This document shows positions 1 through 38,735 of a stretch of DNA of 38,735 nt, in pieces. The DNA is from Acidobacteriota bacterium. Its GTDB lineage: Bacteria > Acidobacteriota > Terriglobia > Acidiferrales > UBA7541. A program made the translations under genes and the position numbers. The notes beneath the pieces were generated by a model, which worked only from the letters and a program-made list of their open reading frames with translations, did not search any database and was not told the DNA's origin. The stretch covers positions 1 through 38,735 of the forward strand of contig QHYH01000138.1 in the NCBI GenBank assembly GCA_003223215.1, written 5' to 3'. Each line of letters opens with the position of its first letter. Within the stretch, counting starts at the first letter, position 1.

Positions 1-1
1 T

Positions 2-248
2 ATCGCAAGCCGCCGGTTTGACGATCTCTTGCGCGAGGCGCGATTTGCGATCGAGCCAGTCACAGAGGCTCAGGCGCACATTGCCCGCGAAGCTTACCGT
101 GATTTCGGCCGGGGAAGCGGCCATCCCGCCCGTTTGAACTTCGGTGACTGCTTCGCCTATGCGCTGGCAAAGGCAATGAACGAACCACTGTTATTCAATC
201 AAAGGCGATGATTTCACGCAAACGGACATTAAGTCTGCGCTCGCGTAG
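2..248 (+). pseudogene. vapC: VapC-type PIN-domain toxin, C-terminal part, frameshifted
   Basis: C-terminal half of a type II toxin ribonuclease of the VapC/PIN family; the N-terminus lies beyond the window edge. The frame reads from base 2, and [14 protein letters not shown] followed by EPLLF (about 135-195) is the usual end of PIN-domain toxins. After LLF the expected KGDDF is lost: the DNA has TCAA twice in tandem (about 196-203), which shifts the frame into a TGA at 209-211. Removing one TCAA restores [15 protein letters not shown] with a stop at 246-248. The shifted part holds the last acidic residues of the PIN active site, so the product is probably inactive. The partner antitoxin would lie upstream, outside the window. 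A sequencing error is less likely because the change is an exact 4-bp tandem duplication. Confidence 0.85.
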
Positions 249-334
249 AACTTGCTTTCCCTACGCGCTTGAGCACAAATCAAGTTTGGCCGGCGAGGGA
301 GGCCAGCCAAATCAACGTGTGTTTGTTTTGAATC

Positions 335-357
335 TGGAGCGGGCGATGGGAATCGAA
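335..357 (-). other. tRNA-Gly-like 3'-end fragment
   Basis: Read on the minus strand this gives a T-loop TTCGATT, a T-stem half CCCAT, an acceptor strand CGCCCGC, then T and CCA. This is nearly the 3' 23 nt of bacterial tRNA-Gly. The 5' T-stem half and everything before it are absent, so it is not a functional tRNA. Such 3' tails are the usual core of tyrosine-recombinase attachment sites, so it is best read as a leftover att-type scar. Confidence 0.55.
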
Positions 358-473
358 TTGTATCCCCAATCCACAAGTCTGTGTGATTTGACGGCGTTGC
401 CGCCCCCTTCAGCTTCAAATGGAGCCAAGTGGAGTCAAATTCGTATTTTCGCTTGGGAGCGCCCCGTGTAGGC

Positions 474-524
474 TGGTGGGCCTGGGTAGACTTGAACCAC
501 TAACCTCCTGGTCTTTCGCCAAGA
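474..524 (-). other. Degenerate 3' half of a tRNA (Ile-like)
   Basis: On the minus strand the sequence can be read as an anticodon-stem pair CTTGG/CCAGG around a 7-nt loop, a 5-nt variable loop AGGTT, a T-arm AGTGG-TTCAAGT-CTACC, an acceptor strand CAGGCCC and ACCA. The last 33 nt differ from common tRNA-Ile 3' ends at about three positions. The T-stem has a mismatch, the anticodon loop lacks U33, and no matching 5' acceptor or D-arm is found upstream. It is a pseudo-tRNA or att remnant, not an active gene. Confidence 0.6.
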
Positions 525-1006
525 GGTTCTTGACAGATTTCCGTGCTGCGGCTTGGTTTTCAGCTATGGGGAGCTGACGCTCCCCGATTCCAGAATCGGG
601 AACGGAAGTCGCGTAACAGAGAGTTTGTAACCGAACAGCCGAGCTGGACCGCCGAGTTTAGGTGACTGCGACAAGTGCCTGCGCCCAATTCCCACCCAAA
701 AGGTGAGAAAGAGGACGATTACCAGGTGGCAGCGCCTACTGAAACGAGAACACCCAACTGGCACCGAGCGAGAATCGCTCACATAAGAGTGCGGATGGAA
801 GGGTGGCGACAGAGGCGGCTTGGCTGAACGGAAAAAAAAGGAAGAAATCATGGGAGAGCAGAAAAAACTCTTGACAGGGATCGGCCTTCTCATGGAAGGC
901 ACTGACCGCTATCACCGCGACCTCGATTGCCGCGCTTAGCCACATTTTTCGCGGCCACGAACCTTCTGGTAGGCTAGTCCCCATGGGATCTCAGTTAGTG
1001 GTTCAA
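492..1006. repeat. Block bounded by 13-bp inverted repeats
   Basis: TTGAACCACTAAC at 492-504 recurs as its exact reverse complement at 994-1006, with a further weak match (GTAGA) just outside both copies. The left copy lies inside the tRNA-like fragment. The 490 bp between hold no convincing gene; minus-strand open frames at 564-902 and 736-984 look like chance. It could be a small non-autonomous element or two copies of a tRNA-derived end. No target-site duplication is evident. Confidence 0.35.
568..600. repeat. Two overlapping hairpins
   Basis: GGGGAGC-TGAC-GCTCCCC (568-585) and CCCGATTC-CA-GAATCGGG (583-600) are perfect stems that share bases 583-585, so both cannot form fully at once. 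No U-tract follows. It could be a REP-like dispersed element; no second copy was seen in this window. Confidence 0.45.
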
Positions 1007-1066
1007 TTTTCTACGTTTTCGTTGCTGAATATTTGAGATAAGCGAACTCGAAAAGCTTCTGATTCT

Positions 1067-1864
1067 ATGACCGCCGGGCATAGGATGTGTTGGGGGGGAG
1101 TGCTGTTTCTGGGGGGCGCGCTGGTCGTAACCGCACAGCAACCGCTGGCAGTTTCTGAATCAGCCAATCCAGGCAGGCCAAGCGTCTCTTCGCCCGCAAC
1201 TCTCACGCCGGTTGGCTATCTTCAATTCCAAACAGGGTACTTAGGGGCGGCTGACTCTCCCGACTTGTCCTCGCAGTCGAGCATCAACGCAGTCGTGAAT
1301 TTTTCCGTTACACCTCGGGTGGAATTGCTGGTCGGCGCACAGCCATATGCGCATTCCCACGTAGAAGGTCAATCGACCAATGAAGCGGGAGGCGTGTCCC
1401 TGGGAATTCAAGGGGTTATCCATCACGGCCAAGCCGCCAAGCCCACCATTGCCGTCAGCTATTTCCACCAGATTTATGGCGGAAACGCGCCGGATCTCGA
1501 TATCGGCAGCTCCACGAACACCTTGCTCATTCTCGCCAGCGCCGATGTGAAGGGCTTTCACTACGACGCTAATCTTTTCTTCAATGAAGTCGTTAAGGAT
1601 CCGGTTCGCCGGGCTCAGTTTGGGCAGTCGTTGTCAATTTCACACCCGTTAGGGAAGAACTTCAGTGTCACGGGAGAAATCTGGCATTTCTCTCAACCTT
1701 TTCTCCAGAGCAATGCCGTGGGAACCTTGTGGGCGTTGAGCTACAGCGCGAGGAAAGATTTGGTGCTCGATGGCGGTTTCAATAGAGGGTTAACGAGCAC
1801 GTCTACCCAATCGGAGGTGTTCGTTGGCTTCACCTACCTGCTGCCTCACAAAATACAACACTAA
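1067..1864 (+). CDS. Putative outer-membrane beta-barrel (transporter-like) protein
   Basis: A 265-residue secreted protein. Residues about 7-23 form a hydrophobic signal segment ending near TAQQ. The rest has the alternating short strands, glycine turns and final aromatic-rich strand (VFVGFTYLL) of a small outer-membrane barrel. Recurrent patterns such as VTPRVELLVG and the closing VGFTYLL strand resemble the MetA-pathway/transporter-type barrels common in Acidobacteria. There is no clear Shine-Dalgarno before the ATG at 1067 or the in-frame ATG at 1085 (residue 7), which would give a more typical signal peptide start. It converges with the SYLF gene 39 bp away. The substrate is unknown. Confidence 0.7.
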   Translation: MTAGHRMCWGGVLFLGGALVVTAQQPLAVSESANPGRPSVSSPATLTPVGYLQFQTGYLGAADSPDLSSQSSINAVVNFSVTPRVELLVGAQPYAHSHVEGQSTNEAGGVSLGIQGVIHHGQAAKPTIAVSYFHQIYGGNAPDLDIGSSTNTLLILASADVKGFHYDANLFFNEVVKDPVRRAQFGQSLSISHPLGKNFSVTGEIWHFSQPFLQSNAVGTLWALSYSARKDLVLDGGFNRGLTSTSTQSEVFVGFTYLLPHKIQH

Positions 1865-1903
1865 GACTTACCGGGACTTAGGCAAAGTTGGGAGACGGCG
1901 GAT

Positions 1904-2599
1904 TTAGTTCTTACTCTTGTTCACTGGGGAGGCTTTCTGCAGTGTCGCGAGAAGCTCCTTGGCGCAATCTGGCACGGGTTCAGCCTTATTGAAAACGATA
2001 TCCTGAGCGCTTACATCCTTGCCATAGAGGTTCTTGTTCGCACCGTTGTCACCGCGGAGAGTGGAACCCGCGAGAGAGATACCCGCGAAGAGCCCACGGG
2101 CTCGCGAGTAGGAAAGAATTTCGGCACGTAGGGTGACATCAGTTTCCGCAGAGGCGGTTCGGCCAACCGGACCAGCGGCGGCGGTAGCGTCACCACCCAG
2201 CTTGACCTTACTCTTGAGAATGCTTGTGGCAGAACGTGGGCTCATAAGAAGAAGAACGAAGTCGGTGGCATTACCGCCGATCTGCAAACCTGCACTGCCC
2301 CCTCCGAGAGCGATCATGGTCGGAGCGCCCCAACGACCATGAAACGTTTTGCCGCCGCGACAGGTCATAACACCGCGACCGTAGCTACCTCCGAAGATGA
2401 AGGCAAACTTCAAGACCGAAGGCAAAACGACGACGCAATCGGCTTTGTCCAGAACGCTCTGCGGAATGCTGTCGGGAGCGTTGAGAATTTCCTTTATTAC
2501 TTTTCCCGAGTTTTCGACACGATCTGCTTCCTTGTCTTGTGCAAACGCTGGTACCGCGAGTAGCGAAACCAACCCAAGACTCAGCCACATTTTCTTCAT
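1904..2599 (-). CDS. SYLF/Ysc84-domain lipid-binding protein, exported
   Basis: A 231-residue protein with a clean Sec signal peptide (residues 1-20, cleavage after AFA) and a SYLF (Ysc84-type) domain over most of the rest. Visible family hallmarks are ADCVVVLPSVLK, the FGGSYGRGVMTCR loop, GRWGAPTMIALGGGSAGLQIG and a late YSRARGLFAGISLAG segment followed by LYG. SYLF proteins bind phosphoinositides in eukaryotes; the bacterial exported versions are thought to associate with envelope lipids. Start choice is firm: AAAGGAG lies 6 nt before the ATG. It appears monocistronic, with a 29-bp inverted repeat in its upstream region. Confidence 0.9.
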   Translation of the reverse strand: MKKMWLSLGLVSLLAVPAFAQDKEADRVENSGKVIKEILNAPDSIPQSVLDKADCVVVLPSVLKFAFIFGGSYGRGVMTCRGGKTFHGRWGAPTMIALGGGSAGLQIGGNATDFVLLLMSPRSATSILKSKVKLGGDATAAAGPVGRTASAETDVTLRAEILSYSRARGLFAGISLAGSTLRGDNGANKNLYGKDVSAQDIVFNKAEPVPDCAKELLATLQKASPVNKSKN

Positions 2600-2639
2600 A
2601 AATTCTCCTTTGCGACCTGTAACCTCGGCGTACTAAGCG

Positions 2640-2668
2640 AACCTGAACCCACTCGACAGACTCAGGTT
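2640..2668 (-). promoter_or_regulatory. Inverted repeat upstream of the SYLF gene
   Basis: AACCTGA and TCAGGTT form perfect 7-bp arms with a 15-nt spacer, 41 bp before the SYLF start codon. It could be a regulator site or a 5'-UTR stem-loop. No recognisable -10/-35 pair was assigned. Confidence 0.35.
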
Positions 2669-3164
2669 TTTGTCGATGAATAATTGGTGGGTAAATCCCC
2701 GTCGCTACGTGAGTTTATCACTCACCGGACCTCCTTGCATGGCACGGCTGGCAAGCATTCCGCCAAAGTCTCGCGACCAATCTTCACCATCTCGGAGTGG
2801 CCGACAAGGTGTTTCGGGCGATAGTTGGGAGTTTCAAATGTCGCCGTGACCCAAGCGTGCTGGTAAAATAGAATCAATGAGATCAACACTCTCACGCGCA
2901 GCAGCCACACTTGTTGATTCTTCGGAGGACCACGCGGAAGGCGCGCTGGCCCGCTGGCTTGATTCGAGGCATCGTCTGAAAGACAACTCCGAAACTCGGA
3001 TCCTCGAGTTTATGACAGTGGCTGGGTTCGTGAACTCGAGAAAGGTTGCGGGTGGAGCTTTCCTCTTTGGCCATCTACGATTTTCTTACTACTGCGGATC
3101 TCGTGAAGAACCGACCGTCAATTCACGATGAAGGCTGTCGACTGACTGTCGGGTCTGATGATTT
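2669..3164. other. No supported gene
   Basis: Open frames here (for example 2877-3131 plus) lack a ribosome binding site, family resemblance and coding-like composition. Given the gene fragments just downstream, this is probably eroded sequence. Confidence 0.5.
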
Positions 3165-3325
3165 TCATGGGGCGAAAGAATACGTCCACTTCACAGCGAA
3201 GCGGGCCTCCCGGACTTGTGGTGGATTGGCGGGGACGATGCTAGCGAACTGTGTCCCTACGTTGTAGACGATGTAGAGGTCGCTGTCAGGCCGATAGTTA
3301 TAGCGGAGGCGAAGATTAGCAATGA
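3165..3325 (-). pseudogene. C-terminal remnant of a second DUF5916-type protein
   Basis: Minus-strand translation from about 3322 gives NLRLRYNYRPDSDLYIVYNV, continues through GTQFAS and ends FAVKWTYSFAP at a TGA (3165-3167). This aligns residue for residue with the tail of the intact neighbour (NIRLRWNYRPDSDLFVIYTV and its following GQQFAS, ending FAIKYTYSWRP). Only about the last 52 codons survive; upstream, similarity stops abruptly where a plus-strand DUF1080 fragment begins. It is a paralogue remnant, probably once adjacent to the intact gene in tandem. Confidence 0.8.
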
Positions 3326-3336
3326 CCCAAACAAAC

Positions 3337-3633
3337 ACGAATGCAACGGGAAGCCCTCTCCACTTGACTGGTGCCGTCTATCAATTTGCCGCCGCCTCTA
3401 GGCTTGCCTCAAAGCCTCTCGGCCAGTGGAATACGTCTGAGATTGCAGCCGTTGGGCCCAAAATCAAGGTCAAACTGAATGGCGAGTCTGTGAGCCATCT
3501 TGCCAATCCTCGACGGCGCCCTTTGAAGGGGCACATCGGCCTGCAAAATCACCATCCTGGCTCGCCGGTGCGGTTTAGGAATCTGTTTGTAAAGAAAATG
3601 TGCGCCGCAGTAGCCGCAGGGCGAGCGCGGTAG
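3337..3633 (+). pseudogene. DUF1080 (3-keto-disaccharide hydrolase-like) C-terminal fragment
   Basis: The frame contains TGAVYQF, GQWNTSEIAAVGPKIKVKLN, GHIGLQNHHPGSPVRFRNL and a closing VKKM, the signature C-terminal half of the DUF1080/LamG-like secreted hydrolase fold. The N-terminal half, including signal peptide and first strands, is missing. The frame runs about ten codons past the usual end to a TAG at 3631-3633. It abuts the opposite-strand DUF5916 remnant at about 3325-3340. Confidence 0.75.
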
Positions 3634-3656
3634 ACACGACACGACTTCACGACAAC

Positions 3657-5900
3657 CTAAGGCCGCCAGGAGTACGTGTACTTTATGGCGAAACGGTTCT
3701 GAGTGTATTGGGCGGGATTTGCGGCTACAAGGCTGGCGAATTGTTGGCCGACGGTGTAGATCACGAACAGATCGCTGTCTGGGCGGTAGTTCCATCGAAG
3801 GCGGATGTTGGCACTAGCAGCCTGAGTGTTCGACGTGTTCATCTGGAGAATCGCCGATAAAGTCAGAAAACGAGAGAATGCGTAATTGGTCTGAAGACTG
3901 CCAAACAAGACTGAGAAATCTCCTCCAGGAACAGATAGCCGAAAGCGATCCCACTGCTGAGAGAAATCGAAGGACAGTCTCTCGCTTGGTCGGTAGGAGG
4001 CCCGGATGCGGGCCTCATTCAAATGGCCGTTGTAGTAGGTACCAAAGCGCTCAAAGAACCGAAGGACCCAGCGGCGATCCTGGGCCGTTCCATACGTCAA
4101 TTGATGTCTCGTCCAGCGATACAAGCCGGGAGGAATAACGACGTTTTTGTAGATGTTAAACGGCGTCACGATTCGCTGAGCGAAAACATCCACGATGTCG
4201 TCATCGGTGTAGGCCCCACTATGGAATTCAGCGCGGAACGTAGTTTGCCATTCCTGGGTTTGCAGGACGCCGTGAGTGTCGGGGGCATGAAACATGAAAC
4301 CTTCGAAATTCAATTCGCGGATACCGCGAATCTTTGGTCGCGGTTTTAGCGTGAGATCAGCGTAGTCACAGACGCAGTCGGTGCGTTCGAGAAACCCAAC
4401 CTCGGGGTTGAAATTCGGACCGATCTTGCGGCGCTCGGCAAGAAATTCGAGCCAACTAGTCTTGTAATTTAGTCCAGCGCCCAGATTGGTCTGACCGCCA
4501 GTGACGAGGGGAGAGCGCGTCTGAGCGGCATAACCCGTCAAAACAAGGCTCTTCATCAGCACGATCCGCGTGTCGACTCCTCCACTCTGGTTAAACGGAG
4601 GAGCTGTGTTGCCCGCGCGCTTGTCGATGCCCATGAATCCCACATAGGAGCCTCCGGGCAATGAGCGCTTCAACCGGAACACCGCGTAATTCGCGTAAGG
4701 ATTCGGACCGCTCGAGCGGGTACTCGCGTCCATGATGCCCACATCAAATCCGGCGAGAGAGCCAGTGATCTTTCCTCCTCCATTCATTGGAACTTGCTGT
4801 CCAGTGACCGGATCAATCCCAATCTGGCGGCTGAAAAACAGCAAATCGCCGGAGCCGCCCATTGCAAAGTTGAAGATGCCGGCGTTTTCGAGGAAGAACT
4901 GTCGCTTTTCAGGAAAGAAAAGCTTGTAGGGCGTCAAATTGAACTGCTGCGTGTCAACGTCGGCATCTGCAAAATCAGTGTTTGCACTCAAATTGGCAAC
5001 CAAATTCGAGCGGAGGCCGAGTTTAACGTCCAGGCCTCCTGTATAAAGGGCCTCCGTACCGGGTGTCAGCCCTGCCGAGGTTGCGGCCGGTGGCAAATGG
5101 TTGAAGCCAGTCAAGCCGTAGGGTTTCACGATGAACAAACGGCCGCTGCCAATCTCAGAGATTCCATGCAACTCGCCGGCCTGGCTGATCTTGTTCGCAC
5201 CAAAAGACCTGCGCCACGCGGACCACAGATCTTGCTCGTTCTTTCGACGAATGAAGCGCTTGAAGTTGATCCCCCACACTACTTCGTTCGTCTGCATGAA
5301 GTTTAGTGTCGAAAAAGGAATCGCAACGGTGGCGGTCCAGCCCCGCGAAGTTATGCGCGCCTCGGAAATCCAAACACCATCCCAACCTGAGTCGCCTTCG
5401 CTGCCGTCATCTTGGGGAGGCTGTTCGTCGGTAATTAAAGCATCGCGCTGCGTGCCGAGTGGATTGAATTGAAAAACGTAAGCGTTGCGTCGGTTGTGCG
5501 AAGAATCGATCACAATCTCAAAGTAGTCGTCGAGTTCCTGACTGATATCGCGGCGGAGTTGCGTGGCGACAATTTTCTCTGGCTCCGAATCAAAACAAGC
5601 GATTCCGAAGTAGATTTCGCCTTTCGTATAGAGGAGGCGCACCTCGGTGCGCTCCGAGGGCGGCTGTCCTTCGTAGGGCTCTCGCTGCGCGAAGTTGGTA
5701 ATGGGCTCGGCTAATTTCCAGAGCGGATCGTCGAGAGTCCCATCGATTTTTGGTGCGTGATCCACGCGTATCGCATTCGCAACGCGCGCCGTTTGCTGGA
5801 TTATTGCCGTCTCAGATTGCCCTGAAACAGTCCCAGCCCACCCTAAGGCTGACAGCAATGCGTAGGCAAGTTTGTGGGTTTGTAGCACGCTGCTCCGCAC
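3657..5900 (-). CDS. DUF5916 outer-membrane protein with CBM9-like N-terminal domain
   Basis: About 747 residues. A signal peptide (KLAYALLSALGWAGTVSGQ) precedes a carbohydrate-binding family 9-like domain (about 45-230: APKIDGTLDDPLWKLAEP, VRLLYTKGEIYFGIACFDSE). A long DUF5916 region follows, predicted as an outer-membrane beta-barrel (LFFPEKRQFFLENAGIFNF, many amphipathic strands, C-terminal YTYSWRP). The open frame reaches upstream to 6269, but that part is antisense-like and overlaps propeller D. GTG at 5900, 13 nt after propeller D's stop, is taken as start; GTG at 5888 is also possible, with GGAG 4 nt upstream. It is the last gene of the 12-gene cluster. Exact function unknown; a role in outer-membrane binding or uptake is inferred. 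Confidence 0.88.
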   Translation of the reverse strand: MRSSVLQTHKLAYALLSALGWAGTVSGQSETAIIQQTARVANAIRVDHAPKIDGTLDDPLWKLAEPITNFAQREPYEGQPPSERTEVRLLYTKGEIYFGIACFDSEPEKIVATQLRRDISQELDDYFEIVIDSSHNRRNAYVFQFNPLGTQRDALITDEQPPQDDGSEGDSGWDGVWISEARITSRGWTATVAIPFSTLNFMQTNEVVWGINFKRFIRRKNEQDLWSAWRRSFGANKISQAGELHGISEIGSGRLFIVKPYGLTGFNHLPPAATSAGLTPGTEALYTGGLDVKLGLRSNLVANLSANTDFADADVDTQQFNLTPYKLFFPEKRQFFLENAGIFNFAMGGSGDLLFFSRQIGIDPVTGQQVPMNGGGKITGSLAGFDVGIMDASTRSSGPNPYANYAVFRLKRSLPGGSYVGFMGIDKRAGNTAPPFNQSGGVDTRIVLMKSLVLTGYAAQTRSPLVTGGQTNLGAGLNYKTSWLEFLAERRKIGPNFNPEVGFLERTDCVCDYADLTLKPRPKIRGIRELNFEGFMFHAPDTHGVLQTQEWQTTFRAEFHSGAYTDDDIVDVFAQRIVTPFNIYKNVVIPPGLYRWTRHQLTYGTAQDRRWVLRFFERFGTYYNGHLNEARIRASYRPSERLSFDFSQQWDRFRLSVPGGDFSVLFGSLQTNYAFSRFLTLSAILQMNTSNTQAASANIRLRWNYRPDSDLFVIYTVGQQFASLVAANPAQYTQNRFAIKYTYSWRP

Positions 5901-5913
5901 CGGTCGTTTATCT

Positions 5914-6936
5914 TTAGTCCTGCACCTTGTAAATCCACACTTCGGCGCCACGGCCAGCGCGCGCGGGAACCGCCAGGAAGAAGCGATCCGCGGCCTTCCT
6001 GCCTTTTCCGAAGTATCCGGCCGTCCGAGCCCCCAGGGCAGACGGAACCTTCGCGAGAAGCTGGTAGTGGTCCGCGTCCTTTTGCTGAAACACGCTGATG
6101 AATCCTTCTCCCCCAGCCACATATATGCGCTTGCGCGCGGCGTCGTAATACAGGTCGTCCGTGTCCAGGACGCAGGGCAGGGCGGCGCCCCTGTGACCCG
6201 AGCTCGTGTCGAATACGGCGAGGCGCGCGGGCGCACGCGTGCCGACGAACAATCGGCGATCGGCCTCATTCAGGGCCATCGGGAAGTTCATTTGAAGAGT
6301 TATTGGCCACCGCGAAATCGTATGCGTGATGCGATCGATTGCCGCTATCTGCTTGAGGTCCGGCAGATTCGCACAGATATTTGGTCCTGAAGTTTCCAGT
6401 TGGAAGGACTCCGGATGGGCTCCCAGTTTGTATTCTTCCTCCAGACGCTCGTTCGTCGTCGCGTCTACCGCCCCAATCGCCCCCGTCTCATCCTCGCCGT
6501 AGCCCACGTAAACACGCTTATTTGCCGCATCGTATCGTAGGTTGTCGACGTCGCTGTGGAAGTCGATCTCTTTGAGGAGGTCAAAGGAAGTTCCGTCATA
6601 GATGTACAGCTTGCCCCTGCTGCTCCCGGCAAAGAGCTTGTTCGTTTCGGGCGAAAAAACAACATCCTGAGGATTCGGAATTCCCGTGATGGTGTGGACT
6701 ACCGTTCTCGCACTGATATCGATGACCTCGACGGTGTTGTTTCCCAGCGCAGAAACGAACAGCCGGTTTGCGGCGGAACCAAAATGGTCGAAGCGCCCCT
6801 TCACGCCTTCCAAAGAAATTGCCTCCGTCAAGACGAGCGGGCGCGACGGAGGCGACACACTCTTTTGCGGATGGCCTTGAACGGCGCAGGCAAAAAACAA
6901 CACCAATGCTGCACATATACGGCAAGCTTTCTTCAT
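5914..6936 (-). CDS. Secreted YncE-type beta-propeller protein (propeller D)
   Basis: 340 residues with signal peptide MKKACRICAALVLFFACAVQ. Repeated blade motifs (RLFVSALGNNTVEVIDIS, LRYDAANKRVYVGYG, KRIYVAGGEGFISVF) identify a YncE/YVTN-type seven-bladed propeller in the periplasm or outside. It is closest to propeller C in this cluster (shared SALGNNT, HPESFQLE, GARTA/GARTN) and carries the ISVFxxxDADHY signature of all four paralogues. A GGGGG tract lies 4 nt before the ATG. It sits 40 nt after the receptor gene and 13 nt before the DUF5916 gene. Ligand unknown; YncE in E. coli is a periplasmic propeller of uncertain role. Confidence 0.9.
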   Translation of the reverse strand: MKKACRICAALVLFFACAVQGHPQKSVSPPSRPLVLTEAISLEGVKGRFDHFGSAANRLFVSALGNNTVEVIDISARTVVHTITGIPNPQDVVFSPETNKLFAGSSRGKLYIYDGTSFDLLKEIDFHSDVDNLRYDAANKRVYVGYGEDETGAIGAVDATTNERLEEEYKLGAHPESFQLETSGPNICANLPDLKQIAAIDRITHTISRWPITLQMNFPMALNEADRRLFVGTRAPARLAVFDTSSGHRGAALPCVLDTDDLYYDAARKRIYVAGGEGFISVFQQKDADHYQLLAKVPSALGARTAGYFGKGRKAADRFFLAVPARAGRGAEVWIYKVQD

Positions 6937-6976
6937 GTCGCCCCCAACGCGAACTGCGTAAGCGATTTCGCAAGGT

Positions 6977-9900
6977 TCACCAAATCCACTTCAAAGCAAA
7001 CTGAATCTGCCGCGACGGAGTCTGAGTTGACGTTATCAACCCCGCGTTGCCAATGGGATTCCCGGTAGAGTCAAAAATGTTCCGGTTGTCAAGGGGAGGC
7101 GCGAAGTTCGTATGATTGATCACGTTGAAGAACTCGGCTCGAAACTGGATGTTGAAGGTGTCGGAGATGCGCTTAATCCGATTGTTTTTGAATACGGACG
7201 AATCGAGGTTTATCAGCCCAGGCCCAATCAGCGTGTTGCGTCCTAGATTTCCGCGAAGCGTGATTGGATTGGGGACACTGAAGCACTCCGTCTTGATATA
7301 GTGATTTGGATTTCCGGGATTTATGGGGGAGGAGCAGCCGGGGGCAGAAAGTAGGTTAGGCACATCAATGTTTGGATCGATACTCTTCACGCCAAGCGTG
7401 TCTCCGCCAAATCCCGGCGTAAACGGAACACCGCTGCTCGCTTCGAACACTCCTCCGACCTGCCACCCACTTACTGTCCACGCCAGGGCGCCTCGTGCCC
7501 ATTTCGGCGTGCTGAGTTCCCAGGTGTAGCTGACTTCCAGATTGTGAGCAACGTTGAAGTCCGCGAGACCTCGATTCAAATTCTGTACAAACCACAGCGG
7601 GCTAGAGATAGAATTGGAGTACTCGTCCCCCACCAGACTTCCGGACGAAGTGTCGATGGTCTTACCCCAAGTATAAGAGCCTTCGAGCTCCCCGCGGCCG
7701 ATTTTGGCCTTTAGCTTGACCTGCAGTGCGTCGTAAAACGAGTTGCCCTGCCAGAGTCCAGCCGTAATGCGCCCGGCATTCAAGTTTAACCTTGTGCCAC
7801 TGCCAACCGGAGACGGCCAGAGATAACCCTGCGGCGTGAGTGATGGTAGAACGATGTCCGCATCTTCCACACGGAAGGGTTGGTGTACGCCCCGCGAGCC
7901 GACATATCCAATTCTGAGGCTGACCTCGGAAGTCAGATCGTGCTCAACGGTTAGGTTCCACTGCATTACATAGTTTCGTTTCGGATGAGGGTCAAAGTAT
8001 CCTTGCCGGAAACTGCTTGTCGAAGCCGCAGCAATGGCGAAGGATCCCGTTGGAAAGGAACCTGCCGGAAGATTCGTCACACTGGCGTGTTGATCGAATG
8101 GTGCTGAAAACAATTCATTGAATTGAATCAAATAAGGAAGGGGCAGTACGTCAAACACACCAAAGCCAGCACTCAGAATAGTCTTACCGTCGCGAAATGG
8201 ATTCAGCGAGAATCCCACACGAGGTTCGAAGTTTCGCAGGGTGGGATTGAAAAATAGTGGATCGCCTAGGTGTGGGGTAGCGGCAGTGAGGCTTCGGAGC
8301 ACGGTGAGATGCCCGTGTACCTCCGTAGGGACAGTCGCGGTTTCATAACGCAACCCCAGATTGATCGTCAGGTTCGGCCGGAAGCGCCAGTCGTCCTGAA
8401 CATACCCTCCTACGACCGTCTGGCGAAATCCGCGCTCAGAAATAGCGCTGGGAATCGCCGCACTCAGTGAGAAAGGTGCGTTGGTCAGAAAGTCGGAAAG
8501 TAAGTTGAACGAGAATTCACCGCCCGGGTCAGAGACCGCCAGTATGTTGTCCCGCATTCGCTCCAGATTTGCGCCGAACTTGACCGAATGAGCCCCCTTC
8601 GTTCGGGCGATATCGTCGCCGGCTTGGATTGAAGTCCAGTGAAAACTGAAATTTGAAGGTGTCCCCAGTCCCCCCGAAAAGAAGGTAAGCCCTGGCACAA
8701 TGATCGCGGGTGCGTTCTTGCCCGGGACCGCGCCAAAGGAAGGGTCGGCTACATGCGAGTTTCCGCTCGGAAAATTGAGACCGGTTATAGCCACCACGCG
8801 ATTCACACCGAAGCGAAACGAATTGCGTAGCTGTGCGCTGAAGGTGTGCGTTTCATGTACCGCGGCGAACTGTCGCTGCGAGTCATAGCCTGTACGTTTG
8901 TCATTCAGTTCGTCCGGCTGTCTCACGTTTCCCTTGTCAAACATATACGTGCCGGAAAGCGCGTCCTGCTCCGAAAACTTGTGGTCCACCTTGGTCGTAA
9001 AATAGTTCTCCGGCGTTACCGTCTGCCCTGCAAATGTGAATACTCCCGTATCGCCCGCCCCAAGTAGCGGCCCATTCGGCAGCGGATAGAAAGCGTTCAG
9101 GAAGGTCTGAACCGTTGCGTCAGGCGTAACTCTCCCAGTAGAAAGGTTTCCCGCGCGCGCTGCTGCGGAAGGGACTGTCGCTACCTGCGTCAGCCCCTGT
9201 GACTGACGCAACCCCTCGTAGTCACCGAAGACGAAGGTGTGCTCCTGCCATATCGGGCCGCCCGCCGATGCTCCAAATTGATTTCGATGAAGAGCTGGCT
9301 TCACATTATCGAAGAAATTCCGCGCATCGAAGGCGCTGTTGCGAATGTACTCGAATGCGCTCCCGTGAAAGCTGTTGGTTCCTGAACGTGTGGAAGCACC
9401 AATGATGCCGCCGGAGGATCGGCCATATTGTGCGGGATAGTTGCTGGTGAGAACGGAGAATTGCTCAACGGCGTCCGATCCCAGGCTGACACCCAGCGCG
9501 CTAGCCGGTGGACCGTTTGAGTAGTCATTCACACTGATTCCGTCGAGTTGCGCATCGTTTTGGCGTGGGCGGCCTCCCGAGATTGTCATTTGTGTTCCAA
9601 AGCCCCGTTGAGCCTGCCCTGTGGATTGCGTGCGCGCAGTGGCTACTCCAGGTTCAAGTGCAGCCAGGTCTGAGGCAGAACGCCCATTCAGAGGTAAGTC
9701 GGTGACGCTTTTTGAAGTCACGACCCCGCTGAGGCCCGATGTGCGACTTTTGTCTGCGCCCGAACCGCTTTCGGTATGCATCAGGATGTCCGCTCGGCTG
9801 TCCTTCCCGGCGGTCATCGTCACATTTGTTCGCGCGTCGGCAAAGCCCGGCGCTGAAACCGTGATCTCGAAGATTCCTGCTGGAAGGCTCGACACGCTGA

Positions 9901-10171
9901 ATGAGCCGTCGTCCTTCGTTGCGACAATCTTGGTGTCACCGTTCCCCATGTTTTTGATGGCGACACGAGCATTCGCAATACGAGCGCCATCAGTGCTGGT
10001 TATTCTCCCGGAAAGGGTTCCCGCGGTGACTTGGGCTCGCAACTGAGCGGGAGCAAAGACGCAAATGATGAGAGCTAGGAGCGCTACGAAATGATGGCGT
10101 TCTATATTTTGATTTGCATCGAAAAGCACAGACGCCGCTAAGAAGAAGGTGTTCTTCATTGCTTTGAACAT
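6977..10171 (-). CDS. Oar-like TonB-dependent receptor with carboxypeptidase-regulatory domain
   Basis: 1064 residues. An unusual 27-residue polar N-terminus precedes the hydrophobic signal core (HFVALLALIICVFAPAQLRAQ). A carboxypeptidase regulatory-like beta-sandwich covers about 50-130 (GTLSGRITSTDGARIANARV, FSVSSLPAGIFEITVSAPGF). The plug follows (about 155-265: VTDLPLNGRSASDLAALEPG, QLDGISVNDY), then a large barrel ending RQIQFALKWIW with a terminal aromatic. GGAGAGGAA directly precedes the ATG; an in-frame ATG four codons later would remove part of the long leader. Such receptors import substrates across the outer membrane using TonB energy, or act in protein secretion (Oar). Its position between propellers C and D suggests they share a ligand. 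Confidence 0.92.
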   Translation of the reverse strand: MFKAMKNTFFLAASVLFDANQNIERHHFVALLALIICVFAPAQLRAQVTAGTLSGRITSTDGARIANARVAIKNMGNGDTKIVATKDDGSFSVSSLPAGIFEITVSAPGFADARTNVTMTAGKDSRADILMHTESGSGADKSRTSGLSGVVTSKSVTDLPLNGRSASDLAALEPGVATARTQSTGQAQRGFGTQMTISGGRPRQNDAQLDGISVNDYSNGPPASALGVSLGSDAVEQFSVLTSNYPAQYGRSSGGIIGASTRSGTNSFHGSAFEYIRNSAFDARNFFDNVKPALHRNQFGASAGGPIWQEHTFVFGDYEGLRQSQGLTQVATVPSAAARAGNLSTGRVTPDATVQTFLNAFYPLPNGPLLGAGDTGVFTFAGQTVTPENYFTTKVDHKFSEQDALSGTYMFDKGNVRQPDELNDKRTGYDSQRQFAAVHETHTFSAQLRNSFRFGVNRVVAITGLNFPSGNSHVADPSFGAVPGKNAPAIIVPGLTFFSGGLGTPSNFSFHWTSIQAGDDIARTKGAHSVKFGANLERMRDNILAVSDPGGEFSFNLLSDFLTNAPFSLSAAIPSAISERGFRQTVVGGYVQDDWRFRPNLTINLGLRYETATVPTEVHGHLTVLRSLTAATPHLGDPLFFNPTLRNFEPRVGFSLNPFRDGKTILSAGFGVFDVLPLPYLIQFNELFSAPFDQHASVTNLPAGSFPTGSFAIAAASTSSFRQGYFDPHPKRNYVMQWNLTVEHDLTSEVSLRIGYVGSRGVHQPFRVEDADIVLPSLTPQGYLWPSPVGSGTRLNLNAGRITAGLWQGNSFYDALQVKLKAKIGRGELEGSYTWGKTIDTSSGSLVGDEYSNSISSPLWFVQNLNRGLADFNVAHNLEVSYTWELSTPKWARGALAWTVSGWQVGGVFEASSGVPFTPGFGGDTLGVKSIDPNIDVPNLLSAPGCSSPINPGNPNHYIKTECFSVPNPITLRGNLGRNTLIGPGLINLDSSVFKNNRIKRISDTFNIQFRAEFFNVINHTNFAPPLDNRNIFDSTGNPIGNAGLITSTQTPSRQIQFALKWIW

Positions 10172-10204
10172 TTCCTCTCCGAAAACTACCCCTCGCTAGA
10201 TGGA

Positions 10205-11179
10205 TTACTGACCCACTTCAAAAACCTGGATCATTGCTGGCGTCGAGCCTTGCTGTCTGACCGCAAGATATAGCCGACCCAATTCTGCAGAGAAGAAATT
10301 TGTGCGCGCCCCCTTAACTGTAGCGAGTCGGGTGATCTCTTTGTAGTGATCGGCGTCCTGCTGCTCAAAAACGGAAATGGCGCCTTCTCCTCCGGAGGCG
10401 TAGATGCGTTTGCGCGACTGATCGTAGAAAACATCGTCGCAATCACCCACTGCCGAAAGCGTTTGAACTATTTTTCCACTCCCCGTATCTATCGCTAGCA
10501 GTCGCGCCGGAAGACGAGTGACCACGAATAGCCGGTGATTTGCTTCGTCCAGTGCCATCGCGTAGTTGTTGAGTGACATTCCGGTGCCCCAAGTTGTCAG
10601 GACTGTCCCTGTCTCTCGGTTCAAAACGGCAATTTTTCTTGATTTGGGCAGGTTCACATAGATTCGAGGACTATTCTTTTCGAGTTGGAACGATTCGGGA
10701 TGTGAATCCAGTTTAATTTCGCCGATCTTCTTGCCTTCGATGTCTAGCTCCCCCAACCCCCCACTCCCGTATCCGACATAAACCCGTTGGCGAGCAGCAT
10801 CGTATCGAAGGTTATCGGCATCGTCGCCGTAATCAACGGTCTTGAGAAGCTTCAAGGAAGTGCCTTCAAATATCTTCACGGTCCCATCTTTTGAACTGGC
10901 GATATAGAGGCGGTCATTGCTCGCGACATAGAGCGCACCCTGCGGTTCTCCGAGCCCAGAGATTGTGTTGGTGCGTTTTCCTGCCTTGAGGTCGATGACT
11001 TCGAGCGTATTATTGCCTAGCGCAGAAACGAACAATCGCTGCCCCTTCACATCCATTGACATGTGGTCGATGCGTCCCTGCACGTCTGGCAGTTCGATTT
11101 CTTTCTCTAATTTGAGGGGATCAGTCGATTGAGCTCCCACCAAGGTTGCTGAGAAGAGCAGCAATGTAACCAGTCGCAT
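10205..11179 (-). CDS. Secreted YncE-type beta-propeller protein (propeller C)
   Basis: 324 residues; a short signal peptide (MRLVTLLLFSATLVGAQ) is followed by blade repeats (RLFVSALGNNTLEVIDL, RLYIASSKDGTVKIF, LRYDAARQRVYVGYG, HRLFVVTRLPARLLAIDTG). AAAGGA lies 6 nt before the ATG. It begins 14 nt after propeller B's stop and ends 33 nt before the receptor start. It shares the GGEGxISVF and DADHY block with propeller D, indicating duplication inside the cluster. There is no catalytic signature of a lactonase or quinoprotein; a binding or scaffold role is inferred. Confidence 0.9.
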   Translation of the reverse strand: MRLVTLLLFSATLVGAQSTDPLKLEKEIELPDVQGRIDHMSMDVKGQRLFVSALGNNTLEVIDLKAGKRTNTISGLGEPQGALYVASNDRLYIASSKDGTVKIFEGTSLKLLKTVDYGDDADNLRYDAARQRVYVGYGSGGLGELDIEGKKIGEIKLDSHPESFQLEKNSPRIYVNLPKSRKIAVLNRETGTVLTTWGTGMSLNNYAMALDEANHRLFVVTRLPARLLAIDTGSGKIVQTLSAVGDCDDVFYDQSRKRIYASGGEGAISVFEQQDADHYKEITRLATVKGARTNFFSAELGRLYLAVRQQGSTPAMIQVFEVGQ

Positions 11180-11193
11180 TTGTGATCCTTTCC

Positions 11194-12246
11194 TCAGGGA
11201 TTGCTCGGAGCTGCTGTAACAGGCTCATAGACCATCATGCGCGCTACGGGCTGGCCATGCTCCTGTTGCTCCGGCGCGTATACCCGATGAGTTGCCGAAT
11301 CCACCGCAAGGCTGTGAACCATTTTCTCTACGGCGAAATCCTCAAGCTTTCGATAGTGGTCCGCATCTTGTGCCTGAAACACAGAAATAAATCCACTGGA
11401 ACAAGCGACATAGATTCGGCCCAAGCCGGGATCAAATTTCACAACGTCGGCGCCTGCCGGCATTGGAAGGTGCGCGATCGATTTGTGAGTGTCTAGACCA
11501 AAGACCGTAAACGTTCGATTCCCACTGCAGAGGATGAATGCACGATGATGTTCCGAATCAACGGCCATGCCATGATTGAATTGGCAGCCATCCACGGGAT
11601 ATTTCCCCAACAACGTGTCTGTTGCCGGATTGATCTCCGCGATTTCATTTGTGTTTCGGAGATTTACGTAGACCTTGCGTGCCGATGAATCATATTGCGG
11701 CATGCCCGTTTCGCTGGGGAATTCTATAGTCTTGACAATCTCATCTTTGTCGACGTCCACGACCGCCACTGCCTTCCCCAAAGTATTCGAGACATAAACC
11801 TTGTGAAAAGGAGCGGCATACGTGCTCCCGTTGGGCTTGGCCGCGGTTGCCAAGCGCTTGACTACTGCCATCGAATGCAGATCGACAATACCGATCTTCT
11901 CTTCGCCCCAATCGGATGTGTAAACCTTACGCGTTTCAGGAACGAATTCGAGGCCAGTGATACCGGGAACGCCGGGAATCGCTTTGACCACCTTGTTTGT
12001 CTTCATGTCGATCACGTACAGAATCCCTGGACCCAAATGAGCCGAAAGCAGAAATTGATCCTCATCGTCTGTGGTCAGATAGTCGAAGCGCTGGCCTTTG
12101 GGACCGGGGAGATCAATCGTCGCAATCTGCTTGAGGGTTTGGCCGGGCAAAGAGGCCGCCAAGACCAGAATTGCGACAAGAGACCTTCGCACGGTGCTCA
12201 TCGCCGTGTCCGAAAGTGCGACCCGCGAATGATCATGTCCAGCCAT
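11194..12246 (-). CDS. Secreted YncE-type beta-propeller protein (propeller B)
   Basis: 350 residues. The ATG overlaps the MFS stop codon as TAATG, implying translational coupling; an in-frame ATG at residue 16 precedes the real hydrophobic signal (RRSLVAILVLAASLPGQ). Blade repeats include KVYTSDWGEEKIGIVDL, KVYVSNTLGKAVAVVDVD and RIYVACSSGFISVF. It is a close paralogue of propeller A: shared RFDYLT, APFHKxYVS, DKDEIVKT, SETGMPQYD, NHGMAxDSEHHRAF and DADHYRKLEDF. The conserved NHG, HH and Cys positions could bind a metal, but this is inference. The N-terminal extension MAGHDHSRVALSDTA is absent from paralogues. Confidence 0.9.
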   Translation of the reverse strand: MAGHDHSRVALSDTAMSTVRRSLVAILVLAASLPGQTLKQIATIDLPGPKGQRFDYLTTDDEDQFLLSAHLGPGILYVIDMKTNKVVKAIPGVPGITGLEFVPETRKVYTSDWGEEKIGIVDLHSMAVVKRLATAAKPNGSTYAAPFHKVYVSNTLGKAVAVVDVDKDEIVKTIEFPSETGMPQYDSSARKVYVNLRNTNEIAEINPATDTLLGKYPVDGCQFNHGMAVDSEHHRAFILCSGNRTFTVFGLDTHKSIAHLPMPAGADVVKFDPGLGRIYVACSSGFISVFQAQDADHYRKLEDFAVEKMVHSLAVDSATHRVYAPEQQEHGQPVARMMVYEPVTAAPSNP

Positions 12247-13523
12247 TAATCTGCCTCTTCCGGTGGCCGGATCGCCGCGAACTCCCTGTACAGCACAAGG
12301 TCATAGGCGATTTTGAGCGTCCCGGCAATGAGGAACGGAATATCAATCAGCGCAGGACGAGAGAACAGGAAGCCAGCAAAAATAGGGCTGATCGCGGCTC
12401 CTGCTGTCCTCGCTACGCCTGTGATTCCACCGGCCGCCGAGCGTTCTTCAGGCCGGACTACGGCCATCGTATAGGACTGTCTGGTCGGCACGTCCATATG
12501 GCTGATGCTGAATCGGACAAGCAGCACCAGCACCGCGAGACTGAGGTTCGGCATAAGCGGCACAAGAATGAGCAAAACATTCGACGGCAAATGCGTCACC
12601 ACCATCGTCCGCACGAGCCCGATACGCGTCGCCAAGCGCGATGCGAGCAGCGCCGAGATTCCCGCCAACACATTGGCCCAGAAGAAAATGAGGCCGAGCT
12701 TCAACGGAGGAACCCCGAATCGCAGATAGAACCAATATGCGGCAAAGCTTTGCACTACAAAACCACCACCGAAGGAGTCGAGGGCGAACAAGCTCGATAA
12801 CTTCAAAACAATCGAGCGGGAACGACCAACACCGAGAAAATCCCTTGCGGATACTCCACTGGCTGGCGTCGCAGACATATCGGCTTCCGCGGAGGACGAC
12901 AAGCGTGTGAATAAGAACGCCAGCGCCACTCCAAGGGCGGCGTAGAGAAGGACTACTACACGGTAGCTGTCGGAAGTAGAGAGGGATGCCTTCTGCACAA
13001 CCCCCGCAGCTGCGCCGCCGCAGAAGGCGCCGAGAGCCGTTGCAAGCGAACCTGCCAGCGTGTACCACGCGAATACTTCCGTGCGGCTGCGGGCAGGAAC
13101 CACGTGGGACAGGGCGGCTTGTTCGATCGAAAGGAACGGCCCGACTTCGTGACCGCTCGGACTGATCACGCCGATGGTCCCCGCGACGATCAAGAAGAGA
13201 AGATTCTTTGTTGATGCGAATGCGACGCCCGCGCCGGCCATGAGAATGGCTCCGACGATCAGCATGCGCCGCCGTCCAATTCGGTCGGCTTGAGTCGTGA
13301 GCAGAAGAGAAATCGCCATGTCGCCAGCGAGCGTCAGCGTCAGCAGCACTCCCACCTGGGCTTCGCTTAGGCCAAGACTGACCAGATAGAAGACCAGGAT
13401 GACCGACAGCGCGCCGTACGCGAAGAGCCGCGTAAACCGGGAAACGAACAGGAGTACACCATCCCTCGGCAACGTGCGGAGCGAAGCCGGTATAAGATCC
13501 CTTATCGACAGCGAACTCGCCAA
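12246..13523 (-). CDS. Major facilitator superfamily transporter
   Basis: About 425 residues with roughly 12 hydrophobic segments. The inter-TM2/3 MFS motif appears as TQADRIGRRRMLIVG. The open frame extends to 13616 but would overlap propeller A; TTG at 13523 is preferred because AAGAAGG lies 6 nt upstream, inside a purine-rich GGGAGGAGAGGAAGAAGG run, and it leaves a 40-nt gap after propeller A. The stop overlaps propeller B's ATG by one base. MFS genes accompany chrB in some chromate-resistance loci, but the substrate cannot be read from the sequence; export of a small molecule or ion across the inner membrane is the general family role. Confidence 0.85.
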   Translation of the reverse strand: MASSLSIRDLIPASLRTLPRDGVLLFVSRFTRLFAYGALSVILVFYLVSLGLSEAQVGVLLTLTLAGDMAISLLLTTQADRIGRRRMLIVGAILMAGAGVAFASTKNLLFLIVAGTIGVISPSGHEVGPFLSIEQAALSHVVPARSRTEVFAWYTLAGSLATALGAFCGGAAAGVVQKASLSTSDSYRVVVLLYAALGVALAFLFTRLSSSAEADMSATPASGVSARDFLGVGRSRSIVLKLSSLFALDSFGGGFVVQSFAAYWFYLRFGVPPLKLGLIFFWANVLAGISALLASRLATRIGLVRTMVVTHLPSNVLLILVPLMPNLSLAVLVLLVRFSISHMDVPTRQSYTMAVVRPEERSAAGGITGVARTAGAAISPIFAGFLFSRPALIDIPFLIAGTLKIAYDLVLYREFAAIRPPEEAD

Positions 13524-13563
13524 CGGAAGCCTTCTTCCTCTCCTCCCAAGTCGCGCACAGCAA

Positions 13564-14601
13564 TTAGCGATCTCCAACTGCCTCGTAGACGACCATCCGC
13601 GCGACCGGCTTGCCATCCACTTCCTGTTCCGGTGTGTATAGCCGATGCGTTTTCTGGTCCACGGCTACCGTGTGTACCGCGTGCTGGACTCGAAAGTCTT
13701 CGAGCTTGCGGTAATGATCCGCGTCGTCCTCATGAAAAACGGAGATGGCACCGCTGTAGCACGCGACGTAGATGCGCTGAAGCCCAGGATCGAACTTGAT
13801 GACATCCGGTCCGCCTGCCAGCGGCAGAAACGCAATGGGGACGTTCTTGTCCAGATCGAAGACGGTCATCAGTTCGTTTCCCTCACAGGAAAGGAACGCG
13901 CGGTGGTGCTCCGAGTCAAGCGCCATGCCGTGATTTCCCTTGCATTTCCCGACCGGGTACCGGCCTACAACTTCGTCGGTCGCGGGATCAATGACAGCAA
14001 AAATGTTCTGGTCCTGGAGGTTCACGTAGACCTTCCGCGCCACGGGATCGTATTGCGGCATCCCCGTTTCGCTGTCAAAGTGCAGAGTCTTCACGATCTC
14101 GTCTTTGTTTACATCGACGATTGCTTCGGCTTTCCCTCGCTCATCCGAAACGTACAGTTTGTGAAAGGGAGCAGCGTAAGCACTCCCGTCCGGCTTCGAT
14201 TCTGTTTTCAGTTTCTTGATGACCTTCATCTGCTTGAGGTCCACCACGCCAATCGTGTTGTCATGGGCGTTCGAGGTATAGAACTTCTTCAGTTCCGGAA
14301 CGTACTCGACACCTTCGGCTCCGGGCGTATCCGTAACAGTTGCGACCACCCTGTTTGTGGCTAGGTCGATCACGTATGTCTGATCGGCGGCGAGATGCGC
14401 GGAGATCAGATAGTGGTCGTCCGTATCAATCGTGAGATAGTCGAACCGTTTCCCGACCGGACCAGGCAGATCGAACTCTGCTATTTTCTTGAGAGTAGGG
14501 CCGCTCGATTGAACGGCCCCCGCGGGCGCGAGCATCGGAGCGAGTGTTAGAGCCACGACCACGGCACCGCCCAGCTTTAAGTGTGTTCTGGTCATTTCCA
14601 T
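13564..14601 (-). CDS. Secreted YncE-type beta-propeller protein (propeller A)
   Basis: 345 residues; the signal region TRTHLKLGGAVVVALTLAPM is followed by a Pro/Ala/Gly linker and propeller blades (KFYTSNAHDNTIGVVDLKQM, KLYVSDERGKAEAIVDVN, RIYVACYSGAISVF). ATG lies 3 nt after the DUF1259 stop, with GTAGGAAATGG before it; the in-frame ATG two codons on (MTRTHL) is an alternative. The NHGMALDSEHHRAFLSCEGN block holds clustered His and Cys also present in propeller B. It is paralogous to B, with 40 nt to the MFS start. Confidence 0.9.
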   Translation of the reverse strand: MEMTRTHLKLGGAVVVALTLAPMLAPAGAVQSSGPTLKKIAEFDLPGPVGKRFDYLTIDTDDHYLISAHLAADQTYVIDLATNRVVATVTDTPGAEGVEYVPELKKFYTSNAHDNTIGVVDLKQMKVIKKLKTESKPDGSAYAAPFHKLYVSDERGKAEAIVDVNKDEIVKTLHFDSETGMPQYDPVARKVYVNLQDQNIFAVIDPATDEVVGRYPVGKCKGNHGMALDSEHHRAFLSCEGNELMTVFDLDKNVPIAFLPLAGGPDVIKFDPGLQRIYVACYSGAISVFHEDDADHYRKLEDFRVQHAVHTVAVDQKTHRLYTPEQEVDGKPVARMVVYEAVGDR

Positions 14602-14604
14602 TTC

Positions 14605-15486
14605 CTACTTGATAGCGATGTGGCTCAGGGCGGCCTTGATTCCCGCCGCAACGGACGCCGTATTGTCATTAGCCCAGAAGTGCATAAAGAAAAGGCGAGG
14701 CTGCTCCGTAAGCATGTGACTGTGCAGCGCCGTTACGGAAATATGGTGTACCTCCAACGCTGAAATGACCGGATTGACCTCCTCAGCTGTCAGTACAAAA
14801 TCGCCGGTCGTAGCGACTTTGCCGGCCTCCGTCTCCTGAAAATTGATCGACTCCGCTACCCCTTGTGGCGAAGCGAGTGTCATATTGCCCTCCGTAATGG
14901 CCTCAGAACGCGCCAAGCCAAAGGAAAGCACGCCACCTCTGAGAGTGCCCTGCCGCCCGATCGTGTCGTTCACGGTCTTGACCCATTCTGGAGGAGTGGC
15001 GGGCTCAGGTGCCGGCGCCGCGGGTTTCTCAAGAGGTGTCTTTGAAACCGCGAGAGCGGCACGCAAAGAACCCGCAATCTGAGGCGCGCTACCGTGCCCC
15101 ATGTAATGCATGTACATCACGTGCGGCGTCTCACCGAGTAGGTGATTGTGTACAGCAGTGATTTCGAAACCAGCGGAGCGCAGCTTCTCCATGACCGGAT
15201 TGACTTCGGAGTCGAGCAGCACTAGGTCTCCCATCACCGTGGCGTTCTCGTCCGTTCCCGAAAAAGCGGCCCACGATCCCAAAGCTAAGCCCGCTTTAAC
15301 TGACACTCCTTGTACGCTCACATGCAAGTCAGTCCGAGGGAAACCCACTCTATAGACTTCTCCGGCCTTCTGGCCTGAACGGCCGAGAGCCTGGTCAATG
15401 GCCGAAGTGTTGAGCCCTTGGCTTCTCGCGGCGAGCGGAACAAACAGAACACCCGCGAGAACCAAACAACGTACTCCTCCAATCAT
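14605..15486 (-). CDS. Exported protein with two DUF1259 (LppY/LpqO-type) domains
   Basis: About 293 residues. ATG at 15486 is chosen over 15498 because GGAGG sits 5 nt upstream of it. The signal peptide (VRCLVLAGVLFVPLAARSQG) is followed by two tandem DUF1259 copies, about 20-135 and 160-290, joined by a Pro/Ala/Glu linker (KPAAPAPEPATPPE). Copy 1 has the His-rich block VHNHLLGETPHVMYMHYMGH; copy 2 keeps only part (LHSHMLTEQPRLFFMHFW), having lost several His. DUF1259/LppY-LpqO proteins are exported and uncharacterised biochemically; the His cluster looks like a metal site. It lies 49 nt after the RND adaptor and 3 nt before propeller A. Confidence 0.9.
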   Translation of the reverse strand: MIGGVRCLVLAGVLFVPLAARSQGLNTSAIDQALGRSGQKAGEVYRVGFPRTDLHVSVQGVSVKAGLALGSWAAFSGTDENATVMGDLVLLDSEVNPVMEKLRSAGFEITAVHNHLLGETPHVMYMHYMGHGSAPQIAGSLRAALAVSKTPLEKPAAPAPEPATPPEWVKTVNDTIGRQGTLRGGVLSFGLARSEAITEGNMTLASPQGVAESINFQETEAGKVATTGDFVLTAEEVNPVISALEVHHISVTALHSHMLTEQPRLFFMHFWANDNTASVAAGIKAALSHIAIK

Positions 15487-15535
15487 GACTGCCTCCATTT
15501 AGAAATAGCGAGATTCAAATACGCGGCTGGTAAGG

Positions 15536-16723
15536 TCATTTCAACGGGCGCTGCTGCTCGGCTGCCGCCACTTGCGCGTTCACTCGTGTACCTGGGCGCA
15601 GTTCATCGGTTCCCCGCACAGCGACTTCATCTCCTTCATGCACGTCACCAAAAACCTCGGTCAGCTTTCCATCCACTTCCCCAGTGCTGACGTTGACCCA
15701 TTCTGAATTGCCATTGCGAATGCGAACAACAAAAGTGGCTTCCGTCGTTCGCGCGACTGCCGAAGTCGGGACAAAAAGCGTTGGCTCAGTGCGACGAACC
15801 AGCCAAAGGACTTCGGGAAACATCCCGGAACTCAAACGCCCGTCCGAATTGTTGACGTCTAGTTCGACCGGCATGGTCCGCGTTTTCACGTCCACGGAAT
15901 GAGCAACACGGGCAATCGTTCCCGCGAATTTCTGACTGGGGAACGCAGGGACGCTGAACTCAACCTTGCTTCCGACGTCGATGCCCGTCGCATATTTCTC
16001 TGGGACAGGAACAACGAGCCGGAGCCTGGCGGTCTTTTCGACCCGTAGCATTGGCATGCCCGCTCCCGAGCTACTTGTTGCAGGCCCCACGAGAGATCCC
16101 GGATGTACGTTCCGTTCCGTCACAATGCCGTCGAGAGGAGCCCGCACTTGGAGGTACCCTTCGATTTCTATGACCGACTTTAGTGCCGATTTCGCCGCTT
16201 CCGCGCTCTCGCGGAGCGCTTGGAGTCGCGCACGGTCTGCTTCGGCGCCCTTCTGGGCGATCTCCAAATCATTTCCAGCAACTACTCCGGGGGTAGCAGA
16301 GGCGCTCTTCAAGCGTTCGTAGGTGCTCTGGTTGGAGGCGAGCTTGGCTTCCGCCTCAGCACGCTGCGCCTCGGCGGCCTGGAGTTTGGACTGTGCTTCA
16401 GCTCGCTGTGCCGCGACTTCTGGCGCAACTAGCCGGGCCATCAGCTGTCCAGCCTTCACGCGCGACCCGCGATCCACGCTGATCGAATCAACATAAGCCG
16501 TTACTTTTGGAAAAACGGCCACAGCCTCGTATGCCTGAAGTTCTCCTGGTAACCGCGTCGCTATGGACAGTTTCTTTGACGTAACCTTAGCCACTTCGAC
16601 GGTTGGTGTAGGCGACGCCGTTCCCTGAGCACTGGTGCTGGAGCCCGAATTCGTGCCGCAAGAAGCGCAAAAGCTGAGTGTCGTACAAAGGATTAGAATC
16701 AACGGAATCCGGGCTTGCGTCAT
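15536..16723 (-). CDS. RND efflux periplasmic adaptor (membrane-fusion protein)
   Basis: 395 residues. A lipoprotein-type leader ([17 protein letters not shown]) suggests anchoring at Cys22. A Ser/Thr-rich linker is followed by the lipoyl/barrel-sandwich halves ([40 protein letters not shown]) that bracket an Ala/Glu/Lys-rich coiled-coil hairpin (about 105-185). The beta-barrel and membrane-proximal domains follow ([34 protein letters not shown]). It joins the inner-membrane pump to the TolC-type channel. The ATG overlaps the pump stop as ATGA, with GGAGGA 5 nt upstream inside the pump gene, so translation is coupled. Confidence 0.93.
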
Positions 16724-19700
16724 GCCGCTCCTCCGGGCAGTGGGTTTGAATTTCTCGCGAAGGCACTAGCGGGATCATCGGGATCAAGCGATGGCGACTT
16801 GACGCTGGCGCGTTCTTGCACCAAGGAAAACACAAGCGGAACAACGAGAAGTGTAGCAGCTGTAGCAAACAACAAGCCTCCAATGACCGCACGCCCAAGA
16901 GGAGCCGTCTGCTGACTTCCCTCCCCGATGCCCAGAGCCATGGGAACCATTCCAGCAATCATCGCCATGCTGGTCATCAAAATGGGTCTCATACGCGTTC
17001 TCGCTCCATGAATCGCAGCAGCAGTGGAGGTATTTCCTTGCCGACGATATTCCTCCGCAAATGTGACCAACAAAATCGCGTTCGCCACGGCGACGCCGAT
17101 GGCCATAATTGCTCCCATGAACGACTGAATGTTTAGACTCGTGCGAGTAACCAGCAGAACGAAAAGCACTCCACAGATGACCGCAGGGATGGCCGACAGC
17201 ACCACAAACGCGAGCCTGAGTGATTGGAAGTTCGCCGCCAGCAGCAGGTAGATCACAAGAACCGCAAGCAGCAACCCGACGGCAAGGTTGGTCAACGTCT
17301 GCTTCATTGGACCGATTTGCCCTCGGACAGCGACCTTCACTCCGCGAGGCGTAGACCCTGCGCGACTAATCGCGGCGTCCAGCTCGCTCGAAACACGGCC
17401 CAGATCTTCTCCCGAAACATTCGCCGTGAGCGTCACCATTCTCTGTCCGTTCAGCCGATGATACTCGCCAATGACAGTTCCGTAGCCAACTTGGGCCACG
17501 TCTCCCATTAGCGGATGCTCAGCAGCTCCTTGCGTCACCGGGATATGTTCTACGTCTTGAATCGAGGTCACATCGGATTGAGGAACCTGGACCTGCACTT
17601 GATATGCGACTCCCGACTTTGGATCAGCCCAATAGTTCGGCGCGACGAAACGGCTAGAGGACGTGGCCGCAAGGAATGATCGCCCAACACTCCCGGTTGT
17701 AACCCCCAGTTGTCCGGCGCGTTCCCGGTCTACGGTGATGTCTATGCTCGGATAATCGAGAGGTTCGTCATACTGAAGGTCGCGGAGCGCGCGAATCTTG
17801 GCTACTTCCGTGCGAACCTTCGCGGCAAAGGCTCGATTGGCACCGAGGTCAGGCCCGGTCACATTGATTTCCACGGGCGTCGGAGCCCCGAAGTTCATGA
17901 TCTGCGTCACGATGTCTCCAGCTTCAAAAGAAAACTGGCAGCCCGGAAATTTGTCAGGCAAGAGCTTCCGCAACCGTTCCTCGAATTCGTCCATGCGAAT
18001 GTTGGAGTCCGGCTTCAAGGCCACACGCAATACCGCCTCATGCTGACCGCTAGTCCAAAGGTAGATCGTGTTAATGGGATAGTTCGGAGGTGGCGCGCCA
18101 ACGTAGCTCAATGTCACACCGACATTGCCGGGACCGGCCGCTTCCTGAATGGAGTGGAGCACACCAAGCGTGAGTCTTTCCGTGGTTTCCACACGTGTCC
18201 CGATGGGCGCTCGGAACCGCAACAATAGCTGACCGGAGGAGACCCGCGGGAAGATCTCTCTTCCGAGATACGGGCCGAGTAGGACAACCACCAAAATTGA
18301 AGCGAGAACGTAGGCCGAGACCGTAAGTCCCCGTATTGCTGTGAGCCGGTTCAGAACGCGGCCGAGCGTGTTCCGCACTCGGTGGAGCACCGAAGGCGCA
18401 TCCTCTGCTTCCGGTGCATGCTCGCGCAGAATCCACGTTGACAGCACGGGCACAAGAGAACTCGACAACAAGTAAGAGGCGGCCATCGCAAAACCGACCG
18501 CCAGTGAAAGCGGCACGAAGAGCGCGCGCGAGACTCCTGTCATGAAGAACGAAGGAACAAACACCGCGAGAATGCAGAGCATGGCCAGCAGCCGCGGAAT
18601 CTGCACTTCCTTGCTTGCATCCAAAACGGCTATCGCTCTTCCGCGTCCTTGTCCGAGGTGACTGTGAATGTTCTCCATCACCACCGTCGATTCGTCGACG
18701 AGAATCCCGACAGCCAGTGCCAAGCCGCCCAGGGTCATTATGTTGATGGTGTGACCCGCGCCCCACAGGGCTACCACGGCTGTTAGCAGCGCGAATGGAA
18801 TCGTAGTGACAACGATGAACGCGCTCCTCCAGTCGCGAAGGAAGAGCAACACCATCACGCCCGTCAAGATCGCGCCTAAGAGTCCTTCCTTCACGACAGA
18901 TAGCAGAGAGTTCCGAACGTAGGGGGATTGGTCGAATTCATAATCGATCTTGATGTCTTCTGGAACGACGGACTGGAATTGCGCGAGGCTAGCATTGACC
19001 GCATTGACTACACTCAACGTCGAAGCATCGGCGCGCTTCGTCACGGGAATATAAACCGTGCGGCGTCCATTCACTTCGGCATAGCCAGTGATGATGTCGC
19101 TCGAATCCTCTATCGTCCCGACGTCTCTCAAAAAGACTGTCGGTCCGGCTCCCGTGCGGATCGGAAGATTTTGCAAGTCTTTGATATTCGATACGACGGA
19201 ATTGATCGGTGCCAGCCGCAGCAAATCTCCAGTCCGCACATTTCCCGCCGGTACAATCGTGTTCCCCGTGTTCAGCGCCTGGATCACTTCGTCCGGGGCC
19301 ATTCGGTAGGCGCGGAGACGATCCGGGTCGACGCTCACGACAATCGTTCGCGCCGCCCCTCCGAATGGAGGAGGAGCGGAGACTCCGGGCAGAGTTGCGA
19401 AAAGTGGGCGCACGCGGTTTAGCGCCAGGTCTTGGATCTCGGCGACGCTCTTCGTTGTGCTCGAAAAAACCAAGTAGCCGACCGGGACGCTCCCCGCGTC
19501 AAAGCGCATGATAAATGGCGCGACCGTTCCAGGAGGCATGAACGCACGCGCCCGGTCCACGTATCCCACGGTTTGCGCCATGGCCTGGCTCATGTCCGTG
19601 CCTGGATGAAACGTCAGTTTCAACAATCCCACGTTTTGGATGGACTTTGATTCCACTGACTCAATCCCCGTGATGTAGAGGAAGTGATACTCGTAGTAGT

Positions 19701-19893
19701 AAACGAGATAGCCTTCCATCTGCGCTGGCGACATCCCCCCGTATGGCTGTGCTACGTAAATCACCGGCAGATTCAGGTTTGGGAAAATATCAATCGGCAT
19801 GCGCGTGAGGGCGAGAACCGAGCACAAAGCGACGCCAATTACGATGACGACGATGGAGATTGGATTGCGCAGTGCAGCGCGAAGAAGCCACAT
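16720..19893 (-). CDS. RND efflux pump, inner-membrane permease
   Basis: 1057 residues, the normal length for AcrB/CusA-type pumps. TM1 at about 12-30 is followed by a large periplasmic loop, TM2-6 at about 335-490, a second loop and TM8-12 from about 865. The proton-relay region in TM4 reads [17 protein letters not shown] (about 396-412): Asp400-Glu401 replaces the usual Asp-Asp of HAE1 pumps, a variant seen in other Acidobacteria/Bacteroidetes-type permeases. No CusA-like methionine substrate ladder is obvious, so metal versus organic substrate is undecided. AAGGAG, embedded in the end of the TolC-like gene, lies 10 nt before the ATG. Gap to the upstream gene is 2 nt. Confidence 0.94.
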
Positions 19894-19895
19894 GG

Positions 19896-21329
19896 CTATG
19901 GCGCTCCTTGTGTTTTGTCATGGAGTGACTGCAGGAAAGGCGCTAGGTCGCCTTGGGCGGCGGCAACTGAAGCGAGATTCTGCCAAACAGCCAGCCGCGC
20001 CAGAGCGTCGTCAATCTCCGCTTGCACGAGAAAACTTTGCGCGTCGGAAACGTCAACGAGAGTCGCGAGCCCGGCTTGATAACGAGCGCGCTCCTGGGTT
20101 TCCGTTGTACGCGCAGCTTCGAGTTCGAGAGGCGTGTTTTCTGCGACTTTTCTGGCGCCATCGAGTGAGGCTTGCGCTTTGTGTAGTTGTCCTGTCAGGT
20201 CTTGCAACGCCTGGTCGTAGCGCGCCTTCTCTGCGCGTTCGTTCGCCGCTTCCACAGCCTTTTTAGACTTGATTGAAAAGATGTCGAATACTGGGAATGT
20301 CACCATCAGCCCGGCTGCCCAGTTCGCGCGATCCGGCCCCAAACCCTCCGTACCTCCGAGAAAATTGCCCGTCGGGTCAACACCACTTCCACGTCCCATG
20401 ACCACCGATTGCAGATACAGCTTCGGGTAATACGAGCGATCGAGCGCGTGGACGAGCGACTGCGACTCTTGGACGCGCGCGCGCTGAACTTCCGCAGCTG
20501 GATTCGCGGAGATAGCGGTTGGTGGTGGAGCAGCCGCGGGTGGCGTGCCCAGCAAAGTGCTTTCCCGAACCTCCACTGCCACATCGGCAATGCCGAGAAT
20601 ATCCGCGAGTTGCGCGCGGCTTGTTGCTTCCTGCTGCTGCGCCCTCGCAAGATTAACTCGCGCGCGGGCAAGCTCCGCATCCGCCCTGGATCCGTCTGCA
20701 CCCGCACGAAGTTGATTGTCAACAAGGACGTGCACGGACTTCGTGAAGGTTTCTCGGCGCTCGACATCCGCCTCGGCGGCACGGACGGTCTTTTCCGCCG
20801 CCAGGAGCGCTAGGTACGCGTTCACCGTGGCAATGCCGACATCCAGCCGTGTCAGGGACGTTTCCACCGACGCGCGGTTTTGAACTGCGCGCGCCGCGTC
20901 CACCCTCGCCCCGCGATACCCGAAGTCGAGTGGCTCCCAGGAAAACAACAATCCACCCGCGCTCCCCCAGGCGCTGCGGTTCGACGTCGCCAGAGGGACC
21001 GGCCCGGTAATCGGTGCAATTACGGAGTTCGGTAGGGTGAGCCCGGTAATATTGTTGTCCGTGGCTCTATTCGACTGCCACAGAACATCGGTCCGAGGCA
21101 GGTAGCTCGTTCGCGCTACAGTTACACCGGCCTCCGCCGAGCGGAGACGTTCGAGCGAAACGCGCACTGCCGGGTAGTTCTTAAGCGCAAAATCCACCGC
21201 TTCTTCGAGCGTAAACACTCTTGTCTTTTGCTGGTCCGATTGCGCTGATGCGGGCACGCTCGCGGCCAGCATCAAAATCACGCTTATCCCCGTTTTCCAA
21301 TACGCCCGATGATTTGCAAACACGTCCAT
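19896..21329 (-). CDS. TolC-family outer-membrane efflux channel
   Basis: About 477 residues. ATG at 21329 has GAGGGAG just upstream and is preferred to a TTG four codons earlier. The signal peptide ([17 protein letters not shown]) precedes two tandem OEP repeats: [20 protein letters not shown] opens repeat 1, and a second set of long Ala/Glu/Arg heptad helices begins at about 265. Conserved [15 protein letters not shown] near the C-terminus matches the family ([16 protein letters not shown]). It forms the trimeric outer-membrane duct of the tripartite pump encoded by the next two genes. It lies 13 nt after the ChrB-like gene. Confidence 0.92.
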
Positions 21330-21342
21330 CTGCTCCCTCAAT

Positions 21343-22278
21343 TCACTTCTGTGGTGCGTGGTAGAGCCCTTCGATGAGTTCTATCCCGCGCTCCAGCAGT
21401 TTGTCGTCCGAGATTCTTTGACGCGCCCAGCCTTTCAATATCTGATCCACGCCGTAACCCTCCTTGCGGCCAAACCGGTCATCCGCGAGATCTGCGTCGT
21501 GAATCATTTGCCCGATCACAGCAACCTTCGGGTCGCGGACGTGAAACTGTTTTGTGAGGGTTTCAAACGTGCAGTCATCGCCGCGATGTCCGAACCCTTC
21601 TTCATGAAACATGTCGAATGGCACGCCGCTAGCCGGCACACGGTCCTCCGGTGCAAAAGCAAACCGTGCTTTGGGGTCGATAAAGTTTCGGATCAGCCAA
21701 GCAGACGCACAGCGATCGACTCCCGGCCTTGGTCTAGTGACCCAGAGCCTGCCCTTGTAGTCCTTCGTGTTGACCTTGCTGATGGGGGCGGCGGACGCTG
21801 GCCCGCGCAATGAGGCCGCGTGCTCTAGTAACTCCTTGACGCGCACTTGCAGGGGACTGTTGAAGAAGTCGACCTCGACAATCTCTTGAAAGCGATTTCG
21901 CAACCGGCCGAGACGCCCACTAGTCTTTCCTTCCACACCTTTCGATGAAAATGCTTGAAGCTCCCGAATCAATTCCTGATATTCCCGCGTGCGCGCTTCC
22001 GAGAAGCGGCCGATCAGTTGAGCCTTTGAGAGGTTGTCGATCGATTCGACGTGAACCACGGATGCGTCGCCTCCGTATTTCCGAATCGCTGTCGCGAGCC
22101 ACTGAAATCTCTCTTCATTGTTGGGATTGTTAGGGAGTAGGTAGCCCGAATTTCCGAGCGGCACGGTTCCGTACCGCTGCAACTTTCGCCAAATCTCTAC
22201 TCTTTGGCTGGCCCGCTTTGTGGGCAGGGTGAAGGTCAGCAGCAGCCATCCATCCATCCGTCCGTTACGTACGGTCAT
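21343..22278 (-). CDS. chrB: ChrB-like chromate-resistance/regulatory protein
   Basis: 311 residues with both ChrB halves: an N-terminal region (about 10-110: WLLLTFTLPTKRASQRVEIW, YGTVPLGNSGYLLPN) and a C-terminal ChrB domain (about 175-305: RLWVTRPRPGVDRCASAWLI, FIDPKARFAF, HRGDDCTFETL, IHDADLADDRFG). In proteobacteria ChrB is a chromate-responsive regulator of chrBACF; the C-terminal domain resembles exported chromate-resistance proteins, but no signal peptide is seen here. His, Cys and Asp in VDRCASAW and HRGDDCTFE are candidate ligands. It is the first gene of the 12-gene cluster. There is no Shine-Dalgarno; the candidate promoter predicts an almost leaderless transcript. No chrA gene is present in the window. 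Confidence 0.85.
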   Translation of the reverse strand: MTVRNGRMDGWLLLTFTLPTKRASQRVEIWRKLQRYGTVPLGNSGYLLPNNPNNEERFQWLATAIRKYGGDASVVHVESIDNLSKAQLIGRFSEARTREYQELIRELQAFSSKGVEGKTSGRLGRLRNRFQEIVEVDFFNSPLQVRVKELLEHAASLRGPASAAPISKVNTKDYKGRLWVTRPRPGVDRCASAWLIRNFIDPKARFAFAPEDRVPASGVPFDMFHEEGFGHRGDDCTFETLTKQFHVRDPKVAVIGQMIHDADLADDRFGRKEGYGVDQILKGWARQRISDDKLLERGIELIEGLYHAPQK

Positions 22279-22287
22279 TTCGATTTG

Positions 22288-22317
22288 ATGTTATGTCTAT
22301 AACTAAGGTTACGTCAA
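22288..22317 (-). promoter_or_regulatory. Candidate promoter and operator of the chrB-led cluster
   Basis: Minus strand: TTGACG (22317-22312), 18-bp spacer, TAACAT (22293-22288). The predicted start of transcription is 2-3 nt before the ChrB ATG at 22278. A palindrome GTTAT-AGAC-ATAAC (22290-22303) overlaps the spacer and -10, well placed for repression. Promoter strength is inferred from consensus only. Confidence 0.5.
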
Positions 22318-22380
22318 GACGGCGAAGTGCGTTGGGACGGGACGCTGGGACATAAATCAGAAGGAGCAACCTCGATGGCG

Positions 22381-22986
22381 CTATTGGATTGAGGAGGTGG
22401 GTGCCCTTCCCTGGCCTACGATCATTAGTCTCTCGCGGAGCGCATGCTCCTGAGCGGCGAGCGGTAGGAACTGTTCATGCCAGAACTGGGCGCGTTCCGC
22501 GTCGGGGAGGCTGGCCATTGCACGGACCACAGAACTTTCTCGTTTCGTGATGTCGTTGATTTGACGGACGAGGGCGATGATCTCCGACATCTTGTCCCAC
22601 GTCTCCGGGTGATGTTTTCCGCGCAGTCGCTGAATATCGAGTAGTCCTCGATGGCTATCGCGCTCCCGAGCGTAGCTGTAGAGATCGCTGAATTTCTTCA
22701 ATTTCTCGTCGTATTCTTTTTGGAGAGGCTCGATTTGCGCGAACGCAGCGATGTAATCGGTCGTTGTCGTCAGGTCCACATCCTTGATGGCAGTGATCCG
22801 AGCTCCTAAGCGTAATAGGTCGGACTGCGTACGTTCGATGTCGGAGGTTAGCCTCCGATCGGTGCGGTCCTGAATCGCCAGAGCGATCGTAACGGTGACG
22901 GCCGCCGCCAGCACGGCAGCGCCGGTCAGGACTGCGTACCTTGGGATCGCCCAGTATTTTCGCCCGTCTGGCATCTGGCCACTCAA
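22381..22986 (-). CDS. Membrane-anchored coiled-coil protein of unknown function
   Basis: 201 residues from a TTG, or 197 from an in-frame ATG at 22974; neither has a strong ribosome binding site. One transmembrane helix (about 18-39, YAVLTGAAVLAAAVTVTIAL) is followed by a charged, heptad-like region (TDRRLTSDIERTQSDLLRLG, YDEKLKKFSDLYSYARER) predicted to be helical. The topology resembles the sensor part of membrane signalling proteins, but there is no output domain. It is on the same strand and 102 bp upstream of the ChrB gene; the ChrB promoter lies between, so they are probably separate units. Family not recognised. Confidence 0.6.
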   Translation of the reverse strand: MSGQMPDGRKYWAIPRYAVLTGAAVLAAAVTVTIALAIQDRTDRRLTSDIERTQSDLLRLGARITAIKDVDLTTTTDYIAAFAQIEPLQKEYDEKLKKFSDLYSYARERDSHRGLLDIQRLRGKHHPETWDKMSEIIALVRQINDITKRESSVVRAMASLPDAERAQFWHEQFLPLAAQEHALRERLMIVGQGRAPTSSIQ

Positions 22987-23281
22987 TAGGATGTCTCACT
23001 CGATTCTAACCTTCCTGCGCGCGGCCTCGTACTGCCCACTGGACCGCAGCCTGTCCACCCAAAGATTTTGCAAGATTATTCGTTTACATTTTCCGTTTTT
23101 GGGCCTCTGAGCATATAGGGGAGTTTTTAGCAGACCATCCCCGTAGGTTGGGTGGAGCCGTCCGACTTCGGTCAGCCACTCTGCCTGATTGCATGCCGCT
23201 CGATAGCTCCACGCTATATCAAGAGCTAGACAGGCTGCAATTCGAGCACACAGTTCACCTGTACCTCTGATCTGAGCCAGA
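22987..23281. other. No supported gene
   Basis: A minus-strand open frame (22996-23334) overlaps the nhaA remnant and has no family resemblance. No tRNA, terminator or repeat was recognised. Confidence 0.4.
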
Positions 23282-23835
23282 TTAAGAGCAATTACCCATT
23301 TCCGGAAACACGAGGCCACTAATAAACAACGCAACTGTAAATCCGATGCCTGCCAAAATACCTACGCCAGCTATCCCAGACCAGGTCAGGCTGTCAGCCA
23401 TATCAGCAATTTTCGAGCGCACAGCTAGAAAAGAGAATAAGACGATTCAATAACACTTTTCCGAGTATCAGACCCAGAAATACACCCAGCGCAATCGGAC
23501 TCGAAATCGCCAGATTCAGTTGCGCCGCGGATAGGGCCACTCCTGCGCTCGCCAAGGCAAACAAGGGAAGAACCTGGAAACACACCCAGGGGTGGATGCC
23601 TGGGTGGATGCCCCTCTCTAGTCGCTCTGCAATGGAATCCGTGGCCCGCACTAGCAGGTCCAATTCTGCCAGCGTGGCCTCCGCAGATGATTTATCATTG
23701 CTCAAGATCTGACTCCGAAAGTTTTTCAGGAGAGGCTGGGCGTTATCAGCCAACTGTTCCGGGGGGCTTTTTGGCCTGAGGGGCGCGACAAGTCCAAGAA
23801 TCACTCCCGCTATCGTTGCGTGTACTCCAGAAAGC
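23282..23835 (-). pseudogene. nhaA: Na+/H+ antiporter NhaA, truncated and frameshifted
   Basis: Clear NhaA C-terminal half: SGVHATIAGVILGLVAPLRP, GIHPWVCFQVLPLFALASAG and SPIALGVFLGLILGK. Just after LGK the frame is lost to a one-base gain (about 23440-23450); the next frame continues IVLFSFLAVRSKIADMADSL and GVGILAGIGFTVALFISGLV to a TAA at 23282. The N-terminal helices with the transport aspartates are missing, as is the last helix. At its 5' break (about 23835) it abuts a plus-strand PAS fragment. Confidence 0.88.
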
Positions 23836-23842
23836 ACGAGAG

Positions 23843-24000
23843 ATGGCTGCCCTGGCTGCGAATTTGAAGCAATCCGAAAAAGCCCTGCGCCAATCGGAGC
23901 AGCGCTACGGGCTGCTCTTCGACCGCAATCTTGCCGGTCTTTTCCACAGCACACTCGACGGACGCATCTTGGATTGCAACGAATCTTTCGCCCGCGAAGC
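23843..24000 (+). pseudogene. PAS-domain fragment (sensor protein remnant)
   Basis: The frame reads LKQSEKALRQSEQRYGLLFD, then RNLAGLFHSTLDGRILDCNE and SFAREA, the characteristic first third of a PAS domain with its preceding helical linker. Similarity ends sharply at about 24000, where a deiodinase-like frame starts. There are no kinase or GGDEF parts nearby. Confidence 0.75.
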
Positions 24001-24276
24001 AACCTCGCAGATAAGATTGTCATCGCGAAGCCAAAGAGCTTCGAGGAGCGCAGCGGGCTTGGTCAAATCTGTGTGGTCAAACTCGGAATCAAATTCCCGG
24101 CAGTGGTAGTCACATTTGACAACGCCACCGAGCGAGCCTACACGCGCTGGCCCGACCGGCTCTACGTGATTGACCGCGATGGCCGCGTGGTGTACAAGTC
24201 GCGCCCAGGGCCTTTCGGCTTTCAGCCGCAGGGTGTCGCAGAGACTCTGCAGAGACTGATTCCCGAGAAACACTGA
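24001..24276 (+). pseudogene. Deiodinase-like (redoxin fold) protein, C-terminal fragment
   Basis: From NLADKIVIAKPKSFEERSG the frame continues LGIKFPAVVVTFDNATERAY, TRWPDRLYVIDRDGRVVYKS and RPGPFGFQP to a natural TGA. This matches the C-terminal half of bacterial type-I iodothyronine-deiodinase-like thioredoxin-fold proteins. The N-terminal half with the active-site Cys/Sec is absent. An in-frame ATG at 23974 lies in the PAS-side sequence and has no ribosome binding site. It ends 26 nt before the next intact gene, so the two were probably once an operon. Confidence 0.78.
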
Positions 24277-24302
24277 GTGAAATCCGAACAGGAGGTAGAA
24301 AC

Positions 24303-24686
24303 ATGAAATTCGTCGGTCTCATTTTAAAGGGATTGCTTTTCGTTCTGCTGACAGCAGCGGTTTTGCTGAAGGCAGCGGACGCGCCAACGGTCACTGTGAA
24401 GGGTTACGTCTTGGACTCCGCCTGCGCGTTCACAAAAGGCCTCAGCAAGCCCATCAGTAAACAATGCGCGACATCCTGCGCGAACACTGGGTCACCGCTC
24501 GTCATTCTCGCTGACGATGGAACCATTTACTGGCCGATTGCTGACACCATGCCGTCGAGTGGTCAGAACCCAAAGCTTCTGCCATTTGCTGGAGGCAAAG
24601 TGACGGCAACCGGTAAGGTTTATCAGCGAGGTGGGTCCAAGGCTATCGTGATTGAGAAGATCGAAGCTCAAGCGGCCCAGAAATAG
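24303..24686 (+). CDS. Small secreted Cys-containing protein, unknown function
   Basis: 127 residues; AGGAGG lies 7 nt before the ATG. The signal peptide (LILKGLLFVLLTAAVLLKAA) leaves a mature domain of about 100 residues that starts VTVKGYVLDSACAF and contains QCATSCANTGSPLVILADDG, then GGKVTATGKVYQRGGSKAIV. The strand pattern suggests a small OB-like barrel; the three Cys could form a disulfide or bind metal. Similar small proteins are common but uncharacterised in Acidobacteria, as I recall. It lies directly behind a deiodinase-like redoxin remnant, a weak hint of a redox or metal role. Confidence 0.75.
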   Translation: MKFVGLILKGLLFVLLTAAVLLKAADAPTVTVKGYVLDSACAFTKGLSKPISKQCATSCANTGSPLVILADDGTIYWPIADTMPSSGQNPKLLPFAGGKVTATGKVYQRGGSKAIVIEKIEAQAAQK

Positions 24687-24827
24687 AGTTCAGGATAACT
24701 TGTCTCAGTTTCGGGGCTCACTCCAAGACCATTTACGTGATGCGCCGTAAGGCTCCGTGTGATTCGTGGTGTCTGGACGGCATACCTCGAGAGGGAGCCC
24801 GGTCGCCATGGCCGGGGGCCTAGTACT
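24687..24827. other. Intergenic; weak hairpin
   Basis: An imperfect GC-rich stem (GCCCGG...CCGGGGGC, about 24799-24821) lies between convergent genes. It has no U-tract, so a terminator is doubtful. Confidence 0.3.
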
Positions 24828-25310
24828 TTATCGGTAGGCGGACTTCAAGTCGCTGTCAAGTTTTCTCAGATTCTTCAGTCTCGTCGCCAGGTGCGGTAGA
24901 TAACTCTCTGGATTCTTCTGCGCCAGCTCGCGATCGATCTTCGGCGCTTCCTCGTATTCCTTCCGGGCTTCCTCCATCCGGCTCTGCTGGCTGTGAAGCT
25001 TCCTCAGGTTGTTCCGCGTCATCGCCCCGTCCGGTAGCTAGGTCCATGGCTTCTTCTGCGCCAGCTTGCGATCGATCCTCGGCGCTTCCTCGTATTCCTT
25101 CCGGGCTTCCTCCATCCGGCTCTGCTGGCTGTGAAGCATCCTCAGGTTGTTCCGCGTCATCGCCCCGTCCGGTAGCTAGGTCCATGGCTTCTTCTGCGCC
25201 AGCTTGCGATCGATCCCCGGCGCTTCCTCGTATTCCTTCCGGGCTTCCTCCATCGGGCTCTGCTGGCTGTGAAGCTTCCTCAGGTTGTTCCGCGTCAGGT
25301 AGATCGTCCG
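24828..25310 (-). pseudogene. Out-of-frame TPR array under the Fic gene
   Basis: In the frame ending at 24828 the DNA encodes tetratricopeptide units of 46 residues: NNLRKLHSQQSRMEEARKEY, EEAPKIDRELAQKNPESYLP, repeated with small changes. A TAG in two units (PWT-stop-LPDGAMTRNNL) breaks this frame. It matches the 46-residue TPR repeats of NB-ARC/CHAT-type proteins, usually NLA.LH..Q.RMEEARKEYEEALKIYRELA. The Fic reading frame passes through the same bases in another phase and stays open. Confidence 0.75.
24845..25300. repeat. Tandem repeat, 138-bp period, three near-identical units plus a partial
   Basis: GCGATCGAT anchors recur at 24930, 25068 and 25206, exactly 138 bp apart, with near-identical flanks. 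A degenerate fourth partial unit extends to about 24845. The period equals 46 codons. Confidence 0.92.
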
Positions 25311-27090
25311 AGTGAATGAGAATTGATCCATCCAATTCAGTGTCGCCAGCAAGATATTTCCGCCGTACCTCCTGCTCGATGTGCTGGCGGTTCGCTCTGA
25401 ATACCTTGAGTTTGTCCTTGCCGTCTCCATGGAAATGATCGTCCAGGGCTTCCCTGCTGATGGCGCACCGCACCCACGTTTCGCCATCTCGTCCGTAGAA
25501 AAAGACCATGTCACGCCCAAGATCAAAACTCTCCTTGGGCGCAGGAAATTTCAGGTCATGCCGCTCCAGGCGCCATTGCACGCGGCGGACGATAAAGGTG
25601 GTGAACGGATGGATGTCCATCTCGATGCTGGCGCGGTCCAGCGCGCTCAGATAAGACTTGCGATCCACGATGCGAATCACTGTCCAAGGATAGCCGCCCG
25701 ATGCCAGCATAGCGTTCATGAGGAAGCGTGCCATGCGGCCGTTCCCGTCCGAGTACGGGTGGACATAACCGAAAAGCCAGTGTCCTAACACCGCGCGCAC
25801 CGAAGGCTCGGGTTCTTTTTCCAGAAGATCGAAGAACGCCGGCATGGCCTCGCGGACCGCCTCCCACCTTGGCGGAACGTAGCGCGACCCGCGCAGATAC
25901 ACCGGTATGTTCCTGTATCCGGCCAAGGATCCCGGTTCAAGCAAGCCGGCGGTAACGCAGGGCTGGAACATTTCGCGATACCAGTCGTTGTGCGCAGCGC
26001 GCGCGAGCGCGCTGGGGTTCTCGCCGGCGATCACTTTCTCTACTTCTTTTTTCACGAGCTGGAAAGCTTGCCAGTATCCGCGCGCCGCGAGGGCGTCGCG
26101 ATTTCTGCGATCACCAGCATCATGCTCCGGGTCCCAGCCGCCCTGCCGGACTTTCTCAACCAGGGCCGGCGTGACCGAGTAGCCTTCGATGGACAACGAG
26201 TGGTAGGCATCGGTCCGATAGATTTCGTCGACGAAGCGAAGATACGCTTCCTTGTCTGTCGGAAGTCCCGGCGCTTTTGGGAACGTCGCCAGCACCTTGC
26301 CACGCATCGATTCCCAAAGCATCTCGATGCGGCCCACGATCGGAGCGGCGGGACGGCTCGGCTTGTGGAATATCTGTCCGGCTTCAAATGGACTGCTCTC
26401 GCGCACATCGTATCCGGCGCCCTTCATCGCGCGGAGAATCTCGTCCGCGAGTTCGCCGCGACCGGTTTGGCGGAAGGCTTTGGCAAGATAACCGGCTTTC
26501 GCGGAATGACCGCCGTTCAGCAGAAGCCGCAGCAGGTCCGAGGCGTCAGCAAGGCTGGCCATCACCACTTGCGCCTCGAGGGGATAGAGCTGAAAAAATG
26601 ATTCCGGCACACGTACCAACGACGCCGCCGGCGTAAACAGACGCAATCCGTCCCTCACCATGAGGGCCGCGCCAGGGGGCATCTCCGCCACTTTCAGATC
26701 GTAAAGCGTTGTGCCGAAGAGAAGCTTGATATCGTTATTCGTGGCTTTGGGACTGTGGACAACTAATTGGTCCGGGATCACCGTTCTCTCGCCGTGCAAA
26801 AAGAGGGACTGCTCGGGCGACAGGTGCCATTGAGCGGCAAAGCGCTCGTCCGAGTAGCGTGCGCAGAATTCCCAGAACGAGGCATGCCAAGGGGTACTCT
26901 CGCCGGCCTGTGCGTCGGGGCTGGAAGAAATCAGCCAACCCTTCATGACTTCTTGCAGGAAACCGTTCTCTACCAGGCGTTCGCGGTGGACTCGGCTCAG
27001 GTCGTCGGAACGGAACACACGTCGGTTGCCTTCCTGGATGGCCTTGAGCACGTCAAGGGATTCAGCTAGTTTTTCGTTTGGCGAAGGCAT
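24856..27090 (-). CDS. Fic-domain AMPylase-type protein with AbiEi-like N-terminus and repeat tail
   Basis: About 744 residues from ATG 27090 (GGGAGG 4 nt upstream). The N-terminal ~60 residues (RSDDLSRVHRERLVENGFLQ, GWLISSS) resemble the winged-helix head of AbiEi-type antitoxins. The Fic core follows: inhibitory motif SLSIEG (about 298-303, S/TxxxE-G/N) and catalytic HPYSDGNGR (about 444-452), both intact. So it is likely an autoinhibited AMP- or other nucleotide-transferase. Residues about 530-585 (GETWVRCAISREALDDHF) resemble DUF1488. From about 600 the tail is three 46-residue acidic/Pro/Gly repeats made by reading a TPR array out of frame. Four iterons lie upstream. The function of the tail is unknown. 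Confidence 0.88.
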   Translation of the reverse strand: MPSPNEKLAESLDVLKAIQEGNRRVFRSDDLSRVHRERLVENGFLQEVMKGWLISSSPDAQAGESTPWHASFWEFCARYSDERFAAQWHLSPEQSLFLHGERTVIPDQLVVHSPKATNNDIKLLFGTTLYDLKVAEMPPGAALMVRDGLRLFTPAASLVRVPESFFQLYPLEAQVVMASLADASDLLRLLLNGGHSAKAGYLAKAFRQTGRGELADEILRAMKGAGYDVRESSPFEAGQIFHKPSRPAAPIVGRIEMLWESMRGKVLATFPKAPGLPTDKEAYLRFVDEIYRTDAYHSLSIEGYSVTPALVEKVRQGGWDPEHDAGDRRNRDALAARGYWQAFQLVKKEVEKVIAGENPSALARAAHNDWYREMFQPCVTAGLLEPGSLAGYRNIPVYLRGSRYVPPRWEAVREAMPAFFDLLEKEPEPSVRAVLGHWLFGYVHPYSDGNGRMARFLMNAMLASGGYPWTVIRIVDRKSYLSALDRASIEMDIHPFTTFIVRRVQWRLERHDLKFPAPKESFDLGRDMVFFYGRDGETWVRCAISREALDDHFHGDGKDKLKVFRANRQHIEQEVRRKYLAGDTELDGSILIHSDDLPDAEQPEEASQPAEPDGGSPEGIRGSAGDRSQAGAEEAMDLATGRGDDAEQPEDASQPAEPDGGSPEGIRGSAEDRSQAGAEEAMDLATGRGDDAEQPEEASQPAEPDGGSPEGIRGSAEDRSRAGAEESRELSTAPGDETEESEKT

Positions 27091-27116
27091 GAAGCCTCCC
27101 ACCCCAAATCAGTCGT

Positions 27117-27198
27117 TACAAGTGTATTCTGAAGAGTAAACGCAAGTATAAGATGCTGCATGATTACAAGTCAATTGTGCCGCATAAATGCAAGTATA
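27117..27198 (-). promoter_or_regulatory. Four iterons spaced exactly 24 bp, upstream of the Fic gene
   Basis: Plus-strand copies TACAAGTGTA (27117), CGCAAGTATA (27141), TACAAGTCAA (27165) and TGCAAGTATA (27189) begin 24 bp apart; the shared core is CAAGT (ACTTG on the Fic strand). First bases alternate TAC/nGC, suggesting a duplicated 48-bp unit. They fill the region just before the Fic ATG. Binding by the Fic N-terminal winged helix is inference. Confidence 0.7.
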
Positions 27199-27291
27199 TA
27201 GCTTTCACGGGCTCAGGCTTTCTGAACGAAGACTCGCCAAGCCAGCTATGACGGTGGCGGCCTGCACTACCTACGCGATCGGTTGCTCCAA

Positions 27292-27477
27292 TCACGGCCA
27301 CGGAGGCGGGCGAAAAGAAGCAAGCCAGCGGCGAGCGATCTCAGTCGGCAGGACCCATTTGGGGACGATACGGGCGATCACCATGTCCCGCTCTCGAAGT
27401 TCTACGGTCTTGCCAGCACGCAGCCAAGCCTTGAGCTTGCGAGTGTTGCGGAGTTGACGTATGTTCACGTTCGGCAT
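27292..27477 (-). CDS. Orphan Phd/YefM-like antitoxin
   Basis: 61 residues. VNIRQLRNTRKLKAWLRAGK and TVELRERDMVIARIVP match the DNA-binding N-terminus of small prevent-host-death-type antitoxins, which normally precede a VapC/PIN toxin. The C-terminal toxin-binding part (KWVLPTEIARRWLASF) is short and atypical, and no toxin follows in the 90 bp before the iterons. Either the toxin was deleted or this is a solitary antitoxin. The ribosome binding site is weak (GGTAAG). Confidence 0.65.
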   Translation of the reverse strand: MPNVNIRQLRNTRKLKAWLRAGKTVELRERDMVIARIVPKWVLPTEIARRWLASFRPPPWP

Positions 27478-27535
27478 ACTTACCAGGTGGGCCGTAAAGC
27501 CTCGGCGTTTTTAGGCCGGGGAAGCTTCAAGCCCA

Positions 27536-28047
27536 ATGCATCGTGCCAGCTCCATCTTCGGATCAGCCATCTTCCTGGTTGCGGCACCGGGGACCGTCGC
27601 TGTGTACGCTCCCTGGGCCATCTCTCACTGGCACCTTACTCCCCCTCTGCTTGGCTGGTTTCCCTTGCGCGTGATCGGCGTTTTCATGATCGCCGCAGGG
27701 ACTCCTGTCCTGCTCGATTCTTTTGTCCGCTTTGCGATTCAGGGACTGGGGACACCGGCACCAATTGCTCCGCCCCAGCGTTTGGTCGTCACTGGCCTGT
27801 ATCGTTGGGTACGCAACCCGATGTATGTTTCCGTGCTGCTCCTGGTCATCGGCCAGGGACTGCTGTTTGGCAGCGTCCGTCTGCTGGAGTACGGGATCAT
27901 CGTCTGGCTGGGATTTTTTGCTTTTGTCCTTCTCTATGAAGAGCCTCAATTGCACCGGAAGTTTGGGCAGAATACGAGGAGTTCTGTGCTGAGGTCCCCC
28001 GCTGGATTCCCCGCTTGAAACCGTGGAGGCCCAGGATTCTCTTGTGA
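27536..28047 (+). pseudogene. Isoprenylcysteine/phospholipid methyltransferase-family membrane protein, 3'-frameshifted
   Basis: A multi-pass membrane protein with the ICMT/PEMT-family core: an N-terminal hydrophobic pair, then APPQRLVVTGLYRWVRNPMY (SAM-binding region with the RNPMY motif) and FVLLYEEPQLHRKFG. After FG the frame runs to TGA at 28018 with an odd tail. Adding one G to the GGG run (about 27966) restores AEYEEFCAEVPRWIPRLKPW and a TGA at 28045-28047, the family's normal C-terminus. So this is either a recent one-base deletion or a sequencing error. The restored stop overlaps the next gene's GTG. Confidence 0.82.
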
Positions 28048-28469
28048 AACAAAGAGGCCACTTCGTTTTTCTGTCCCTGATTCTCGCGCAGGCAGCACAC
28101 TCAATCGAGGAATATGTCACCAGGTTGTTTGAGGTATTCGCCCCGGCTCGTTTTGTGAGCAGCCTTATCAGCCACGATCTCGCCCGGGGTTTCCTGGTCT
28201 TCAACGCGGCTCTCGTCACATTCGGTTTATGGTGTTGGGCCGTTCCTGTGCGCTCAGGCTGGCACGCAGCCCGCGGGTTAGTGTGGTTCTGGGCCATTCT
28301 CGAGCTGGGTAACGGCGTTGGTCACTCGGCTGTTGCGTTGTCACGAGGGGGCTACTTTCCTGGCGTTGTCACAGCTCCGTTACTTCTGCTGTTCGCCGGC
28401 TGGCTGATGATCCTCCAGGCTCGTGACAGCTTCGATGGCGCGTCTACAAGTTCCTCGGCCGATGAATAG
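28044..28469 (+). CDS. HXXEE-family integral membrane protein
   Basis: About 141 residues from GTG 28044, which overlaps the restored stop of the methyltransferase as GTGA; an upstream GTG at 28023 is possible. Motifs HSIEE (the HxxEE signature) and GNGVGHSAVA lie in or near membrane helices; four hydrophobic segments are visible (FVFLSLILAQAAH; FLVFNAALVTFGLWCWAVPV; LVWFWAILELGNGVG; VVTAPLLLLFAGWLMIL). HXXEE proteins are uncharacterised; the paired His/Glu suggest a membrane-embedded metalloenzyme. Pairing with a methyltransferase suggests lipid modification, an inference. Confidence 0.8.
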   Translation: MKQRGHFVFLSLILAQAAHSIEEYVTRLFEVFAPARFVSSLISHDLARGFLVFNAALVTFGLWCWAVPVRSGWHAARGLVWFWAILELGNGVGHSAVALSRGGYFPGVVTAPLLLLFAGWLMILQARDSFDGASTSSSADE

Positions 28470-28556
28470 CCTCGGCATCCCGTTCGGATCGCGCGGGATT
28501 AGTTGGGCCTTTCCACCGGGGAGGCGTCCAAGCGTCCTGGGCATCGCTTTTCGTTC

Positions 28557-28985
28557 TCAGCTCACCGCACCTGCGGACGCTTTACGCGAGAGGGTGTTCT
28601 TATCGGTTTCCTCCGTCGCACTCTGGTCGATTTCGATAGAACCTTTGAAGTCCGCGCCGTCATCGATCATGACCTGCGCCGTCCTCAAATTCCCGATCAC
28701 CGAACCGCCCTTCTTGATGTCAATCCTTCCCGTCGCGTACACGTTGCCTTGCACACAGCCGTATACCACCACCTCGCGGGCGTTGATGTCAGCCTTTAGC
28801 TTCGCCGCCATCCCCACCGTTAGCTTGTGCTCATTAAGCTGGAGCATTCCTTCAATCGCGCCGTCAATCAGCAGATCCTCCGTGCCAGTGAGGTCGCCCT
28901 TTACATGCAAGCTCGGCCCCAACCACGCCGTAGACCGGTCCGCTACGGAATCCCACGGCTTGCGGCTCATTCGGTTTCTTCGCAT
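28557..28985 (-). CDS. Bactofilin (polymer-forming cytoskeletal protein)
   Basis: The bactofilin beta-helix is clear from TAWLGPSLHVKGDLTGTEDL through VVVYGCVQGNVYATGRIDI and VMIDDGADFKGSIEI, with its regular hydrophobic rungs and charged tail. The N-terminus is uncertain: the in-frame ATG at 28985 gives an arginine-rich start, while ATG 29004 in another frame has a good AGAGG ribosome site and reads MKGFVWNAKKPNEPQAVGF, very like a bactofilin start. A one-base shift near 28940 probably separates the two, so the gene may be slightly frameshifted. Confidence 0.85.
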   Translation of the reverse strand: MRRNRMSRKPWDSVADRSTAWLGPSLHVKGDLTGTEDLLIDGAIEGMLQLNEHKLTVGMAAKLKADINAREVVVYGCVQGNVYATGRIDIKKGGSVIGNLRTAQVMIDDGADFKGSIEIDQSATEETDKNTLSRKASAGAVS

Positions 28986-29004
28986 TCCAGACAAATCCTT
29001 TCAT

Positions 29005-29622
29005 GGCTTTACCTCTGCTTTTTGTTGAGACGCACACAAACTACATGAGGGTTTACTCGCACGCCGACGCCAAAATGTTTCGCCAACCCCCGATAGGCCG
29101 CCGCACTCCTCGTAGTACGTGACTTCACCGATTATCTCGCTACCGGGACTCCGCGGGCCATCCTAATTGTTTTTGGCTTCTCGTCGTAGTACACCAGCAG
29201 ATGTGCTCGCGGCTTCTGCCCCGAGCTGGCGGGAATCCGTAAAAGCTCTCCTTGAGATGGGCCCCTCGTCGATCTAAACCGAAAGGGCGGCGCGCTCGGA
29301 TTTGACTCTTTGTCGAAATCGTCGCTTGTCTGCCGCCCGCATGTCGAAGCGCAGGCCCTCAACCGTTGAGCGCGTCGGCAATCTTAGCAAGCCATTTCAA
29401 CGCTTGCCCCTTCCGACTCCCAGGACCAGTTCCTCGAAGTACCCCGGGTTAGCTGAGCTCACGCAATCAATCCGGCTACCGCCCTTCAACATTGGCGGTG
29501 CTGCGCGAATGCTTGCCTCGAGGTCGGGCAGCCTTCGCTTGGGGATGGTGCGTGTTCTTAGGGGTTGAGGTACTGGCATGAAAATGGGGCCGTTGGAGCT
29601 CGGGTTGTATCATGCCGCAGTC
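29005..29622. other. No confident gene; possible phage terminase scrap
   Basis: A short minus-strand frame (29397-29579) reads GGSRIDCVSSANPGYFEELV, faintly like a terminase large-subunit nuclease segment, and is cut on both sides. Other open frames look random. Confidence 0.3.
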
Positions 29623-30066
29623 TTAGCCCTCGTCTGCGTCATCGCGCCAGCTTTCAATCATCCTCTCCTTTTCCGCGTCCGACTTGCCGGAGATTGGAGC
29701 CTCGTGTGTCAGGATATTTTTGTGCAACAACTCGATGATGCCTGAAGGGTTTTCTCTGCGATTGGTTGCTTCCACGGCGTATTTGATTCCGCTTTCAAAG
29801 GCGGCGACAAGACCAATCAGTGTCTTTTGACGAAAGCGGTGTGAATCTTTGGCATCCACAATCTGGTCCGCAATGAATTCGATTTCGATTTTTTCCACTG
29901 GCCCTATTGTGTCCAAGAACTTGTTAACGAATCCCCGACGCACATTGCCTACGAGTGATTGAACAACGCCGCTGAGGAATTCCCCGAAGCCCCTCCGCGC
30001 TTCGTCCTGCTTTTCGAGTGGCCAACTCTTTATCCGTTCTTCCAAATATGGGCTGACATTATTCAC
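29623..30066 (-). CDS. Hypothetical protein
   Basis: About 147 residues from GTG 30066, chosen because GGAG lies 7 nt upstream; the open frame continues to 30273 but that part runs antisense to the brnT remnant. It is charged and mostly helical (YLEERIKSWPLEKQDEARRG, IEIEFIADQIVDAKDSHRFR). There is no signal peptide, membrane segment or known motif. The sequence upstream of the GTG ([18 protein letters not shown]) looks protein-like, so a longer ancestral gene cut by the TA insertion is possible. Family not recognised. Confidence 0.5.
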   Translation of the reverse strand: MNNVSPYLEERIKSWPLEKQDEARRGFGEFLSGVVQSLVGNVRRGFVNKFLDTIGPVEKIEIEFIADQIVDAKDSHRFRQKTLIGLVAAFESGIKYAVEATNRRENPSGIIELLHKNILTHEAPISGKSDAEKERMIESWRDDADEG

Positions 30067-30119
30067 GGCAGTGCTCCAGCATTCGCAGTAGCATAGTGTG
30101 GCGGGACCGGGCGGAATGA

Positions 30120-30456
<337 letters not shown>

Positions 30457-30479
<23 letters not shown>

Positions 30480-30711
30480 AAGGGGGCAGCCTAAACAGGA
30501 AGAGTTGCCTTCAGAATATCGGTTCGACTACCGCAAGTCGAAGCCGAATCGGTTCGCCTCCAAAATGTCTGAAGATGCGATTGCCGTCGTGCTTGAGCCC
30601 GACATCGCGGCCATCTTCAAGTCATCGAAGACCGTGAATGATTTGTTACGTTCGATTGTCTCGGCAATGCGACAACCCAGCCGCAAAAAGCGCACCAATC
30701 TAACCCGATAG
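30457..30711 (+). CDS. BrnA-like/CopG-type antitoxin
   Basis: 84 residues; ATG 30457 lies inside the last codons of the brnT remnant (23-nt overlap), with GGAG 10 nt upstream. A basic N-terminus is followed by EYRFDYRKSKPNRFA, AIAVVLEPDIAAIFKSSKTV and NDLLRSIVSAM, the arrangement of CopG/ribbon-helix-helix antitoxins paired with BrnT. The frame is undamaged, so it may still act as a DNA-binding protein without a live toxin. Confidence 0.75.
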
Positions 30712-31006
30712 TGCATCGGCGGCGTATGTCACTCGACTGAGTACGGTCAAGATGCCAGCCAGAGCAGCACCGGAGTGCCCAGCCGAGGCTATTCATCTTT
30801 TAACCTGAGGAAGCAAGTTTTTCAGCCTTTCTTCATTCTGCAATCCAGCAGCGAGTACGTTCCATCCCGCCCACCCACATGACCAAAGAGGAATTCGTGA
30901 TCATAATCCGGAATTTTTTCGTGGACAGGGCGACTGACGCGGCATTCATGCTCGAAAGAATCGGCGAAAGTCAGACCATTTTTTTCCGTCTGAGGATTGC
31001 TACTCT
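30712..31006. other. No supported gene
   Basis: One short plus frame (30881-31010, MTKEEFVIIIRNFF onward) has no convincing ribosome site or relatives. No repeats or RNA structure were recognised. Confidence 0.4.
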
Positions 31007-31174
31007 CTAGATTTCAACAACAGGCTTGTTCTTGCGGACCCAGAATCTCCGTAATTGGTAAGCCGCAAAGACCCATATTGCGAGACTCACGGCTATAGTG
31101 CCGAGCATGGCTGCACCGCCAAAATTCGCAAGAACGATGAGAGCCACGAGCCCAACACCAGCTTGCAGAAGCAC
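31007..31174 (-). CDS. Short membrane peptide (possibly a gene remnant)
   Basis: 55 codons from GTG: two hydrophobic stretches (VGLVALIVLANFGGAAMLGT; IAVSLAIWVFAAYQL) and a basic tail RRFWVRKNKPVVEI. There is no ribosome binding site; an in-frame stop lies just upstream of the GTG. It could be the C-terminal end of a larger membrane protein or a small single-gene product. Confidence 0.35.
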   Translation of the reverse strand: MLLQAGVGLVALIVLANFGGAAMLGTIAVSLAIWVFAAYQLRRFWVRKNKPVVEI

Positions 31175-31308
31175 TTAGCTGATTTCGTTTTGCAATTTCG
31201 GTTCCCCCGATATGCCCATCATTAAGAGCAGGCACCACGTTCAAAGCCATTTGTGGTCCGCTTTTGCGCGCAAGTCGACCGACAAGCATCTGTTCTTAGC
31301 ACATGTGT

Positions 31309-31734
31309 TTATGCCGACTTTCGCAGGCTACGCCGAGAGGTTGTCCCCCTGCGATGGACGCTAACTCTACGCGCGCTCCGCGCGGGCTGGATCAAGACCT
31401 CTGCCGGTATGTCGAACTTCTCGTGTAGATTACGGATCATGTTCAGAGACAACGGTCTCTTCCCGCGCATTACCTCATACACGCGCGTCCGCCCTCCGAT
31501 GATTCCGATCAATGCTCTCGAATCTTTACCCGTCTGTTCCAACCGGAACTTGATGGCCTCGACGGGATCCGGAAGATCAACCGGATAATGCTCCCGCTCA
31601 TACGCCTCAAGCAACGTGGTCAGAATGTCCAGCTCATCGCTTTCTGCGGAGCCTTCCCGAGAATCCCACAACTCTTCCACACGATGCAGGGCTCGCTCGT
31701 AATCGGCTTCCCCTCTAATTGGCGTAATGTCCAT
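31309..31734 (-). CDS. higA: HigA-type antitoxin (helix-turn-helix)
   Basis: 141 residues. An N-terminal helical toxin-binding part (RVEELWDSREGSAESDELDI, LLEAYEREHYP) is followed by an XRE-type helix-turn-helix (SRALIGIIGGRTRVYEVMRG, KRPLSLNMIRNLHEKFDIPA). This is the usual order in HigA partners of HigB_toxin-family proteins. A basic 20-residue tail (RSARRVSVHRRGTTSRRSLR) exceeds the normal end and may be read-through past a lost stop. It overlaps the higB 3' end by 20 nt and is transcribed after it. It probably represses the module through the palindrome at 32091-32123. Confidence 0.88.
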   Translation of the reverse strand: MDITPIRGEADYERALHRVEELWDSREGSAESDELDILTTLLEAYEREHYPVDLPDPVEAIKFRLEQTGKDSRALIGIIGGRTRVYEVMRGKRPLSLNMIRNLHEKFDIPAEVLIQPARSARRVSVHRRGTTSRRSLRKSA

Positions 31735-32047
31735 ATCTCACCGTTTTCACATCAATCTTGTCGTAATCCGCGTGTGTTCCAAGCCACTTGATGAACACGA
31801 TCTGATGCCGATAGTTGATCGCCACCACCAACCTGTAGTCGTTGCCTTTAATGTTGAACACCACTCTGTCTGGCCCCATGATGCTGGCGTTCGCGTAGGC
31901 TTTCAAGACATCGGTTGGTTTTTTCCAATCGGCCCGGAGCACCTCGTGGAACCATGCATCGAGTGCTGATTTGACCGCCTTATAGTCCTTGGTGCCTTTG
32001 AGCCTTTCGCCAAACTGCCTCAGGGTCTTCCGCGCGATTATCCTCAC
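31715..32047 (-). CDS. higB: HigB-family mRNA-interferase toxin
   Basis: 110 residues from GTG 32047; the preceding TTG at 32053 is less likely because the family starts MRIIARKTLR. The complete HigB_toxin fold is visible: LRQFGERLKGTKDYKAVKSA, WFHEVLRADWKKPTDV, RVVFNIKGNDYRLVVAINYR and IVFIKWLGTHADYDKIDVKT. It degrades ribosome-associated mRNA in characterised relatives. It is the first gene of the module, with -10 TATAAT about 34 nt upstream. Confidence 0.9.
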   Translation of the reverse strand: MRIIARKTLRQFGERLKGTKDYKAVKSALDAWFHEVLRADWKKPTDVLKAYANASIMGPDRVVFNIKGNDYRLVVAINYRHQIVFIKWLGTHADYDKIDVKTVRYGHYAN

Positions 32048-32080
32048 AGCCAAATCTCAGACGACAGACGACGTGTTTTC

Positions 32081-32123
32081 ATTATACACTTGTTCCCAAA
32101 ATGGGAACACCCAAAAGTGTTCC
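32081..32123 (-). promoter_or_regulatory. higBA promoter and HigA operator
   Basis: On the minus strand TATAAT sits at 32086-32081. Overlapping the spacer/-35 area is TGTTCCC-AAAAT-GGGAACA (32091-32109), and the half-site pair GGAACA...TGTTCC (32104-32123) adds a third half-site. The position suits autorepression by the HigA of this module. Confidence 0.75.
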
Positions 32124-32296
32124 GTTTATGACTCAGGATAAAGAATGGTGCACTTCGAGTGCAGGCGGGACGGGTTGGCCCAGGCGCATCCGCTACCTAC
32201 CCTCTGCCTTACGCGACCTTTGTGGGAAAGTCTATTCCTGCTCCGTAAAATAGAATTGCGCACCAGGAGATAAACCGAGGGCCTCCAGGACGCTTA

Positions 32297-32324
32297 TTGA
32301 CAATGGTACAATATATGTTACCAT
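32297..32324 (+). promoter_or_regulatory. Promoter/operator palindrome of the third TA module
   Basis: TTGACA (32297-32302) is followed at once by a 22-bp near-perfect palindrome, ATGGTA-CAATATATGT-TACCAT (32303-32324), 4 nt before the toxin ATG. The -10 is not clear (ATATAT or TACAAT inside the palindrome). The site suits autoregulation by the downstream antitoxin. Confidence 0.6.
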
Positions 32325-32328
32325 CAAA

Positions 32329-32433
32329 ATGATGGTTGACATCAGCGAGTATACCGGCCGTGGCGGTCACAGTCCTTTTCGTGAGTGGTACGACAGGTTG
32401 AACACCGAGGCCGCGAGGCGAACATGGCTTTGA
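32329..32433 (+). pseudogene. RelE/HigB-type (phage Gp49-like) toxin reduced to its N-terminus
   Basis: 34 codons: MMVDISEYTGRGGHSPFREW then YDRLNTEAARR, the typical first strand and helix of these toxins, then an early TGA. The catalytic core (normally about 70 more residues) is gone, consistent with an internal deletion joining codon 31 to the antitoxin leader. It overlaps the antitoxin ATG by 10 nt. Confidence 0.7.
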
Positions 32434-32801
32434 CGCGAGATTTTAGAGAAACAGTTCAGGCACGCGTGAAACGTGATGCCGCCTTCCGAAAAGGGCTTCT
32501 TAGTGAAGCTATCGAAAGCCTTCTCTTTGGTGAGGTGACGCTCGGCAAAGAGCTACTGCGTGACTACATCAATGCGACAGTCGGCTTTCCAAAGCTCGCC
32601 TCGCATACGAAGATTCACGTAAAGACCCTTCACCAGATGTTTGGTCCCAACGGGAATCCGACCGCCAAAAATCTGTTTGAGATCATTGCCTATCTGCAGC
32701 ATGCGGAGGGTGTGCGTTTCGAGGTACGATCCACACGCGCCGCTTTGCGTACGAAGCGGCGGCCATTATCTCAGGGAAACGCACGGTTTCTGCGGCCTTG
32801 A
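32424..32801 (+). CDS. HTH antitoxin of a RelE/HigB-type module
   Basis: 125 residues from ATG 32424 (GAGG 5 nt upstream). MALTRDFRETVQARVKRDAA, LLSEAIESLLFGEVTLGKEL, YINATVGFPKLASHTKI and MFGPNGNPTAKNLFEIIAYL match the addiction-module antidote/XRE family normally paired with the toxin type seen upstream. The C-terminus (RPLSQGNARFLRP) is slightly longer than usual. An upstream in-frame start at 32385 lies inside the toxin remnant and is rejected. The frame is intact though the toxin is not. Confidence 0.8.
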   Translation: MALTRDFRETVQARVKRDAAFRKGLLSEAIESLLFGEVTLGKELLRDYINATVGFPKLASHTKIHVKTLHQMFGPNGNPTAKNLFEIIAYLQHAEGVRFEVRSTRAALRTKRRPLSQGNARFLRP

Positions 32802-33029
32802 GTCATTGATCTCGCCCAAGCCCTTGACCTCGTCGGAGGAAGCATCACCGGAGGTGCCAACTCCGTGCGCCAACTCTTCTGGCGGCCGACATCCCGCCTC
32901 TGCGAAACCCCGCTGCCAGGGCTGTTTCTCTGCTCTGCGTCAACGCCACCCTGCGGCGGTGTCCACGGAATGTGCGGTTACCACGCGGCGATGCGAGCCT
33001 TAGCAAAGATCCACTCCCGTTAACCAACT
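32802..33029. other. No supported gene
   Basis: Open on both strands but without ribosome sites or recognisable motifs. It probably represents eroded sequence leading into the DoxX-like fragment. Confidence 0.35.
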
Positions 33030-33214
33030 TCTGACGCCAACTGGAAAGCGAGCTTCACCTTCGAGCGCCCAGCCCCGGATCAAATGACTCTCGACGGCGA
33101 CATGGACGGCCACACCGTTCATATGCAACTAAACTAAAACTCGTGGACCGGAACCAGTTCCTGCTCGTCAGCCGCGGCTTCCACTGGATTCAGGAGTATC
33201 CGCACAACCGGTAA
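33030..33214 (+). pseudogene. DoxX-type protein C-terminal fragment, frameshifted
   Basis: NWKASFTFERPAPDQMTLDG and DMDGHTVHMQL are followed, one frame over, by LKLVDRNQFLLVSRGFHWIQ and EYPHNR at a TAA (33212-33214). As I recall, this is the periplasmic tail found on DoxX-family proteins in Acidobacteria. The shift comes from a 5-bp tandem duplication of AACTA (about 33127-33136). The membrane domain is absent. Confidence 0.6.
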
Positions 33215-33259
33215 GCAGAATCACGACAGTGGAACGAGGTTGAATAAGCGGAGCGTTGC

Positions 33260-33460
33260 TTACGCCTGAGCGCATCGCGCCTGCCTCATGACCGTGCGAA
33301 CCGCCTCAGTAAGTGCTGATCCGCCATTTGGTTGCGCTATCCCCTCGCGGATGAGTTCTTCAGGATCGTCGCCGCGGGCCAGCGCGCGTTTCGCGTACAT
33401 CCAGTCGCGCTCAGACTGGCTCAAAGGTCGCTGGACATCACGTCGTTGTGAAGGGATCCT
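33260..33460 (-). pseudogene. RepB-like DNA primase C-terminal fragment (mobile-element remnant)
   Basis: The minus frame reads RPLSQSERDWMYAKRALARG then DDPEELIREGIAQ and ends at TAA 33260. SERDWxYAKRALARGD is characteristic of the C-terminal region of RepB-type primases found on plasmids and integrative elements. Nothing of the catalytic domain remains. It lies immediately behind a higBA module. Confidence 0.55.
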
Positions 33461-33470
33461 CGATTGAGTT

Positions 33471-33869
33471 TTAGAAAAACGCTGCCGGAGAGATATGGAA
33501 TCGTTTGCTCAGTTTCTCTATGTGACTTTTGTTGAGATCACGTTTCTTGTGCAAGACTTCGGATACGATGCTTTCAGAGCCAAAAATTGGGACCAGGTCT
33601 TTCTGGCGAAGACCATTGGCGTCCATCAGCGTGCGAAGGACTTCCACCGGAGAAGCATCAGGAATGGAATGATACTCTTCTTCGTATGCTTCGATCAGGG
33701 TCATCAGGACTTCAGCATACTTCTCTTCTTCGCTCGTTGGATTAGCTTTGCTTGCCAGTTTGTCCAAGACTGACAGGTATTGCTCATGTTGACGCTCAGA
33801 TTTGATTGGTGTTGGCGAGCTAACTTCGAGCGCGTATTTTTCGGGTACGGCAATCATGATTTTTGCCAC
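33471..33869 (-). CDS. higA: HigA-type antitoxin, second module
   Basis: 132 residues from GTG 33869 (purine-rich AGAGGGA upstream) or ATG 33857. A toxin-binding N-terminal helix region (EEEKYAEVLMTLIEAYEEEY) precedes the helix-turn-helix (LRQKDLVPIFGSESIVSEVL, KRDLNKSHIEKLSKRFHISP). It overlaps the toxin 3' end by 16 nt. It is diverged from the first HigA in this window, in line with different operator arms. Confidence 0.88.
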   Translation of the reverse strand: MAKIMIAVPEKYALEVSSPTPIKSERQHEQYLSVLDKLASKANPTSEEEKYAEVLMTLIEAYEEEYHSIPDASPVEVLRTLMDANGLRQKDLVPIFGSESIVSEVLHKKRDLNKSHIEKLSKRFHISPAAFF

Positions 33870-34144
33870 TCCCTCTCGTCGTACTCAGGGTGACTCAGAA
33901 TGCGTCGGATATACACCATTCTCCATCTGTATTTGATGGTAGCAATCAGCCTGCATCTGTTATGGCTTATGTCGAAAACAACGAAACGCCCGACAACATC
34001 TGAATTTCTCCAACTATTTCGAACATCAGCAAAGTTTTTCCAATCCGCCTGCTTTGCTATCTTGTACCAAGCGTTCAGAGATGCCCCCCATTCCGTGTGT
34101 TTAGCGGTCGCTTCTCTGATTGCCTTCCGGCTAACGATCCGCAT
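33854..34144 (-). CDS. higB: HigB-family mRNA-interferase toxin, second module
   Basis: 96 residues from ATG 34144 (family start MRIVSRKAIR; an upstream in-frame start at 34159 would cross the operator). The complete family signature is present: ASLNAWYKIAKQADWKNFAD, RFVVFDISHNRCRLIATIKY and MVYIRRILSHPEYDE. There is no Shine-Dalgarno; the TTGACA/extended -10 arrangement predicts a transcript starting within a few bases of the ATG. Confidence 0.9.
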   Translation of the reverse strand: MRIVSRKAIREATAKHTEWGASLNAWYKIAKQADWKNFADVRNSWRNSDVVGRFVVFDISHNRCRLIATIKYRWRMVYIRRILSHPEYDEREWQKS

Positions 34145-34151
34145 GAACAAT

Positions 34152-34178
34152 CTTCGCATTTTGCGAAGTTAATGTCAA
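34152..34178 (-). promoter_or_regulatory. Second higBA promoter and operator
   Basis: Minus strand: TTGACA (34178-34173), 17-bp spacer and an extended -10-like TGCGAAGAT. The palindrome CTTCGC-AAAAT-GCGAAG (34152-34168) covers spacer and -10. It has the same 5-nt AAAAT centre as the first module's operator but different arms. Confidence 0.65.
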
Positions 34179-34185
34179 GCGACCG

Positions 34186-34493
34186 GCGACCCTTGCGACC
34201 CTTGACGTCGAGGAGCATCTCACCAGTCCTGGTACGGCTCTTGGCAGCAGATGGCCACGAGGCAGCTGCCGTTCCGCGTAGACACCTCGGGAATGATCTT
34301 CCACGCCATTTTGGAACGCCCACCCGTGCCTCCGGTGCGGATCAACCCGGAGGTTCCGCCCAAGCTCGAAGAAATCATCAACAAGGCTCTGGAGAAAGAC
34401 CGCAACCTTCGCTATCAGCACGCCGTGGATATGCGACGGATTGCAGCGTTTGAAGCGTGACTCTGAGTTGGGTCGCCGTAGCGACTAACGGAA
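34186..34493 (+). pseudogene. Ser/Thr protein kinase C-terminal fragment with internal deletion
   Basis: TLATLDVEEHLTSPGTALG (activation-loop region) is joined, out of frame, at about 34250 to MATRQLPFRVDTSGMIFHAI, LERPPVPPVRINPEVPPKLE and EIINKALEKDRNLRYQHAVD (kinase subdomain XI and linker). About 30 residues holding the APE-equivalent and DxWSFG motifs are missing. A further one-base shift after DMR hides LQRLKRDSELGR. The N-lobe and catalytic loop are absent. Confidence 0.8.
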
Positions 34494-34857
34494 ATCATTA
34501 TTGGAACAAACAGCGGAAGCCTACGCATCGCCAAGCCTCGTTATCCGAGGAAGGCCGTTCATCCGACAACGATCCCGAGCCAGGAACAACTTGCGCAACC
34601 CTTGGATTGAATCTTGCACCATGGCGCGACCCTAACGGCTCGCTCGGCAGCCTGCAAGCGGCATCCTGCGCTACGGCCACCATTGTCGCTCTATGTCGTG
34701 GCCCTAACTCCCGGTAAGCCGACCGGGACCTAGGGCATGCCCGGCGGGAGCGTGCCCGAAGGCCCGACAACCTGGCCGTGGCATCGAGCATCGAACGCGG
34801 TCATAGATTCTTTGACCCACAAAGACAAGGGAGAGCCCTACGAGGCGAACCACTCAC
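34494..34857. other. No supported gene
   Basis: Open frames on both strands mirror each other and lack ribosome sites and motifs; this is likely eroded DNA between the kinase scrap and the propeller gene. Confidence 0.4.
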
Positions 34858-36126
34858 TTGCGCGCAGTCCTGATCGACTGTTCCTTGCCGGCCTTGCTTT
34901 GGGCAGGCGGAGGCTGCGCTGGCGCTGGCATGATGACGCCGCCTCCGGTCATGACTCCGGGCTTTACTGCAACTTCGACTCTTGTTGCCACCGCAGGGAA
35001 GCCATTCGAAGCTGCTGTATCAAGCAATGGCACTGTCTTCGTCTCGCTGACGGCGGATGGCAGCCCAGGGTCAGCTACTGGCGTGCAAGTATTCTCTCAA
35101 TCGAACGGCACCCTGCAATCGTCCTGCGTGAACCCTCTTCCCGCCGAGCTTCTGGGCTCTAACACTGCATTCGCGAACCTGAGTTTTTTTCCGAACGGAA
35201 CGGACCTCGGAGGAGGGATCGGATTTCCAGGCGCAATCTTTTATAACGCTGCGGGTCTCGTTGGTTGCAACGCCCCCGGTTTCGTCGTCGGGCAGGGATC
35301 AACCTCCGCGAACAACGCCGGAACGATCGCCGTTGCTGCGACGCCCGATGGGAAATTTGCGTTCGTGGCCAACGAGAGCGGGCTGGCACCGGGCGCTGGA
35401 ACGAACGGGAACATTGGCGTGGTGGCCATTCAGCGAGACAGTGGTGGGAATTTCACCTCGGGCACCACTCTGATCGGACAGATTGCCACGGGTGGAAATG
35501 CCATAGCCGGCATGATGCTTTCGCCGGACGGCACGCGTTTGTATGTCACTTCCGAAATCGCCGCTGGCGGGACTGTTGCGGCGGGTGGCGGTAACCCGGT
35601 GCTGTCGAAGTCCGGGTGCGAGCAGGGTGGTGTGAGCAGCATCAATGGCTTGCTCACGGTGGTTGACGTGAGCAAGGCCGAGGCGGCGCCTAATGCGGGA
35701 GCGATCTTGGCGACGGTGGACGCGGGCTGCTCACCAGTACGATTGTCGGAGACAGCGGACGCCACGACGCTGTGGGTGACTGTGCGCGGTGACGACCGAG
35801 TGCTGGCGTTTGATACTGCTAAGCTTGAGTCGCATCCGAACAATGCACTACTCGGGTTTGCCGCCACAGGAGGCACGGCTCCGGTGGGAGTGCGGTTGTT
35901 CCATAATGACCAACTGCTCGCAGTGGCGAACTCCAACCGGTTCCTTACGGGGACGGCCAACGCAACGATTTTGAACGTGGCGTCCCCCTCGGCAGCGGGC
36001 GTTGTGGCGACTATATCTACCGGAAACTTTCCCCGTGAAATAACTGTGGGCCCGGATGGCACGACGTTATACCTGACAAATTTCGATTCGGATACGCTTC
36101 AAGTCATCCGGATAACCTTCCACTGA
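34858..36126 (+). CDS. Secreted beta-propeller (YncE/lactonase-like) protein
   Basis: Up to 422 residues. The N-terminus is uncertain: a TTG at 34858 begins a hydrophobic leader (LIDCSLPALLWAGGGC) resembling a lipoprotein signal, while ATG 34930 would lack a leader. Blade motifs (TPDGKFAFVANESG, LSPDGTRLYVTSEI, LLTVVDVSKAEA, VGPDGTTLYLTNFDSDTLQV) show a YncE/YVTN-type propeller rich in Gly/Ala/Asn. It lacks the DADHY signature of the four cluster propellers, so it is a separate lineage. There is no operon partner. Confidence 0.8.
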   Translation: MRAVLIDCSLPALLWAGGGCAGAGMMTPPPVMTPGFTATSTLVATAGKPFEAAVSSNGTVFVSLTADGSPGSATGVQVFSQSNGTLQSSCVNPLPAELLGSNTAFANLSFFPNGTDLGGGIGFPGAIFYNAAGLVGCNAPGFVVGQGSTSANNAGTIAVAATPDGKFAFVANESGLAPGAGTNGNIGVVAIQRDSGGNFTSGTTLIGQIATGGNAIAGMMLSPDGTRLYVTSEIAAGGTVAAGGGNPVLSKSGCEQGGVSSINGLLTVVDVSKAEAAPNAGAILATVDAGCSPVRLSETADATTLWVTVRGDDRVLAFDTAKLESHPNNALLGFAATGGTAPVGVRLFHNDQLLAVANSNRFLTGTANATILNVASPSAAGVVATISTGNFPREITVGPDGTTLYLTNFDSDTLQVIRITFH

Positions 36127-36753
36127 ACTCTGTTGATTCTCTGAACGGCTATCCCTCGCGCGGCGCTCGAAAAAAGAAATTTTTGCTCCCTTTCGCGCGA
36201 GAAAGGTCCTGATTTACGTTAGTGTTTTATCGCTGTGACCTGAAGTAGCTGAGATGATTGTCTGCCGAAAGGAGTAATTCATCAGACGTGCTGTCCCATC
36301 AGCACTACCCTACGAGGCATGGCGTGAAGGTAACGACTCGTCATGAACCCTCTGACAACGTATCCCACGATCGAAAGATCAGTTACCCGGCGAGGCGCGC
36401 ACTTGAGAAGGATCTGCGCGTGGGCGCGATGCTCCGGCGCGCGTTCCATAAATCCGTTTGGACGTGGCCGCTGGTGGTTGCGGCGGATGCGGGCTAACGG
36501 CGACGTGCTGAGCAAAGCACGCGAAGCGTCTGCCGCGCCAGCGGCTACGTTGGATGCGTTGGATGCGTTGTGTGCCGTTCAAACGGGATACTCGGAAAAC
36601 TTGGTGCCAGTACCAAGACATCCGCCATGCTGTTGAAATAATTACATAGCTGAAAGGCTTGACCTCCCGAATCGTCTATTTATTTTCAGTCAGTTACAGT
36701 CGAAATATCGGCATCCTCCCTGCTTAGTCACTTAGGGTGTCCGGGGGTTAGAA
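36127..36753. other. Long intergenic stretch
   Basis: It contains a small stem CCTTTC-GCGCGA-GAAAGG (36189-36206) after the propeller gene and a short tandem TTGGATGCG repeat (about 36552-36569). A plus-strand open frame (36258-36497) has no convincing relatives. No promoter was assigned for the following lipoprotein gene. Confidence 0.4.
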
Positions 36754-37428
36754 ATGAACCGATCTTTGAATATTTTTGGTGCTGCACTTTTGTCGGTCGT
36801 GTTGGCGATGGGATGCAATCACAGCACGGCCTCGAACGCTGCTGCGGCCTCAAACGCCGACCAGAATGGTTCCAAGAAGGGCCTACTGGGAAGTCTATTT
36901 GAGACGAGGAAAGAAATCACGATCCCAGAAAGCTCGCTATTCGAGGTGACCTTGGACGAAACGCTTGCTAGCAACCGCAACCACGCGGGGGATCTCTTTG
37001 TGGCAAGCCTCTCGCAACCTATTGTGCTGGACGGAAAGACGATCATCCCAGCGGGTGCACATGTCGCGGGCCGCGTGGTTGATGCGAAAGATGCGGGTCG
37101 CCTGCATGTTCCGGCACGCTTGAGTGTCGCACTCAGTTCCGTGGAAGTTGATGGCAAGTCGTATGACATCGATACCGACACGATCCGGAAGACCGGGCAG
37201 AATCACAACAAACGCAACCTTGGTTTCATCGGCGGTGGCGCCGCGGGCGGCGCACTGATTGGCGGCCTGGCTGGTGGGGGCAAGGGAGCTTTGATCGGCA
37301 GCGCGATCGGCGCAGGGGCAGGCACCGCAGGAGCCGCAGCTACAGGCAAGAAAGAGATATCGCTGCCTGCCGAGACGCGTTTGAAGTTTTATCTGTTAAG
37401 GTCCGTGACCGTCAGCGTAAAGGGTTGA
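36754..37428 (+). CDS. Lipoprotein with glycine-zipper segment
   Basis: 224 residues. The lipobox LAMGC gives a lipidated Cys21. A Ser/Ala/Asn linker is followed by a beta-rich domain (ITIPESSLFEVTLDETLASN, LDGKTIIPAGAHVAGRVVDA, LSVALSSVEVDGKSYDIDTD) like the C-terminal strands of VirB10/TrbI-type proteins. A glycine zipper follows (about 158-195, GGGAAGGALIGGLAGGGKGA), then a final LPAETRLKFYLLRS strand. A GGGGG tract lies before ATG. It is probably an envelope structural or pore-associated protein; the exact family is not named. Confidence 0.78.
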   Translation: MNRSLNIFGAALLSVVLAMGCNHSTASNAAAASNADQNGSKKGLLGSLFETRKEITIPESSLFEVTLDETLASNRNHAGDLFVASLSQPIVLDGKTIIPAGAHVAGRVVDAKDAGRLHVPARLSVALSSVEVDGKSYDIDTDTIRKTGQNHNKRNLGFIGGGAAGGALIGGLAGGGKGALIGSAIGAGAGTAGAAATGKKEISLPAETRLKFYLLRSVTVSVKG

Positions 37429-37454
37429 CATTCGAAAATCCTTTGCAATACAGC

Positions 37455-38170
37455 CTAGAAAATCGCTCCCGATGTATATCCTTTGAAGGGCAAAAATCCC
37501 GTGGCCATCTCGTACAACACGACTCCGAACGAAAATAGATCCGTGCGCGCATCCAGTGTCTTCCCCAGCACCTGCTCGGGCGACATGTAGGCGACCGTCC
37601 CTACGACACTGCCGGGGCTTGTGAGTTGGTCTGCGTTCAGTTCCGTTGTCGCAAGCGTTGTCGCGTCACCCACTTCGTTCTTGGTACTCACCTTAGCAAG
37701 GCCAAAGTCCAGAAGCTTAGTGTGGCCACGCTTGGTGGCGAAGATGTTGGCTGGCTTGATGTCGCGATGCACGATACTTGTCGAGTGGGCAGCGTCGAGT
37801 GCATCCGCGATCTCGATCCCCAGCGATAATACGGTGTCAATTTCTAGCGGCTTTCCACCTATCAGATGCTTCAGTGTCAACCCGTCCAGAAACTCCATTA
37901 CGATGAAAGACTGGCTGTCATGCTTACCGATCTCGTAGATAGTGCAAATGTTCGGATGATTCAGCGCGGAGGCGGCCCGAGCCTCTCGGCGGAAGCGTTC
38001 GAGGGCTTGCGGGTCTCTGTTCAGTTCGTTAGGTAGGAATTTCAGCGCAACGAAACGGCCAAGTCTATGTCTTCGGCCTTGTAGACGACACCCATCCCGC
38101 CGCCACCCAGCTTCTCAAGAATGTGGTAATGGGAGACGGTCTGCCCGATGAGAGTGTCGGCGTCCGCCAC
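37455..38170 (-). pseudogene. Eukaryote-like Ser/Thr protein kinase, frameshifted and 3'-truncated
   Basis: From GTG 38170: [20 protein letters not shown] and GVVYKAED (glycine loop), then loss of one base at about 38065 ends the frame. One frame over it continues [20 protein letters not shown] (VALK lysine), [27 protein letters not shown] (catalytic loop), [20 protein letters not shown] and [20 protein letters not shown], then stops at TSGAIF (37455). The C-lobe end and any sensor or membrane domain are missing. The single-base loss could be a sequencing error; the truncation could not. Confidence 0.85.
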
Positions 38171-38247
38171 GGTGCCGTAATCTTAGGTTGCGAAAGTCAC
38201 GCAAGTCAACGAAACAGCGCCGCTCCATAAGACCAGAAGCCGACAGA

Positions 38248-38735
38248 TTACTTCAAGTGTTCCTGAATGCGATAAGCACATCGTCGGTCACCGGCGACAA
38301 TGTGTTCCACCCGCTCGACTGTGACGTTTTCACCCAAAACAGCCCGAAATAGGTCCTGCTCAGTCGTGCAGAATCCTCTGCACACTTTGGCAGCCGCGCA
38401 GATCGGGCAATGGTTTTCGACCAAAAGAAAGGTATCTCCCTTTTCGGGCACCAGTTCCGCCATGTAACCCTCGGTGATGCGGATTCGCACGAGGCTTCTG
38501 AGTTTTCCTTTCAGAGGAACGTTGGGTGCAATCTGCTGGAGGTAGGTCGCGACCTGGTTCTTGTACCGGGCAGCGATGACCTTCTGCACTCCGCTCTCGC
38601 CAAAGGCTCGATCGACGGCATCGATGAGCGAGAGGCTGAGTTCAGCGTAGGCCTGAGGAAATAAACGATCGGCCTTCGCTGTCAGTTTCCAATATTTTGC
38701 GGGTCTTCCCAGGGGAACGGGTCGTTCCTCGGCTA
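38248..38735 (-). CDS. Predicted Fe-S-binding transcriptional regulator (COG2345/SufR-like), partial
   Basis: 162 codons visible; the N-terminal DNA-binding head runs off the window. RPAKYWKLTAKADRLFPQAY is the end of a winged-helix domain (GRPxxxYxLT-type). SLSLIDAVDRAFGESGVQKV is followed by a dimerisation helix and a cysteine cluster ENHCPICAAAKVCRGFC (four Cys: C-x2-C-x5-C-x3-C), which in SufR-type regulators holds an Fe-S cluster. It would sense iron-sulfur or redox status. It is on the same strand as, and 77 bp upstream of, the broken kinase. Confidence 0.82.
   Translation of the reverse strand, partial: AEERPVPLGRPAKYWKLTAKADRLFPQAYAELSLSLIDAVDRAFGESGVQKVIAARYKNQVATYLQQIAPNVPLKGKLRSLVRIRITEGYMAELVPEKGDTFLLVENHCPICAAAKVCRGFCTTEQDLFRAVLGENVTVERVEHIVAGDRRCAYRIQEHLK

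What the first reader, a model, noticed from the sequence alone, without database searches (positions are those of the whole stretch)
3657..22278. Twelve-gene envelope cluster: ChrB, tripartite RND pump, double DUF1259, four beta-propellers, MFS, TonB receptor, DUF5916
All genes are on one strand, intact, with gaps of 2-49 nt and two stop/start overlaps, so they are very likely one transcription unit. The combination supplies inner-membrane, periplasmic and outer-membrane steps plus several secreted binding-type proteins. ChrB and DUF1259 point to a metal or oxyanion, yet no ChrA is present. I know of no described pathway with this composition; the substrate is inference.
Basis: partly seen in the sequence, partly recalled or inferred. 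Interest (0 to 1): 0.78.

Follow-up and report, generated by a model that had tools for sequence, protein, structure and literature searches.

The report
ChrA-less chromate locus with efflux pump
This soil-bacterium gene cluster is a variant of the known bacterial chromate-resistance locus in which the usual chromate exporter is missing and a three-part cell-envelope pump sits directly behind the chromate-sensing regulator, an arrangement that recurs in related bacteria and has not been tested experimentally here.

Summary
In detail: twelve open minus-strand genes at 22278-3657, gaps of at most 40 nt with likely starts. DUF1259 is ChrL/ChrY, the A-type propellers match ChrK/ChrZ, and the MFS permease is 39% identical to ChrP of Cupriavidus metallidurans: described chromate-locus genes. 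ChrB keeps the three residues needed for chromate response.

What looks new: no ChrA was found in the whole 8.8-Mb genome, and a TolC-RND-adaptor pump follows chrB. In a sample of this class (299 genomes, 66 ChrB loci) 22 loci carry this pump, 11 carry ChrA, one both. ChrB genomes with the linked pump have ChrA in 6 of 21; other ChrB genomes in 25 of 34 (not corrected for kinship). Pump relatives without ChrB have a PadR gene upstream of tolC in 7 of 17 loci examined. A dyad overlapping the chrB promoter recurs in ChrA-type and pump-type loci.

Best reading: a ChrB-controlled, ChrA-less chromate locus in which ChrP and the pump may do the export. The assignment to chr genes is strong; the pump's substrate is inference, and an MFS is near only 8 of the 22 pumps. 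New variant of a known kind.

The parts
22288..22302 (-). candidate ChrB operator TTATAGACATAACAT (dyad GTTAT-N4-ATAAC) overlapping the -10 of a TTGACG-18-TAACAT promoter-like site
   Evidence: exact pattern 5 times in the 8.8-Mb genome, reversed control 2
21343..22278 (-). chrB: full-length ChrB (N + C domains), chromate-responsive regulator
   Evidence: Pfam ChrB_C 9e-37, ChrB_N 6e-14; chromate-response residues R182, R189, H231 kept (= O. tritici R180, R187, H229)
19896..21341 (-). TolC-type outer-membrane channel
   Evidence: Pfam OEP 8e-41
16720..19893 (-). RND permease; best NCBIfam model is multidrug RND_permease_2, then CusA/CzcA, both below their cut-offs
   Evidence: tree
15536..16723 (-). 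RND periplasmic adaptor
   Evidence: TIGR01730 2e-55 above cut-off
14605..15498 (-). chrL/chrY: double DUF1259 (LppY/LpqO) exported protein
   Evidence: PF07485 5e-82 with two repeats; 41% to pChr15 DUF1259/ChrL, 31% to CH34 ChrY
13564..14601 (-). ChrK/ChrZ-type propeller A1
   Evidence: 34% over 337 aa to CH34 ChrZ; 36% to pChr15 YncE/ChrK
12246..13523 (-). chrP-type MFS permease (start TTG 13523 likely)
   Evidence: 39% over 397 aa to CH34 ChrP, E 6e-72
11194..12246 (-). ChrK/ChrZ-type propeller A2 (62% to A1)
10205..11179 (-). propeller B1 (second subfamily, 26-28% to the A types)
6977..10171 (-). Oar-like TonB-dependent outer-membrane barrel with CarboxypepD_reg domain
   Evidence: PF25183 2.6e-173, PF13620 1e-17; not found at this place in L114, L115, L199
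5914..6936 (-). propeller B2 (43% to B1)
3657..5900 (-). DUF5916 / CBM9-like exported protein (GTG start 5900 likely)
   Evidence: PF19313 1e-13, PF06452 3e-6; in 17 of 66 ChrB loci and 0 of 30 comparison loci

Best explanation
The cluster is a chromate (chr) resistance locus of an acidobacterium without ChrA. ChrB at its head senses cytoplasmic chromate and controls the operon from the dyad overlapping its promoter (residues and dyad shown; control inferred). The ChrP-type MFS permease probably moves chromate, or a chromium species, out of the cytoplasm. The TolC-RND-adaptor pump, of a kind that stands under PadR in some relatives, carries it from the periplasm or inner membrane across the outer membrane. 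Exported ChrL and ChrK-type propellers act as periplasmic accessory factors of unknown biochemistry. The TonB-type barrel, propeller B2 and DUF5916 are envelope additions. Shown by sequence: gene identities, synteny, residues, dyad, no ChrA found. Inferred: transcription as one unit, chromate induction, and the substrates of MFS and RND.
For: ChrB, DUF1259, propeller and MFS match chr-locus genes of pMOL28 and pChr15. In FB24, constructs lacking chrK or chrL regions give lower Cr(VI) resistance and the genes are chromate-induced; chrP, chrY and chrZ are reported chromate-induced, without data. R180, R187 and H229 are kept in 40 of 40 long ChrB aligned, window included. No ChrA match in the own genome. 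Pump in 22 of 66 ChrB loci of the class sample, ChrB directly before tolC on its strand in 16 of 22; ChrA in 11, both in 1. ChrA present in 6 of 21 pump-linked ChrB genomes against 25 of 34 others (p 0.0019; 23 of 32 and p 0.004 without two weak ChrB fragments; within the genus 1 of 9 against 4 of 5, p 0.023, tallied by hand). The 8 nearest full-length RND relatives (85-92%) all lie within 2 kb of a ChrB. The dyad is within 1 mismatch in 14 of 39 chrB upstreams (14 of 32, 0.16 expected; 0 of 7 more), in ChrA-type and pump-type loci. MFS genes close to the window's are near a pump in 8 of 13 ChrB loci (p 0.023).
Against: No expression or phenotype data. ChrA x pump at locus level alone is weak (p 0.084 for all 66, 0.042 for 37 with full-length ChrB). 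ChrA x MFS (0 together, p 0.012) rests partly on 8 distant MFS found only by profile; with the 13 close ones p is 0.10. Only 8 of 22 pump loci have any MFS (no association overall, p 0.59), so MFS plus RND is not a fixed pair. MFS and ChrA stand together in CH34, and in L038, L092 and L270, so ChrP is not simply a ChrA substitute. In 3 of the 22 pump loci only tolC is on the contig. Twelve of 37 full-length ChrB loci have neither ChrA nor pump, some on short contigs. Genomes are related, so p values are optimistic. Chr-linked RNDs are not one clade (7 changes). A 95% RND fragment in G150 lies beside DUF1259 in a genome with no ChrB match. I know of no chromate-exporting RND pump. The CH34 chrB upstream lacks the dyad. 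No RND column separates ChrB-linked from unlinked pumps.
Confidence: 0.55

Rival explanations
1. It is a chromate-induced locus, but the RND pump does not export chromate. It exports a secondary product, such as organic or Cr(III) complexes or oxidised metabolites, and was recruited from a pump for toxic organics.
For: RND relatives without ChrB have a PadR gene upstream of tolC in 7 of 17 loci examined. The RND scores best with a multidrug model, below its cut-off. RND pumps draw from the periplasm or inner leaflet (established knowledge), which a cytoplasmic oxyanion does not reach without a first step; 14 of 22 pump loci show no MFS for that step.
Against: ChrA is depleted in pump-linked ChrB genomes, which suggests replacement of the export step rather than a mere addition.
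Confidence: 0.27
2. ChrB here senses something other than chromate (another oxyanion or redox stress), and the whole cluster handles that.
For: Composition is unusual; the CH34 genome paper itself suggests chr-locus variants may serve another metal-oxyanion (passage). In FB24 chrL also rose 12.5-fold with hydrogen peroxide in the table seen.
Against: The three chromate-response residues are kept, and the chromate reporter is described as very specific (passage); the FB24 paper reports little or no induction by lead and arsenate. But the residues are invariant in all 40, so they cannot discriminate.
Confidence: 0.1
3. Two or more neighbouring units: a ChrB-controlled pump, and a separate accessory or envelope unit (TBDR, propeller B2, DUF5916) with its own control.
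For: TBDR and propeller B2 were not found at the same place in L114, L115 and L199; several relatives show only ChrB-TolC-RND-MFP (L181, L192, L196, L197, L200; some cut by contig ends); one internal promoter-like site at 8023-7996.
Against: Gaps of at most 40 nt throughout; DUF1259, propeller, MFS and DUF5916 recur with the ChrB-pump block (L114, L115, L199, L202).
Confidence: 0.15

Closest known systems
chr locus of Cupriavidus metallidurans CH34 pMOL28 (chrIBACEFONPYZ)
   Same: chrB, chrP (MFS, 39%), chrY (DUF1259, 31%), chrZ (propeller, 34%); the same three accessory types are adjacent, in another order
   Different: CH34 has chrA, SOD (chrC), chrE, chrF; its chr block as annotated holds no RND pump, TBDR or DUF5916 (the neighbouring cnr RND genes are annotated as nickel); different chrB promoter palindrome
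Chromate resistance determinant of Arthrobacter FB24 / plasmid pChr15 (chrJ, chrK, chrL, chrA, chrB)
   Same: ChrB, ChrK propeller (pChr15 YncE 36% to A1), ChrL DUF1259 (pChr15 41%). FB24 proteins themselves were not compared.
   Different: Has ChrA and malate:quinone oxidoreductase; Gram-positive, no outer-membrane parts; in FB24 ChrB is split into N and C genes
TnOtChr of Ochrobactrum tritici (chrBACF)
   Same: ChrB regulator with R180/R187/H229; promoter dyad overlapping -10 (passages)
   Different: chrA, chrC, chrF follow chrB; no ChrL/ChrK/ChrP/pump named there; the dyad differs in detail (post-hoc resemblance TTATTGTAGTAACAT)
chr operons of Cupriavidus neocaledonicus STM 6070 near RND metal pumps (PMC7060636 passages)
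   Same: chrB1A1 lies upstream of an RND-HME system, and chrB2A2CF-cep-chrL lies in a cluster with RND systems: chr and RND genes as neighbours
   Different: Both keep chrA; the RND systems are described as separate metal (nickel, cobalt-zinc-cadmium type) operons
PadR-tolC-RND-adaptor operons of the same class (L205, L206, L209, L224, L227, L231, L232)
   Same: Homologous tolC-RND-adaptor in the same order
   Different: PadR (PF03551) upstream instead of ChrB; chr accessory genes not found in these stretches except a weak propeller in L231

Membership tests
Chromate resistance (chr) locus | ChrB regulator with chromate-response residues R180, R187, H229 | tested here: met
   window R182, R189, H231; 40 of 40 long ChrB (residues from PMC3817168 passages)
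Chromate resistance (chr) locus | ChrA (PF02417) chromate transporter | tested here: not met
   0 in the own genome, with the model ringing in 9 of 14 control genomes. So it is not filed as a classical chrBA operon, only as a ChrA-less variant.
Chromate resistance (chr) locus | Accessory chr genes ChrL/Y, ChrK/Z, ChrP | tested here: met
   pairwise homology and adjacency to chrB in pMOL28 and pChr15
Chromate resistance (chr) locus | Promoter dyad at chrB | tested here: inconclusive
   dyad at 22288-22302 recurs in the class (14 of 39 within 1 mismatch) but is not in CH34 or L272; binding untested
Chromate resistance (chr) locus | Chromate-inducible expression and resistance phenotype | not testable with these tools
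   -
HME-RND heavy-metal pumps (CzcA/CusA) | TIGR00914 above cut-off; DFG/DGA TM4 signature (signature recalled) | tested here: not met
   394.8 bits against a cut-off of 701; no DFG or DGA
HAE1-RND multidrug pumps | NF033617/TIGR00915 above cut-off; TM4 Asp-Asp and TM10 Lys (recalled) | tested here: not met
   514.7 of 1250 and 315.6 of 940 bits; TM4 reads [10 protein letters not shown], no DDA; TM10 reads AVANAILL by eye

The most novel reading that the evidence does not exclude
In this acidobacterial class a trans-envelope RND pump, under PadR in some of its relatives, has repeatedly come under the chromate sensor ChrB and, in some lineages with a ChrP-type MFS permease, replaced ChrA: a second, two-step way of exporting chromate out of the cell rather than into the periplasm.
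Probability: 0.3. Interest if true: 0.75.

Novelty: new variant of a known kind. Interest (0 to 1): 0.55.

Why it matters
ChrA is treated as the efflux pump of bacterial chromate resistance, and the accessory genes (ChrK, ChrL, ChrP) have no settled biochemical role in the passages seen. ChrA-less loci that keep these genes isolate their function and offer a testable case: either the accessory genes and an RND pump suffice for export, or ChrB regulons include protection without export. It also gives names to DUF1259, the A-type propellers and the MFS in soil acidobacteria.

Tried and rejected
Rejected: a wholly undescribed pathway (core genes are chr genes). Rejected: one single recruitment of the pump as shown (chr-linked RNDs need 7 changes on the tree, 6 forced by starred branches; some 'unlinked' rows are contig ends such as L208 and L215). 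Rejected: ChrP as an exclusive substitute for ChrA (CH34, L038, L092 and L270 have both).

Led nowhere: structure of DUF1259 (mean pLDDT 87.8): the best Foldseek matches (microcompartment shell proteins, E 3e-4) have TM 0.2 and rmsd 15; VIA best Z 7.2, in the range the tool calls uninformative. No PDB sequence match for DUF1259 at E up to 1; MFS only weakly NorA. RND columns that distinguish ChrB-linked pumps: none clean. The four other exact copies of the dyad pattern in the genome were not followed. Outside the class: 18 ChrB stretches from 16 genomes of a 199-genome phylum sample; ChrA in 10 of 18 (up to about 10 kb away), pump in 1 of 18 (L272, without ChrA and without the dyad).

Papers: seen as passages only: PMC2751784, PMC7060636, PMC3817168, PMC2864759. 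Searches: 22 and 75 and 101 returned nothing; two found the papers used; one (DUF1259) listed two, not opened; one listed five, not opened, one of which (PMC5033799, title and start of abstract only) reports an emrAB multidrug operon contributing to chromate resistance in Staphylococcus, a precedent for a multidrug-type pump; 46 and 95 listed reviews or unrelated genomes, not opened; 64 listed 15 of 19, of which PMC2864759 was then opened and PMC7060636 had been. A ChrB-RND operon without ChrA was not found by these searches; the library is open-access only and most listed papers were not opened.

Dropped or mixed rows: of 74 ChrB_C rows, three weak or broken fragments (G053, G024, second G170 piece) were left out and 5 merged into a neighbour's stretch, giving 66 loci; G053 and G024 still count in the 25 of 34. 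L185 was not counted as pump (other RND family). L182, L187 and L190 count as pump though only tolC is on the contig. Of 21 MFS loci, 8 are distant ones found by profile only or nearly so. L171 counts as full-length ChrB by ORF length although its N-terminus is not ChrB-like. Eight ChrB upstreams failed my start pattern; seven were scored later (0 within 1 mismatch, 4 with two, 3 with three), L171 left out; three plasmid rows were not in the dyad count. For the ten of 17 pump loci without a PadR call, neighbours were judged only by eye from their first residues, not by Pfam.
Full report
The window is G000:C3:1-38735 of an 8.8-Mb, 97.65%-complete genome. Two start codons need correcting (MFS, DUF5916).

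Identity of the core. DUF1259 (PF07485) is the LppY/LpqO family, called ChrL in Arthrobacter FB24 and ChrY in C. metallidurans. In passages of PMC2751784 chrK is a YVTN-propeller gene and chrL an LppY/LpqO gene of the FB24 chromate determinant; its genes are chromate-induced, and constructs lacking parts of it give lower resistance. In a passage of PMC2864759 chrP (an MFS permease), chrY and chrZ follow the CH34 chr operon and are chromate-induced (no data given there). I compared the proteins: window MFS to ChrP 39% over 397 aa, E 6e-72; propeller A1 to ChrZ 34% over 337 aa; DUF1259 to ChrY 31%, and 41% to the DUF1259 protein of pChr15. In pMOL28 the order after chrB, chrA, SOD, chrE and a ChrB-domain gene is two small genes, MFS, DUF1259, YncE-type propeller. 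The B-type propellers are a second subfamily, 26-30% to the A type.

ChrB. The regulator has both domains. R180, R187 and H229, without which the O. tritici ChrB does not respond to chromate (PMC3817168 passages), correspond to R182, R189 and H231 and are kept in 40 of 40 long ChrB sequences aligned. I matched the numbering by ungapped spacing of the motif RLWVTRPRPGVDR and the following H229 and H258, since the O. tritici protein itself was not at hand. The residues are invariant, so they argue that this is a normal ChrB but do not separate subtypes.

Promoter. The promoter-like site in front of the cluster (TTGACG-18-TAACAT, 22317-22288) overlaps the dyad TTATAGACATAACAT. Of 32 chrB upstreams, the window's included, 14 hold the pattern TTATNNNNNTAACAT with at most one mismatch, against 0.16 in dinucleotide shuffles; of seven more scored later none did, though four had two mismatches. 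The pattern was taken from the window. It is present in pump-type loci (L114, L115, L196, L197, L199, L201, L202) and in ChrA-bearing ones (L038, L055, L080, L203). A similar string stands in the O. tritici promoter, but this was seen after the fact, and CH34 has a different palindrome.

No ChrA. PF02417 finds nothing in the own genome, while it rings in 9 of 14 control genomes and in 133 of 299 genomes of the class sample. The genome's second ChrB locus, on a 4.1-kb contig, is DUF1259 - propeller - ChrB_C - MFS - DUF5916, with no ChrA on that contig (L137).

Neighbourhood survey. ChrB_C places in 299 sampled genomes of the class (55 genomes) were reduced to 66 stretches and annotated with profiles built here. 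DUF1259 occurs in 29 of 66, propellers in 24, MFS in 21 (13 close to the window's, 8 distant), DUF5916 in 17, ChrA in 11, and the pump in 22, of which 3 show only tolC before the contig ends. In 16 of the 22 ChrB stands directly before tolC on the same strand. For comparison, 30 stretches around RND relatives picked for lying away from ChrB (L205-L234) hold MFS 0, DUF5916 0, DUF1259 2, propellers 3 and ChrA 1; one of the two with DUF1259 (L214) looks like a fragment of such a cluster.

Replacement test. ChrA and pump meet in 1 of the 66 loci (L132), ChrA and MFS in none. Fisher p is 0.084 for ChrA x pump in all 66, 0.042 in the 37 with full-length ChrB, and 0.012 for ChrA x MFS, which weakens to 0.10 if only the 13 close MFS are counted. 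Outside this sample ChrA and MFS do stand together in L038 (an acidobacterial MAG), L092, L270 and CH34. Adding the 18 ChrB stretches from elsewhere in the phylum gives 0.009 for ChrA x pump. By genome, ChrA is present in 6 of 21 with a pump-linked ChrB (one of them a weak match) and in 25 of 34 with ChrB but no linked pump (p 0.0019); inside the genus 1 of 9 against 4 of 5 (p 0.023). I read these tallies by hand. They are not corrected for kinship, and many stretches end at contig ends. MFS and pump show no association when all 21 MFS are counted (8 of 22 pump loci, p 0.59), but do for the 13 close ones (8 of 13, p 0.023).

Origin of the pump. The eight closest full-length RND relatives (85-92% identity) all lie within 2 kb of a ChrB; a 95% fragment in G150 sits beside DUF1259 on a 3.2-kb contig of a genome without a ChrB match. 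On the tree, ten chr-linked rows including the window form one supported clade, but chr linkage over the whole family needs seven changes: repeated gain, loss or both. Of 17 unlinked loci in which I looked upstream of tolC, 7 have a PadR regulator there, confirmed by Pfam; in L231 it lies about 410 nt upstream. So related pumps stand under different regulators. The RND passes neither the HME nor the multidrug cut-offs, so its substrate cannot be read from sequence.

MFS. Close relatives of the MFS are rare: 28 places in 27 of 299 genomes at E up to 1e-65. Fifteen lie near ChrB or DUF1259 and one more beside propeller B2 and DUF5916 on a broken contig (L252). The twelve others were fetched; none shows ChrB, DUF1259 or ChrA, though L244 has a propeller and some contigs are short.

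How it most likely works. Chromate enters through sulfate uptake (established knowledge), is sensed by ChrB, and the operon is induced. ChrP moves chromate or a chromium species to the periplasm; the RND pump passes it outside; ChrL and the propellers assist in the periplasm. Each DUF1259 repeat has invariant histidines (H117, H119, H131; H259, H261, H273), which could bind metal; this is inference. Steps beyond gene identity, residues, promoter dyad and synteny are inferred.

Change on checking. On going back through the calls I found the L038 and L092 loci with both MFS and ChrA, and that an MFS is near only 8 of 22 pumps; the best explanation went from 0.60 to 0.55 and the novel reading from 0.35 to 0.30 for that reason.

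Verdict. The cluster is real and conserved. It is a ChrA-less, pump-bearing variant of the known chr locus, not an undescribed pathway. The interest lies in the recurrent coupling of ChrB to a trans-envelope pump and the depletion of ChrA where this happens.

Noticed in passing
22381-22971 (-): 196-aa protein with an N-terminal hydrophobic stretch and no Pfam family directly upstream of chrB; relatives stand upstream of ChrB in G166, G174, G106 (contig C35), and as fragments in G058 and G262. It may belong to the locus.
   Followed up: partly
23403-24023 (-): Remnant of an NhaA-type Na+/H+ antiporter: only profile positions 214-299 of 374 match.
   Followed up: no
24856-27102 (-): 748-aa protein combining a Fic domain and a DUF1488 domain.
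   Followed up: no
36287-36427 (+): Group II intron domain (RF02012, 54.6 bits).
   Followed up: no
L136 (G000:C80:114000-133900): Third DUF1259 gene of the genome (87% identical over residues 124-297) beside an A-type propeller, with no ChrB found in 20 kb.
   Followed up: no
L162, L172, L174 against L165: Within the genus the order ChrB_C-ChrL-ChrA-propeller-DUF5916 (L162, L172, L174) faces ChrB-ChrB_C-ChrL-propeller-MFS without ChrA (L165): a direct-looking swap of ChrA and MFS.
   Followed up: partly
14605-15498 (-): Histidines 117, 119, 131 and 259, 261, 273, the same set in each DUF1259 repeat, are invariant in all 27 aligned sequences: a candidate metal site in ChrL.
   Followed up: partly
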